This document shows, one piece after another, positions 1 through 64,000 of a DNA stretch of 64,000 nt. The position numbers and the translations under genes are program-made. The stretch is taken from positions 1-64,000 of the forward strand of contig WHVD01000196.1 in assembly GCA_015178975.1 (NCBI GenBank), in the 5' to 3' direction. The notes beneath the pieces are model-generated. The model saw only the letters and a program-made list of their open reading frames with translations. It made no database searches and had not been told where the DNA came from. The DNA is from Hysterangium stoloniferum (lineage: Eukaryota > Basidiomycota > Agaricomycetes > Hysterangiales > Hysterangiaceae). Within the stretch, counting starts at the first letter, position 1; each line of letters opens with the position of its first letter.

Positions 1-3000
1 CCGAAGCGTCCGTATACAATCGGTAGGGCATCCCACTAACTGGATGTCCCAGCACTGGAGCTGATCCTAATGCGGTTTTAACATCCTCGTAAGCTCGGAC
101 ATGTTCAGCAGTCCACGTCCAGGGTGTTCCCTTTTTTAGGAGCGAGAATAAAGGGGACACCATCCATGAATAGAATGGTATATACGCTGAAAAGTAAAGG
201 ACCATTCCAAGGAACCGTTGTAGGTCAGAAACCTTAGTGGGTGGGGCCAGTTCCAATATAGCGTGAGCTTTTTCTTGGTGGGTTGAAAAACCCAACCTGG
301 ATACTTTATGACCCAATAACAATATCAAATTATATCCGATAAAACATTTCTTGGGAGAGAGAGTGATACTGGCCGAAGCGATAGCGCCAAGCACCTGATT
401 CAGGTGAAGCAAATGATCATCCCAGTTCTTAGAGAATATGACTATGTCATCGATGTAGACTAAACAAAAAATCCACAAGTAGGGTGCTAAAACTGTTTGC
501 ATGACGCGCTGAAATGTGGAGGGGCCGTTTCTGAGCCCGAATGGCATCCTTTTAAATTGCCACAGCCCTCTATGGGATCTAAAGGCTGTTTTGGGCTTAT
601 CGTCCTCCAACATTTCTAATTGAGTAAACCCGGCTAGCGCATCGAAAGAAGAAAGAACATTTGACCCCGACAGCGCCTGCATAATCTCCGATTGACGTGG
701 TAAAGGGAATTCGTCTGGAACAGTGAGATGATTAAGTTTCCGATAGTCGATGACCACCCGCAGTTTACCATTGCGATATACTACAAAGGCTGGCGCTCCC
801 CAGGGGCTTTTAGATGGCTCAATGACACCCTGTTTGAACCAGGTATCCATTTGCTCGTCTATAACTCTCCTATTGGCAGGGGACGAAGGGAACATAGGCA
901 TGGATATGGGCTGGGCTCCCTCTTTCAAGGGGACAGGGACTCTACATTCCACTTGCCCTAACCGTCCGTCGACTCCGAAAGTCTTAATGTTCTCAGTCAA
1001 AACTGATCTGAGATGTGGCAGGACCTCTGTTGGTATATCCAGTCCCAAATTGACTAACTTGTGAAGATCCTCTGAGGCAAATTTCTCATTATCAGCCACT
1101 GCAGCCGTCTTAGGACCAGGCGGTTCGAAATTGTCCGCAATCTCTGGTTCAACAGGTGGCTTAGGCCTCTCTGAGGTGACTTGACGGTCCTCCTCAAGTT
1201 GAGAGAGACTTTCGATAAGGTGTGCGATCTTGGTCACGCCTGCTACCATTAAACCTTTCTCCTCGAGTGACCTGGGCTTGTGAGCCCAATGAGCGGGGTC
1301 ATGAATTATCCCTATTGTCTCCCCTCGTCGGATAGTCTTAGGGGTTAGCGATGGATTGGCTAAAGGTACTGCCGCACTATTCCTTGAAATTGCCGTGATT
1401 GGTGTGGCTAATATCGAACCGTCCTCGTTTTGCAATACAATTCCTTCAACAATCCATTCATCGCCCTCTAGATCTTCAACAAAAATAGGCACTAGTCTGG
1501 CTGACTCTGGATCGATAGTGCAATCCTCCAAGGCTCGCGTGACTCTTTCAGTACACATACCTTTATCGGGGAGAGAGGTGAGTTTGGATTGCTCCTTCTC
1601 ATGCTTCCCAAAAGGGGCCTTATTGACGGTGAAGGTCAAAGGTTGAGGTTCCTTAGAAGAACTGGCTGGAATAAAACCCTGTCGTCCCGGGAGAATAAGT
1701 CTAGATCCCAACGGCTGATCTCTTAGAGTACCAATTTCATAATTAATATGGAAGTCTTCTCCTAAAAGAATTGGCACCGTCATTCCTCTAACGACATAGG
1801 TTTCTGCCGCGAACTTCAGTAACATTCCACTGTCGTCCTCCAGGTAAATAGGAATATTAACATATCCGATAACCTTAGCGTTACCCGTGAGCTGGATTAG
1901 ACATAACTTGAGTCCTTGTTTCAACTTATATATGCCCTGAAGCTCCTTGTAGAATTCCTCCGATATAAGGGAAAGATCCACTCCTGTGTCCATTCGAATT
2001 TTAACGCGTTCGGGTGAATCGGGAGTTCCTACATGACCGAAAACATGGAGTGCTGCAACTCCTATGCTAGAGTAACCACTGGGAGGATCCCGTTTTCGAT
2101 AAAGGATCATAGTATCCTCCTTCATCAGACGACTGGGATGAGGGTATTGGATTCGAGGCCTTTTACTTTCCTTGCGCAGGGACAAGCTTACATTCCTGTG
2201 CTCACTTCGGCAAGGAACATGCTTCGAAGGGGAATCCAATACTGGATCATTGTCGCTGTCCTCCGAATCCGAGTTCTCGTATGGTAGTAAATTGGGGGGG
2301 TTCCCGGGATCAAACAGGAAAGTGTCAACATCAGCTCCAGGCGAACAGAGCGAATTCGAACTGATTTGTTCGTGAGAATCTCCAGTCTGACAGTAGTTCT
2401 CGGTCAGGCCTTCAAGGTCCTGCCGATGAGCACTCAGCCGGTCTCCCTTTTCGAAGAAATCTGCAGCGAGTATGGATACATAAACTTCAGACAGAAGAGC
2501 TTCACCAGTCGTTCGATTTTCCTCCCTTACTAATTTGTCTCCGACTTGGAGCGCATAAATGGAAACAAAAGTCAATTCGTCATCAGAGCTATTTACTTGT
2601 CCTTGTATAGATAGTCTATGAACCGCTTCATATAACCTTTGCTCCTCAGCTTCCTCCGACATATCCTGTGCAGAGCATTTGTTGATAGAGACATAATGAG
2701 ACATTTTGCCAGCTTGAGGGCAGTCTATCTTAAAATGCTCCAGACTTCCGCATATCCAACATTCCTTGGTGGGTTTGACCGCGCTCTTCTTGTTACTCCT
2801 CTCGAAGAACATTTTTCCGTGATGCTTTCCCTGCATTGGATTAGCGACGTCAGGGACGGTCCTTCTCATTGAGCCACTCTCGTTAGTCTCACTAATGAGA
2901 ACCTGGTTAGGTGAAGGGAAGTCGTCGATGACTCTAAAATCGACTTCCTGACCCTCTGCTAACATTATGCGCAGTTTCTGGAACCTATAACGTTCCCAGT

Positions 3001-5786
3001 GTGTTTGAACCCAAGCATTAATCAGAGCTTCTTGCAGGTTATTAGCATAAGTCTGCAAACTCATGATATCGTCGATGGGTTGTCCTTGAAGAAGGTAGAG
3101 CCATTCCGTAGGCAGTGTGAGAATGAGTCTGCGTGTCTCATCTCCTCTGTCCTCGTGGAACCCGTACAGAAAGCGATAGAGTTTAACTCTCCATTGGATG
3201 TAGTGGATGGGTGTCTCGCGATCGTGACCAACTTGTCGAAATTTCATGGCTTCCCATTCTAAGGCCAGGGATTCACGCCAGTGAGTTCCAAGCAATCCTT
3301 CCACAATGCCCCAGAGAAATGACCCGTGAGATTGACTGAATTCAGTACGATGCTCACGGTCTAGGGTGCTCCACCAGACTTTAGTGTATCCCGTAAGTCG
3401 TCTTGGCAGAGCGAGTCCTAACATCACACTCAAAGAGTCTGATATCTCCGCAAGACTCATGATGTCCATGATATAGTCCAAGGCCTTGGATTGGGCTCCA
3501 TCGTATTCGGGGAGGTCAGACCATTTGATCTTGAGGTCGCTGGTGTTAAGAGTGATCTTCTTGTCCTTAGGTAAATCATCAATAAGCGCGCTGGCTTGAG
3601 ACCGCATCGGAGTTCGAAAAGGGGTGTTAGGCACTCTATTGTAGCGCTCCCCACGTCCCGAGTTCCCTCCTCGGTCTGAAGTGCTCGAACTCCTGGATGA
3701 ATCACTAGGGGGTCCTCCTGATGGCAAGAAGGGATTGGAAGTGATCGGCAGAGAATGGTGGGGACCATCTGGATTCAGTGATCCTCGACCAGCGACTGGG
3801 CCAGTTATACCCTCAGTGAACACTGTAGAGAAGGACGGTCGACCCTTGCTGGCAACTGATCGATTTCTGACAGTGGTCACCTCGTTCCTGACGTTAGGGC
3901 TGTTGGAAACTCTCTCAAACGCGATGTGAGAGCGAGGATCTCCCTGCAAAGGCGTGGGACCAGATTCCATCGCGATTCGTCTCTCCATCTCCATCGTGTT
4001 CAGGAGTCGACGCGGCTGAGGGTTGATGAAAGGGAGCACAGACCTCAATCCTCTTTTCTTGAAGGCATTCTATCACCTGCATCCTCAAGTGCAGCGGAAA
4101 GTCCTCCATTATCACAGGACGGTTGAGAGAAGATAGGAAACGAGTATCTGGAGACCCATTTAGGTTGCGAACGAACGAATCAGTCGTGGAGATAGGCGAA
4201 TCGGGGACCTGAATCAAGGGGTTATAGGGGAGGAGTACCTCTAAAACCATTTTATCGAGTCTTCTTTGATTTCGTCTCAGCCAACCCCTTAGAGTGAAGT
4301 ATGCAAACGGCAGATTTGGCGTGACTCCATTGAGAGACTCCTCCAACATGCAGATGTACATGTACTGGTAGTCAACCTTAGGCACAACATGATCTCCGCC
4401 GAGCAGGACGTGCAGGATCTGCAATGCATCATCATGCGTACGAAGTGCCTCAAGGAAGAGAGAAAACACCTCCTGCTTGAGAATTCTTCTTCCTCCTTCC
4501 GTAGCGGTAGTCACCTCATTTGACCATTCGGGAATCGATCGGGTCAAGTCCTCGAGGTTCCCTGGTCGCGTGAATAAGTCTCACGCCGATAAGATCGCTT
4601 GGTAACGACCCAACCAAACTGCTACAGTCACTGGTAAAATGGGGTAATCCGTATTGTACTCCTCTACAAAGGGGGTAACCAGATCCTCGGAGATTTGATC
4701 AGTGTAGTCATTGTACATCGATGGGCTGAGCATAAATCATACGACCTCCGAGGAACTGCTTGAGGATAACCTGTCTCGGAGGGAACCTGAGAACAGGCGA
4801 GAGTGCTCGACCAGGCTCAACGTTGGCTCCAGGGGCATTCGACTGCCCGAGTGATGAGCGTTCTTCAGGTGGGTCGGGTGGAATGTTCATTGACGAATCT
4901 GCTACTACTCTGGAAGGATCCTCCAGAGGAGTTGATCCTTGGAGAGTCGACGAAGACTTCCTCAAAGTGACGTTACGGGGTGGTTCCAAATCAGCGGATT
5001 TTTGACGAGGCATGGAGCTACTCGGAGCTGATGAAGACCTAGGTGTTTGGTTCTTGCCCGTAGTCATTCGCATGTTCGAGTTTTAGTAGTCCAATAATAA
5101 GATCTTTCTTCGTAGGAAAAGAACGGTCCGGCCCGGATCACCACTGTGAAGAGTCGATAGATTCTGACTGTTCAATATATGAAGTATAGCATTTATTCAA
5201 CTACTACTAACAGGTATTGACCGTTCAGTACAATACCGTAGATTACTAGACTGGCCGTACTAGTAAGGAGACACGCAACGTGTCACAAGAGCAACTGTAC
5301 AGTTGCTCTTGACGGCTAGAATGAAGAATGAAAGAGTTGACCTTCACGGTACAACTCGTAGCTAGATGTAAGATAGATAATCAACGAGAGGCCGAATATC
5401 TAAAGTAAAGGGATAATAGCGCAAGTTGACTATAATGTCGATGAGCGCAAAGACCTTAGAGTGGAACTCGACCTTCGCGGTTTGAGTCCAAAGTCTGTGA
5501 GTATGCGAGAGAACACTACCTTTATAGGTAGTTGAGACGTTACCCTTGACACCTCTCGCTATTCGACGTCTGGGTCGTTTACGAGGTGGTGTCTGTTGGG
5601 TAAAAAGTGTCTATTGTTTGGCACCGAGAGTGCCCATACGTATACACAAAGCTTCGAACTACAAAATAAGGGTATGCTCGAAATATAGAAAGAATGTAAA
5701 TGAAGAAAATAAAAAGAAAATAATAAAGTACTATAATCCAACTATTATTCCTTAGTCCAATTATGCATATATGCATACCCTTCACA
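1..5786 (-). mobile_element. Ty3/Gypsy element Gy1, copy A (5' part; runs off the left edge)
   Basis: Gypsy-type LTR retroelement read on the minus strand, from its 5' LTR (5145-5786) through gag to reverse transcriptase at the left edge. Visible parts on the minus strand: a Ser/Pro-rich Gag start near 5073-4708, Gag body about 4547-2640 with a CCHC-type knuckle near 2640-2760, an aspartic protease with a DTG motif near 1990-2005, and RT with a YIDD box near 440-470, followed by the start of RNase H near position 1. Integrase and the second LTR lie outside the window. No long frame spans the protease-RT region, so the copy is a broken fossil with many breaks. Its 5' end interrupts the chromodomain remnant at 5787. 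Confidence 0.85.
5145..5786 (-). repeat. 5' LTR of Gy1 copy A (642 bp)
   Basis: Begins TGTGAAGGGTATG and ends CTCTTCACA on the minus strand. Three more copies lie in the window (7271-7911, 11968-12587, 37808-38443). It holds a perfect 26-bp palindrome at 5286-5311 and hairpins with 7-bp stems at 5213-5237 and 5243-5266. Confidence 0.9.
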
Positions 5787-6000
5787 GAGCTACTCGAGAA
5801 TCCTCAGGAACTTGATCGTAACGATGAGGAGTACGAAGTAGAAGCTATAGTAGGGCACAAAAAGCATCGAAATCGACTCCTTTTCCAAGTTCAATGGAAA
5901 GGATATGGACTGGAAGAGGACACCTGGTTAAATGGCAATGACCTTTGTAATGCCCCCGCTCTTCTCAGAGCTTACAAAACTATTTATCGAATATAATGAT
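5787..6000 (+). mobile_element. Chromodomain remnant of another Gypsy (chromovirus) element
   Basis: A 71-residue plus-strand frame ends in a stop at 5998. It encodes a chromodomain: YEVEAIVGHKKHR, then LLFQVQWKGYG and EEDTWL, the usual order of beta strands and aromatic-cage residues. In chromoviruses this domain sits at the C-terminus of Pol after integrase. The upstream part is cut by insertion of Gy1 copy A. The family cannot be named from so little, but it is not Gy2 or Gy3, whose chromodomains differ clearly. Confidence 0.75.
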
Positions 6001-7270
6001 CATTTTATCTTCTCACGATGACAACACTGTTTATTTACTTCTAACTCTACCCTTCACTATTCATCCCCCTCAGCTTTTCACCTCAACAACCAAGCAGAGC
6101 TTGAAATTACTATAAAATACATAAATTCGCTAAAGAAAATTTCATCCCCCTGTCTCTTCCCTCCACGTCAACCTCTCAAATCAGTACACTATGTCACAGG
6201 AACAACAACCCAAACCCAAGTTCCCCAACTTCAAAAGAATACTGCGACCCCAACCTATTAATACTTCTACCATGTCGTCTTGTACTAAAAAAGTCAAGCA
6301 CTGCATGGTGTAAAGGGTCGAGTAGTTTACCACTCAATGTGTGATTGTTATCGACTAACAATAGTACAAAGTACAATCAACTAGTATGTCACAACCGTCA
6401 CATGTCATATTGTCACAAACATTCAAAGGTAACTTTCGACAACTCTTCAACCTATCAAATTCAACTCGACAAAACTGAACATTATTCGACACCATCAAAA
6501 CTCTTTCGACAAGTCTCATTTCGATGTCATATATGATTTTATAATTAGTTCATAACATAGTCATAACGATACAACGAAAAGCATAAAAGGGCTATGAAAG
6601 GAGCGAGGGAAATCAGTCGAAATATCTGTATATTAGTGATATTAGTAATCTATCTTGTCGTAACTTCTTTGACAAATACTTCTGTGAGTTCTCACGACTG
6701 GTATAGCCTCTTACTTCATCAACAGGGCGAATATATACTTCGTAGTTGATAGAATATTATTTGGCTTATCGAAGAATAATCGATTCGTGACATAGTAGTT
6801 ATAGGTAGTCAAGATGTAGATTACGATTGACCTTTACGGTGTGATCAATAGATAATTACAAGGGTGGATCAACCTTATGGTGCGATCCGACTGTGTAACT
6901 AGCTGGGCCGATGGCCAAGTAGATGAGAGAAAGTATATATTGTGAGAGAGAGAGAATATCCTAAGAAAGGGGGCTACAATAGATATTCTTACCACGCGAA
7001 GCAAGAACTTGAAGTCGAGTCAAATAGTAGTAACTAACTTCGACTGTTACAGTGCGAAGTGTAGTTACTGCTGATCTGGGAAGAGAGATAGAGTGAAGGT
7101 TAGTTTTAGACAAGACTCCGAACCAGTACTTGCATGTGCAGGTGATGGTTGTCGGGGTTGAAAAGTGTCTAAGTTTCTCACGTGTGACTACTACTGTGAC
7201 ATGCGTGTACTTCTTGTGGGCTAGAGTGCCCACAAGCATACATGGACCCTCAAACTAATAAAAAGGGTTA
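6001..7270. other. No gene seen; decayed 3' flank and probable old LTR
   Basis: I find no credible gene. From about 6780 to 7270 the sequence resembles the Gy1/F type of LTR in minus orientation: an AAAAGTGTCT block near 7160, a GTGCCCACAAGCAT block near 7230, and hairpins at 6866-6888 (GGATC..GATCC) and 7037-7060 (ACTTCG..CGAAGT). Its right end is cut by the Gy1 copy at 7271. The 3' LTR of the chromodomain element should also lie here, but I cannot place its ends. Confidence 0.4.
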
Positions 7271-7911
7271 TGTGAAGGGTATGCATATATGCATAATTGG
7301 ACTAAGGAATAATAGTTGGATTATAGTACTTTATTATTTACTTTTTATTTTCTTCATTTACATTCTTTCTATATTTCGAGCATATCCTTATTTTGTAGTT
7401 CGAAGCTTTGTGTATACGTATGGGCACTCTCGGCGCCAAACAATAGACACTTTTTACCCAACAGACACCACCTCGTAAACGACCCAGACGTCGAATAGCG
7501 AGGTGTCAAGGGTAACATCTCAACTACCTATAAAGGTAGTGTTCTCTCGCATACTAACAGACTTTGGACTCAAACCGTGAAGGTCAAGTTCCACTCTAAG
7601 GTCTTTGCACTCGTCAACATTATAGTCGACTCGTGCTATTATCCCTTTACTTTAGATATTCAGCCTTTCGTTGATTATCTATCTTACGTCTAGCTACGAG
7701 TTGTACCGTGAAGGTCAACTCTTTCATTCTTCATTCTAGCCGTCAAGAGCAACTGTACAGTTGCTCTTGTGACACGTTGCGTGTCTCCTTACTAGTACGG
7801 CCAGTCTAGTAATCTACGGTATTGTACTGAATGGTCAATACCTGCTAGTAGTAGTTGAATAAACGCTATACTTCATATATTGAACGGTCAGAATCTATCG
7901 ACTCTTCACAG
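7271..7911 (+). repeat. 5' LTR of Gy1 copy B (641 bp)
   Basis: Nearly identical to the reverse complement of 5145-5786, with TG..CA ends, the same 26-bp palindrome (7745-7770) and the same leader after the LTR. Confidence 0.9.
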
Positions 7912-8461
7912 TGGTGATCCGGGCCGGACCGTTCTTTTCCTACAAAGAAAGATCTTATTATTGGACTACTAAAACTCGAACACGCGAATGACTATGGGCA
8001 AGAACCAAACACCTAGGTCATCATCAGCTCTGAGTAGCTCCATGCCTCGTCAAAAATCCGCTAATTTGGAACCACCCCGTAACGTCACTTTGAGGAAGTC
8101 TTCGTCGACTCTCCAAGGATCAACTCCTCTGGAGGATCCTTCCAGAGTAGTAGCAGATTCGTCAATGAACATTCCACCCGACCCACCTGAAGAACGCTCA
8201 TCACTCGGGCAGTTGAACGCCCCTGGAGCCAACGTTGAGCCTGGTCGAGCACCCTCACCTGTTCTCAGGTTCTCTCCGAGACAGGTTATCCTCAAGCAGT
8301 TCCTCGGAGGTCATATGATTTATGCTCAGCCCATCGACTTACAATGGGATATGTACTACACCGATCGAATCTCCGAGGATCTGGTTACCCCCTTAGTAGA
8401 GGAGTACAATACGGATTACCCCATTTTACCAGTGACTGTAGCAGTGTGGTTAGGTCATTAC
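7271..8461 (+). mobile_element. Gy1 copy B, 5' LTR plus start of gag (truncated)
   Basis: A full 5' LTR (7271-7911, TGTGAAGGG..CTCTTCACA) is followed by the same leader as copy A and the start of Gag (ATG near 7988) with the Ser/Pro-rich N-terminus seen in copy A. The element stops at 8461, where a Copia LTR begins. Nothing downstream of the Gag start belongs to it. Broken fossil, 5' fragment only. Confidence 0.85.
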
Positions 8462-8712
8462 TGTTAAAGGCATAGAAAAGAATTGACCCAGCCTGGGATT
8501 GAACCAAGGACCTCCTGGCTTTATATGCAGGTGCTCTTAACCACTGAGCTACTGGACCTATAGTCTAGTATTATATGATGGATTATATATACATATATAT
8601 AAGGACTTATGTTGCCAACTTGTGCTCTTATAACAGTTTATATAACTGATGGCAAACCTGGGTCTTATAACAGTCTGTCACATATAGATATTGTATTTTC
8701 CCATTTCTAACA
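8462..8712 (-). repeat. LTR type X (251 bp) at the 3' end of Cop1
   Basis: Begins TGTTAGAAATGGG and ends ATGCCTTTAACA on the minus strand, preceded by a purine-rich tract. A near-identical copy forms one end of the 655-bp insertion at 20229-20883. It carries AT-rich TATATA repeats and a tRNA-like gene. Confidence 0.8.
8484..8558 (-). tRNA. tRNA-like sequence inside LTR X (not a normal tRNA gene)
   Basis: On the minus strand a cloverleaf can be drawn: acceptor GGTCCAG/CTGGGTC, A box TAGCTCAGTGG, T arm CTTGG/CCAGG with B box GGTTCAATCC, and a TTTT stretch soon after. The anticodon loop has about one base too many and the adjacent stem pair is mismatched, so no anticodon can be assigned safely. 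An isoleucine (TAT) tRNA ancestor is a guess. Likely a tRNA-derived internal Pol III promoter within an LTR. Confidence 0.6.
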
Positions 8713-11063
8713 CCATCTCCCACCGGATTTGGTTCCTGTGGAGCTCCCACCTGATTAGGCTGGGCTCCCACCTGAATAGACCTAGAGGGTCCAGGAATAA
8801 ACAAATCAATAAATTGTGGAGTATCAGGAAGAACATCAGGAGCAGTAGGAGTAGAAGGTATGGCAGGTTTAGACAAGCCTGGTAAGACTCTCTCATCAAA
8901 AACAGCATTATTACTGATAATAGTCTTCTTAGTCAAGGGATTGTAAAACATCCAACCCTTATAATCTGGAGGATATCCAATAAAGACACATTTCTGTGTA
9001 TGAGAGCCAAGTCCAATACGTTGATCCTTCTGTACATGCACATAAGCAGTACAGCCAAATACCCTAAGATGTGATACTTCTGGTTTCCTACTATGCCAGA
9101 CAGTATAAGGCACAGAATGCTTAAGAGCAGTGGTAGGTGAGCAGTTGCGCACATGAGTAATGGCAATGACAGCATGTCCCCAGAATGAGGGAGGGAGGTG
9201 GGATTCAGCCATAATTGAAGTAGCCCCTTCTTCCAATGTTCTGTTGAAGCGTTCAGCAACCCCATTCTGATGTGGTTCATTCCACACAGTATGCTGCCGG
9301 CTGATGCCAGCAGTGGAAAGGAAGGTATCAAACTCCTTAGACATATATTCTCCACCCTTGTCATCTCTGAATATCTTGATCTTCTGACCAAGCAAGTTCT
9401 CCACTTTAGCCTTATATTGCTTAAATGCCTGAAAGGCATCACTCTTATTTTTGAGTAATGCAATCGAAGGATAGCGTGAGGCATCATCAATGAAAGTGAT
9501 CCAGTAGCGAAACCCTTCCACAGTTTGTGTAGGCAAGGGACCATGAACATCACTGTGAATGAGTGCAAGTGGTTTAGTATAGTGTGTTGTTGCTATTTTA
9601 TTAATCACTCTGTTCTGTTTTCCAGCCAAACAAGGTTCACAAATAGGATCAGGAGATGTGTGAGAGTCAATCTTTATCCCACCAACCAAATCACCTTTGA
9701 GGAGCTTCTGGATATCGGCATGATTGAGATGATTAAAGCGACGATGCCAAAGTGTGGAGTCCAAGGGACAGGTTGTAACAAGACCCGCATAATCCGTCAT
9801 AGGTACCGTCATTCCATCCAAATAGGCCTGGTTATGTTCATTGACTGTGGCAGTGAAACGCAAGACCTTTCTCAAATAGAAAGACATGGTGGAATGAAAG
9901 ATAGAGACATGGAAATTCTTTCTCTTTGTCAAATACAAGACGGAGAGGAGGTTACTTGTGAGATGGGGAACATGGAGAACCCTTTCAAACTCTATTATTA
10001 CATTTCCATTCCCTTTAGGCTTAAACCGCACTGCTCCTATCCCTGCAGACATAACTATTTGTCCATTTGCAACTTGGATAGGTGTTTGAAATGGGGTATA
10101 ACTTGAAAACCAATGACGATGGGGAGTCATGTGCGAAGAAGCACCTGTGTCAGCAGTCCAGTCAGAACTAGCATTGACAAGGAGAGCACAAGATGGATCG
10201 GTAGAGTCAGGGATAGAAACACTTGCATTTCCAGCACTCTCTGGTTTCTTCTCCTCTGATACCTTGTCAGACGCATTAGCTTTGTCAGCTTTAGCAGTCT
10301 TTCTTTCTTTATACTCCTTTTTCTTCTGCTCAACTTTGGCCTTTGCCTGTTTCTGTGCATTTGCATACTCGTAACAATTGTCTTGGGTGTGGCTGGAACC
10401 ATTGCAGAATGTGCAAGGAACTTTACCAAAAGTGTTGGAAGTCTTTGACACAATTTTGTTCGCCATCTCTAAACTTCTGGCAGACTGCAAACTCTCTTGT
10501 GATGCAAAGTGAGTTTTGACATCAGAGAATGTGATAGCAGTATTCATCATTAAAGATGAAGTCCACACAGAGTCAGATTCAGGCAGAGAACGAAGTAAAG
10601 TGAGAGCAGCAAGCTCATCATCCAGCATGGCAAGAGTGTACCCCTTTGGACGCAAGTTCTGGACATGTGCACAAACCTTGTCAACACGACTCATTAATGA
10701 AGTCAGAGATTCATCAGGTTCCTTCCGAATATTAAAGAGGTCATTGTAGGCACTAAAACGAACTGCAGGGAGTTGTTTATTATGTGCCTTTTCAATTTTA
10801 GACCACATATCATCAGGACCGTCATCAATGTCAACATGGGTGCACTGTGTAGGTCCAAGAGAGCGCCATATAATACCAGCTGCTTTATTGGAGCGTTCCA
10901 ACCAGGCAGACTGTAAACTAGTATCACTAGGTTGTTTTTCTTTGCCAGTGGCAATAGAGAGACAGTTCTCCATACGCAAAAGACCAATTACATCATGTCT
11001 CCAATCCTCATAATTATTCTCTTCCAATATGACACTACGTTTGTAAGTATCACTGGATACCAT
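8628..11063 (-). pseudogene. Copia Gag-protease-integrase frame of Cop1 (no RT)
   Basis: An 811-codon frame in order: UBN2-type Gag, CCHC knuckle (CTFCNGSSHTQDNCYEY), aspartic protease ([14 protein letters not shown]), GAG-pre-integrase (LWHRRFNHLNH), then the integrase core with FIDDAS, DDKGGEY and HQNGVAERFNRT. It ends before reverse transcriptase; the last codons run into LTR X. The product would be the first half of a Copia polyprotein. Related to, but clearly diverged from, the Cop2 protein at 26002. Confidence 0.85.
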
Positions 11064-11662
11064 GACACGTCAATATCCACCAAGAATTTAACTTAAAAAG
11101 AACTAAGTAATTGGACTCGCAGTTGTAACACCGCCTTGCTCAACAGGGTTACCATGATATTGCAAGGAAGGTAAAAACAAAGGCCCACTGAAGAGCACAA
11201 TGCCAACAGTTCAAGTTCAATGTATCTAAAAGACCGTGTTAAAAGGGAAAATGACATGGCACAGACCCAGATGATACTGTGAAGTGCTTGAGGTGTGAGA
11301 GAAGAGTGTGACTGGAGAGAGAGGTGACAGGGTGTGACAGGGTGAGTCACAAGGGTGATAAAAATGAAGTTGCCCAAAAAAGGGAAATTGAGCGACGACA
11401 AGCGATTTGGAGCGTGGGAATATATTTCCTTTTATGGACACAGCGCCTAAATGGGCCAAAAATGCGCACAATCACAGGTGTGAGATGTGAGTCGAAAAAG
11501 CGACCAAATCAGGCCAAAATCCAAGGAGATATAACCAAAATAAAATCCAAACGCAATGTAGAGTGTTTTGGACAAGTAGAAGTTGTCAGAAAAGATGTGC
11601 AAAGTGATGGATTGCGCAGATGACAACTGGATGTACCGGTTTAGAAGCCGGGGCCCATAACC
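11064..11662 (-). other. Leader of Cop1 with initiator-Met half-tRNA primer site
   Basis: This stretch lies between the LTR Y end and the Gag start. At 11651-11662 the minus strand reads GGTTATGGGCCC, complementary to the anticodon arm of initiator tRNA-Met, the primer type used by many Copia elements. The same site follows the Cop2 LTR at 25760. No other gene seen. Confidence 0.6.
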
Positions 11663-11967
11663 TGTTGAAACAGTTGAACAACTCTTAACAAACACCTTGT
11701 GAGTGTGAGGAAAGTAAACACTAAGTGTATTCAACTGTGAAATAACTACATACCTGTGAGTGTGAGGAAAGTAAACACTAAGGAGACTTTCCCACACCCA
11801 CAGCGAAGTATGCTACAGGGTGCTTACCTAAGCACCTACACATCAGTTACCTTACTAGGTAACTCACTCAATACTGCACCTACAGTGCTGGGAAAAATAT
11901 TACAAATATCAGAAAAATATAGGGAACATCATAGACTATGTAAGAGCTGTAATATCATACTCTAACA
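11663..11967 (-). repeat. LTR type Y (305 bp), 5' LTR of Cop1
   Basis: Begins TGTTAGAGTATG and ends TTTCAACA on the minus strand, directly before the primer site. It contains a direct repeat of about 27 bp (GTGAGTGTGAGGAAAGTAAA.. at about 11698 and 11755). Confidence 0.65.
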
Positions 11968-12587
11968 TTCTGACTGTTCAATATACAAAGTATAGCGTTT
12001 ATTCAACTACTACTAACAGGTATTGACCGTTCAGTACAATACTGTAGATTACTAGACTGGCCATACTAGTAAGGAGACACGCAACGTGTCACAAGAGCAA
12101 CTGTACAATTGCTCTTGATGGCTAGAATGAAGAATGAAAGAGTTGACCTTCACGGTACAACTCGTAGCTAGACGTAAGATAGATAATCAATGAGAGGCCG
12201 AATATCTAAAGGGATAATAGCGCAAGTCGACTATAATGTCGATGAGTGCAAAGACCTTAGAGTGGAACTCGACCTTCGCAGTTCGAGTCCAAAGTCTGTG
12301 AGTATGTGAGAGAACACTACCTTTATAGGTAGTTGAGACGTTACCCTTGACACCTCTCGCTATTCGACGTCTGGATCGTTTACGAGGTGGTGTCTGTTGG
12401 GTAAAAAGTGTCTGTCGTTTGGCGCCGAGAGCACCCATACATATACACAAAGCTTCGAACTACAAAATAAGGGTATGCTCAAAATATAGAAAGAATGTAA
12501 ATGAAGAAAATAAAAAGAAAATAATAAAGTACTATAATCCAACTATTATTCCTTAGTCCAATTATGCATATATGCATACCCTTCACA
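11968..12587 (-). repeat. Partial Gy1 LTR, copy C
   Basis: Matches 5145-5786 but lacks about 23 bases at its 3' end (minus strand), where Cop1 joins. Its other end is the normal TGTGAAGGG at 12587. The palindrome at 12092-12117 has one mismatch. Confidence 0.85.
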
Positions 12588-13305
12588 ATGTTCGACTTCA
12601 TTACGTTGTGTTTCAGTCACCGGAAAACCCACCAGACTCCACCCCTGTCTATGTCCGACCTCATCCCACACATCAGTCACTGGACCCCGCTCGTAAAACC
12701 CATCATCCCTCTAACAGAGCCCCATTTCCATTTTAGTCAAATGACCTGTCATGATTTGGACTCCGCTCCCACTCCATTTCCTGTTATGGTTTATGATTTG
12801 TCACAATTTGGACTCCGCTCCATTCCATCCCATTCCTAATACCAAATTTGGTGTTTACTATTCTCATTTTATGTTTTGCTAGTTTCATTTCATTATTACT
12901 GGATTTGGTATGTCATTCATTCCATGGTCTATTTAGTCTGGCAGATGTTGTACATACAATCCAGTCAGAAAATCAGCTTAGATTTCCCCCAGTAATCTAA
13001 TACATTTTCCACTCTAAACTCCTACTTGAATTACACTGCTCACGCTAGTCGGAGCCCATGGGCTCTGGCACATCTAACTCTCTTACCTATCTCGACTTAC
13101 ATCTTGACTCACAACCTCTTGACCCACAACCTCTGACCCATGACCCCTCAACCCACAAACCCTGCCCAGACTCTCCAGGATTCCCATCCACCTGTCTGAA
13201 ATTGGACAACACGATCTCACGAGAGCGCAGCCTATAAGCTGAAGCCAAGTCCTACTGAATATTCCACAGGTTTCTCTGGAAACCCACCGTGTACGTACCC
13301 TAACA
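12588..13305 (+). repeat. LTR type E, copy 3 (opposite orientation to the other two, truncated)
   Basis: Reverse complement of the repeats at 15172-15998 and 24138-24935. It ends CCTAACA at 13305 and its start is cut by the Gy1 LTR. It lies inside an LTR F fragment. It contains the conserved GAAGCCAAGTCC block (13222-13252). Confidence 0.8.
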
Positions 13306-13697
13306 CTGTATTAGACTTAGATAGTCAATACATCTTTGTGTTGTACCTAAACGGTTGATATTCTTTGTATATAGAACAGTTAGAACTTCCACCTCTTCAC
13401 AGATAGTCATTGTAAGTTCAAGTTGGAAGCTGTTCAAGATGGCTAAGATGATACCCCAGTCATGACTTACAGGACACTAAAAGGGTGTCTGGATAAGTTG
13501 TGGTTATGGGGTAATAAGTGTCTGAGTTCCAACTTGCATGCTAATGTAATGTACAGTACAGTATGTGCACCCACAAGTATCTATGTATCCATAGATCTTT
13601 GAACTAATGTAAATACTACTAAACACAATATGTAGTAGTAGAAATAAATGAAGAAACATAAGAGGTAAAATATAATCAGAGATATATTTTAGGATAC
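13306..13697. repeat. Two LTR type F fragments in opposite orientation
   Basis: 13306-13401 matches the 3' end of LTR F in plus orientation (compare 23468-23568, ending CTCTTCACA). 13402-13697 matches the 5' part of LTR F in minus orientation (compare 25330-25410 and 30570-30797), ending at the TCTCACA border. Both are diverged remnants. Confidence 0.65.
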
Positions 13698-13910
13698 CTC
13701 TCACAAATGCTTATGTATATTTCAACACAAGTATCATCAAGAGTGGTGTGGGTGTGGCAGAGAGGCTTGATTGATCTATTAGATACTGTCAGTATCAGTC
13801 AAGCACAATTATCAGTCTGCAATAGTTGATGGCAGGGGCCGGCATGTAACAGCAGGTGTAAACAGGATACTGGCCTTCAGCTGACCAACATTTAGTGTCT
13901 AAGTGTATTA
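13698..13910. other. Left flank of the DNA transposon; nothing recognised
   Basis: 213 bases without a gene or repeat I can identify. The last two bases (13909-13910, TA) are the proposed target duplication of the transposon. Confidence 0.5.
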
Positions 13911-14040
13911 TTGCTCTTTGCATAATTCATAGTGGAGTCCAAAACCTTCATTTTTTGCCGCCATTTTGAAGTAAGAAGTTGTAAAGGGCATATCTCCTCA
14001 AATACTGTGATTTAAATCAAGTGTATTATATGAAATTTGA
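13911..14040 (+). repeat. Left terminal inverted repeat of the Tc1-like transposon
   Basis: About 130 bp, matching the reverse complement of 40951-41080 with scattered mismatches (roughly one in ten by eye). The outermost 20 bases are identical. Confidence 0.85.
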
Positions 14041-14376
14041 TCTAGTCTATTTTCTCTTATTTCCTATGGTGCCGGATTGTCACAAAAAGTATGTGCTGCT
14101 AGTGCTGCCGGTATGATTACCTCACATAAGTTAGTCAATTTTCCAAGAAATCTAGCAGTTTAAGTAAATGGTGACCTTTTCATTCCCAATTATAACACTA
14201 TATTGAGACTCTTTATGGTTGGAATAAGTAATCTGTGTGCTCAATGTCGTGTAAAAATGGTTTTGCTTTGTCACACAGTCACAGTTTGTGCCATGACAGT
14301 TCTTCTCCCCATCACACTCGCTATGCCACCACAACAATGACCTTTGTCCAATGACTTATGGTGGACCCTTGTTTTC

Positions 14377-16271
14377 ATGGCAAAACACTTATCTATAGCT
14401 AAAATTATGGAATACATGGGTCAGCAGCACCGAACGATCAAACGTATCTTGTCCATCTATAAGCACACTGGACAATTGTCCACTCCCCTAGCAGATGCAA
14501 AGGATGAAAGTCAATACTTGATGAAGGTGATCGAGAGGTGAGTGCTCACATAGATTTTCATATTATGATTACCTGATGTTCTTTTCTAGTTTCTGCTTGG
14601 TTCAATCGCAAAGGCATTGGACATTTACCTGGACAAGCTGAAGGAGAGCCTAGAAGATATGTGTGGGACTTCAGTATCACTATCAACTGTGTGGAGAGCA
14701 CTTCAGAAGTCAGGTTTCACTATGAAGAAGGTATGTGCTTTATTGTTTCTCATGTAGCTTATAAAGATTGCAAGAGAATGTAGTGCAAAGAAACATGCAG
14801 CCTACATGTATCACATGGGTAAGACATACCAACTTGTCTTTGTAGATGAGAGCTCATTTGACCGTTGGACAACTTATCGTGGGTATGGGTGGGCACTAAA
14901 GGGTCAGCGGGCTCTGCAGAAATGTTTTATTATGCGGGGAAGATGGTATGTCTCTTTTCTGTTTTTTACTTTAAACTACTAATGTAAATATAAGGTATTC
15001 TGTTCTTCCGGTCATCTCACATAGTGGCATGATATCTGTAAAAGTTGTTGAAGGATCTTTCAATATGGAGCTTTTCATGGAATTTATTGAGGGTCTTCTG
15101 GACCACATGCAGCCATACCCTGCCCGGAATTCAGTTATTGTGATGGACAACTGCAAGATTCACAAGGATCCTGTTAGGATACACACACAGGGCGGGTTTC
15201 CAGAGAAACCTGCGGGATATCTGGTAGGACTTGGCTTCAGCTTATAAGCTGCGCCCTCGCTAGATTGTGTTGTCCAATTTCAAACAGGTGGATGGGGATC
15301 CTGGGGAGTCTGGGCGGGGTTCGTGGGTCGTAGGTCGTAAGTCGGGGGTCGTGGGTCATAAGTCGGAGGTCGTGGGTTGTGAGTCGAGATAGTTGAGAGA
15401 GATAGATGCGCCGGAGCCTGTGAGCTCCGACTAGTGAAAGCGATGTGAATCAAGCAAGGGTTTAGAGCGGAAAATGTTATTAGATTACTGGGGGGAATCT
15501 AAGCTAATTTTCTGACTGGATTGTATGTACAACATCTGCCAGTTTATATAGACCATGGAGTGAATGACATACCAAATCCAGTAATGACAAAACGAAACTA
15601 ACAAAACATAAAACGGGAATAGTAAACACCAAATTGGTGTTAGGAACGGGACGGAACAGAGCAGAGTCTGAATCGTGACAAAGCATAACCCATAACGGGA
15701 AACGGAGCGGGAGTGGAGTCCTAAATTGTGACAGGTCATTTGACTAAAACAGGAATGGGGCTCGATTAGAGCAGTGACGGGATTCTGAGCGGGGTCCAGT
15801 GACTGATGCGTGGGACGAAGATGGACATAGACAGAGACGGAGTCCAGGGGAAGTCCGGTGACTGATATGTGTCGTAATGAGGTCGAATGTAACAAGTCTT
15901 GACGTAACAGAGTCCGGGCGGGAAATCCTATAAACAGACAATTGGTGCTTGTAGTGCGTGGGGGTGTACGGGTTAGTGCCCGGAGTCCAGTCGTAACAGA
16001 TCCAGCAATTATTGATCTAATTCATTCATGGTATTCTCTTAATCCTCTTTTATTTATACTACTAATTGGATTTTATACAGTGGAATGCAAATTGAATTTT
16101 TACCTCCTTATTCCCCCGACTACAACCCCATTGAGCTTGCATTTTCTGCTATCAAAGCACAAATTCGGCATTGATTCAGATGTATATGTGTGGTTGATAA
16201 GTGCAGTTTTTTCAATTACGGCAGATGATGCACATGCATTCTATGATAAATGTGAATATGTCCAAATGTAA
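14377..16271 (+). CDS. Tc1-type DD34E transposase (multi-exon, interrupted by a solo LTR)
   Basis: Cuts and joins the transposon ends. An N-terminal helix-turn-helix region ([20 protein letters not shown]) is followed by exons with the DDE_3 core: first Asp in VFVDESSFD (about 14836), [16 protein letters not shown], second Asp in [10 protein letters not shown] (about 15135-15165), and the third acid in [11 protein letters not shown] (about 16110-16140). About 34 residues separate the second Asp and the Glu, as in Tc1. Introns are predicted at about 14539-14589, 14732-14768, 14944-14993 and 16029-16080. LTR E (15172-15998) lies in the codons after the second Asp. The last exon carries a likely one-base frame change after KAQIRH (about 16172), so this copy is probably dead. 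The start is uncertain: ATG at 14377 is the first in frame, and an upstream exon is possible. Confidence 0.8.
15172..15998 (-). repeat. Solo LTR type E, copy 1 (827 bp), TSD GATCC
   Basis: Plus strand TGTTAGGATAC..GTCGTAACA flanked by GATCC (15167-15171 and 15999-16003). It is inserted in a transposase exon. It carries the block GGACTTGGCTTCAGCTTATA (15227-15246), also found in the Gy3 LTR. The strand is inferred from that match. Confidence 0.85.
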
Positions 16272-16302
16272 TGACCAAATAGAATGTTTTCTTTTACCCA
16301 TA

Positions 16303-19300
16303 CTATTCATGGTGTGATTTATTGCGAAGAGGTTCCACTGAAAGTATGGTAGAGTCCTCTTTTGCCCATCTGATCAGTCAATTGGCTGTTCCTGCTGTGT
16401 GTCAGGGGACAATCTCAAGTTTTCTAAATTCATCCCTGACCTTCCTTAATATAGTCTCATAAGTCAAGGATAAGAGTACCTTGTTTTTATCACATTTTCA
16501 AACTCAGCTGCACCTTTAGTTAGTCACTCGCTAGCCGAGGGTTCCTTAGACTTTTCTCTTCGGATTCCCTCTGCTAGGTAAGTAATAATGTACATTGTAT
16601 GTATATAATAGATAGGTATAAAACTTACTTCGGATTCCCTCTGCTAGTGCCCCAACTCAGTCATAGTGCGAGTCAGTGTGATCTAGAGAGTTGCCCTTAC
16701 AGAAGAAAAGTCTCACATCGAGTGACCGGAGTCACCGCCGCTATTTTTCGAACCATATTCAAGATCGCAAATTCAAACCTTTATACAGATCTAATCTACT
16801 TCGAGTTTACACGCGGTCCCCTCCCCTCATTTTTACTATTATGTCGACTTCTATTACCGATCCCCACCAGGTGCTGGAACAGCACAGTAACGACATCAGA
16901 GATCTCCAAGCCTCCCAGAAGCAAAATACGGACCTGTTGCAGCAAATTCTTCAGCAACTCACTGTACAAACACAACCACCAACGAATCCTCCACAGCCGC
17001 CCGCGTTACCTACGTCGACCTCTACTGCCGTTTCGACCAACTCAGGCCCGAAGGTTCCACTTCCGAACGCGTACGACGGTGATCGATCTGGTGGACGCAC
17101 CTTCTACAACTCGTGTCTGCTGTACATCAGCATGAATGGGTCGAAGTTCCAGACGGACGAGACGAAGGTTCAATGGGTGGTGTCGTTCATGAAGACGGGT
17201 CGAGCCGCCCTTTTCGCAAATCGGCTCATGAAATCGTGGAGTCAAGGAGACGCGGTGCCGTCGTGGGAGACCTTCGTGCGGACCTTCGAGCGCGAGTTCT
17301 TTCCAGCTGATGAAGCAGCTACGGCCCGTATCAAGTTAGAAGGAACGACGTACCATCAAGCCCGAAGAACGGTCGACGAGTACACAGATGAGTTTCGCGA
17401 ACTCATTGACCTTGCAGGTTACAAAGACGCGTTAGCCATTGTGATGAAATATCGACACGGCCTCTTACCGCATATCCAGACCCAGGTTGCGACGATGGAG
17501 AACCGCCCGAAGGACGACGACGAACAAGGCTGGTACGACGCCGCTTCCCGCTTCGACCGAAATCGAAACGCAAACGAGATTTTCCGTTCAGCAGGCGTCA
17601 CAACGCGACCGGTCGCACTGAAACCTTTGACGTTCCCTCGCGTCGTTCCCCCACTTCCCCCACATTCCACGTCGACACTACCCTCCTCTAGGCCGACCGA
17701 CGCGATGGACGTTGATGCGACAAAAGGCCGGGGTCTTCCCTCAACACTCTGTTTCGAGTGTCGTCAGCCGGGTCATCTCAGTCGTGACTGCCCTCGAAAA
17801 CTACAAAGAATCCGCTCCCTACTTACTAGCCTTGATGAAGAGGGACAGGACATGGCCATGGACATCCTTCTTGCAGAAGCGGATGTCCAAATTGCCTGTA
17901 GTAGGGTGGCTGAAGCAGATGACTCTCCTCGAGGGGCTGACCTACAGCCTGCTTCGGGTTTTCCCAACTGCAGCGAGTGAAGGGTATGCCCTCGCTGCCA
18001 CTTTCAAATAGATTCAGTGTCCTCTCTGTTGATGATGTATGTACAGTTAATACATCAGAAGTTGAACCTCTGTTGAGTGAGGACACTGGAATTCAAGTCA
18101 TACCTAACCCACCCAAGTCTCCCTCAGTCCATTCACACCGTAGAAGACCAGTTTGGGAACGTCGTCTTCCAAAATCTCTCATTATTGCCTCAACGGCAAC
18201 TGCGAAATCATTACACCTAAAAGTCGAGCTCCAAACAACTGACACTGGTCTTCTCCGATCGACTCGTGCATTGGTTGATTGTGGTGCAACTGGTCTATTC
18301 ATTGACCGAGACTATGTGTATGAAAACAGAATTGCCACACGATCACTCATCTACCCAATTCATGTATACAATGTTGATGGGACACCCAATGAAGCAGGTT
18401 CAATCACTGAAGTTGCTGAGTTGGTCCTACGCTACAAGGATCACTCAGAAAAGGCATTGTTTGCAGTCACCAAGCTTGGGAAGGAATCCCTTTTACTTGG
18501 CTATACCTGGCTTCGGGATCACAACCCAGAGATCAATTGGCAGACACAAGAAGTCAAAATGACCCGTTGTAACCCACACTGTAAAGAGTGTAAAATCTCA
18601 ACCCTCAGGGCACGTGAAGAGATTAGATGTTTACAAGCTTGTAGAGATGCCCCTGCCCCAGTCTTCACATCTGAGGAAACAGAAGAGCCAATTCCTGACT
18701 TACTACCTGATCAGTCTGATGAGGTTGAAGACCAAATAGAGGACTTAATTGAAGATGGAGATCGGGTATTTGTCACGGAGCTGCACCCAGAATTGACTCC
18801 AAGTCAGATTCGAGCATCTGCCACAGTGTCTCAGCGACTAGCAGAGGCTAGTGCAAGGTTTAATACACCGAGCCCAAAAGGTTTTCGAGACATTGTCCCT
18901 GAGTATCTCCACACCTTTGAAGATGTGTTCTCCAAGGAGTCATTTAATTCATTGCCTGATAGAAAACCTTGGGACCATGCAATTGAACTAATCCCTGATG
19001 CAAAGTCAACCAATTGCAAGGTCTACCCTATGTCCCTCAATGAACAGACAGAGCTGGATATTTTTATTGCTGAAAACCTTGCAACTGGTCGAATACGTCC
19101 TTCTAAGTCACCCATGGCATCCCCAGTTTTCTTCATCAAGAAGAAGGATGGCTCCCTTCGACTTGTACAAGACTATCGTGCATTGAATGCCCAAACCATA
19201 AAAAATCGATATCCACTCCCACTTATTTCAGAACTGGTGAATCGATTAAAAGGGGCACGGTATTTCACAAAACTTGATGTCAGATGGGGCTACAACAATG

Positions 19301-22300
19301 TTCGCATTAAGGATGGCGATGAGTGGAAGGCTGCTTTCCGAACAAATAGAGGGTTGTTTGAACCCTTAGTCATGTTTTTTGGCCTCACTAATAGCCCAGC
19401 AACCTTTCAGACTATGATGAATGACATCTTCCGAGATTTGATTGCAGAAGGAGTTGTCTGTGTCTACCTGGATGACATCCTCATTTTCACCAGGACGCTT
19501 GAGGAACATCGGCGTGTCCTATTACTGGTTCTAGAGCGTCTTCGCGAGTATAAGCTCTACCTTAAGCCAGAGAAATGTGAGTTTGAAAAGACAAAGATTG
19601 AATACCTTGGTCTAGTCATCTCTGAAAACCAAGCAGAGATGGACCCAATCAAGGTGTCAGGTGTACGTGATTGGCCCACTCCTACCAGTCGGAAAGAGGT
19701 ACAGGCATTCCTTGGTTTTGCCAACTTCTATAGGCGATTCATATCAGATTTCTCCCACCATGCACGACCACTGTTTGATCTCACAAAAAAGGAAACCAAC
19801 TGGAGGTGGACCATGACAGAGGACAATGCCTTCCTTCTCCTCAAGGATCTGGTTACAAATGCACCAATTCTGACAATGCCTGATGATTCAAAACCATTTA
19901 GAGTTGAAGCTGACTCATCAGACTATGCCACGGGAGCAGTCCTCTCACAACAGCTGGATGATGGAAAGTGGCATCCTGTTGCCTTTTACTCAAAAAGCTT
20001 GTCAGCTGTTGAACGCAATTATGAGATCCATGACAAAGAGATGCTGGCAGTGATTCGTGCCTTTGATGAGTGGAGACATTTCCTAGAGGGGGCACGGCAC
20101 TCAGTGGAGGTATGGACTGATCACAAAAACCTCGAGTACTTCATGTCCTCAAAAAAGCTAAACCGAAGACAGGCCCGATGGTCGCTGTTCCTGGCACGTT
20201 TTGATTTCCAACTGCACCACCGACCAGGTGTTAAAGGCATAGAAAAGAATTGACCCAGCCTGGGATTGAACCAAGGACCTCCTGACTTTATATGCAGGTG
20301 CTCTTAACCACTGAGCTACTGGACCTATGGTCTAGTATTATATGATGGATTATATATACATATATATAAGGACTTATGTTGCCAACTTGTGCTCTTATAA
20401 CAGTTTATATAACTGATGGCAAACCTGGGTCTTATAACAGTCTGTCACATATAGATATTGTATTTTCCCATTTCTAACACTTCCCCTGAAATCAATATCT
20501 AGTCTATACCCTATGCAGCGCACCAAGCTCACGGGGCCCATAACCTGTTAAATGTGACCTGTGACTTACTGTGACACGTGACACACACAAGTCTGAGGAA
20601 AGTTGTTACTATTCAGGTCACTAACTACAAGCTTATATATGTTATACATCAGTAGGCTTGTCAGCTGTCATAAGTGACAGCTGGTTGACAGCTGTCATAA
20701 GTGACAGCTGATTGACAGCTTGAATGGAAACTGACAGCTGATTGACAGCTGGAATACAAAGTGACAGCTGATTGACAGCTGTCATGGGAAATGATCTGGG
20801 AATACCCTGGAACATGCTGGAAGCTTCTAGAAGGTTCTAGAAGGTTCCAGAAGGTTTTGGAGACAGTGGAGGCAGTTTTAACACCAGGGCGGTCTATGGG
20901 TAAAACAGATGCACTCTCTCGCCGGTCTGACCATGGTTCAGGTGAAGGAGACAACTCAAACATCACTCTACTTAAGCCAGAGTTCTTTGCAATTCGAGCC
21001 ATGGAGGGCGTATCAATACATGGGCCAGAACGTGAATTCCTCACTGCTATTCGCCAAGGAAATGAGAAGGGTGAACAGGAGGAAGCGGTGATCAAGGCAG
21101 TGAAGGAACTCCGGAAATCTGGTGGCCGATCTATCAGATTAATGGAATGGTCAGAGGAAGATGGATTGGTGTTGTATCGGGGTAAAATATATGTCCCAAC
21201 CGACCCAGAACTGAGGCGTAGGATTGTGGAACAGCACCATGACTCTCGGGTTGCTGGCCATGCAGGACGATGGAAGACTTTAGAGCTAGTAAGTCGCAAC
21301 TTCTGGTGGCCAGGCCTATCACGATATATAGGGCAATATGTCAAGACCTGTGACACATGTATACGCACCAAGTTCCAGCGTCGAATGCCAATTGGGGAAT
21401 TACACCCAAACACCACACCAGCAGACCGATGGGATACAACCAGTGTTGACTTCATAGTTGACCTACCTGAATCTCAAGGATATGATTCAGTTATGGTAAT
21501 TGTAGATCTCATGACAAAGCGGGGACATTTCCTGCCCACACACAAAACTGTTGACTCTGTGGGTGCAGCTCGGATCTTTTTTAAGGATGTGTGGAAGCAT
21601 CATGGACTCCCACAGAGAATCATCTCAGATCGTGGATCACAGTTTGCAAGCCATTTCACTCGGGAATTATATCGGCTCCTTGGGATTCAACCAGCCTATT
21701 CCACAGCCTACCACCCTCAAACTGATGGACAAACTGAACGAGTCAACCAAGAGCTTGAGACATATCTACGGATTTTTGTGAATCAGCGCCAATCAGACTG
21801 GGTTGACCTTCTCCCACTTGCAGAATTTCAATACAACAACCATATCCATGCATCTACACAACAGACACCATTCATGTTAGACTGTGGACGTCATCCACGA
21901 ATGGGTTTTGAACCAAACCTTCGATCCAGCAAGGTGGAATCGGCAAATGATTTTCGAGATCGAATGGCTGAAACTCTTGAGGAGGCAAAAGCAGCATTGG
22001 CTAAAGCAAAGGATGAGATGACAAAGTACTACAACCGTCGGCGAACCCCAGCACCAAACTTCAAGGCAGGAGACCAAGTTTTCCTAGATGCCAGTGATAT
22101 TCAAATGGCCCAACCCTCAAAAAAGCTTTCACACCTTCGGTTAGGGCCATTCAAGATACTTGAACAGGTCTCACCAATTGCCTATAGGTTGGAACTGCCC
22201 AAGTCAATGAATAGACTCCACCCAGTATTCAATGTGGTGAAACTGACACCAAAAATTGAGGATCCAATCATTGGCCGCCATTCTCAACCACCACCAGATC

Positions 22301-25300
22301 CAATAGTAGTGGAAGGAGAAGTGGAGTATGAAGTTGAGAAGGTATTGGATAGTAGATGGAGATATGGGCGAATTGAATACCTCATAAAATGGCAAGGCTT
22401 TGGCATGGAACATAATAGCTGGGAACCAGGATATATGGTATTCGCTCCCACTCTGACAGCAGACTTCCACACACGACATCCAGAGGCAGTAACAACTCAG
22501 GGCCCTATTCGAGGATCAAGACAACCTCCAAACACCATAGTACGAGTGACCCAGATTCCAGAGTTTCGAAAGGTCAAGCCTGGACTTTATTGGCAGCAAC
22601 AGCATGTCGGGACGCCATATCTTAAAAGGGGGGGTGATGTCAGGGGACAATCTCAAGTTTTCTAAATTCATCCCTGACCTTCCTTAATATAGTCTCATAA
22701 GTCAAGGATAAGAGTACCTTGTTTTTATCACATTTTCAAACTCAGCTGCACCTTTAGTTAGTCACTCGCTAGCCGAGGGTTCCTTAGACTTTTCTCTTCG
22801 GATTCCCTCTGCTAGGTAAGTAATAATGTACATTGTATGTATATAATAGATAGGTATAAAACTTACTTCGGATTCCCTCTGCTAGTGCCCCAACTCAGTC
22901 ATAGTGCGAGTCAGTGTGATCTAGAGAGTTGCCCTTACACTGTGAGAGGTATGGCGAAATACACTCAGGAAATATAGTCGGATGAGCTCTTACTATATCT
23001 CCTTTATTATTTCTATTTTCTCTCTTTTATTACATCTATAATTAGTTTGACGACCTATGTATGCGGTACATCGACTCTTGTGGGCGCACACACAGACTTA
23101 TGTATTCTAGCGCCCGTAGTTTAGAACTCAGACACTTTTTACACTGCAACCACGACTTACTCAGACACCCGTTAGTGTCCTGTAAGTTGTGATTGGTGTA
23201 TCATCTCGACCGTCACAGACGGGCTTTAGCTACTCATTCAAACTGAGTTTCGAACTGTATCAGTCGAAACTCAATCCCTATCTCAACTCGCGTGGACTAC
23301 ATCCACGCTACTCTATTATTCGACTCTCTAACTACTCTACTTGCACTCGAGCAGTTGTCCAGAATTGCACTTAACCAGTCGACTCTGCTTATTCGTTCTA
23401 GCTATCTACCTTACTTTAGATAGCTACTTCTCTCTACCGTATTGAACTAAGTAGTCAATACGCGTTCGGTCTGTATTAGACTTAGACAGTCAATACATCG
23501 TGGTATCGTACTTCAACGGTCGATATTCTTCGTATATAGAACGGTTAGAACTTCTACCACTCTTCACACCTGCATTCATTCCATGCTGTTCAAATAAATC
23601 AAGCAAGTCTTTTCCTGACAAATCAGCGAGGTCATCCAATCAAAGAAACCCTTGTTCTATGAACAAGGGACAGAACTGACTATAATTTTGGTTGTCACAA
23701 CCACAAAGTGAATGCACATCCAGCCTACCCAGCCACTGTTCGAGAGTAGGATAATCAACTTCTGATGCCATTTTGTGAGACTCTGCTTTATAGACATTCT
23801 TTGGAGAGGCAGAGCCTGGATGCCCATGAAAATGGAGTGTACCTTCATTACCAACTCGAATAGGTGTATATGGTGTTGGTACAGCTACCTTTGGGAACTT
23901 GATTTCAGGCTGATTGAGGGCCATTGGTAATACAAAATCTTTAAGCTGCCGCATTTCTGCAAGTAATTTTTGAGTTTCAGTGACTGCGGAATTGTCATCT
24001 AGCTTTGCTTTGAGGTCATGAAGCTGGATATGAGGTGTTAAGTCCAATGATGTTGGTGGCTTGGTAATGGATACTTTGCCTTAGGACTTCTATATGTTAG
24101 TACAGAAAAATAGATGTCTTATGGATATTATACATACTGTTAGGATACGTACAGGGCGGGTCTCTGGAGAAACCCACGGGATATCCAGTAGGACTTGGCT
24201 TCAGCTTATAGGCTGTGCCCTCGCTAGATTGTGTTGTCCAATTTCAGACAGGTGGATGGGAATCCTGGGGAGTCTGGGTGGGGATTGTGGTCGAGAAGTC
24301 ATAGGTCGGAGGTCATGGGTTGAGAGGTCATGAGTGGTGAGAGAGATAGATGCGCCGGAGCCTGTGGGCTCCAACTAGTGTGAGCGGTGTAATTCAAGTA
24401 GGAGTTTAGAGCGGAAAATGTATTAGATTACTGGGGGGAATCTAAGCCAATTTTCTGACTGGATTGTATGTACAACATCTGCCAGTTTAAATAGACCGTG
24501 GAGTTAATGTCATACCAAATCCAGTAATGACAAAACGAAACTAACAAAACATAAAACGGGAATAGTAAACACCAAATTGGTGTTAGGAATGGGATGGAAT
24601 GGAGCGGAGTCCGAATAGTGACAAATCATAAACCATAACGGGAAATGGAGTGGAAGCAGAGTCCGAATCATGACAGGTCATTTGACTAAAACGGGAATGG
24701 GGCTCTGTTAGAGAGGTGACGGGTTTTCTGAACGGGGTCCGGTGACTGATGCGCAGGACGAGGTCGGATATAGACAGAGACGGAGTCTGGTGGGTTTTCC
24801 GGTGACTGAAACACAATGTAACAAAGATGAACGTAGACGAGTCTGACGTACGGAGTCCGGTGGGAATTCCAGTGAACTGATAACAGGTGCATATAAGTTC
24901 GTGCCCAGAGTCCGGCGGGATTTCTGGTCGTAACACATACCACAAGATTGGCCCAAATAGCTTTATCTGCCATTGTATAAACATAGTGATCCTGACTCTT
25001 AGGTAGTGTGAAGAGTGGTGGAAGTTCTAACCGTTCTATATACAAAGAATATCAACCGTTTAGGTACAACACGTAGTTGTATTGACTGTCTAAGTTCAAT
25101 ACATGCTGAACAAGTATTGACTATTTAGTTCAATATGTCTGGGTGAAGTAACTATCTAAGGTAGAGTAGATAGCTACAACGAAATAAAGGAATCGACTGT
25201 TAGGTGCGATTCCAAGTGACTGCTCGAGTGTAGAAAAGAGTAATGAGAGTCGAATGATAGAGTAGCGCAGATGTTGTCCACGCAGATTGAGATATAAATG

Positions 25301-28300
25301 GGGTTTCAACTGGTACAGTTCAAAACTAAGATTATGTAGATAGTTGAAGCCCATCTGTGACGGTCGAGATGATACCTCAATCACGACTTACAGAACACTA
25401 ACTGTGTGTCTGTTAAAACTGCCTCCACTGTCTCCAAGACCTTCTGGAACCTTCTAGAACCTTCTAGAAGCTTCCAGCATGTTCCAGAGTATTCCCAGTT
25501 CATTTCCCATGACAGCTGTCAATCAGCTGTCACTTTGTATTCCAGCTGTCAATCAGCTGTCAGTTTCCATTCAAGCTGTCAATCAGCTGTCACTTATGAC
25601 AGCTGTCAACCAGCTGTCAACCAGCTGTCACTTATGACAGCTGACAAGCCTACTGATGTATAACATATATAAGCTTGTAGTTAGTGACCTGAATAGGAAC
25701 AACTTTCCTCAGACTTGTGTGTGTCACGTGTCACAGTAAGTCACAGGTCACTTTAAACAGGTTATGGGCCCCGCGCTCTAAGCGCTCTAGTACAGTATAA
25801 CGTTTTGCAAACTCGCTTCTTTTGAGTAAGTTTCAGCCTATACTTTTATATTCCCCTGCCAGGCCCAGCCTTATTGCTGTTGCTAGTAGGGAGGAACTTG
25901 TACGCCACTAAGGCTGAGTTTCCCTCGAGACTACCGTCTGGACCTCGAGTTAAATACCTTTTTTCTGAACTTCTTTGCGAGTTTGCTCTGTGTATACTAC
26001 AATGTCATCTTCCATCCCCCAATTCCCTAAACTCAACTCTCATAACTACAACACCTGGTCTGGTGAGATGCAGGCTTGGCTTCGTGCCCAGGGTGTCTGG
26101 CTCATTGTTGAGGCCACCTCCATTGCACCTGCACTATCCTCATCTCCCACAGAGGCCCAGCAAACTGCATTTGATGCTTGGGCTCTCAAGTCAGACAAAG
26201 CAGCAGGTTGGATGTACTTGAGTGTTGAGGATGATCAAAAGATTCATCTTAAAGGGATTGAGGGTGATCCGGTCAAGATGTGGACCAGTCTGTGTGATGT
26301 ACACTTGCAGAAGCGCCCTGGCATGCGCTTCAATGCGTATGATGATCTCTTCTCCATCAGAAAGGAAGAGAATGAGAATTTGCAAACTCTGATGAATCGG
26401 GTGGATCTAGCCATCTGTGCCATCCAGGATCTGCGCCCATTGAATTTTGATCTTGCCAAACTTGATGAGGAACTTGCATCAATGTCAATGATCAGGGCAC
26501 TTCCTGAGCAGTTTGACAACTTTGCCTCTTCTCTCCTTCTGATGGACAAGCTGGACAAGGCTACTATCCAACAAGCTTTTGTCACAGAAGAGTCACAACG
26601 CCGTCATCGGGCTTCACAAGCTCCTGCAGTTGCATCTGCACTTACTGTAAAGGGCAATGCATCCACTGCATTTCTCAAATGTACTTTCTGCTCTATGACC
26701 AACCATACTATGGACAAGTGTCATCGCTTCATCAAGATGCAGCAGGAAGCACAGGAGAGTGTCCGTACCAATCGTACCAAAGGAAAGAAGGCAAACGGGA
26801 CTCAGGAGACAATGTCTCAGGACAATGTGGAATCTGCTGGAAATGCACGTCCTTCCTCCTCATCCGATTCCTCCACCCTGCAGAATGGTTCTGACTATGA
26901 TTGGCTTGCTGATACAGGTGCTAGTAGTCATATGACTCCTCATAGTCATTGGCTGCGTAACTACACAGCATTATGTGTCCCAATCAAGTTAGCAGATCAT
27001 ACTGTTATCTACTCTGCAGGAGTTGGTTCTGTGGTATTCAACCCAGTTATAAATGGAAGGAAATCGCGATCTGTGGAGCTTACAAGAGTTTTGCATGTAC
27101 CACAACTGCGTAGTAACCTATTGTCTTGTCTCTATCTCACAAGACACAAAGGACTACTCATACACATTGATCGAACAACCATGCATTTCAAACTCTCTGG
27201 CCAGACTTTGTTTACAGCCAGAGTTACTGCACAGAATGCAGGCATCCTAAATGGTGCCACTGCACCTATTATTGAGCAAGCTGGTGCTGCCTCCACTCTT
27301 CCCTTTGATATCAATCTCTGGCATCGCCGTCTTGGACATCACAGCTATGCTGATGTCCAGAAGATGATCAGAGAAGGATTGGTGGTTGGCTTAAACCTTG
27401 ACTCAAAGGAACAACCTGATCCTATCTGTGAACCTTGCCTTGCTGGCAAAATGACTGCCAATCCATTTCCTACCTCACCAAGTCAATCTCAGACACCACT
27501 TGAGCTTATTCATAGTGATCTACATGGACCACTTCCTGTGCAAACAACTGAGGGTTATCACTACTGGATAACCTTTATTGATGATTGCACCAAGTTGCGA
27601 GCTGTTCTGTTCTTGAAACGGAAGAGTGATGCATTTGAAGCATTCAGGAGATACAAAGCTTATGCTGAGAATCTTCTGGGTTGCAAGGTCAAAGCTCTGC
27701 AGGATGACAAAGGGGGGGAGTATATGTCAAATGCCTTTATCAAGTTTACAGATGAATGTGGAATAGCACGCCGTCATACTACTCGCAATCGCCCTCAACA
27801 GAATGGAGTTGCAGAACGAGCCAATCGTACCTTGGCTGATCATGTCACTGCCATGATGCATGAAGCGCGTATGCCTGCCTCATTCTGGAATCATGCTGTG
27901 GCATCTTATGTCTATGTATGGAATCGTCTGCCTACTGCACCATTGCCTAAAACTACACCCTATGAGCAATGGTACAAGCAGAAACCAGATGTGAGCAACT
28001 TGCGAGTGTGGGGGTGTACTGCCTATGTTTACATTCAAAAGGACAAAAGGAAGTCACTTCAGTCACACATGGAGAAATGCCTCTTTCTAGGCTATCCTGT
28101 GGGATACAAAGGTTGGCAATTCTACAACCCTGTTACAAAGAAGTTTATCATCTCTGAACGGGCTGTATTTGATGAACGCCACTTTCCTGGTCTATCTACT
28201 ACTGGACCAATGCCTAATATTAGGCTTTTCCCAAATATACCAAACTCTGACATTCCTTTATTTGTGCCAGAAGTAGAGGGGGATAATGATATTTCTGTCC

Positions 28301-31300
28301 CTCCTACTCATATTCCTGCACCTCCTGCTTATATTCCTGCACCTCCTGTTCAGATTCCTGCACCTCCTGCACTTCCTGAACCCATTCAACTACCTCCTCC
28401 ACCTGCACCAGAACCACAGCTTCGTCGCTCTCAGCGTGTTCCAAAGCAACCTGGTGAATGGTGGAAGGTACAACCAGCTCCAGCTCTAGCTGAAGATGAT
28501 GATGAGGACATTGATTATGAGGAAGTACAGTTTGTTGGAACAGCTTCAACTGCTGATCCACAAAACTACAAGCAGGCTATGAAAGGTGATGATGCAGATA
28601 AATGGCAAAAGGCTATAAATGCAGAGTACAATACACTGGTAGAAAACAAGACATGGGAACTTGTTGACCTCCCAGTTGGTGCAAAGGCAATTGGTTCGGG
28701 TTGGGTGTTTAAAGTCAAACACAATGCAGATGGCACCATTGAGCGTTATAAAGCTCGTCTTGTTGCCAAAGGATACTCACAACGTCCTGGCATTGACTAC
28801 AATGAAGTGTTTGCACCTACTTTTAGACCTGCAACTCTGCGTTTGATTCTGGCCCTAGCTGCCATTGAAGACATGGACTTGCGCTCTGTTGACATTTCTG
28901 CTGCTTTCACCCATGGTGACCTTGATGAGACAATCTATATGAGACAACCTGAAGGCTTCCATCAAGGAGGTCCTAATAAGGTTCTCAGACTCTTGAAATC
29001 ACTTTATGGTCTCAAGCAGGGATCTCGTCAATGGAACATCAAGTTACATGGTGCACTTACTGAAATGGAGTTCAAACGAATTGAATCTGATACCTCTGTT
29101 TACATTTATTCAAATGGAGAGGTGAAGATCTTTGTACCCATTTACATTGATGATATTACATTTGCATCCAAGTCCACTCTTGCCATTGACAAAGCTGTCA
29201 AGCAATTGTCCCTGCATTTCAAATGCCGTGATCTTGGACCCACTGTTTATTTACTTGGTGTGGGAGTTGGCAGAGATCGCTCTAAGCGTCTCCTTACTCT
29301 TGATCAGCGACAATTTATTCTCAACATGCTTGAGCGTTATAACATGTCTGACTGTCATCCAGTTCTCACACCTATGACACCTGGTACATCTCTTTCCAAA
29401 GAAATGGGTCCTGAGAATGCTGCAGAGGTGGATTTCATGCGTAGTGTTCCTTATCTCAGTGCTGTTGGGTCTTTACAATACCTGGCTACTATGACCCGTC
29501 CAGATATTGCTTATACTGTGTCCTACTTGGCACGTTTTAATTGCAATCCTGGACCAAAGCATTGGACAGCAGTGAAGCACTTGTTCAGATACCTAAAAGG
29601 TACACTGGATTACAAGTTGCATTACTCTGGTAAATGTGGCTCTGAATTATTCACCACATACACTGATGCTGCTCATGGTGATTGTATTGATTCTGGAAGA
29701 TCCACTGGTGGTTATGTGACTATGATGGCTGGAGGTGCTATTGGCTGGAGTAGTAAACTGCAAAGTATTGTCACACTTTCTACAACTGAAGCAGAATTTG
29801 TCTCTGCTGTAGAAGCTGGCAAGGAGATTGCCTGGATGCGGCAAATCCTAGGTGAATTTGGCTACCAAGTTGATCAACCCTCCACTCTACACATTGACAA
29901 CCAGTCTGCCATCAGTGTTGCTAAGAACCCTGAGCATCATGGAAGGATGAAACATCTTGACCTGCGCTACTATTGGCTTAGGGATGCTGTAAATGCCAAG
30001 TGTATTGCTCCTTCCTATATTCCTACTGCAGAACAAATTGCAGATATTCTAACCAAGCCTCTATCTACTCCCAAGGTTCAATTTTGCCGTGATGGAATGG
30101 GTATAAGGACTTAGTTTCTTGTTTTCTTTCTTACTCTCTGTAGTTTAGCAAAGTCTCTCTCTCTGTCTCTCTCTCTGTTTCTTTTTCTTTGGAGACATGT
30201 GAGATCAGGGGGGTCTGTTAAAACTGCCTCCACTGTCTCCAAGACCTTCTGGAACCTTCTAGAACCTTCTAGAAGCTTCCAGCATGTTCCAGAGTATTCC
30301 CAGTTCATTTCCCATGACAGCTGTCAATCAGCTGTCACTTTGTATTCCAGCTGTCAATCAGCTGTCAGTTTCCATTCAAGCTGTCAATCAGCTGTCACTT
30401 ATGACAGCTGTCAACCAGCTGTCAACCAGCTGTCACTTATGACAGCTGACAAGCCTACTGATGTATAACATATATAAGCTTGTAGTTAGTGACCTGAATA
30501 GGAACAACTTTCCTCAGACTTGTGTGTGTCACGTGTCACAGTAAGTCACAGGTCACTTTAAACAGTGTCTGGGTAAGTCGTGGTTGTAAGGTAAAAAAGT
30601 GTCTGAGTTCTAATTACGGGCACTAGAATACATGAGTCTGGCATATATATGCCCACAAGAGTCGATGAACCGCATACATAGGTCATCGAACTAACATAGA
30701 AGTATAATAGAGAGAAAGAAGAAATAACAATGGGAATATAGTATGGGCTTATCCAGACTATACATATTTCTGAGCATATTTCACCATACCTCTCACAGGT
30801 AGAGTAGTGCAAGCTGCATTACACTTGTTGCATGCGTGATATTTCTCAATGTCCCTGATTATGTCGTGTTCCTTTGTGAAAGCATCAATGCTATCTCCCA
30901 TGCAGCTCTGAAGGGCTGGCTGGTTGACATCATCTGTTGGTATCTAATAAATAGGTTAAGTTTCAAATTGTCTCTGATATAATTTAACTTACCTTTCCAT
31001 GTGTGACAGCTATATCTTTATTGAGATCCTCAATGTGAACTGACCAAGGCCGGACAATCCCTTTTCCTTTATTTTTATGCTTTTCAGCCTCAATCCAAGT
31101 AGCTAAATCACATATCAGTATGTTCTAGCATTTTTCACTCTCCAACAGTGTGGGTTTGGGTTTGGGGGACTTTGGCAGGAAAGAGAAAATATATCCCACC
31201 TGAAGGTTGGAAACCTTCAAACCCATAGAATCTGCTAAGTCAACCAGGAAGTCTGTGTATCTCACATCTGAGTTTATTCTGAGGTCACGTTTAGCAGCTC

Positions 31301-34300
31301 CATATGGAATTTCAAATCGGATCTCGAATATGTTTTTAACTTGTCCAGCAGACACCATATTCTCACCATCATTTTCAACTTCATTATATTCTTGGCTGTA
31401 GTCACTTGTGTCCTTAAATATATCACTACTACCTTGTATATTTAAGAACTATTAGCTGAAATATCAAAAATCTAGTAAATTATAAAAAAATACCTTCAGC
31501 CAAATAATCTTCTCTAAGATCTCCTGTGATTGTGTTGTTCTTGTGATAGCCATGGGTATGAGTTATAAATAAATAAAAGTATAAGAGTGGAGTAGGAGAT
31601 ATTAGATTACTTACTATGAAGAGTGGTAGAAGTTCAGACTGTTCTATATACAAAGAAATGAGTAGAATGGGAAGAAGGATGAGGCCTCAACTGCTATAGT
31701 TCGAGGCCTGAAGTGTTAGATAGCTCAGATAATGCTACCTATGTGGTAGCTGACACATTACCCTGATCACTGCTCGCTGTAGACCTAGTTTATATCTTAC
31801 AAGTGGTGGTGCTTGGGTAAAAGTGTGTCTGAGTTTCATTTGGTGCCGAGTGCACCCACAAGTATACACAATGCTTTGAACTAATGAAATGATGCAATAT
31901 TCAAAGAATATAAAAGATAGAAAAATATGAATAGAATGTGTAAAATATAAATAAAATAAAAGGAGTGTTTTACCACAATGAAACTGTGGTAAAAGCATAC
32001 TCCTCACACTTACTAGTAGTACCAGATACTGCCCAAAAACCTGCCTCCTGTTTTTTGTTATGTATATATAGCAGAAGAACCCTTTTTCATCTCCAAAAGG
32101 ACATTTGCAACATGCATCTCATCTATCTCAGGGTCATTCTGTTGATTTTGCAAGTTTTTTGTGGCAGCATCCTTGAAAATTGGCCGTAGTTTAGGATGCC
32201 GATTTTGAGGAGCTGCCAGTGCAGGTGTTAAGAACTGAAAACTGACTAATGTCGGTGGCCGACAGGGACCGATCGGAAGGACTTGGCTTCAGCTTATGTG
32301 CTGTGCCCTCGCAAATATCCGTAGGGTGTCCTTACATTTTGGGCAGGTGAAGACTAATCCTAATGAGTACCTTTCAGCGTGATACCGATCGGAATTGAAG
32401 GACAAGTCGAGCATCAGGCCAAGGGGTCGGGGCCGGGAGTGGGCGAGCGCACGCGAAGGCGGAAGGGGGGATTCTTAGTATGAGACTGATACAGGCGTAT
32501 GAGGGTATTCTGAGTCGATATTCTGATTGCCTAGTGACTACAACTACAGCGGGTTCATATACAAGTAACAGGTGTCTGGAAAATACTAATGGGGAGAAGG
32601 GCAGAACATGGTATTAACAATAAGCTTGACTAGGAACAGGAAGTTTATGATTAGTTTGGAGGCCGATGATAACCGAGAGTGGGATTACGATAAAAGGAAA
32701 TAGTTCAAGGACTACAAATATAGATAGACATATGCGAAGCATAAGATTGAACGGATCAACATATGTAATAAAGGGGACGTATCAAAGTTTGACCAGACAA
32801 TATGAGTTATTTTGACGTGGGCGTAAACGGAGTTTGATCTTCGCGAAAACATTTGTCAGCTTCAGGGCCGATGGTTTCCGAGATGGTGACTTGAAACGTT
32901 GACAAGTGGTGATAACCTCGGGACCGATAGGGTTGCGACACGGTCGTAACAGTATCTCCCCTTTTGGCCGAAATCCCAAGGAGGCCGAAAATCTAGATCC
33001 CGTATGTAAAACTTGTCGGGTACGGCTGGGTGTGTCAAAACATCATGTGACTCGGCAAAATTTTGCATATAAAAGTTTGAGGGTTCCTGGCACTTGAAAT
33101 TTTACTTCCCTTCCTTTAACCACCATGACCATAGGCTCGGGGTCAAAACCCTTCCCGGTTAGGTTAACAGTTGCGCCCATGTCGGTGCCGAGTGGTATGG
33201 CGAACGCGAAGGAGCGTCGGCGTATACTCGAGCAGAAGAAAAAGGCACGTGAAGAGGAGGAGCGGAAGGAGAAGGAGGAGTTGGCGGCCATCGAGGCCGA
33301 GGAGAAAAACAGGCAGCAGAAGAGGCCGTGCGCAAGCACTGGGAAGCAGTGCTTGCAAAGAACAAGCAGCAGGAGGCCGATCGGGCACGGGAGGAGGCGG
33401 CGAAAAAGAAGCGGGAGGGAAAGGTAAGTCGGCTCTGGTTTCTTTTGCGAACCTTACTGACAATATTTGTTAGTGCAAGGCTGCAACGCCTTCGGAGTCC
33501 GATGACGAAGAGGAAGAGGAGGACGAGGAGGATGCACTGGGGCCGTCGAATCCCAAGGTGGGTTTGATTTCCTTAAATAAAACTTCCCTAAATAATTTTT
33601 CCTATAGAAACAAAAGCAGGCCCCCAAGGCGGGGCCCGAAAATGACCCCAAGTGCAATCGGTGCACGAAACGGGGTCGAACTTGTCATCCCCGGACCAAT
33701 GGTCGGGGCCGCACTTGTCAAGAGTGCGCCGATCAGAAGCTTAGGTGTGTTTTCCCGGGGGCCGATGGTTCGTTCCAGGAGCGACAGGCCGATGCTCTAG
33801 AAGAGCAAAACCGCCTTATGTGGACCTACTTCTCGGAGATGAGTCGGTTCCGATATGAGACGTTGCGATAACAAGGGCTCATAACTGAGCAATTGCGACT
33901 CTTGGGCGTCGGGCTGGAGAAACAGACCAGTGTTATTGAGTCTCTCGGTGGTCAACTTGAGCAGTATTTGGAAGTCTCGAGTTGCGATGGGCATGAAATT
34001 GGGGTTTCGGAGAAGGTCGGTGGTGTGGTATCAGTGGCTGTCGGTGCGGAGGAGGGTTCGGAGGCTGGGGAGGAGGGAGAAGTTGTAGAGGGAGAAACTT
34101 AGATAATGAAAATATATCGGTTTTTCTTTAAAACAAACAAATCATAGTGTGAAAACATAAGGCATAGTCGGAAAAAGGTCGGGTACCGCGTGATAGACTT
34201 ATAAAGAATTGAGAGGACCGGGTTTGTTTGGATAAGCTTGGTGAAACCCTAAAACGATTTCCGAGGCATTACCGAGCTCTGTAGCTAGGATCCATGAAGT

Positions 34301-37300
34301 TTCTTCATCTGTACCTTCATAGCCAGCCCATTTGACCAAATAAAGTAATTTGCATGAGTGTCGGCGATTGTCGATTTTTGAGTCTAGGATCTTTGATATC
34401 TCGAATTCGGGTTCCCCATCAATAATCACGGGTGGAGGTGGTGGTTGTATGCAATCGGGTATACTGTTAGGAACACAAGGTTCTAACATAGATACATGAA
34501 ATACCGGGTGCACTGCACGCATGTTGTCGGGGAGCCAAAGCGTCCATGAAAGTGTGCCGGCTTGTGCTATAACTTCAAACGGACCTAAATATTTTTCAGA
34601 GAGCTTCTTAGAAGGTCTAGTAGTTCGGAAAAACTCGGCTTTAACGAATACTCAATCTCCGATCTTGAAATCAGGAGGCGGAAGTCGGTTTTTATCTGCA
34701 GACCGTTGGTATCGTTCTTGGGCCATTGCAATAGTTTTACGAAGTTCTTGATGTAGCTCGTCAAGGTTGGTAACGAAGTCTTGAGCACGGGTGGATGCGA
34801 GATTGCATTCCGGGTGGATTGTGATGTTGGGGTTGTAGCCTTTATTTGCAAAGAAAGGTGAAATGCCGGTAGTGGCATTTGGTGCATTGTTATATGTGAA
34901 TTCGGCTAGCGGTAGTAGTGATTTCCAATTGTCTTGTTGATAGTTGCAATAGACACGGATGTATTGTTCCAAGGTTTGATTCATGCGTTCGGTTTGTCCA
35001 TCGCCTTCCGGGTGATAGCCTGAAGTGAAATGTAGCTTCATGTCTAGTGCTTTTCCGAGTGACCTAAAGAAGTGAGAAACAAACTCGGATCCGTGATCGG
35101 ATGTGACATGCGACGGAACGCCATGCTTGGAGAATACATGGGTGACGAATAATTCAGCTAACTGTTATCGTGTCATATGTTGGAATGAAAATACTTTGCT
35201 TTGAGAGCCGATCCACAACAACTAGGATTGCTGTGTGACCTTTGGATGCCGGTAGGTGCTCGATAAAATCCATAGAAATCGAGTTCCAAGGTTTTTCCGG
35301 TATCGGTAATTGTTTGAGTAGGCCATATGGTTTGTGTCACTGTGATTTAGAGCGTAAACACGTAGTACAGGATTTACAATAGTGCTTAACAAAATCTCGG
35401 ATGCCGGGCCATGTATATTCTCTTCTAATGAGTGAGAGGGTCTTATTGAGGCCGAAATGTCCTGAGATTGGGTGGTCGTGCTTATGTTGTAGGATTCGCA
35501 GCCGAAGGGTGTCGGAATCCGGTACATAAATGCGATTGTCAAGTCTAATGAAACCTTGTGAGTCTAATGACCATCGGGATTGATCGGGGTCGGACGGGTT
35601 ATCGAGGTGTGCTTTGGTGACTGGGTCTAATGGAATTGCCGATAGTATATCTTGATGTAACTTTTCGGTATCCATAAGGATAACACTTCGCAAGACTGGA
35701 TGAATGAGGTAAGTGGCTCGGATAGACGCGGACAGTTGTTCCAATGAAAACATAGGCTTGAAATTATGCAGGTTAACTGTGGCGTAGTCGCTACTCCCCT
35801 CTTTAGGATAGACGTCCCATTGTCTAGTCATAGCGTCGGGTTTTCCACCAAGGTGGCCGGGGCGGAAACGAATTACCATGTTGAAAGCAGAGAGGTATTC
35901 GGACCATCGAGCTTGTCGACGGGTGAGAAGTTTTGTGGTTGAAAAGTAAACTAAATTTTTGTGGTCTGTAATAACATCTACCGGGTGGGCTGAGCCTTCC
36001 AAATAATGTCGCCATGTCTTGAAAGCTTCAAATATTGCGAGTAGTTCCTTATCATGAATGTCATAGTTGAGTTCGGGTGCCAAGAATGTGCAAGACAGAA
36101 AAGCTACTGGGTGTACTTCACCATCGGTGTCCAGAATGGACAATATCGCGGCAAGCGCATAGTCCGAAGCATCAGTTTCCACGATGAGTTGAATGTCGGG
36201 CTTCCAGTGCAACAAAATAGGGGCGGATGTAAATGCATTTTTCAATTCCTGGAATGCCGATCGGCATTCTTCGGAGAAATTCCACGGGGCATCTTTACGA
36301 GTAAGACGGGTGAGCGGGACAGTAATTTTTGAGTAGTTGTGAATGAAACGACGATAAAAATTGGTGAAGCCTAGAAAGGATTGAATATCCTTAACCTTCC
36401 GGGGTTCTGGCCAATCTTGAATGACTTGAATTTTAGAGTCATCCATGCGGAGACCGTCAGGTCCCATCATAAACCCTAAATATTCAACTGTGTCGACATC
36501 AAAAGAACATTTTTTACCATTCGCAAAAAGACCATGTTTTCGGAGTCTTCGGAGAACTTCACGAACGTGTCCGTCATGAAGTGTAGGATCTTCAGAGAAT
36601 ATGAGGATGTCGTCTAAATACACAATGACAAAGACATCGAGGAGGTCGGAAAAGACGTCGAAACGTTGAAAGACCAACGGAGTGTTGGTGAGGCCGAAAG
36701 GCATTACTAACCATTCAAAGGAGCCATAGCGAGTGCGAAAAGCCATTTTCCATTCGTCGCCTTCGGCGATCTGAACCAAATGATAGGCATGCTTGAGATC
36801 TATCTTTGTATAGATTTGGGCCTTCCGAGGGGCATCAAGTAAATCGGAGATTAATGGTAATGGGTACTTGTCTTTTCAAGTGATCGCATTTAGTCCTCGA
36901 AAATCAACGCAAAGTCGAAGGGAACCGTCTTTTTTCCGAACGAATAGGATGGGGGCTCCATAAGGAGACTTTGAGGGTCGGATAAAACCTATAGCCAAAT
37001 GTTCGTCCAAGAAATCTCGGATAGCCGATAATTCGGACTGCAAGAGAGGATAAACCGGGCCTAGGGGCGGATGTGAACCATCTTCAATATCAATTTTCAA
37101 ATCGTAAGGCCTGTGAGGGGCGAGTCGATTGGCTTTTTGTTTACTGAAGACATCTGCAAATTCATGGTATTTTTTGGGAACACCTTCCAAATCTGCGATT
37201 GGTTCGGTCACCGGGGATGCAAAGCGACCGGTGACTTCGTCAACTTTAAGATTGACTGTAAATGCTTGGGAGCCGTCCAACTTGATGGCTCTCATAAAAG

Positions 37301-40300
37301 CTGCGGCATTTATTAGAGAGACGGGCAGCGGAGAGCTCGGATTTGCCACGGGGGCCGGAGGTGCTGTAGAGGCCATATTTGCCGAGACAGGCAGAAACGG
37401 ACCAGTCGTAACGGGCACCGACCGGGTTCGGAAATGGATACTGCCCAATACCCAATCAATCAATGGATTGTAGCGGGTGAGCCAGTTATGTCCTAGAACC
37501 ACGGAGCAGCTCGGGTCCAACTGTGTTACAAAAAACATAACTGTCTGAAAGGTTCCACATGGGAACCGAAGTTGGAGTTCGCAGGCTTGCGAGATTACGG
37601 AGTTTGAGGTACCATCAAAGAGTCGGAGCGGAATTGGATCTATTGCGTAGGTTTTTAACTGATTTTTTCTGGAAAAACTTGTATCTATAAAACAATGGGT
37701 TGAACCTGAATCTATGAGAGCTCAAAATGTGAGGGTCCCGAGAGGTTCCGAAGTAAGATTTATGAACAAGGAATTAGGATCATACAAGGTGGATGCGTTA
37801 AGGTGACTGTAAAGGGTATGCATATATGCATACCTGGACTAAGGAATAATAACCGGATTATAGTACTTTATTATTTACCTTTTATTTTCTTTCTTTATAT
37901 TCTTTCTATATTTCGAGCACACCTTGATTTGTAGTTCGAAGCTTTGTGTATACGGGCGCCCTCGGCGCCAAACGATAGACAACTTTTACCCAGCAGACAC
38001 CACTTCGTAACGACTCAGACGTCGAATAACGAGAGGTGTCAAGGGTAGTATCTCAGCTACCATAAAGGTAGCATTCTCTAGTCTACTAATAGCCTTTTGA
38101 GCTCGAACCACTAAGGTCGAGTTCCGCTTTCAAGACTTTGCGCTCGTCGACACCGTAGTCGACTCACGCTACTAATACTCTATCCTAGACACTCAGTCTT
38201 TAGCTGAGTATCTTTCTTATTTCTAGCTACTAGTTGTACCGTAAAAGGTCAACTCGTTATCTTACTGTTCTAAGCCGTCACGAGCAACTATACAGTTGCT
38301 CTTGAGGCGTGCAGTGCATTCTTATACTAGTACTAACAGTCTAGTAGTCTATAGTATTGTACTGACGGTCAATACTCTCTAATAGTAGTTGAATAAACAC
38401 TATTCTTCGTATATAGAGCGGTCAGAACCCACCACTCTTCACAGTGACAATTTTCCGGTGTGCGAGGAGATTCAATGCAACCCTCCAAACGCACGGAATC
38501 CAGAGAGTTGCTTAATCTTTTTTCGACTCGACAGCCGGCTTGGCCGGTTGTGAGGTCGTGGCCGTATTAGCCGATCGGGCTTTTGTGGCTTTTGGGCAAG
38601 CAGCGACTCGGTGTCCGGGATCTGCGCACAACAAACAAAGGTTGTTGTCCATTCGGCATTGCTTTTCCTGTGGTAGGAGCTTGCCATCGGAGCCGAGTTT
38701 GCCAGTTAAGTCGGGTTTGTCTTTGTCTTGAGACTTATTGACTGTTTTCCCTTGCCTTTTTTGTCGTTAGCCCCTTTGTTTTCAGACTTCGTATTGGAGG
38801 TCGAGTTGCCATTGTTGTTGGTGTTTTGATTACCAGACTTGTTGGCGTTCTTATTGTCCGATGATTTTTTGTCCGAGGGGTTTTCGCAACTAATTTCCAA
38901 ACGTCATTCCCAGTATCGGGCATCTGTGTTTTGGGCTTTCAGATGCATGAGAGAGAGGGTCTTCGGCTTGCCGGTCTCTCCTTTGGAGACTTCATCTTTG
39001 AGGCGAGACGGAAGGCCGGAGTAAAACTGGTAACGGAGGGCCAAATCACCCCAGTCGCAACGCACGGCGAGGTTGTTGAACTGGATGATGTAATCGGTGA
39101 TGCGCTGAGTGTCTTTCATTTTGAGATTAGAAAGCGCGGTTTTGGCATCGCCGGTTTGGTCGTAGGGACCAAAGTTAGTTTCGAGTTCCTCGACAAAGGC
39201 ATCCCAATCGTGAAGCCAATCGGGGTCTTCGGAGGTGAGGCCAGAGAATGCGGGTTCAAACCAGGCTGCTGCGGAATCCTTAAGGTATGAGAGTGCGAAG
39301 TTTACCTTTCGGTCATCCATTGCGAATGCAGCTGGGCGGTCCCGAAAGTTGAATCGACATTGCATAAGAAATGTCGGCAATTTCTTCGGGTTTGAGCCAG
39401 TGAATGGCTCGGGTTTGTTGACTCGGGTTTGCCCAGGTTCCTTTTCCGTGATATTGCTTTTAAGGAATTCGTTAAGGGATCCTAGAGTACCTGAAAACAA
39501 TTCCCATGTTTCTTCAGGGTCGAGAGCCAGTTTCTTTTTTGCAGACTTCTTGGAGCCACTAGCCTGAGGTTGGTCGCCATCCTCGGGTTCATGTTCCGAA
39601 ACTGGTTGATTGTTAATCTCCTCAGTTGCTTCAGGATCGGTTGCTTCAGTTACTTCTTCAGCATCGCCGGTAATCTCCACAAAGCGAGATTCTTCAGAGG
39701 TTTCTGGTAGCGGAGTTCTCTGAGTAGCTCGGGCTGTATACAGAAAAGGAGACTTGAGAGTGGAAGATTCTGCTTCCCCGCTAGGCTTGGCATTTCTTCT
39801 CGGAGGCATGATTAACGGAAAATGCGAGTGTGAAATCAGAATATACTGTTAAGAACTGAAAACTGACTAATGTCGGTGGCCGACAGGGACCGATCGGAAG
39901 GACTTGGCTTCAGCTTATGTGCTGCGCCCTTGCAAATATCCGTAGGGTGTCCTTAAATTTCGGGCGGGCGAAGACTAATCCTAATGAGTACCTTTCGGCG
40001 TGATACCGATCGGAATCGAAGGACAAGTCGAGTGTCAGGCCAAGGGGTCGGGGCCGGGAGTGGGCAAGCGCACACGAAGGCGGAAGGGGGGATTCTTAGT
40101 ATGAGACTGATACAGGCGTATGAGGGTATTCTGAGTCGATATTCTGATTGCCTAGTGACTACAACTACAGCAGGTTCATATACAAGTAACAGGTGTCTGG
40201 AAAATACTAATGGGGAGAAGGGCGGAACACGGTATTAACAATAAGCTTGACTAGGAACGGGAAGTTTATGATTAGTTCGGAGGCCGATGATAACCGAGAG

Positions 40301-40890
40301 CGGGATTACGATAAAAGGAAATAGTTCAAGGACTACAAATATAGATAGACATATGTGAAGCATAAGATTGAACGGATCAACATAATAAAGGGGATGTATC
40401 AAAGTTTGACCAGACAATACAAGTTATTTTGATGTGGGCGTAAACGGAGTTTGATCTTCACAAAAACATTCGTCAGCTTTGGGGCCGATGGTTTCCGAGA
40501 TGGTGACTTGAAATGTTGACAAGTGGTGATAACCTCAGGACCGATAGGGTTGCGACACGGTCGTAACAGCAGGGATGGATGGTTCAGTGACACAGGTGGT
40601 GGCTATGAATTGGCCTCTGGAACCTCTGATAGTCTTTCTAATGCCTCCCATGATTGTAATTGGATGCAGTTTCCAAAGAACCACTGCCTATACACTGATG
40701 AAAAATGTAGAGTGCCTATCCCAAAAAGAAATTGCTTTAGAGGCTAAAACACAAATATCTATAGCAAATCCCTCCATAAGAATCTTTATATGTATAATGA
40801 AATCACTCTGGTATATTCTCACAAAAAATTGACCATTAAATACCATATAAAAGGAGTCTTATAACACTTACTCATTAGGTTGTAATGCAT
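16303..40890 (-). CDS. Accessory protein of the Tc1-like transposon, with CxxC and SAM-like domain (split by insertions)
   Basis: Function unknown. Minus-strand exons lie at about 40651-40574, 32225-32050, 31560-31490, 31440-31010, 30950-30803, 25006-24941, 24090-23574 and 16395-16303. Each missing piece between them is an LTR insertion or a predicted intron. Visible parts: [17 protein letters not shown] near the N-terminus; a conserved block [39 protein letters not shown] then [16 protein letters not shown]; a metal-site-like [10 protein letters not shown]; and a C-terminal helical domain ([20 protein letters not shown], then [11 protein letters not shown]) resembling a SAM domain. This copy has in-frame stops near 31134 and 23640. 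From memory, similar hypothetical proteins recur in Agaricomycete genomes. The start is unresolved (ATG at 40890 or 40651). It ends 32 bp from the convergent transposase stop. Confidence 0.6.
16400..16701 (+). repeat. 5' LTR of Gy2
   Basis: TGTCAGGGG..CCCTTACA, 302 bp. It has an internal 20-bp direct repeat (16558-16577 and 16628-16647) around a GTAAGT-like splice donor at about 16577. Confidence 0.9.
16841..17980 (+). CDS. Gag of Gy2
   Basis: 379 residues. The N-terminal coiled-coil stretch ([19 protein letters not shown]) is followed by a Ty3-type capsid region ([19 protein letters not shown] to [19 protein letters not shown]) and a CCHC knuckle [14 protein letters not shown] near residues 303-316. 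It forms the virus-like particle and binds element RNA. The frame is open further upstream into the LTR; ATG 16841 was chosen because it lies after the LTR and begins the compact Gag. Pol begins about 6 bases after the Gag stop in another frame. Confidence 0.85.
   Translation: MSTSITDPHQVLEQHSNDIRDLQASQKQNTDLLQQILQQLTVQTQPPTNPPQPPALPTSTSTAVSTNSGPKVPLPNAYDGDRSGGRTFYNSCLLYISMNGSKFQTDETKVQWVVSFMKTGRAALFANRLMKSWSQGDAVPSWETFVRTFEREFFPADEAATARIKLEGTTYHQARRTVDEYTDEFRELIDLAGYKDALAIVMKYRHGLLPHIQTQVATMENRPKDDDEQGWYDAASRFDRNRNANEIFRSAGVTTRPVALKPLTFPRVVPPLPPHSTSTLPSSRPTDAMDVDATKGRGLPSTLCFECRQPGHLSRDCPRKLQRIRSLLTSLDEEGQDMAMDILLAEADVQIACSRVAEADDSPRGADLQPASGFPNCSE
17986..20228 (+). CDS. Pol of Gy2, first part (protease, RT, RNase H)
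   Basis: Aspartic protease with [14 protein letters not shown] (about 18280), RT from about 19050 with [12 protein letters not shown] and the catalytic box YLDDILIF (about 19465-19490), then RNase H with [16 protein letters not shown] and [10 protein letters not shown]. The reading frame is cut at 20228 by the Copia-derived insertion flanked by CCAGG. The host element is a fossil because of this insertion. Confidence 0.88.
20229..20883 (-). mobile_element. 655-bp Copia-derived insertion with two different LTRs, TSD CCAGG
   Basis: Minus strand: a Cop2-type LTR (20883 down to 20546, begins TGTTAAAACTGCC), a primer site GGTTATGGGCCCC, about 65 bp of internal DNA ending in a purine tract CAGGGGAAG, then LTR type X (20479 down to 20229). 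Perfect 5-bp duplications CCAGG lie at 20224-20228 and 20884-20888. No coding capacity. It integrated as one unit although its ends belong to two Copia families. Confidence 0.85.
20251..20325 (-). tRNA. tRNA-like sequence in the second LTR X copy
   Basis: Same cloverleaf-like element as at 8484-8558, with intact A and B boxes and one base difference near the anticodon arm. The anticodon loop is again too long. Not counted as a working host tRNA. Confidence 0.6.
20884..22665 (+). CDS. Pol of Gy2, second part (integrase, chromodomain)
   Basis: The integrase zinc-binding region (H and C residues around [13 protein letters not shown]) is followed by the DDE core with [23 protein letters not shown] and [16 protein letters not shown], a GPF-like segment ([20 protein letters not shown]), and a C-terminal chromodomain [26 protein letters not shown] (about 22326-22430). 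Chromodomains of this type steer integration to heterochromatin in other fungi, which fits the crowded nest here. The stop at 22663-22665 lies 25 bases inside the 3' LTR. Confidence 0.88.
   Translation, partial: PGRSMGKTDALSRRSDHGSGEGDNSNITLLKPEFFAIRAMEGVSIHGPEREFLTAIRQGNEKGEQEEAVIKAVKELRKSGGRSIRLMEWSEEDGLVLYRGKIYVPTDPELRRRIVEQHHDSRVAGHAGRWKTLELVSRNFWWPGLSRYIGQYVKTCDTCIRTKFQRRMPIGELHPNTTPADRWDTTSVDFIVDLPESQGYDSVMVIVDLMTKRGHFLPTHKTVDSVGAARIFFKDVWKHHGLPQRIISDRGSQFASHFTRELYRLLGIQPAYSTAYHPQTDGQTERVNQELETYLRIFVNQRQSDWVDLLPLAEFQYNNHIHASTQQTPFMLDCGRHPRMGFEPNLRSSKVESANDFRDRMAETLEEAKAALAKAKDEMTKYYNRRRTPAPNFKAGDQVFLDASDIQMAQPSKKLSHLRLGPFKILEQVSPIAYRLELPKSMNRLHPVFNVVKLTPKIEDPIIGRHSQPPPDPIVVEGEVEYEVEKVLDSRWRYGRIEYLIKWQGFGMEHNSWEPGYMVFAPTLTADFHTRHPEAVTTQGPIRGSRQPPNTIVRVTQIPEFRKVKPGLYWQQQHVGTPYLKRGGDVRGQSQVF
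22638..22939 (+). repeat. 3' LTR of Gy2
   Basis: Same sequence as 16400-16701 by eye, followed by CTGTG. Confidence 0.9.
24138..24935 (-). repeat. Solo LTR type E, copy 2 (798 bp), TSD CATAC
   Basis: TGTTAGGATACG..GTCGTAACA flanked by CATAC (24133-24137 and 24936-24940). It lies in a predicted intron of the accessory gene. Conserved block at about 24190-24223. Confidence 0.85.
25411..25759 (+). repeat. 5' LTR of Cop2
   Basis: TGTTAAAACTGCC..CTTTAAACA. It contains the heat-shock-element-like array, nine CAGCTG boxes (25511-25643) and a TATATAA box near 25666. Confidence 0.92.
25442..25496 (+). promoter_or_regulatory. Heat-shock-element-like array in the Cop2 LTR
   Basis: In exact 5-base steps the sequence reads TTCTG GAACC TTCTA GAACC, then TTCTA GAAGC TTCCA GCATG, then TTCCA GAGTA TTCCC. 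The first seven units alternate TTC and GAA without a miss, and nine of eleven fit. This is the binding pattern of trimeric heat shock factor. It lies about 170-220 bp upstream of the TATATAA box. Repeated in the 3' LTR from 30247 and in the chimeric insertion at about 20799-20852. Confidence 0.75.
26002..30114 (+). CDS. Cop2 Gag-Pol polyprotein
   Basis: 1,370 residues in one frame. Order: UBN2-type Gag (residues about 1-220), CCHC knuckle [15 protein letters not shown] (about 230-245), protease [14 protein letters not shown] (about 305-318), GAG-pre-integrase [11 protein letters not shown] (about 439), integrase with [15 protein letters not shown] and [12 protein letters not shown], a Pro-rich linker, RT with [14 protein letters not shown] and the catalytic box YIDDITFAS, and RNase H with TYTDAAHGD and [10 protein letters not shown], ending near the 3' LTR. 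ATG 26002 opens the usual Copia Gag start ([16 protein letters not shown]). It copies and integrates the element. Length and domain order are typical of complete Copia elements. Confidence 0.92.
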   Translation: MSSSIPQFPKLNSHNYNTWSGEMQAWLRAQGVWLIVEATSIAPALSSSPTEAQQTAFDAWALKSDKAAGWMYLSVEDDQKIHLKGIEGDPVKMWTSLCDVHLQKRPGMRFNAYDDLFSIRKEENENLQTLMNRVDLAICAIQDLRPLNFDLAKLDEELASMSMIRALPEQFDNFASSLLLMDKLDKATIQQAFVTEESQRRHRASQAPAVASALTVKGNASTAFLKCTFCSMTNHTMDKCHRFIKMQQEAQESVRTNRTKGKKANGTQETMSQDNVESAGNARPSSSSDSSTLQNGSDYDWLADTGASSHMTPHSHWLRNYTALCVPIKLADHTVIYSAGVGSVVFNPVINGRKSRSVELTRVLHVPQLRSNLLSCLYLTRHKGLLIHIDRTTMHFKLSGQTLFTARVTAQNAGILNGATAPIIEQAGAASTLPFDINLWHRRLGHHSYADVQKMIREGLVVGLNLDSKEQPDPICEPCLAGKMTANPFPTSPSQSQTPLELIHSDLHGPLPVQTTEGYHYWITFIDDCTKLRAVLFLKRKSDAFEAFRRYKAYAENLLGCKVKALQDDKGGEYMSNAFIKFTDECGIARRHTTRNRPQQNGVAERANRTLADHVTAMMHEARMPASFWNHAVASYVYVWNRLPTAPLPKTTPYEQWYKQKPDVSNLRVWGCTAYVYIQKDKRKSLQSHMEKCLFLGYPVGYKGWQFYNPVTKKFIISERAVFDERHFPGLSTTGPMPNIRLFPNIPNSDIPLFVPEVEGDNDISVPPTHIPAPPAYIPAPPVQIPAPPALPEPIQLPPPPAPEPQLRRSQRVPKQPGEWWKVQPAPALAEDDDEDIDYEEVQFVGTASTADPQNYKQAMKGDDADKWQKAINAEYNTLVENKTWELVDLPVGAKAIGSGWVFKVKHNADGTIERYKARLVAKGYSQRPGIDYNEVFAPTFRPATLRLILALAAIEDMDLRSVDISAAFTHGDLDETIYMRQPEGFHQGGPNKVLRLLKSLYGLKQGSRQWNIKLHGALTEMEFKRIESDTSVYIYSNGEVKIFVPIYIDDITFASKSTLAIDKAVKQLSLHFKCRDLGPTVYLLGVGVGRDRSKRLLTLDQRQFILNMLERYNMSDCHPVLTPMTPGTSLSKEMGPENAAEVDFMRSVPYLSAVGSLQYLATMTRPDIAYTVSYLARFNCNPGPKHWTAVKHLFRYLKGTLDYKLHYSGKCGSELFTTYTDAAHGDCIDSGRSTGGYVTMMAGGAIGWSSKLQSIVTLSTTEAEFVSAVEAGKEIAWMRQILGEFGYQVDQPSTLHIDNQSAISVAKNPEHHGRMKHLDLRYYWLRDAVNAKCIAPSYIPTAEQIADILTKPLSTPKVQFCRDGMGIRT
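30216..30564 (+). repeat. 3' LTR of Cop2
   Basis: Same as 25411-25759 by eye, followed by GTGTC and the remainder of LTR F. Confidence 0.92.
31615..32008 (-). repeat. Solo LTR type G (394 bp), TSD CTTAC
   Basis: Minus strand TGTGAGGAGTATG..CTCTTCATA flanked by CTTAC (31610-31614 and 32009-32013). It includes a hairpin AGGCCTC..GAGGCCT at 31682-31709. Resembles LTR F and Gy1 in overall plan. It lies next to a predicted splice site of the accessory gene. Confidence 0.8.
32226..32951 (-). repeat. 3' LTR of Gy3
   Basis: Plus strand TGTTAAGAACTG..GTCGTAACA. It shares the GGACTTGGCTTCAGCTTAT block (32279-32297) with LTR E. Confidence 0.88.
33125..34102 (+). pseudogene. Extra antisense gene of Gy3: acidic/basic coiled coil plus cysteine-rich cluster
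   Basis: Lies between the Pol end and the 3' LTR of Gy3, on the strand opposite to Gag-Pol. Pieces in order: a highly charged Lys/Glu/Arg coiled-coil stretch (about 33203-33420), an acidic tract (about 33495-33540), a Cys cluster [25 protein letters not shown] (about 33655-33750) spaced somewhat like a fungal zinc cluster, and a C-terminal Gly/Glu-rich tail. GT..AG introns are suggested near 33424-33473 and 33558-33608. From memory, antisense genes with such a cluster accompany Gypsy elements in other Agaricomycetes. The copy looks broken (a few breaks). Role unknown; DNA or chromatin binding is a guess. Confidence 0.6.
34199..37800 (-). pseudogene. Pol of Gy3 (protease, RT, RNase H, integrase, chromodomain), broken
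   Basis: Minus-strand parts: protease-like region about 37800-37480 (SGSTHCFID, then [17 protein letters not shown]), RT about 37000-36500 with [20 protein letters not shown] and [12 protein letters not shown] (about 36625), RNase H with [15 protein letters not shown], integrase about 35540-34650 with [16 protein letters not shown], and a chromodomain [19 protein letters not shown] (about 34290-34410). Split over several frames, so this is a fossil with a handful of breaks. Confidence 0.85.
37808..38443 (+). repeat. Solo Gy1 LTR inside Gy3, TSD GTGAC
   Basis: TGTAAAGGG..CTCTTCACA, 636 bp, flanked by GTGAC (37803-37807 and 38444-38448). The fourth Gy1 LTR in the window. It shows that Gy1 was active after Gy3 inserted. 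Confidence 0.88.
38540..39809 (-). pseudogene. Gag of Gy3
   Basis: Starts at ATG 39809 ([14 protein letters not shown]), just inside the 5' LTR. Acidic N-terminus, then a retrotransposon Gag region ([17 protein letters not shown] to [19 protein letters not shown]), and a CCHC-type knuckle ([14 protein letters not shown]) near 38600-38650. The C-terminal part is disturbed, so it is treated as a fossil. Confidence 0.8.
39847..40568 (-). repeat. 5' LTR of Gy3
   Basis: Partner of 32226-32951 with a few differences, bordered by GCAGG on the outside. Confidence 0.88.
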
Positions 40891-40950
40891 TTTATCTGTT
40901 GAGATAGTGGAAATTTTGGCTCCATAGTTTTCAAGAAAGACAAAAATACA

Positions 40951-41080
40951 TCAATTTTTATATACAACACTTGACCTGAATCACAATATTTGAGGAGATA
41001 TACCCTTTACAACTTCTCACTTCAAAACGGTGGCAAAAAATGAAGGTTTTGGACTCCGCCATGAATTATGCAAAGAGCAA
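40951..41080 (-). repeat. Right terminal inverted repeat of the Tc1-like transposon
   Basis: Inverted partner of 13911-14040, followed by TA at 41081-41082 and then host DNA. Confidence 0.85.
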
Positions 41081-41591
41081 TAACGACCGACGATCGCTCC
41101 TTGAATAACTTGAGTTACACTCGCTTATTCTAAGTGATTTTTTCGGGAAAATTCTATATTAAAACAGTGCTACAGGGTATATATTCACATTTGAGCAAGT
41201 GTAACGGTGACGGTTGAGCGATCGTGACGGTGATCCGGTCCAAGTACCTTGCTTTGCCTGAACATTTATGTTCGCCATGGCGGATCAATTTGCTTTTATC
41301 CCCTAATATTCAAGAGACCACAAAGTTAGCAGCGCAGAGCACCATCTTAGCATACGTGCCTGAACCCTTGAGGTGCAGCTGCAAGTAGGGACCATACGGC
41401 TCGTTTCACCTCAAATTTTAATTCAAGTTATGTGAATCAGCGAATGGTTTACCATAAGTCTGTCCTGCACATTGCGCCATATGTAATGCTGTTTCTTAGG
41501 TTAGGATCATATATGAGCCATAAAGTCGGTAAGTGACTGACAACTCATCTAGGCTTTCTATACAGTTTTGAAGCTGTCGACCGGCTAGTCG
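41081..41591 (+). other. Host DNA right of the transposon; upstream region of the wax synthase gene
   Basis: No gene or repeat recognised. This 511-bp stretch contains the right-hand TA duplication at its start and presumably the promoter of the gene at 41592. Confidence 0.4.
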
Positions 41592-42989
41592 ATGGACCTA
41601 TTAACACCATTAGTAGGAAATCTAAAGACGTGTGCCCCTCTATGCCTAGGGATTGCTCTTCTTTTTATCTGTCTCTTCACGCACTCGTATCCTGGAGGGC
41701 AATATACATACATTCCCCTCTTCCTAGCTCCTCCGGCTATTTTCAGTTTTTGGACTTTCGGGTTCAATGGAGATCAGTTTCCTCCCTCGAGAACTATAGC
41801 AACGGGGATGGTTGTCGTGGGATCGTATGGTATAATGAGGGTTTTGGAGCACACCGTTATTCACCTCTGGGAACCAGAGTCACCACGATGGGTTATGCGG
41901 TCAAAGTTTTGCGGGCCGAACAAACCAGTCCAATCCTACTACTACCCACAGACTCTCAAAGAACGATGCTTTTACGCGCTTGACCTTTTGATGTCACAAC
42001 GGGGATCAAGTTGGGCAGGAGACAGACAATGGGATTGGACTCCTCGATGCTCCCGTTCAAGTACACGGACCACGCTTTCAAGCACTCAACACATCGCAAG
42101 CAACATAAAAATATTTATTGCCGAATACTTAATCCTGGACTTCATCGATACCATCTGCAAAAATTACAGATGGGATATCAATTCTCTTCATCCCTTAACG
42201 AAATTACCCTTCCTACATCAGCTCGTCTTTTTGTTTGCAATTTGTGCGGGAACTTATCTCTCGATCGCAATCCAATATATTGAAGTGTCAACCACATGTA
42301 TATTAATTGGTTCAAGTACAGCTTCCTGGCCTCCTATGTTCGATTCGCCGTTCTTTGCCACTTCTTTAAAAGACTTCTGGTCTCGACGATGGCATCAGAT
42401 GTTCCGACGCGTTTTCACTCAATTGTCTGTCCCATTCGTTCAGTTGGCAATAAAAGTCTCTGGAAGGAAAGAGGGGGGTCTCGTTACCACTACCAAGGTC
42501 ATAATGGGATTTGGATTTTCGACGATGCTGCATCTGGTCATTATGCATAGAGTCACGCACTGGGAGATCACAACGCGACCTGGTGGGCCTAACCTAAAAG
42601 CCGCCGGCTTCTGGGACCCAGATGTTTTCAATTTCTTTATGGCTCAACCTTTAGGAATTTTCGTCGAGGTTTTCTTGATTGAAAAATTTGCGGACTGGCT
42701 CTTTCCGCCACGCCAGGGTCAAATCAAGGCATTGAACCACCAGCAGCTACGACGCAACACTTATAAGAATGAAAAAGTAATGAACGGAGATGATCTGGAA
42801 GTGTCAGACGAAACTCAAACCCCCCCTAACCGTTGGGAGAGGGATGCCGTTACCCGGCTTTTTGCCTGGTGCTTTCTCTTGTGGACAGGTCGATGGTGGT
42901 GTGATAAGTGGGTCAGGGTAGGATTTTTTGACAAGGAAGAACGAGTGATGCCTGTTAGCATAATTAAAGTTCTGTGGTATGGACATTGA
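41592..42989 (+). CDS. Wax synthase-like membrane-bound O-acyltransferase (MBOAT_2)
   Basis: A single-exon, 465-residue multi-pass membrane protein. Members of this family esterify an alcohol with an acyl-CoA in the ER membrane (wax esters, or acetylation of fungal secondary metabolites). The family signature lies near residues 258-270, DFWSRRWHQMFRR, followed by membrane segments; a second conserved His (HLVIMH, about residue 316) is the usual active-site candidate. Hydrophobic segments begin at residue 16 (LCLGIALLFICLF). Length is normal for Agaricomycete wax synthases, which form large families; the substrate cannot be told. It is the first host gene next to the transposon nest. Start at ATG 41592, the first in frame. 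Confidence 0.85.
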   Translation: MDLLTPLVGNLKTCAPLCLGIALLFICLFTHSYPGGQYTYIPLFLAPPAIFSFWTFGFNGDQFPPSRTIATGMVVVGSYGIMRVLEHTVIHLWEPESPRWVMRSKFCGPNKPVQSYYYPQTLKERCFYALDLLMSQRGSSWAGDRQWDWTPRCSRSSTRTTLSSTQHIASNIKIFIAEYLILDFIDTICKNYRWDINSLHPLTKLPFLHQLVFLFAICAGTYLSIAIQYIEVSTTCILIGSSTASWPPMFDSPFFATSLKDFWSRRWHQMFRRVFTQLSVPFVQLAIKVSGRKEGGLVTTTKVIMGFGFSTMLHLVIMHRVTHWEITTRPGGPNLKAAGFWDPDVFNFFMAQPLGIFVEVFLIEKFADWLFPPRQGQIKALNHQQLRRNTYKNEKVMNGDDLEVSDETQTPPNRWERDAVTRLFAWCFLLWTGRWWCDKWVRVGFFDKEERVMPVSIIKVLWYGH

Positions 42990-43183
42990 AGTAATTGATG
43001 TTCGCCTTTTGATGTTTTCCGATCTACTTTCTTGGTTTATGTTAAAGGTTTTACCTTCTTGTATATATATACCCATAACGACAGTGAAAGCTCTCTTTAC
43101 TGAATATGCATTAGCTTGACATGAGTCGCGACAATCCGTTAGGTTTAAGGAATGCCTTCAGCCATTATATTGTCAGGGAGGCT

Positions 43184-43737
43184 CTAATGATGCTTTTTCT
43201 CTATAACTTGTACCGTATCCCAGTACGTCCTCTCATTTTCTTCCTGTGCGACCTCTCGTACATTAGGTGCCAAGTAACGGACATCCTACAATTCATACGA
43301 AACATGAGAGCCTCCCAGTTCATAGTCTAATGGCACTCACTTCTTCCGGTGTAACCCATTGTTCTTTTGGAAGGTCCTTATGCAGGACTGAGCACTGGGA
43401 GGCAAGACGGATCCGATAAGCGCGGTCATAGGCCTCACGAGCGGACAGGCGGGAGAGAGCCTTCGGAACGTGCTTCAGCGACACAGATGAAAAATACAAG
43501 AGTCGGATGCTCACTTTTTGAACGTCTGGCCTCTCTTCAAGCACTATTACGATTCCGGTGAGTACCCAGAATGACAGGCAGAAACAAGTTATACATACGA
43601 AGGTCGTCATATTTCAAGCCCATTCGCCTGTACCCAGCAACGCCAGCATACCATTTCGCAAAGGGGATGAGTTTACGTGACCAAAAGCGCGATGCTCTAA
43701 CTTGTGCTGCGAATGAAATTCCAAGAGGACCTCCCAT
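43184..43737 (-). CDS. QCR7: Cytochrome bc1 complex subunit 7 (QCR7)
   Basis: Small matrix-side subunit of ubiquinol-cytochrome c reductase (respiratory complex III), needed for assembly around cytochrome b. Four exons predicted on the minus strand: [20 protein letters not shown]-type start (here [10 protein letters not shown]), [41 protein letters not shown], and [26 protein letters not shown]. Introns lie at about 43602-43551, 43521-43471 and 43330-43275. The motifs KYDDL, AYDRAYR, LPKEQW and DVRYL match the family in order and the total of about 120 residues is usual. It shares a 125-bp divergent promoter with the NDP kinase gene. Confidence 0.9.
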
Positions 43738-43862
43738 ATTGGAAACTTTAGGTGATAAGTGTTGCTGTCTATTAGGCGCTTACAAAACTCCCAAGATATA
43801 AATTTACTTTATCCCCTTCTTTTCACCACCACCACCACCACCACCACCACCCCCCAACAAAA
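43738..43862. promoter_or_regulatory. Shared divergent promoter of QCR7 and NDP kinase with a (CAC)n tract
   Basis: Only 125 bp separate the two start codons. A pure run of CAC units at about 43824-43850, followed by C-rich DNA, lies in the NDP kinase leader. I see no other clear motif. Confidence 0.6.
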
Positions 43863-44533
43863 ATGTCTGTCACTGAACGCACCTACATCATGATTAAGGT
43901 GGGTTGTATTTCATTTGTTTCTTGTCCTGCTCAATGGTGAAGCCAAAATTTTTTAGCCCGATGGTGTCCAACGCGGACTCGTTGGCAACATCATTACGCG
44001 TTTCGAGCAGCGCGGTTTCAAGCTCATCGCTATGAAGCTTGTCCATGCCACCCCTGATCACTTGGAGAAACGTAATTCCCCTCCTACTGATCGCGCCGAT
44101 CGATGCTGATTGACCTCCTACAGACTATGCGGATCTGAAGGGCAAGGGCTTCTTTCCCGGCCTCATCAAATACATGGCATCTGGCCCAGTTATTGCAATG
44201 GTTTGGGAAGGTCTCGATGCCGTCAAGACTGGCCGTGTTATGTTGGGTGCGACTAACCCCTTGGCTTCTAGCCCTGGTTTGTCCTTTTTACTCGCTCAGT
44301 TTTTGCTGTCTATATCATTCAAATAACAGGAACTATCCGTGGTGACTTTGCCCTCGCTGTTGGCCGTAACATTTGCCATGGTTCCGATGCCGTTGAGAGT
44401 GCAGAGAAGGAGATTGCTCTGTATGTGTATTGTCTGTATACATTCATCACGCTGCTCATATTCCTCCTCCAGCTGGTTCCCTGAAGGCATCACCCAGTAC
44501 TCCCACAGCCAAGCTGGTTGGGTCTTCGAGTAA
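43863..44533 (+). CDS. Nucleoside diphosphate kinase
   Basis: Transfers the terminal phosphate from ATP to other nucleoside diphosphates via a phospho-histidine. Five exons give about 152 residues, the normal family length: [112 protein letters not shown]. The catalytic His is in NICHGSD and the nucleotide-binding PDGVQRG is intact. Introns of 50-60 bases lie at about 43899-43956, 44073-44124, 44278-44330 and 44420-44472. Yeast homologue YNK1; cytosolic and intermembrane-space locations are known for the family. Confidence 0.95.
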
Positions 44534-44743
44534 TCAAATCATTTTCGCTTTTCCCATTTAGAGATAGACATGTAATGGCGACATACGATGTGATGCTTAA
44601 GAGGGATTAAAAATAAACACATCGAATTCTCCGAACATCTGAAAGAGTGAACCACTCGCTATTATTCCAAAAAGTTCTATCTTAAACACCTAAATCGCGT
44701 AAAACTGATCGTTCTTTAATATACTCGTTAATCAGTCATGCCC

Positions 44744-45971
44744 TCAAGGTACGCTAGGTTTTCGGCGAGCTTCATTCCTGCTCGAAGGCGCATTCGAGTC
44801 CATAGAGGCTGAAGGTGTATGAGTAGGTCGTGTTGACGGGTCCGTGGATGTAGGTATATAATGTGGTGGTAGTTCCTGTACATCTCTTCCACCAGTGTAG
44901 ATGGTCACAGGTACACCGCCAGCATCATGATGTACAACATACACCTGCGAATCGTTTCGCTGTAGCTGGTTTGTAGATGCCTCGGCGTTCGGAATTAGAA
45001 CATGTGACTGCGAGCGAGCAGGGTCGATGTGATACGGTTCAATACCTGGCGTCGGGCGAACCTGAGTGACGCTATCGCCTAAGTCGGTGGTGAGGCGACG
45101 GCGATTACGTTGACCAAATATCCATTGAATTGCGAGGATTAATAACATCCCAAAGATAGCAGATGCTATTGCAATGCCAACCACTTTGCCAGGTGGAAGA
45201 CTGTGTGATGATGGTATCGAGGGTTGGACGCTGAAGAGGCAAGTATTAGCGATTACCCTACATATTCGTCAACCAGCTTACTTTAAACTATTCCCAGCAA
45301 AGTGCAAGCAATCCGTTGGACCATTTCCACCAGAGTGAAGTGGCCCATAACTCCATAAGGCGCCTTTGGAATCCACAAGAGATATCCAAAACTGCATTGC
45401 CCAACCCTGTTACCTCGGAGTTAGCCAATGCCAAGTCGGCAGACATGCAACTAACCAGTGTGACTGTCCAACTCATTGGTCCAAACTTATCAAATGTAAG
45501 ATTAAGAGGAGGATGCAGAGAAGGAGCCACCTATATAATAGAGCTTAAGCTACACCGGTAGACGTTGCGGAGGGAACGAACCGTCATGATAAAGGGTGGT
45601 GTCCCATTTAGCGCATTCAAAGTGATTGTAGTACACTGAAGCATGGATATTTAAGAAAGTATTAAATCTACAGAGTCGATACGTACTTGATCGGGCCAAC
45701 CATACTGTGTAAGCGGGCCATTTTCTGTGGAGCCTTGTACGGACAAAGTCGATGGTACTCCGAAGTCGCCTGCGCAGCGCTGTGAAGCATTCTTTGGCGG
45801 CGTGACTACGTAAGCGTCCTGGCAGCCGCCAGTGTTTCCTTTGGAATCAAACTTTGAAGTATGATTAGAAGCCAACGGTAGCATACAGGGTGACGCACCA
45901 TGCATACTTGGTACTGTCAACAGTAATAGCAATATACTTGGTGGGGACCAAGATGACCTATGAACAAACAC
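44744..45971 (-). CDS. Predicted secreted, single-pass membrane protein of unknown function
   Basis: Minus-strand exons: a hydrophobic leader (SPPSILLLLLTVPSMHG), an extracellular part with NNT/NAS-type glycosylation sites and Cys residues (GGCQDAYVV, SQRCAGDFGVP, CTTITLNALNGTPPF), a Trp-containing segment (GPMSWTVTL), then one transmembrane helix VVGIAIASAIFGMLLILAIQ with a basic stop-transfer stretch (RNRRR), and a cytoplasmic tail of about 120 residues rich in Ser, Pro and Thr. This plan is common in basidiomycetes. The first exon and several intron borders between 45240 and 45650 are uncertain, and no ATG start is firmly placed. No catalytic motif seen. Confidence 0.6.
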
Positions 45972-47153
45972 GTACCATAGTATTCGGCGGAAACGGGACG
46001 ACCCAAGACTAGATAATGAAGTTATATAAAGGACAAAGCATCTTTATTAAGCCATAGTATTCACAAATTGACTGAGGCCTCCGGCATTCACGATGATAGG
46101 ATGCGTTAAATTGCTAAGAAATGCTACTTAAGCGCCACAACAGAGGTTAAGAATAATCTTACGAGGAGTAAATTTGAAGGTAATATGGGGCAACTGGATC
46201 AGGACTACTTGATTTTAGAGATGGGGGAGAGATTGGCAGGATGAGAATCGGAATCCCACCTTCCATTACTGAGTTGTTGCCAGACAATGTTTATCGTGTC
46301 GCATTGCGCTTTATGGCATGTTAGCTTTGTCCTGAGAGAAGTACTGAATGCAGACCTGTCGCAGGAACTGACAGTGACTCATTTAAAGGAGTCCAATTAA
46401 AAGAAAAATCCTGTGTATGACATTATAGAACCATCAACAATGAAGGATAAACTCATAGTCCAGAGATGTATACAGATGTAAGCCATGGGGAGGAGGTTGC
46501 ATTCTCCACTGACACCACAAGACTAATCAAAGACGAAATAATCAGAAGACGTTGCAGACAGCTTTGGAAGAAAATCTTCATGAAGGCGAGGAAAGAGAGA
46601 TGGATTCGTAATAGATCCATTTAGACCATCTTTGCTTGACCATAGATAAGGCACCTTCGGCTGAGGATCCGGGACTAGGACTACTGAATTGAACGTACGC
46701 TAATTCCGTAATCACCACGTCAGATTCACTGTTTTCCGGGCCCTTCTGAGCGCGAATTCAGACCTCTCCTATGATAATTACTAATTGCGACAGCGAAGCC
46801 CAGGGACGGCACCTTGCAACTGCCATACAAGTTCGACATTTCAGACCGAAGATATCGGAGGTCAAGACGGAAGAAGCATAGAGTTTCAGCTCAACTAAGA
46901 GGAGCAAGTAGTGCAAAGATAGCCAAACAGTGTCAAATGAAGTGTGGACCCGAGCTAAAGTACTTAGAAGGTTAGCATTGAACGTCAACATTGAAGCCTG
47001 TCAAAGGCAGTCTTCGTAACGTGGCACCATGACTTAACGTTTGCTCGGTGGTTAGACGTTTGCTCGGTGGTTAGGGTGTGGTGCCGGTATATGACGTACC
47101 CAGTGATTAGTGACAAAATAGTGTGACCGGAATCTTATGCACATCGTCTCCTC
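45972..47153. other. Gene-free stretch
   Basis: No gene recognised. A short tandem duplication of an 18-20-bp unit (CGTTTGCTCGGTGGTTAG) lies at about 47038-47076, just upstream of the LETM1 gene. Confidence 0.4.
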
Positions 47154-49499
<2,346 letters not shown>

Positions 49500-49699
49500 T
49501 GTAATTTTTATCCTAAATCCTCCCCAATATTACACATTACCGTACCTGTGATCCTATGCATGTCCCTATCGTCAAAGAACTACTACTGTTAGTTAGTAGT
49601 GGTCGTACTCAGATTAACATTCGAATAATCGTGCTTCCCTAATTGGGTATCCAAACGGCGGGCGCAAATCTCAATTTTTAGACAACGTTGCATCCTGCA

Positions 49700-50093
49700 A
49701 TGGCAGGGCCAAACCTCGAGATCTTCAAATTTGGATTATACCTATTTTTCCCATTAGCTCTTATGGTTCAGTTCGGAAGCCCTGATTGGTACAGAAAAAA
49801 TGTTATCCCGGTAAGTAACGAAAGTGGTGTTTTGTGTAGCTTAACTGAAATTATGCCTGAGGGTTCAGTATAAAGATAGCATATTTCCAAAGGAGTCAGC
49901 TACATACGTGCGTGCGTTAAGTATCATTGCCGTGTCTATCCAAATATGCGCATTCTAGAAACCCCCACACACCCGCACTGGAGTAGTCGCGGAACTGGAA
50001 CGTTTAAAGGCACAACGAATTTTGCGCAAAAAGGAACGCTCGGAGCTAGAAGTATCGAAGGATGCTAAGAAGGCAACGGAGAGGCTTGTATGA
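49700..50093 (+). CDS. Pet100-like cytochrome c oxidase assembly protein
   Basis: A small 94-residue protein in three exons (49700-49810, 49869-49907, 49959-50093; all phase 0). The N-terminal motif NLEIFKFGLYLFFPLALMVQ is the Pet100 signature: an amphipathic/transmembrane helix anchoring it in the mitochondrial inner membrane, where it assists complex IV assembly. The C-terminal half is a charged helix (AELERLKAQRILRKKERSE), as in the family. It lies 200 bp downstream of LETM1 on the same strand. Confidence 0.8.
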
Positions 50094-50239
50094 ATTATGG
50101 TAGGTCAGTGCCGTGTACTTCGATGGTAGATGGGTAATTTAAGCTAACTCCTGGTCTCAGAGATTATATTGTATTTTTACTCCGCATATTCCACTATATC
50201 GCATGAAGACAGATACGGGAATAAAGTAACTGTATATCC

Positions 50240-51629
50240 TTACTTTTCAAACTCTATGGCCTTCCCTTCAACCCATACCTTCCATCGGCCAGTTTCTGAG
50301 CCTACGATATTGCGATATTTCACCATATCCTCTAAAGAAATTTTGCCCCCACCACATACGATAAACACGACCTTTCTGCGCTTTCCGTCTGATCTCGGAG
50401 GAAGAATATCATCAAACATGGGTCGTTGGTAGGCTGGTACCAACGTCGTGGAACAAGCCAGCTCGACGAGAAATTTGTGATCTGCTAAAGATACATATTT
50501 ATCAGTCGAGATTTACTGAAGTTTCATGTATTGCACACCTGCAAATGTCAGTGCTGTCTGCATGCTAAGGGCATCAGGAACCAATGCGCAAATTACACCT
50601 CCCTTTCTCTCCAATGCCATTTTTACGGCTCCTGCGGATGGACTCGATGCACCGAGAGAAGATGCTACGGATGTAATAGCGGGTAAGGACACGAGTTCGA
50701 CACTGTGTTTCTCGTTGTAAGAAGTCGTTGCTCCTTCAGCAAGAGGCGGCGCCTTGTCGCTCGATAACTTTGGTCGACGATTGGCCTGTATGGAGTGGTA
50801 GAAACAATCGGAACCTACAGTTTCGAGGGCCACGATTGGGACTATTGGAAGACCCGATGAAGTCAGAACAAATTAGATCAGCGCGAAGATATTTGCTCAC
50901 CATCATCCCAACCAACTGTCTCGCATCCAACCATGACCCCTGCAAGCAGACCTGCGCCGCCAACACTGCAGAATATGGCATCTGGTTTGACCCCTAAGTC
51001 TGTGGAAATTTCTTCAATCATAGACGCGTGGCCGCGCCATAAATTTGGATCATCTTATAATGTTAATCAGCCCGAATATATGATTCACTGGTGCAACAGT
51101 GATACCATACGCAGATAACTCCAAACTATTAAATTATATCAGTAATCGCAAGGCTGGATATTGCGAGGAAACCGAAACAAGTGTACCAATTTTTATTGTT
51201 CGCAACGGCCTCTTTAGCTTTCGCCAACGCTTCCGAATAATTCTTACCTCCAGTTACTAAGTGAGCACGTTCTCGCTTAAGGGAATCTAAAAAATGCGGG
51301 TCCAGGCCGGCTGGCAGATATACGGTGCACTGCACGTCAATCGCATTTGCTGCACAAGCAGCTGCGAGACCTGCATTCCCTCCAGAGGCTATTATTAAGT
51401 GAGCATTAGGTGTACTCTCTTTCGCCAGCTGTGCAACATAGGACATCCCCCGAAACTTGAAGGATTGGGATGGTTGTAAATTCTACTTGCACTTCAGATC
51501 GGCGCGGCTGGTGTAACGTTGAATACTGTAAACACCTACCTCAAGCTTCAAATAAACATCGCAATCGAGTAATTCAGAGAGACATTGAGAATATATCGTG
51601 GGTGTATGAACCCAGAGCGGTTTGGCCAT
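50240..51629 (-). CDS. L-serine/L-threonine dehydratase (PLP-dependent, CHA1-like)
   Basis: Deaminates L-serine to pyruvate or L-threonine to 2-oxobutyrate in the cytosol. Minus-strand exons: MAKPLWVHTPTIYSQ..YLKLE, then PSQSFKFRG with the pyridoxal-phosphate lysine, IIASGGNAGLAAACAAN (phosphate-binding loop), DPNLWRGHASMIEEI, KPDAIFCSVGGAGLLAGVMV, ALETVGSDCFYHSIQANRRP, SLPAITSVASSLGA, and a C-terminal VVFIVCGGGKISLEDMVKYR. This order and the roughly 350-residue size fit fungal serine dehydratases. Introns at about 51508-51395 (borders approximate), 51160-51060, 50905-50838 and 50525-50470. Converges with the Pet100-like gene 146 bp away. Confidence 0.85.
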
Positions 51630-53573
51630 TTCAATAATCGATGGCGGGTTCGGATTCCTGAGAGCAATGCAACAATGTTCGTTGTGAATGAGGAGCGAAT
51701 AAAGTTAGATTGAAGGAGATTTGTCACACCCTCTTTTCCTGGGGAAGGCTTGAGAAGACCATGGTAATAAATAGTTTATCTTATCTTATCACACATCAAA
51801 ATAGCATGTCCTATTGTTAGCCAGCTTAATTCCTTCCATACGCTCTTAGTATATAGTGCGCATCTACACCTGCACCATCAATCCGACTATTCTCAACCTT
51901 GGACCCTAACCCCTTCAAAAGTAGCAATAAACAGGTCTTCAAAGCCATTCTCGTCCAAGCACAGGCTGACTGCAGAAGCCACTAATGAGCTATACATCAC
52001 TTCTAAGTTCTCTAAGCGCACTCATTTGCGGGAGCCAAACATAAAGCTATTATAGACTTGCCACGCCAATGGATATTGAATTCGGACTCTGGAACATCGT
52101 GCCTGAACGCAAGCCATCCCCCCAACCCTGGCCCCACTGCGGCTTTTTCACTTCACATTAATGTTCGAGGGAAATCGATAGAACATGTCTGCCTTGAAGG
52201 ACTCTACCCCAAGATCCAGAAAGTTCTTCAGTTTAGACACATACCATTCCCCTGTTGTGGGGTTCATGACGTCGAATAGGTATTTCACCATAACTTAGAG
52301 AAGTATTCCAGATCTTTCTCGCCGCGACTCTCGCGACGATCCTGCTGACCTCGGAACAAAAACTTTCATAAAGATTGTAGATATAATGGCGTGAAATTTC
52401 TCTACTTTGTTGTATAGAGATCAGTAGCTCTCGAATCGCTTGAAGTACCTCCATCACGACTCCAGACACTGCTCTGAGATTATCCGTTAAAATGTTAACA
52501 AAATTTCTATTGCAGTACTTTTCGGTGGACTATTCTTCACGAATGTTCTGAACTGCTCTCAAATGTCGTAGAGAGTCTCATCCAATGAAATACTCAATTC
52601 TGAAAGAATGTACCTAACATAGTTCGGTGGCGGTGGTGTGTTCAGACAAGCGTATTCCTTGCCCAAATATTGCATGTCACGACGGTCGCGACCCTTACCG
52701 ACAATCAGTATACATTTTGTATATAACAAGCGCAGAGATTCTTCATGTCGGTTGATCCTAATCCTCTCCGGATTGTGTCGGACAACATTGGTGGCTTAAC
52801 GTTCATCGCTTCGAATATTTCTGAGAAAACAACTCGTTCCAAGACTGCCGTCCCCGAAATTTTACTTAGGATAGGTGGCATATGGTTTCTTTTCATGACA
52901 TTCAGATGGCCCTAAAGGTTCGGCCAAATATCAGATAATGCCTCACTTGTCTTATCAAGAGTTAGCTGGAGGAGACATTTAAAAGGATATCCAGTACGAC
53001 ATGCAACTCAATTTCGTCGATGACCCATCTCCTCTATCGTCGATCCGTGCTCTGCCCATCCATACTCCGGTCTTCGTATCCCCTCCGGAAGATGTGGAGT
53101 ACTATCTTCAAGTAGGGAAATAGACATCTCTCTGATCTAACTGTACGATTGAGGGACAAAAATGAATTGATGGACTATTCATTTGTCTGGACAAATGCGG
53201 ACCTACGAGAATCAAGGGACCTGATTATAATCGCATTCACGGTATCCGAGTCAAGGGTTTGATAAAGGGCAAACTACCGAGACAAGTGTTCGAAAGGAAA
53301 AATTATGCTCAAATAGGAGGGTTCGCGCACATAGGCGAAACGGCCATTTAAAAAAATATAGATTTCCAACGATTCTCTGAAACTTTTCTCTATTTAACCA
53401 CACTCAACAGACCTCGGGGAAATCGGAGATAAGATGGAGCGACGCGTATAGCTGGAGAAACGAATGTTTTGAACGTCGAGGCCAGTTTCATGGAAGTTAA
53501 AAGAGTCCACGTTCGAGGGCTATATGATTTTTTATTTCTTTCAAACTATAAATCCATCAAATAATACAAAAAG
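51630..53573. other. Gene-poor stretch, nothing recognised
   Basis: Only short frames on both strands (for example 52233-52469 minus, 52705-52896 minus) without a family I recognise or an exon chain I can support. It could hold a decayed gene. Confidence 0.35.
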
Positions 53574-55711
53574 TTATGACCTCCTGTCCTGTTGTGGTCG
53601 GTCATCGTCGAAAGGATCTTCATTAACATCAGGTCCTCCGCCAAGCTCATATACTTCTTCATCATGTAGTACAGTAGGCCCCAGCGTATATCCACTAAAC
53701 ATGGATGCGGTGTCGGGGACAGGATGGTAGTATTTGTTTCTAAGCCCGGAAGTTGAGGTAGCTGCTTGGCCATTTTGTGGGGTTTCACTACTAGCAGTGA
53801 CTAGCGATAGTAGGAATGTCGAGAGCGCGTATATAATGAATGCCAAGCTGCATAGTGTTAGTATGTCTATATTCTGGTTTAAAAGCAGTTCGAACGCAAT
53901 ACCTGAACATTATTAGAACATATGTAACATGGTCCAGTCCAGCGTCATTAACGTAATGAAGTTCTTCATCAGTGGCGGACATAAAAAGCAAGCTAATTTT
54001 TGTTTTATTAACACTGTCTGTGAACACAGAGTCATGCATACCCTGCGGCGACCAAAAGCTGAAACGGAGTAATTCAATAATTACAATGTCTAGTCCGGAC
54101 TAGCTGACTTACGAAAGGAGGCAGGTGCTGGAAAGGACTAATGGTCGACACAGCGTTGTCTTCTGTCGGTTGCCCCAAATTTGATAGGTATGGAGCAACA
54201 AAACATATCTCGATTAACCGTCCAATGCCTGCACTCATTAACGTCCATCCAAAAATCGAATGGACCTCGAATTAACTATCAGTGGCTGCCTCACCGACTG
54301 TAACGTTATCTATAGAATTACCTTTTCAGAAAAGGCGAAAGCCTGTACGTGAGACGACATCGCCCAGCCTGTGATGATTATGCTTTAAAAGGGGCTAGTT
54401 CAATGAACGAGACGAAACGAGATATTTGGCCACCAACATTAAAGAAGGAATAACATTGCGCTTATTTCTTCGGGATAGCAGTATTCCCAATGCGCCTCCT
54501 GCCCACCCTAATGTGAATATATCAGACAGACCAGGAATTAAGAAGATCTCAACCACTCACAGAGTACACCTAAGGTCGTGTGTTGCAGGTCCTTATGGCT
54601 CCACGAACCGCCATGATGTTCGGTGAAAGTATTAACTGTGGTGTACATGAAAAAAGAGAGAAAATCGAATCTAATCTGGTCACTCACCAATACCCTGGAA
54701 GCACAGAGTAAATAAACAAGGGAGAGAGGAGAGGGGGACACAGTCTAAGCATTAAAATGACGCACCCAAAGGAAAATTACCCAAGAGTCCCACCACTCAG
54801 GCGAGCCTAAATTAAAATTAAAAAGACAAAAATTTTGTGAGCCCAATGGATTCGATAGAAATTGATAAACGCACGTCCACTCCGCCTGATCCAATCCTGT
54901 CCCACGAGGAGCAAAATAGCCAAGATGATGCCATATCCAATGAATGCACTACATTATGGTTAGTAATGCGGTCCAGGACCAGATGATATATACTAACCTT
55001 CCCATTATATAATGTGCTGCGGTATATCAGCCATATGGAAATGGGTGAGAAGATGTTCTAGTAATGAGTGCCTACCTAGGCATTGACCTAGTGCGCCACC
55101 GTTACAATAACCACCCAAAACGACGGCACCGAATAGCATCTGGCACCATCCTAGCAAAGGAAACAATTTACCACTGGTTGGAGTAGCACTGGTGTTAACT
55201 GAAGTAATCTGCCGTCGTAACGACAGCGACGCACATGACGCCATGAGCTAACACTGCCCAAGGACGAATGGTCCGTTCGTGGAGATGTAGCTTGAGATAC
55301 ACGCCCAATGTGGCTTGCAGAACAAGGGGTGCGATAATGACGTTGGCTGCACTCCCATGAAGGGAAGTTGGAAAGACTCGACCACCATGTTTGTGACCCA
55401 ACACATAGCCCGCTGAAGTTAGCAACAGCGATGCAGATTGAACGGGCACGTGCCATCGAGATCTGTCAAAAAAACAGAATTACATGGGGATGATGATGCT
55501 GGTTAAGAGCAAAGAACCTAATCATGCCGAAAACCATTCCTGTTGGAAACAGCACACCCCAGGCGAGTGCCTGAAGCGCGAAATGGAGATACAAAATGGA
55601 ATCAATTGGGGCATTGAGGTCAGATTCATCAATCTTGTCAGAATGACGATGACCGTGTACAGCCGTCAAGGCGGTTGAGAGCAAGATGAAAGCCCAACAC
55701 CGATTCCACAT
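53574..55711 (-). CDS. YTP1-like multi-pass membrane protein (DUF2427 plus YTP1 domain)
   Basis: Related to yeast YTP1, with a cytochrome-b561-like first half; the biochemical role is unknown. Minus-strand exons: signal peptide [20 protein letters not shown], then [167 protein letters not shown], and a tail with [10 protein letters not shown]. Conserved His in GHKHGG and HLHE could bind haem or metal. More than seven introns. The last exon extends to the stop at 53574. ATG 55711 was preferred over an earlier in-frame one because it opens the signal peptide. Confidence 0.85.
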
Positions 55712-56295
55712 TATTGTGGTCAAGCGAGAAAGGAATATTACGTCAGCTGGGGGCAATACATCAATATAAGTATAGTTTAGCGGTACTTCTGGTACATCTG
55801 TTTATACAATATGGGTTTCATGGTTTTTTCGCCGAGAAAGGAAATCCAAGACCCACCTGCATGAGTACTTCGTTACGGGCGTACCTTGCAAGTATTCATA
55901 TATCCCTTGGAGCTCACCGATATACCACGAGGTTCTCCACATCCGGGCAATGTTCTCACCCCTAACCTTGATGGCCCAATCCAGACCTAATATCTAATCA
56001 TTGTAAAATGATCGTTGCCATGGATCAATTTCAATGATGGCAGTTGACAAAGCAAGGAACTCCGAAACTTGCATATGCTACAGTTTTAAAGTTGTAATCC
56101 AATTATTATTATTTTGTTCAACTTCTACATGTCTGTATGTGCTACAAATCCATTACATAACCGAAATCATAGGAGTCATAATAGCGCAAATAAAATAAGA
56201 TTAAAAAATTAAGAGAATATACAATATCATTATGGTGGGTGTAATTATGTTCTTGTGAGCCTGTGGTGTATGATGATGAGCCACCAAATCGGCCA
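55712..56295. other. Intergenic DNA
   Basis: 584 bp between the YTP1-like gene start and the Zn2Cys6 gene end. AT-rich towards 56200; no gene or repeat seen. Confidence 0.4.
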
Positions 56296-58649
56296 CTAAA
56301 ATACCAATACGCACCATGGCAATGGGGAGAACAGGCTACCTGAAGGCGATTGTTTATCCCCAGCGTTCAACAATTCTTTTCGTGAATAAAGGTCCAAATT
56401 CATAAATCGGTGAACTTCAGCGCTGTCAATAGATAGCTGTAATGCTCCAGGTTCCAAGTAGCTCCCGAGGCCAAACATCTCTGACCCTGAATCCAAAGTG
56501 CCTGTGGCAAAAATGTCTGACGCGTTGAAAGCAAAATCAGGAATGTCAAATTCTACAGGTTCAGTTGTTGACTGGACCAACGGTGATCCGCCCAGGGAGT
56601 CGGATTTGCTGGCGGATGACTTAGACGAGGGAGGAGTAAGGTAGGGAGAGAGTTCGCGTGATGAAGAACGAAAGGAACTTGACGTGTCGCTGCCATTGTC
56701 GTCGACGAGGCTCGGTTTGAGAAGCCAATGTATGCTGCTGTCAGAAGCGGTAAAGGAATCGATGGCTAATGATCAATTAATTGAATATGGGCTAGGACGG
56801 GGTATTTGAAAGTGATACTCACGGTGACTCCCCGGTAGCTGTAAATCGTCCGCCAGGGTGCCTCCATGTTGAGTTAAAATAGTATCGAAGGACGCATTTC
56901 CCCCACAGACCGACGAAAGTTGCATCAACGACTCCTTACATTTTCCTAAGAACGCGTCGCTCCACTCTCTTGCAATGTCGCTGCAGGAGTGGTCTGTCAC
57001 AGCGGCCTCGGCAATGAATGTGCGGGACGCTGTCAAAATCGACAGATCCATAAAGGGATCACAAAGCGCGCTGGGAGCAACATCCTGAACAACCCTGATG
57101 ACGTCGACTAATAATTTTGCTGATGACCGAGCGGCCTCAGCCCTGGGGCCTTCACGGGGAATGGGGAGTCCGTAGGCTTGGAGAAGTGACGGTCGATTTA
57201 CCAGGGTCGTCAAAGAGTGAATTAAAAGGTGCAAGTGAAGGAAAGCATGTCCAAAGTGCTCTTCTTGAGCCCGAAGAAGATTGCTGTCGTTGAAAGTCAA
57301 GCCGATAGGAAGGCTTTTGGACATTGATCCAAGTTCGCTTTGTAGTTCCGAGAGGTTCCAATCGAGTGAGGACTCCCCTTGGTTCTCGATATGAGCATCC
57401 AACACACGGTTAATTTTGCCTCGCAAGATGAAAAGCTGGATCGTATTCCGCAATAATAAAGAACGATCGTCAGTCACCGATGGGAGTTTAGTGTCGGATT
57501 GTTCCAAATCAATTGACGTAGGCCGCCCTGTAGCCCATGAGGCAGCAATATCGGCGAAACAGACAACCATCCACCACGCCAAACGGAGACGATTCTGCAC
57601 GTCTGCAGTAGCAGCGACTTGAATAGTCGATTCATTGCCAAGTCCAAGGTCGAGGGACATAGTTATTGCCATGCGTGAATACATCCAGAATCCACTGTCG
57701 TTCCCAGCCCCATATTCTGCACGTGTAATGCAAATCAGGGCGTACAAGGCTTCTACGCTTGGAACAGAGACAACATGCGCAGCAAGCGTCTTGGCCGTAT
57801 CGTAGTACTGTGTCGCCGCGGCAGGCTCGGCCTTTGAGAATGTAAGGGCTAATCCTGCGATGCAGTTTGCCAGAATGGGAGAACAAGTTCGTTGCTCGAT
57901 GCGATGCATGACATCAGATCGGTCGAGGAAGGGAAAGTGGGATCCGAGGGTGTCAAAGAACAAAAGACCAAGGTGGCGCATTCGCTGGGAGTGAGGAAGG
58001 CGGGGGCGGATTGGATCAAATAAAGGAAGACTGTGGTAGGATGTTACACTTGATGCGCCATCTAATGAAGGTGTAGTGTTGCGAGGGAAGACGCTAAATT
58101 CGTTGACATATGCAGCTGGAGTTGAGGCGGTTCTAGTCGGGAGATATCTAATAATGCACAAATCGGTACATGAAGAAGAAGAAAAAAAACATGAAATACG
58201 TACTGATAGGACTGTGCAGGGGTTGTAGGAGCGGAGACAGTAGCGGACGAAGGGCCGGCAGGAGACATGGTGGGACCCCATGTTGTCATGGGAGGGCTGG
58301 GGGTGAGCTTTCTTTTTCGTGAGGTAGTATCAGGGGAAGAAGCTGGTGACTCTTCAATAGCGGTGCTCCATGTGCATGTAACACCTCGCTCTGCTTGGTA
58401 GCGATCGCGGTCACCAAAGAGGCAGGGAGTCTTGGCTGTTTTGCAGGCCTCACAGCGACTATTAGGTGTAGATTGTTGACATTTAATTTTCTTTACACGA
58501 CTGGAGGATAATGTAAGAATGTTATCTTGGTAGCATATACACGGGACACACCAAGAATCACATGCGGTAACGAGACGAGCACGCTTCCGTTGTCTGTTAT
58601 TAGAGGCATTAGGGTGAGGGTTTTCGAGGATAAAACGGAAGCCGTCCAT
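56296..58649 (-). CDS. Zn2Cys6 fungal transcription factor with Fungal_trans domain
   Basis: A sequence-specific nuclear regulator. Start ATG 58649 (MDGFRFILENP). A basic stretch RQRKRARLV leads into the binuclear zinc cluster ACDSCRVKKIKCQQ..RCEACKTAKTPC, with the second of its six Cys codons split by an intron at about 58548-58500. A Ser/Pro/Thr linker and another intron near 58200-58145 follow. The long exon 58140-56823 holds the Fungal_trans dimerisation/regulatory region (HLGLLFFDTLGSHFPFLDR, YSRMAITMSLDLGLG, RLRLAWWMVVCFADIAAS). A last exon, 56759-56296, is Ser-rich with acidic patches (VEFDIPDFAFNASDIF), likely for activation. Target genes cannot be told; nothing nearby forms an obvious pathway. 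Confidence 0.88.
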
Positions 58650-60019
58650 AGGTAGGAGACGATATCTGGGGGGAAAAGAGTGTGTGTGATGAGGGTATTT
58701 ATCGCACTAGATCATGACTACAGGATTATTAACATATTTTTAGCGTCTGTGAGCCATCAGGGAAGGCAAAAAGGTTTGATGTGGAAAAGAATAGTGATCT
58801 CGATACCAGATAGACGCCGGGGGGAGGGGTGAGCCTCCGTTTCGGATGTGATAACCGCACACTGCCCGAAATTTCATGGAACTGGTGAATGTGGACACGC
58901 GATCATGGGCATTCGATAGCAAATGTTACAGGGACAGGTTCATCTGACAAGATCAGTCGGTGAGTAATGAATCCACGGAGACCTAGCAACCTGCTATGGC
59001 CACACCCTGCCACACAAGGACTTGAATGCATTCGCCTATCTGAAGCGCCGAATTGCGGACATGTTGCAAATACTCCATTGTCGCAATGCAAGTATCCGTC
59101 TATGATGGATGAATACGGGTTGTTATGGTACGCACTACGAGCCCTCCGAGTGAGTGGGTGTGAGCAACGACGTCGTTTAAGGTGTTTGTATGCCAAGTTT
59201 GATGGGCGTGGTTCGCTTTGCTCTCCAAGCGTCTGCCCAACAAATGCCGGTGCCGGGGCATAAGCTGGGTGTGCGGATGCAAACTGAGCCCGAGTATTCC
59301 GAATGTACGTAAACGTCAACTGATGTAAGCAGACCGGATCACTTACCAATAAAGCACTCGCTTAGATCTCAAGCTTAGGAATGTCGCTGCGCCGGTTCTG
59401 TGCCCATTGCCAACGTGTCTGGTCGCCATTAAGGTAATATTGCAGTATAATATGTGGATTGATGCAGTATGATATTTGGCATGGTATAATATATGAATGA
59501 TGCAATTGAAATATTTGGCATGCAGTATACTATGTGGATTATATTTGGATCATGCAGTGTAATATTTGGATTGATTAAAACATTGTGCAGTGTAATATTC
59601 GGATTGATTGAAACATTGTGCTGTATAATATTTGGATTGATGCAGTATGCTGCACAATGTTTCAATCATTATAATATTTGGATTGATTGAAACATTGTGC
59701 AGCATAATATTTGGCATGCAGTATAATATTCGGATTGATATGACGGCTGCGACGGAAACAAGTTTGTTGATGGACTGGCTTGAATCTTAAAAAGGCATCT
59801 CTGGTCGTGTTTAGGACGATTGTTTAAAGATCGATGGGATGACTGCATTGCCACAGCCTGCCATATCATGTAAGAGGAGCTGATCGGAGCTTGAAATTTA
59901 GCCACATCAATATTCAATTATCCATTACGTTGTCCCAGTTAGTAATGAACACCCGCTTACTTAATTCACCAATTTCTCAACCAGAAGCCTGGCGCCGTTC
60001 TGTTACAAACAACACGGCA
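58650..60019. other. Intergenic region including a tandem repeat
   Basis: No supported gene. A 148-codon minus frame (58903-59349) has no recognisable features. The block at about 59440-59740 is a tandem repeat, listed separately. Confidence 0.45.
59440..59740. repeat. Imperfect AT-rich tandem repeat (unit about 33 bp)
   Basis: Units of the form TGCAGTATAATATTTGGAT followed by TGATTGAAACATTG recur about eight to ten times with changes in length. Translations of it give repetitive peptides that are not genes. Confidence 0.75.
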
Positions 60020-62269
60020 ATGGTTTCTGCGCTTTTAAACGACGCGTTATCTGACCCTCGCTCAGTCATTGAATCTCTACGTGCTGTCGATTATACTTCT
60101 ATAGAGTTTCCTACACGCGTAGCAGAGCATTTTAAATCCATTTTCAAGGAAGAAACCGCGTTCAAGCAAGTAAGAGGAAACCAATACCATCAGTCATGTA
60201 TTTGTTCGAATTTTCTTTTTTTTAAATTTAGATCCCCCCTTTAGATATTTCTCACCCCCCTGAGAATTATGTTCAAAAAAATCTCTCTTTAATCCGTTTC
60301 CGTGCAATGTACGTATATATTCCAAGCCTATTCAAATATCATTACCATGGACCTCTAACAGGGTGCAAGATACCTCACTCTCCCCCGAAATATACCCGTC
60401 AATACTTGAAGACGGGAAACCAGGGGGATGGGGCTTTGCTGAATCGTCTGTCCTGCACGGTGTTCCCAGCATACACACCATCAAAGAACGTGAGGTTGTC
60501 TGGGCAATCAGCATTCCTGGCGAGTCTCCCTTTGTAAGCGAGGTAAGTATGAAACATCCGAGTCATTTAGATATATTTTTTGAATACATCCGCAAGATTC
60601 TCGACGATGAAACCTTTCCGAGTAAGTTGATGTGCCACCGCGCAGTGTAACCATCTACATGAATTGAGATTCCAGCGTCTGCCACAAAATTATCCCTAAA
60701 TCAGTGTCAGCACAAGGACCCCTTGATGCGAGAACAACACATAGGTTTACACATCAAGGTAGAGACTTCCCAACTTCGTGGTCCTCCCATATATAGCCTC
60801 ACAATATCACAACACGATATAGATCTATGAGCCAATTATTGGATCATTAAGGCCCACAGATATATACACGTTCGTAGGGTTTTTAACTTTCGAATAGTAA
60901 GTCTGCCCTCGACCTCTGTATGGACGTATTTTCTCAAGTGATGACGAAAGTGATGATACTGAACATTCTCAGAAGACACCTACGCTGCATACCATATTCT
61001 CGGTAAAACATCTATCAACCTTGATACCTTTTGACTTTCCTTTGCCGAACAACACCGATAATACCTCGATAGATATCGGTCACTTGGTTCAACATCCAAC
61101 CTCTTCTCTCAGAGATGAGCTGATCTCTTGGATAGCTAACGAGGCCCTAGATGGAGACCATGATGCCGCCTTATGGGTTCTTCTTACATGTATAAGCAAG
61201 GTGTAGGTATCATGATTTGGCTCGCAGTCTTCCGCTCATTCAATTTCATTGCCAGCCAATCACGCCAGCCGCCACTGCTTCCCTTGTCTCTGACATTGTC
61301 TCGATTTCCCATAGCCGAAACAACTACTGCAAACATGGCAACACCCGCGCTCACACACCTTTTGAAATCCTTACTCCCTATATTTGTGGAAATTCCATTG
61401 TCCCTTTCCCTGCTTAACAATCGTCTATTTAATCCCGAAAGTCACAATGATGATCTTCATTCAGGTTTGCTACAGCTACCTGCAGGCTGTACTGTTTTAA
61501 TGTCAGAAAGCGGCATACAGGAGGGGCAAATAAACACAACTGGTTTGAATTCATACCCTTGTGTACTTATTACCTACCTCCCTTGACATTTTTTACAGGC
61601 GTTAAAAATATCCAAGCCTTGCGCAACGTGTTGCTACTGCAGACCATCGATTATCAATTTCCATTTACTGCGCCATATCAATTTTCCACCGACTTGTCCT
61701 TCATAATTCTAGCAGAAGGAAAAGCCAGCCCTATTGCCCAGGTATATTTTATTGTACTACTGAGAAGACATTTTCCACCTTGTGATAAATTTGTATTTGT
61801 ATTATCAGACCCAGATAACTATTCCCTTGAATTCCAAAGCCCCCAGTGACTGCTTCCGTCAACGCGAGCAAATTTCATTCCCTTCGCAGTCCCGACTTGA
61901 GGCTTTCAGAAGGTTAATCGGAGGAGCTATGACCGGAGAAGTCCAAGTGACGGAAGACATTTCGGAGGTACTCTTTCATAGACGCGTAACTAGGTTCGCA
62001 AAGATTAATTAGGTCCTCTGCAGCATATCCAAGCCGACTTCGTCATGGAGAGGCAAGCTAAGCCAACTACCACTGCTGATGATTTGATGATCTGGATGAC
62101 AATTGCGAAGTGAGTAACACTTTATCAGGTGGCCATCGGCTTATTACTCATTCCTATCATACTTAGACTATTGGCGTTGTCGCATCACGAATCAATGTTA
62201 ACCATGGAAGTGTGGGAAGAAGCTAAAGGATTGGATAAACGACGAAGAGATCGTGTGGCTAGCGTATAG
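60020..62269 (+). CDS. MCM-binding protein (MCMBP/ETG1-like)
   Basis: Binds the MCM replicative helicase in the nucleus and helps to load and unload it. Plus-strand exons: MVSALLNDALSDPRSVIESL, an FRAM-type segment (SLIRFRAM), VQDTSLSPEIYPS..GKPGGWGFAE, IREREVVW-like (here IKEREVVWAISIPGESPF), an acidic SSDDESDDTEHSQKTPTL stretch, RDELISWIANEALDGDHDAA, QSRQPPLLPLSLTLSRFP, VEIPLSLSLLNNRLF, HSGLLQLPAGCTVLMSESGI, NVLLLQTIDYQFPFTAPYQF, LSFIILAEGKASP, and a C-terminus AKLLALSHHESMLTMEVWEE. The order matches fungal MCMBP throughout, with many short introns. The start could also be the in-frame ATG at 59945; 60020 gives the usual family N-terminus. Confidence 0.88.
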
Positions 62270-63530
62270 AGTTGGTTGCGAATGCTCGACGAGTCGTACC
62301 TCACTGTACACATGGGATATCTATATACCGGAGTACTTGATGCTTCTCTCGCAGGCACGCATCCGCCCCGGTGCACATCTTGTGAAGAACGGATAAAGAA
62401 ACTCCACAGGCCCAGTCAAGGCGTTACTGACGCTGAAATAACTTAGTACATAGGCTCAAGCTCGGATAATCAATCCAGAAGTAGTAGAATTTGGTTGTGT
62501 TAGCGCGACCCCCTGGTTGTTTCATTTATATCATGGGAATCACTGAAAAGAAGACCAGAAGACAACAGCCGAAACGTATCGATGCGGTCATCAAGTTTAT
62601 TCAAAACATATGTCAGTCTTGCTGTGCTTGCATGTCCCCGGAGAAGAATTAGAATGCTTAAGTTTGATCATGCGCATAGCTGTCCTTGAAGCTGGACCGT
62701 TATGCGTTATGCATCATACATCAGCATCATCATATCATCAATGTCCGTCCGATGCCCGTCGCCCGAGCCCGAAGTCACGTTTGCTGCTTGATATACTATT
62801 AAATTAATGTAAATTATGGCGCAAATGCACAAACGGTAGGATGTCCGCCATTTAAGCTAGGTGCTGCGATCCTGAGAACGGCTTACCATTACCCGTTTTA
62901 CGCACACTCCTGTGTGGTTGTCAGCGATTGTCAATCTGAGTATATAATTAGAATTATAACAGTAAAGCATTTGAAATACTAATGCGTAGTGAGCGGTTCT
63001 GCTGACTGACGGGCTCCCTGAACAAGTGTCCAAGTCTGTACGGAATCCATCTGCCCCTGAATGCCCCACCACCACGCCTTCTAGTGTCCTAAATCTTGCG
63101 GCGATGGATCGGTCGGTGCCACGATCGAAAGAGGGTGAAGATTTCCGCGAGATGCTCTCAGAAGCCCCGATGATTTATTCTGAACCAAAACATCTATCTG
63201 GTCAGAATGGCATCTGAGGCTCAAATGGGACACGCCATCGTTGGCAATACTTTTTACTTGGTTTAATTCTGTTCAATTCTAAAACAGGAGCATTCTAGCT
63301 TGAAAGTAACAATTTTATCATCTAAGAATATTATTAGCTTCCAGCTCAAAATACATACGGATGCTTTAGTTTACTATTCATGTGCTACATCCAATCTGAG
63401 ATCTGGGGTCAAATCGATTGTGGAAATTGTCAATTCGTTGTGATTTCTTTAGATTAAGCATTATAATACACAATTCACGAGAAATTATTGTGTAGAGGGG
63501 AAGGGTGAGGAAGGGATGTCTTGATGACAA
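62270..63530. other. Gene-poor right-hand region
   Basis: No exon chain that I can support. A 63-codon frame at 63026-63217 has no recognisable motif. Confidence 0.4.
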
Positions 63531-63672
63531 TCAGTCCGTGTTCCTCTCCAGACTGATCCTCCGTTCGCACCTCAACTTCCAAATAACATTGGCACTTTCC
63601 GTCATTAGTATTTGGAACAACCTATTGTTCTTGTTCCCCTTGTCTGGTTTCCCATTGTTAGTATATGTGAGC
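63531..63672 (-). mobile_element. Possible C-terminal remnant of a LINE-type reverse transcriptase gene
   Basis: The minus strand reads NNRLFQILMTESANVIWKLR then CERRI and ends in a stop at 63531. From memory, this resembles the segment near the C-terminus of Agaricomycete LINE polyproteins. Nothing else of such an element is visible up to the window edge, so the call rests on one short motif. Confidence 0.4.
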
Positions 63673-64000
63673 GGAAATACTTGAACTGGAACACTGATAA
63701 ATCAATGAGAGTGGGACATTAGACAATCATGTTTACTTACGACCTCGACAAGTGAATAGTAAGGACTGGTGAGGGCTGAAATATCTAACAAAAATAGCTC
63801 AAGACCTGCTTCCCGTACTTGATATTGATGGCACAGCTTGCACTGCCTTGGATCGAGAAGAACAGTTCCGATACCGTCGAACAGCCATCATCTTGTCAAT
63901 AGAGGAAAGTGAGTTCTTGTAGTAGTGGGTATATATATCCCATGAAGTCATGTCCATTTAAGGAAAGCAATTTACGGCGTAACACCGACCCTTCATGAGA
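63673..64000. other. Window edge, nothing firm
   Basis: May continue the LINE-like remnant on the minus strand. No complete feature seen. Confidence 0.3.

Follow-up and report, generated by a model that had tools for sequence, protein, structure and literature searches.

A decayed two-gene transposon of the IS630-Tc1-mariner group in Hysterangium stoloniferum, with a convergent gene for a putative transposase partner

Known relatives and the present element

Tc1/mariner-type elements are the usual example of a one-protein transposon, which is the reason for their use as tools. Fungal single-gene Tc1-mariner elements share terminal inverted repeats (TIRs) and TA duplications with the element described here but carry one gene only, as opposed to two; a Verticillium element is termed a 'single intronless ORF' in an excerpt of its description (PMC3441728), while introns are found in the transposase of Sclerotinia Tc1-mariner elements too, according to a portion of that report (PMC4188875). 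Multi-gene mariners are already known, since elements with Fanzor1, GIY-YIG or methyltransferase genes and TA duplications are described in an excerpt of PMC3627910, and an earlier sequence-only reading of the present DNA, in which Tc1/mariner elements were said normally to carry one gene, is too narrow on this point. In contrast to those mariners, the accessory protein studied here has no Fanzor, nuclease or methyltransferase match, and one accessory gene family is common to several diverged element families.

PIF/Harbinger elements encode a transposase and a Myb-like protein, the second of which is reported in part of PMC9179366 to evolve faster, with congruent phylogenies of the two. The present element resembles them in having two element-encoded proteins, the second evolving faster, and the co-divergence reported below may be compared with theirs. 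It differs in its transposase family, in the lack of a Harbinger transposase or Myb/SANT Pfam match in either protein, and in its TA duplication, whereas the Harbinger target-site duplication is 3 bp. The IS630 family (ITm) shares with it the DDE_3 domain, the DD34E signature, TIRs and TA duplication; here, however, there are also a second, convergent gene, predicted introns in both genes and, at 30 of the 34 ends read, a T in front of the TA (the remaining four being shifted or degraded, and the 34 including a few duplicates of one insertion, C16 with C547 and C219 with C246). In the literature searched, with Repbase outside the search, no recognised description of a two-gene IS630/Tc1/mariner lineage with this gene was found, and the new part seems to be the persistence of a single accessory family in several families of one transposase lineage that have diverged from each other; 'lineage' here denotes the transposases matched by two transposase queries and is not set by a tree.

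A decayed copy in the window

The window, a stretch of 64,000 nucleotides (contig WHVD01000196.1, positions 1 to 64,000, assembly GCA_015178975.1), contains a single dead copy, 27.2 kb long, of a 3.91 kb DNA transposon, at 13911-41080. The terminal 19-mer TTGCTCTTTGCATAATTCA occurs exactly twice in the window, in inverted orientation, at 13911-13929 (+) and 41062-41080 (-), with 0 occurrences expected in shuffles, and the two terminal arms match at 89% across 137 bp. Alignment of an uninterrupted copy to the window resolved the 27,170 bases between the ends into seven pieces and six inserts (approximate coordinates below), three of which contain long elements with direct terminal repeats. The copy is dead, with these inserts and with four stop codons in the accessory frame and two in the transposase. 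The DDE_3 transposase lies on the plus strand (14293-16265), and the accessory gene on the minus strand, its stop codon starting at 16303 and its ATG at 40651. Because the accessory gene is fragmented across 24 kb, the interval proposed from the sequence alone (16303-40890) was very wide; its start falls exactly on the accessory stop codon and its end lies upstream of the accessory ATG, but the transposase and both TIRs were left out. All exon coordinates below are projections of the exon model of the uninterrupted copy C1 onto the window.

13909..13910, no strand: TA target-site duplication, left; a T precedes (TTA)
13911..14044, plus: left terminal inverted repeat, by arm match and 19-mer
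14293..14537, plus: transposase exon 1, N-terminal HTH region
14590..14730, plus: transposase exon 2
14758..14945, plus: transposase exon 3, first catalytic D
14995..15171, plus: transposase exon 4, first part, second catalytic D
15172..15998: insert in transposase exon 4, about 0.83 kb, LTR-like by eye
16004..16030, plus: transposase exon 4, remainder after the insert
16081..16265, plus: transposase exon 5, catalytic E
16303..16390, minus: accessory exon 5, 3' end and stop codon
16391..23568, no strand: insert in accessory exon 5, with 300-nt identical direct repeats at 16400 and 22638 and Ty3-like frames; an additional piece beyond the repeat-bounded element reaches 23568
23569..24089, minus: accessory exon 5, main part, C-terminal helical domain
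24138..24934, no strand: insert, sequence-related to the insert at 15172
24941..25000, minus: accessory exon 4, 3' part
25010..30796, no strand: insert, with 300-nt identical direct repeats at 25408 and 30213 and a 1381-codon frame
30797..30945, minus: accessory exon 4, 5' part, CxxC motif (HACNKC)
30993..31432, minus: accessory exon 3, conserved block, one internal TAG
31494..31562, minus: accessory exon 2
31617..32007, no strand: insert of about 0.39 kb, from the alignment of the uninterrupted copy
32016..32220, minus: accessory exon 1, 3' part
32226..40568, no strand: insert in accessory exon 1, with direct repeats at 32226 and 39847 (96%)
40569..40651, minus: accessory exon 1, 5' part and start codon
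40947..41080, minus: right terminal inverted repeat, by arm match and 19-mer
41081..41082, no strand: TA target-site duplication, right; an A follows

Uninterrupted copies, mobility and target site

The window's own genome (111 Mb, 554 contigs) was searched with the two arms as queries, and two uninterrupted copies of about 3.91 kb were recovered, C1:959657-963573 and C69:34000-37914. Both carry the two genes within the same TIRs, the first 60 bp of which show 0 mismatches in C1 and 2 in C69, and here the arrangement proposed from the sequence alone, a second multi-exon gene tail to tail with the transposase inside the same inverted repeats, could be seen directly, the two stop codons being separated by 37 bases. 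Searches with joined flanks revealed an uninterrupted counterpart for six of 13 insertions (C1, C2, C133, C160, C212, and C356), each with a single TTAA at the junction, indicating past movement of the element, with TTAA as its target and TA as the duplicated part. In a second, diverged family (C388), the element is 4509 bp long and has 532-bp TIRs that are 98% identical, TA flanks and both genes inside. TIRs of the C146 family were not found within 7.3 kb.

In addition, seven short derivatives of 735-741 bp, consisting of the ends only, were identified on C35, C133, C160, C212, C507, C514, and C530, with nearly the same internal junction in all seven (L013-L019, L025-L029, L034, and L038). 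They are probably a MITE-like family moved by this transposon.

Structure and class of the transposase

GT..AG splicing of the C1 and C69 copies yielded a transposase of 336 aa in five predicted exons, the introns of both genes being predicted from splice sites and open frames. One stop codon interrupts the transposase in each of the two copies, and C1 additionally has a two-base insertion. The DDE_3 profile PF13358 matched the protein (E 1.7e-28), and the catalytic spacing is 34 in two families, in agreement with the DD34E signature read earlier from the sequence. The IS630 model NF033545 gave 155 bits for the C69 transposase (cut-off 100, E 2.9e-45), although the library behind it consists of prokaryotic families, so that a score above its cut-off leaves IS630, Tc1 and mariner undistinguished. 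Of two transposase fragments, one from C388 (142 aa) reached 72.5, under the cut-off, and one from another DDE_3 locus of the genome (L007, 183 aa) reached 60.3. For HTH_Tnp_Tc3_2, the transposase scored under the cut-off.

The DDE_3 domain with DD34E spacing and the TIRs flanked by a TA duplication place the element in the IS630-Tc1-mariner group, while its two genes between the TIRs depart from the single gene of Tc1/mariner elements in the narrow sense. The Tc1/mariner label of the sequence-only reading is too narrow or at best tentative: the transposase passes the IS630 cut-off, and the accessory gene accompanied none of 139 other DDE_3 matches (see below).

The accessory gene and its protein

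The accessory gene lies on the strand opposite to the transposase and encodes, in five predicted exons, a protein of 540 aa, larger than the transposase as had been noticed. Its frame is open throughout in both uninterrupted copies. The conserved block and the CNKC motif noted earlier are present, the former in exon 3 of the window's accessory gene and the latter, as HACNKC, in exon 4. Alignment of five families revealed a CxxC..C..H..W motif, in which the three cysteines are invariant and represent the best-conserved feature of the protein, whereas the histidine and tryptophan occur in four of the five. The CxxC..C part was located upstream of the helical domain at C388, C146, C68, and the C1:3310137 locus, which together with the window's own family make up the five, and was not found at C335. 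In its upstream part, the accessory protein reads KGRGRPRS at C388 (L088/L005) and TKGRPHK at C146 (L089), which we take to resemble AT-hook motifs, and the accessory protein of the window family has a basic N-terminus with no GRP.

Searches of Pfam and NCBIfam placed no family of known function above its cut-off in the accessory protein and returned no OrfB/zinc-ribbon nuclease profile (Fanzor/TnpB); no convincing match was obtained among solved structures (PDB sequences) or PHROGs, and no relatives were confirmed in the genome_contigs and viral_contigs collections. The C-terminal SAM-like domain of the sequence-only reading was not upheld as a firm label, since SAM_2 reached only 14.2 bits (E 0.052, cut-off 20.5), and did so only with the C-terminus excised; neither the full protein nor the C-terminal exons from four further loci gave a SAM match. 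The NusA C-terminal repeat of NCBIfam gave 19.1 bits (E 0.001) against a cut-off of 48.15. Structure predictions were poor (pLDDT 48 and 35), and a structure search with one predicted model gave no match. It is plausible that the C-terminus forms a helical SAM-like or helix-hairpin-helix-like domain. Repeated subterminal words that might serve as binding sites of the accessory protein were sought, and none was convincing.

Pairing of the two genes across the genome

Within the window's family, accessory exon 3 was detected at 11 loci, all 11 with terminal-arm DNA within 9 kb, which includes the TIR region at nine of them and only the inner part of the arm at C513 and C22. The family's transposase (at least 67% identity) was found at six loci, each with a convergent accessory gene. 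Among the eight best DDE_3 loci of the genome, seven (all except L007) have a convergent open frame with a helical domain of similar kind at its end.

A wider search with five accessory exon queries from four families (two queries coming from the window's family) yielded 59 merged loci, and two transposase queries, each limited to 150 scored candidates (out of 447 and 547), yielded at least 78. A convergent transposase of the same lineage lay within 5 kb of 48 of the 59 accessory loci, among the transposase matches listed, with a median gap of 174.5 bp between the paired matches, compared with a chance expectation of 0.44 loci for pairing within 5 kb in any orientation. With the window family (11 loci) and the seven loci from which the idea had come excluded, 35 of 41 were convergent. 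A host gene adjoining a transposon by chance was rejected on the figures of 48 and 0.44, and no clear solitary host gene was seen among the 59 loci, of which the unpaired C514, C92 and C112 were read. The sequence-only reading had held that homologues that were single-copy and never near DDE_3 genes would speak against it; the pairing shows another pattern in this genome.

Outside the convergent set, one accessory locus had another orientation and ten had no transposase within 5 kb among the matches listed. Five of these ten belong to the window family and have its arms. No transposase was found in 4.6 and 4.5 kb near the accessory matches of C514 and C92 or in 2.1 kb near that of C112, all three of which are partial, and the accessory matches of C47 and C90 are weak (E 0.048 and 0.25).

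As a control, the best 150 of 1664 DDE_3 candidates were examined, and an accessory match within 5 kb accompanied 10 of the 11 that belong to the lineage but 0 of the 139 others (Fisher p 9e-15), all accessory queries being from this lineage, so that a very different accessory gene elsewhere would be missed. An accessory gene common to all DDE_3 elements was rejected on this result (0 of 139 among the best 150 of 1664 scored).

For 30 of the at least 78 transposase loci, no accessory gene was detected. Such copies were observed at C101:997344-998053 (L093) and on C75, C339, C373, C383, C408, C488, and C495, several of which lie on short contigs or next to where a contig ends; at C101, itself at a contig end, 1.6 kb on the convergent side showed no accessory gene. 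This group may be a derivative that lost the accessory gene.

Co-divergence, selection and the possible role of the accessory protein

Identity to C388 was compared between the two genes at 29 of the 30 loci matched by the C388 accessory gene (C514, without a transposase, was left out), and the accessory and transposase values were correlated (Spearman 0.89 over the 29 loci and 0.79 over the 23 outside the C388 family), the identities being those of single exon matches, with a few loci resting on one transposase exon. The accessory gene diverged faster, with 30-47% identity to C388 where transposase exons share 49-83%. Because any gene locked in an element diverges with that element, this co-divergence is a sign of long co-residence and not by itself of cooperation. 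For the least damaged copies (C1 or C69 versus C2), dN/dS was 0.35-0.45 for the accessory gene and 0.27-0.36 for the transposase, while other pairs were near, at or above 1 and the value of 4.3 for C1 versus C69 comes from one synonymous change. A mutation-placing test gave p values of 0.017-0.57 for the accessory gene in ten comparisons and of 0.017-0.80 over both genes, so that purifying selection on the accessory gene is no more than hinted at by these sequence comparisons.

With moderate confidence, the window is interpreted as holding a decayed two-gene transposon of the IS630-Tc1-mariner group, the convergent gene of which encodes a dedicated partner of the transposase. Cutting and joining are the task of the transposase, which, with its HTH and DDE_3 (DD34E) domains, would cut at the TIRs, insert at TTAA and duplicate TA. 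The CxxC..C..H..W motif of the accessory protein probably binds zinc and its C-terminal helical domain probably mediates protein contact; by analogy with the Myb-like protein of PIF/Harbinger, it may help the transposase to bind the ends, to assemble or to enter the nucleus. A DNA- or transposase-binding partner is the most likely role, because the pairing is confined to one lineage, the convergent position is fixed, the gene was absent from the other DDE_3 matches of the control, and the Cys/His/Trp motif is conserved. The stable end-to-end pairing in dozens of diverged relatives in the same genome suggests that the two proteins work together. More tentatively, a whole lineage of IS630-like transposons of eukaryotes may depend on such a pair as an obligate two-protein machine, in which the transposase is joined by a co-evolving partner with a zinc motif, the latter representing a new protein family.

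The main rival, which we regard as less likely, is that the element encodes the accessory protein as a regulator or anti-silencing factor, which would sustain transposon expression and take no part in the transposition reaction, a role for which the VANC proteins of plant VANDAL elements are a precedent. The co-localisation and co-divergence also fit a regulator, the putative zinc motif is compatible with it, and its faster change relative to the transposase would be expected of a protein tracking changing element DNA or host defence; fast evolution is, however, equally reported for the Harbinger Myb-like partner in the excerpt of PMC9179366.

That the accessory gene is a passenger, captured without a role in transposition, appears improbable. 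In C1 and C69 the accessory frame has stayed open despite a stop codon in the transposase, no known domain ties it to transposition, and the transposase loci without a detected accessory gene are also in line with a dispensable gene; of such a gene, however, one would hardly expect that families with only 30-36% of accessory residues in common have it at one position and in one orientation, and the lack of a clear solitary host gene among the accessory loci likewise argues against it. An unrelated gene or second element inserted by chance beside the transposase, which the heavy nesting of the window might suggest, has a negligible probability, being refuted by the two uninterrupted copies with both genes between near-identical TIRs, by the empty counterparts of C1 and by a pairing far above chance.

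If the reading of an obligate two-protein machine is right, it would be an independent invention of a strategy of the PIF/Harbinger type, and many mushroom genes annotated as 'hypothetical proteins' would encode partners of this kind. That a second gene has been retained over such deep divergence points to one of two things, transposases that depend on assistance or an element that has to act against its host. For annotation, a gene which carries the CxxC..C..H..W motif and is convergent with a DDE_3 neighbour in a genome of this kind is likely to belong to a transposon and not to the host.

Other repeats in the window

Another repeat-rich stretch, left of the element, includes an 847-nt inverted repeat (4709-5555 and 7500-8346, 96% complementary). 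Moreover, ARAGORN identified a tRNA-like sequence at 8484-8558 and at 20251-20325 (-), which sits in a 252-bp repeat (8462 and 20229) whose copies are 99% identical and the second of which breaks a Ty3-like frame. This repeat is probably a tRNA-derived short interspersed element.
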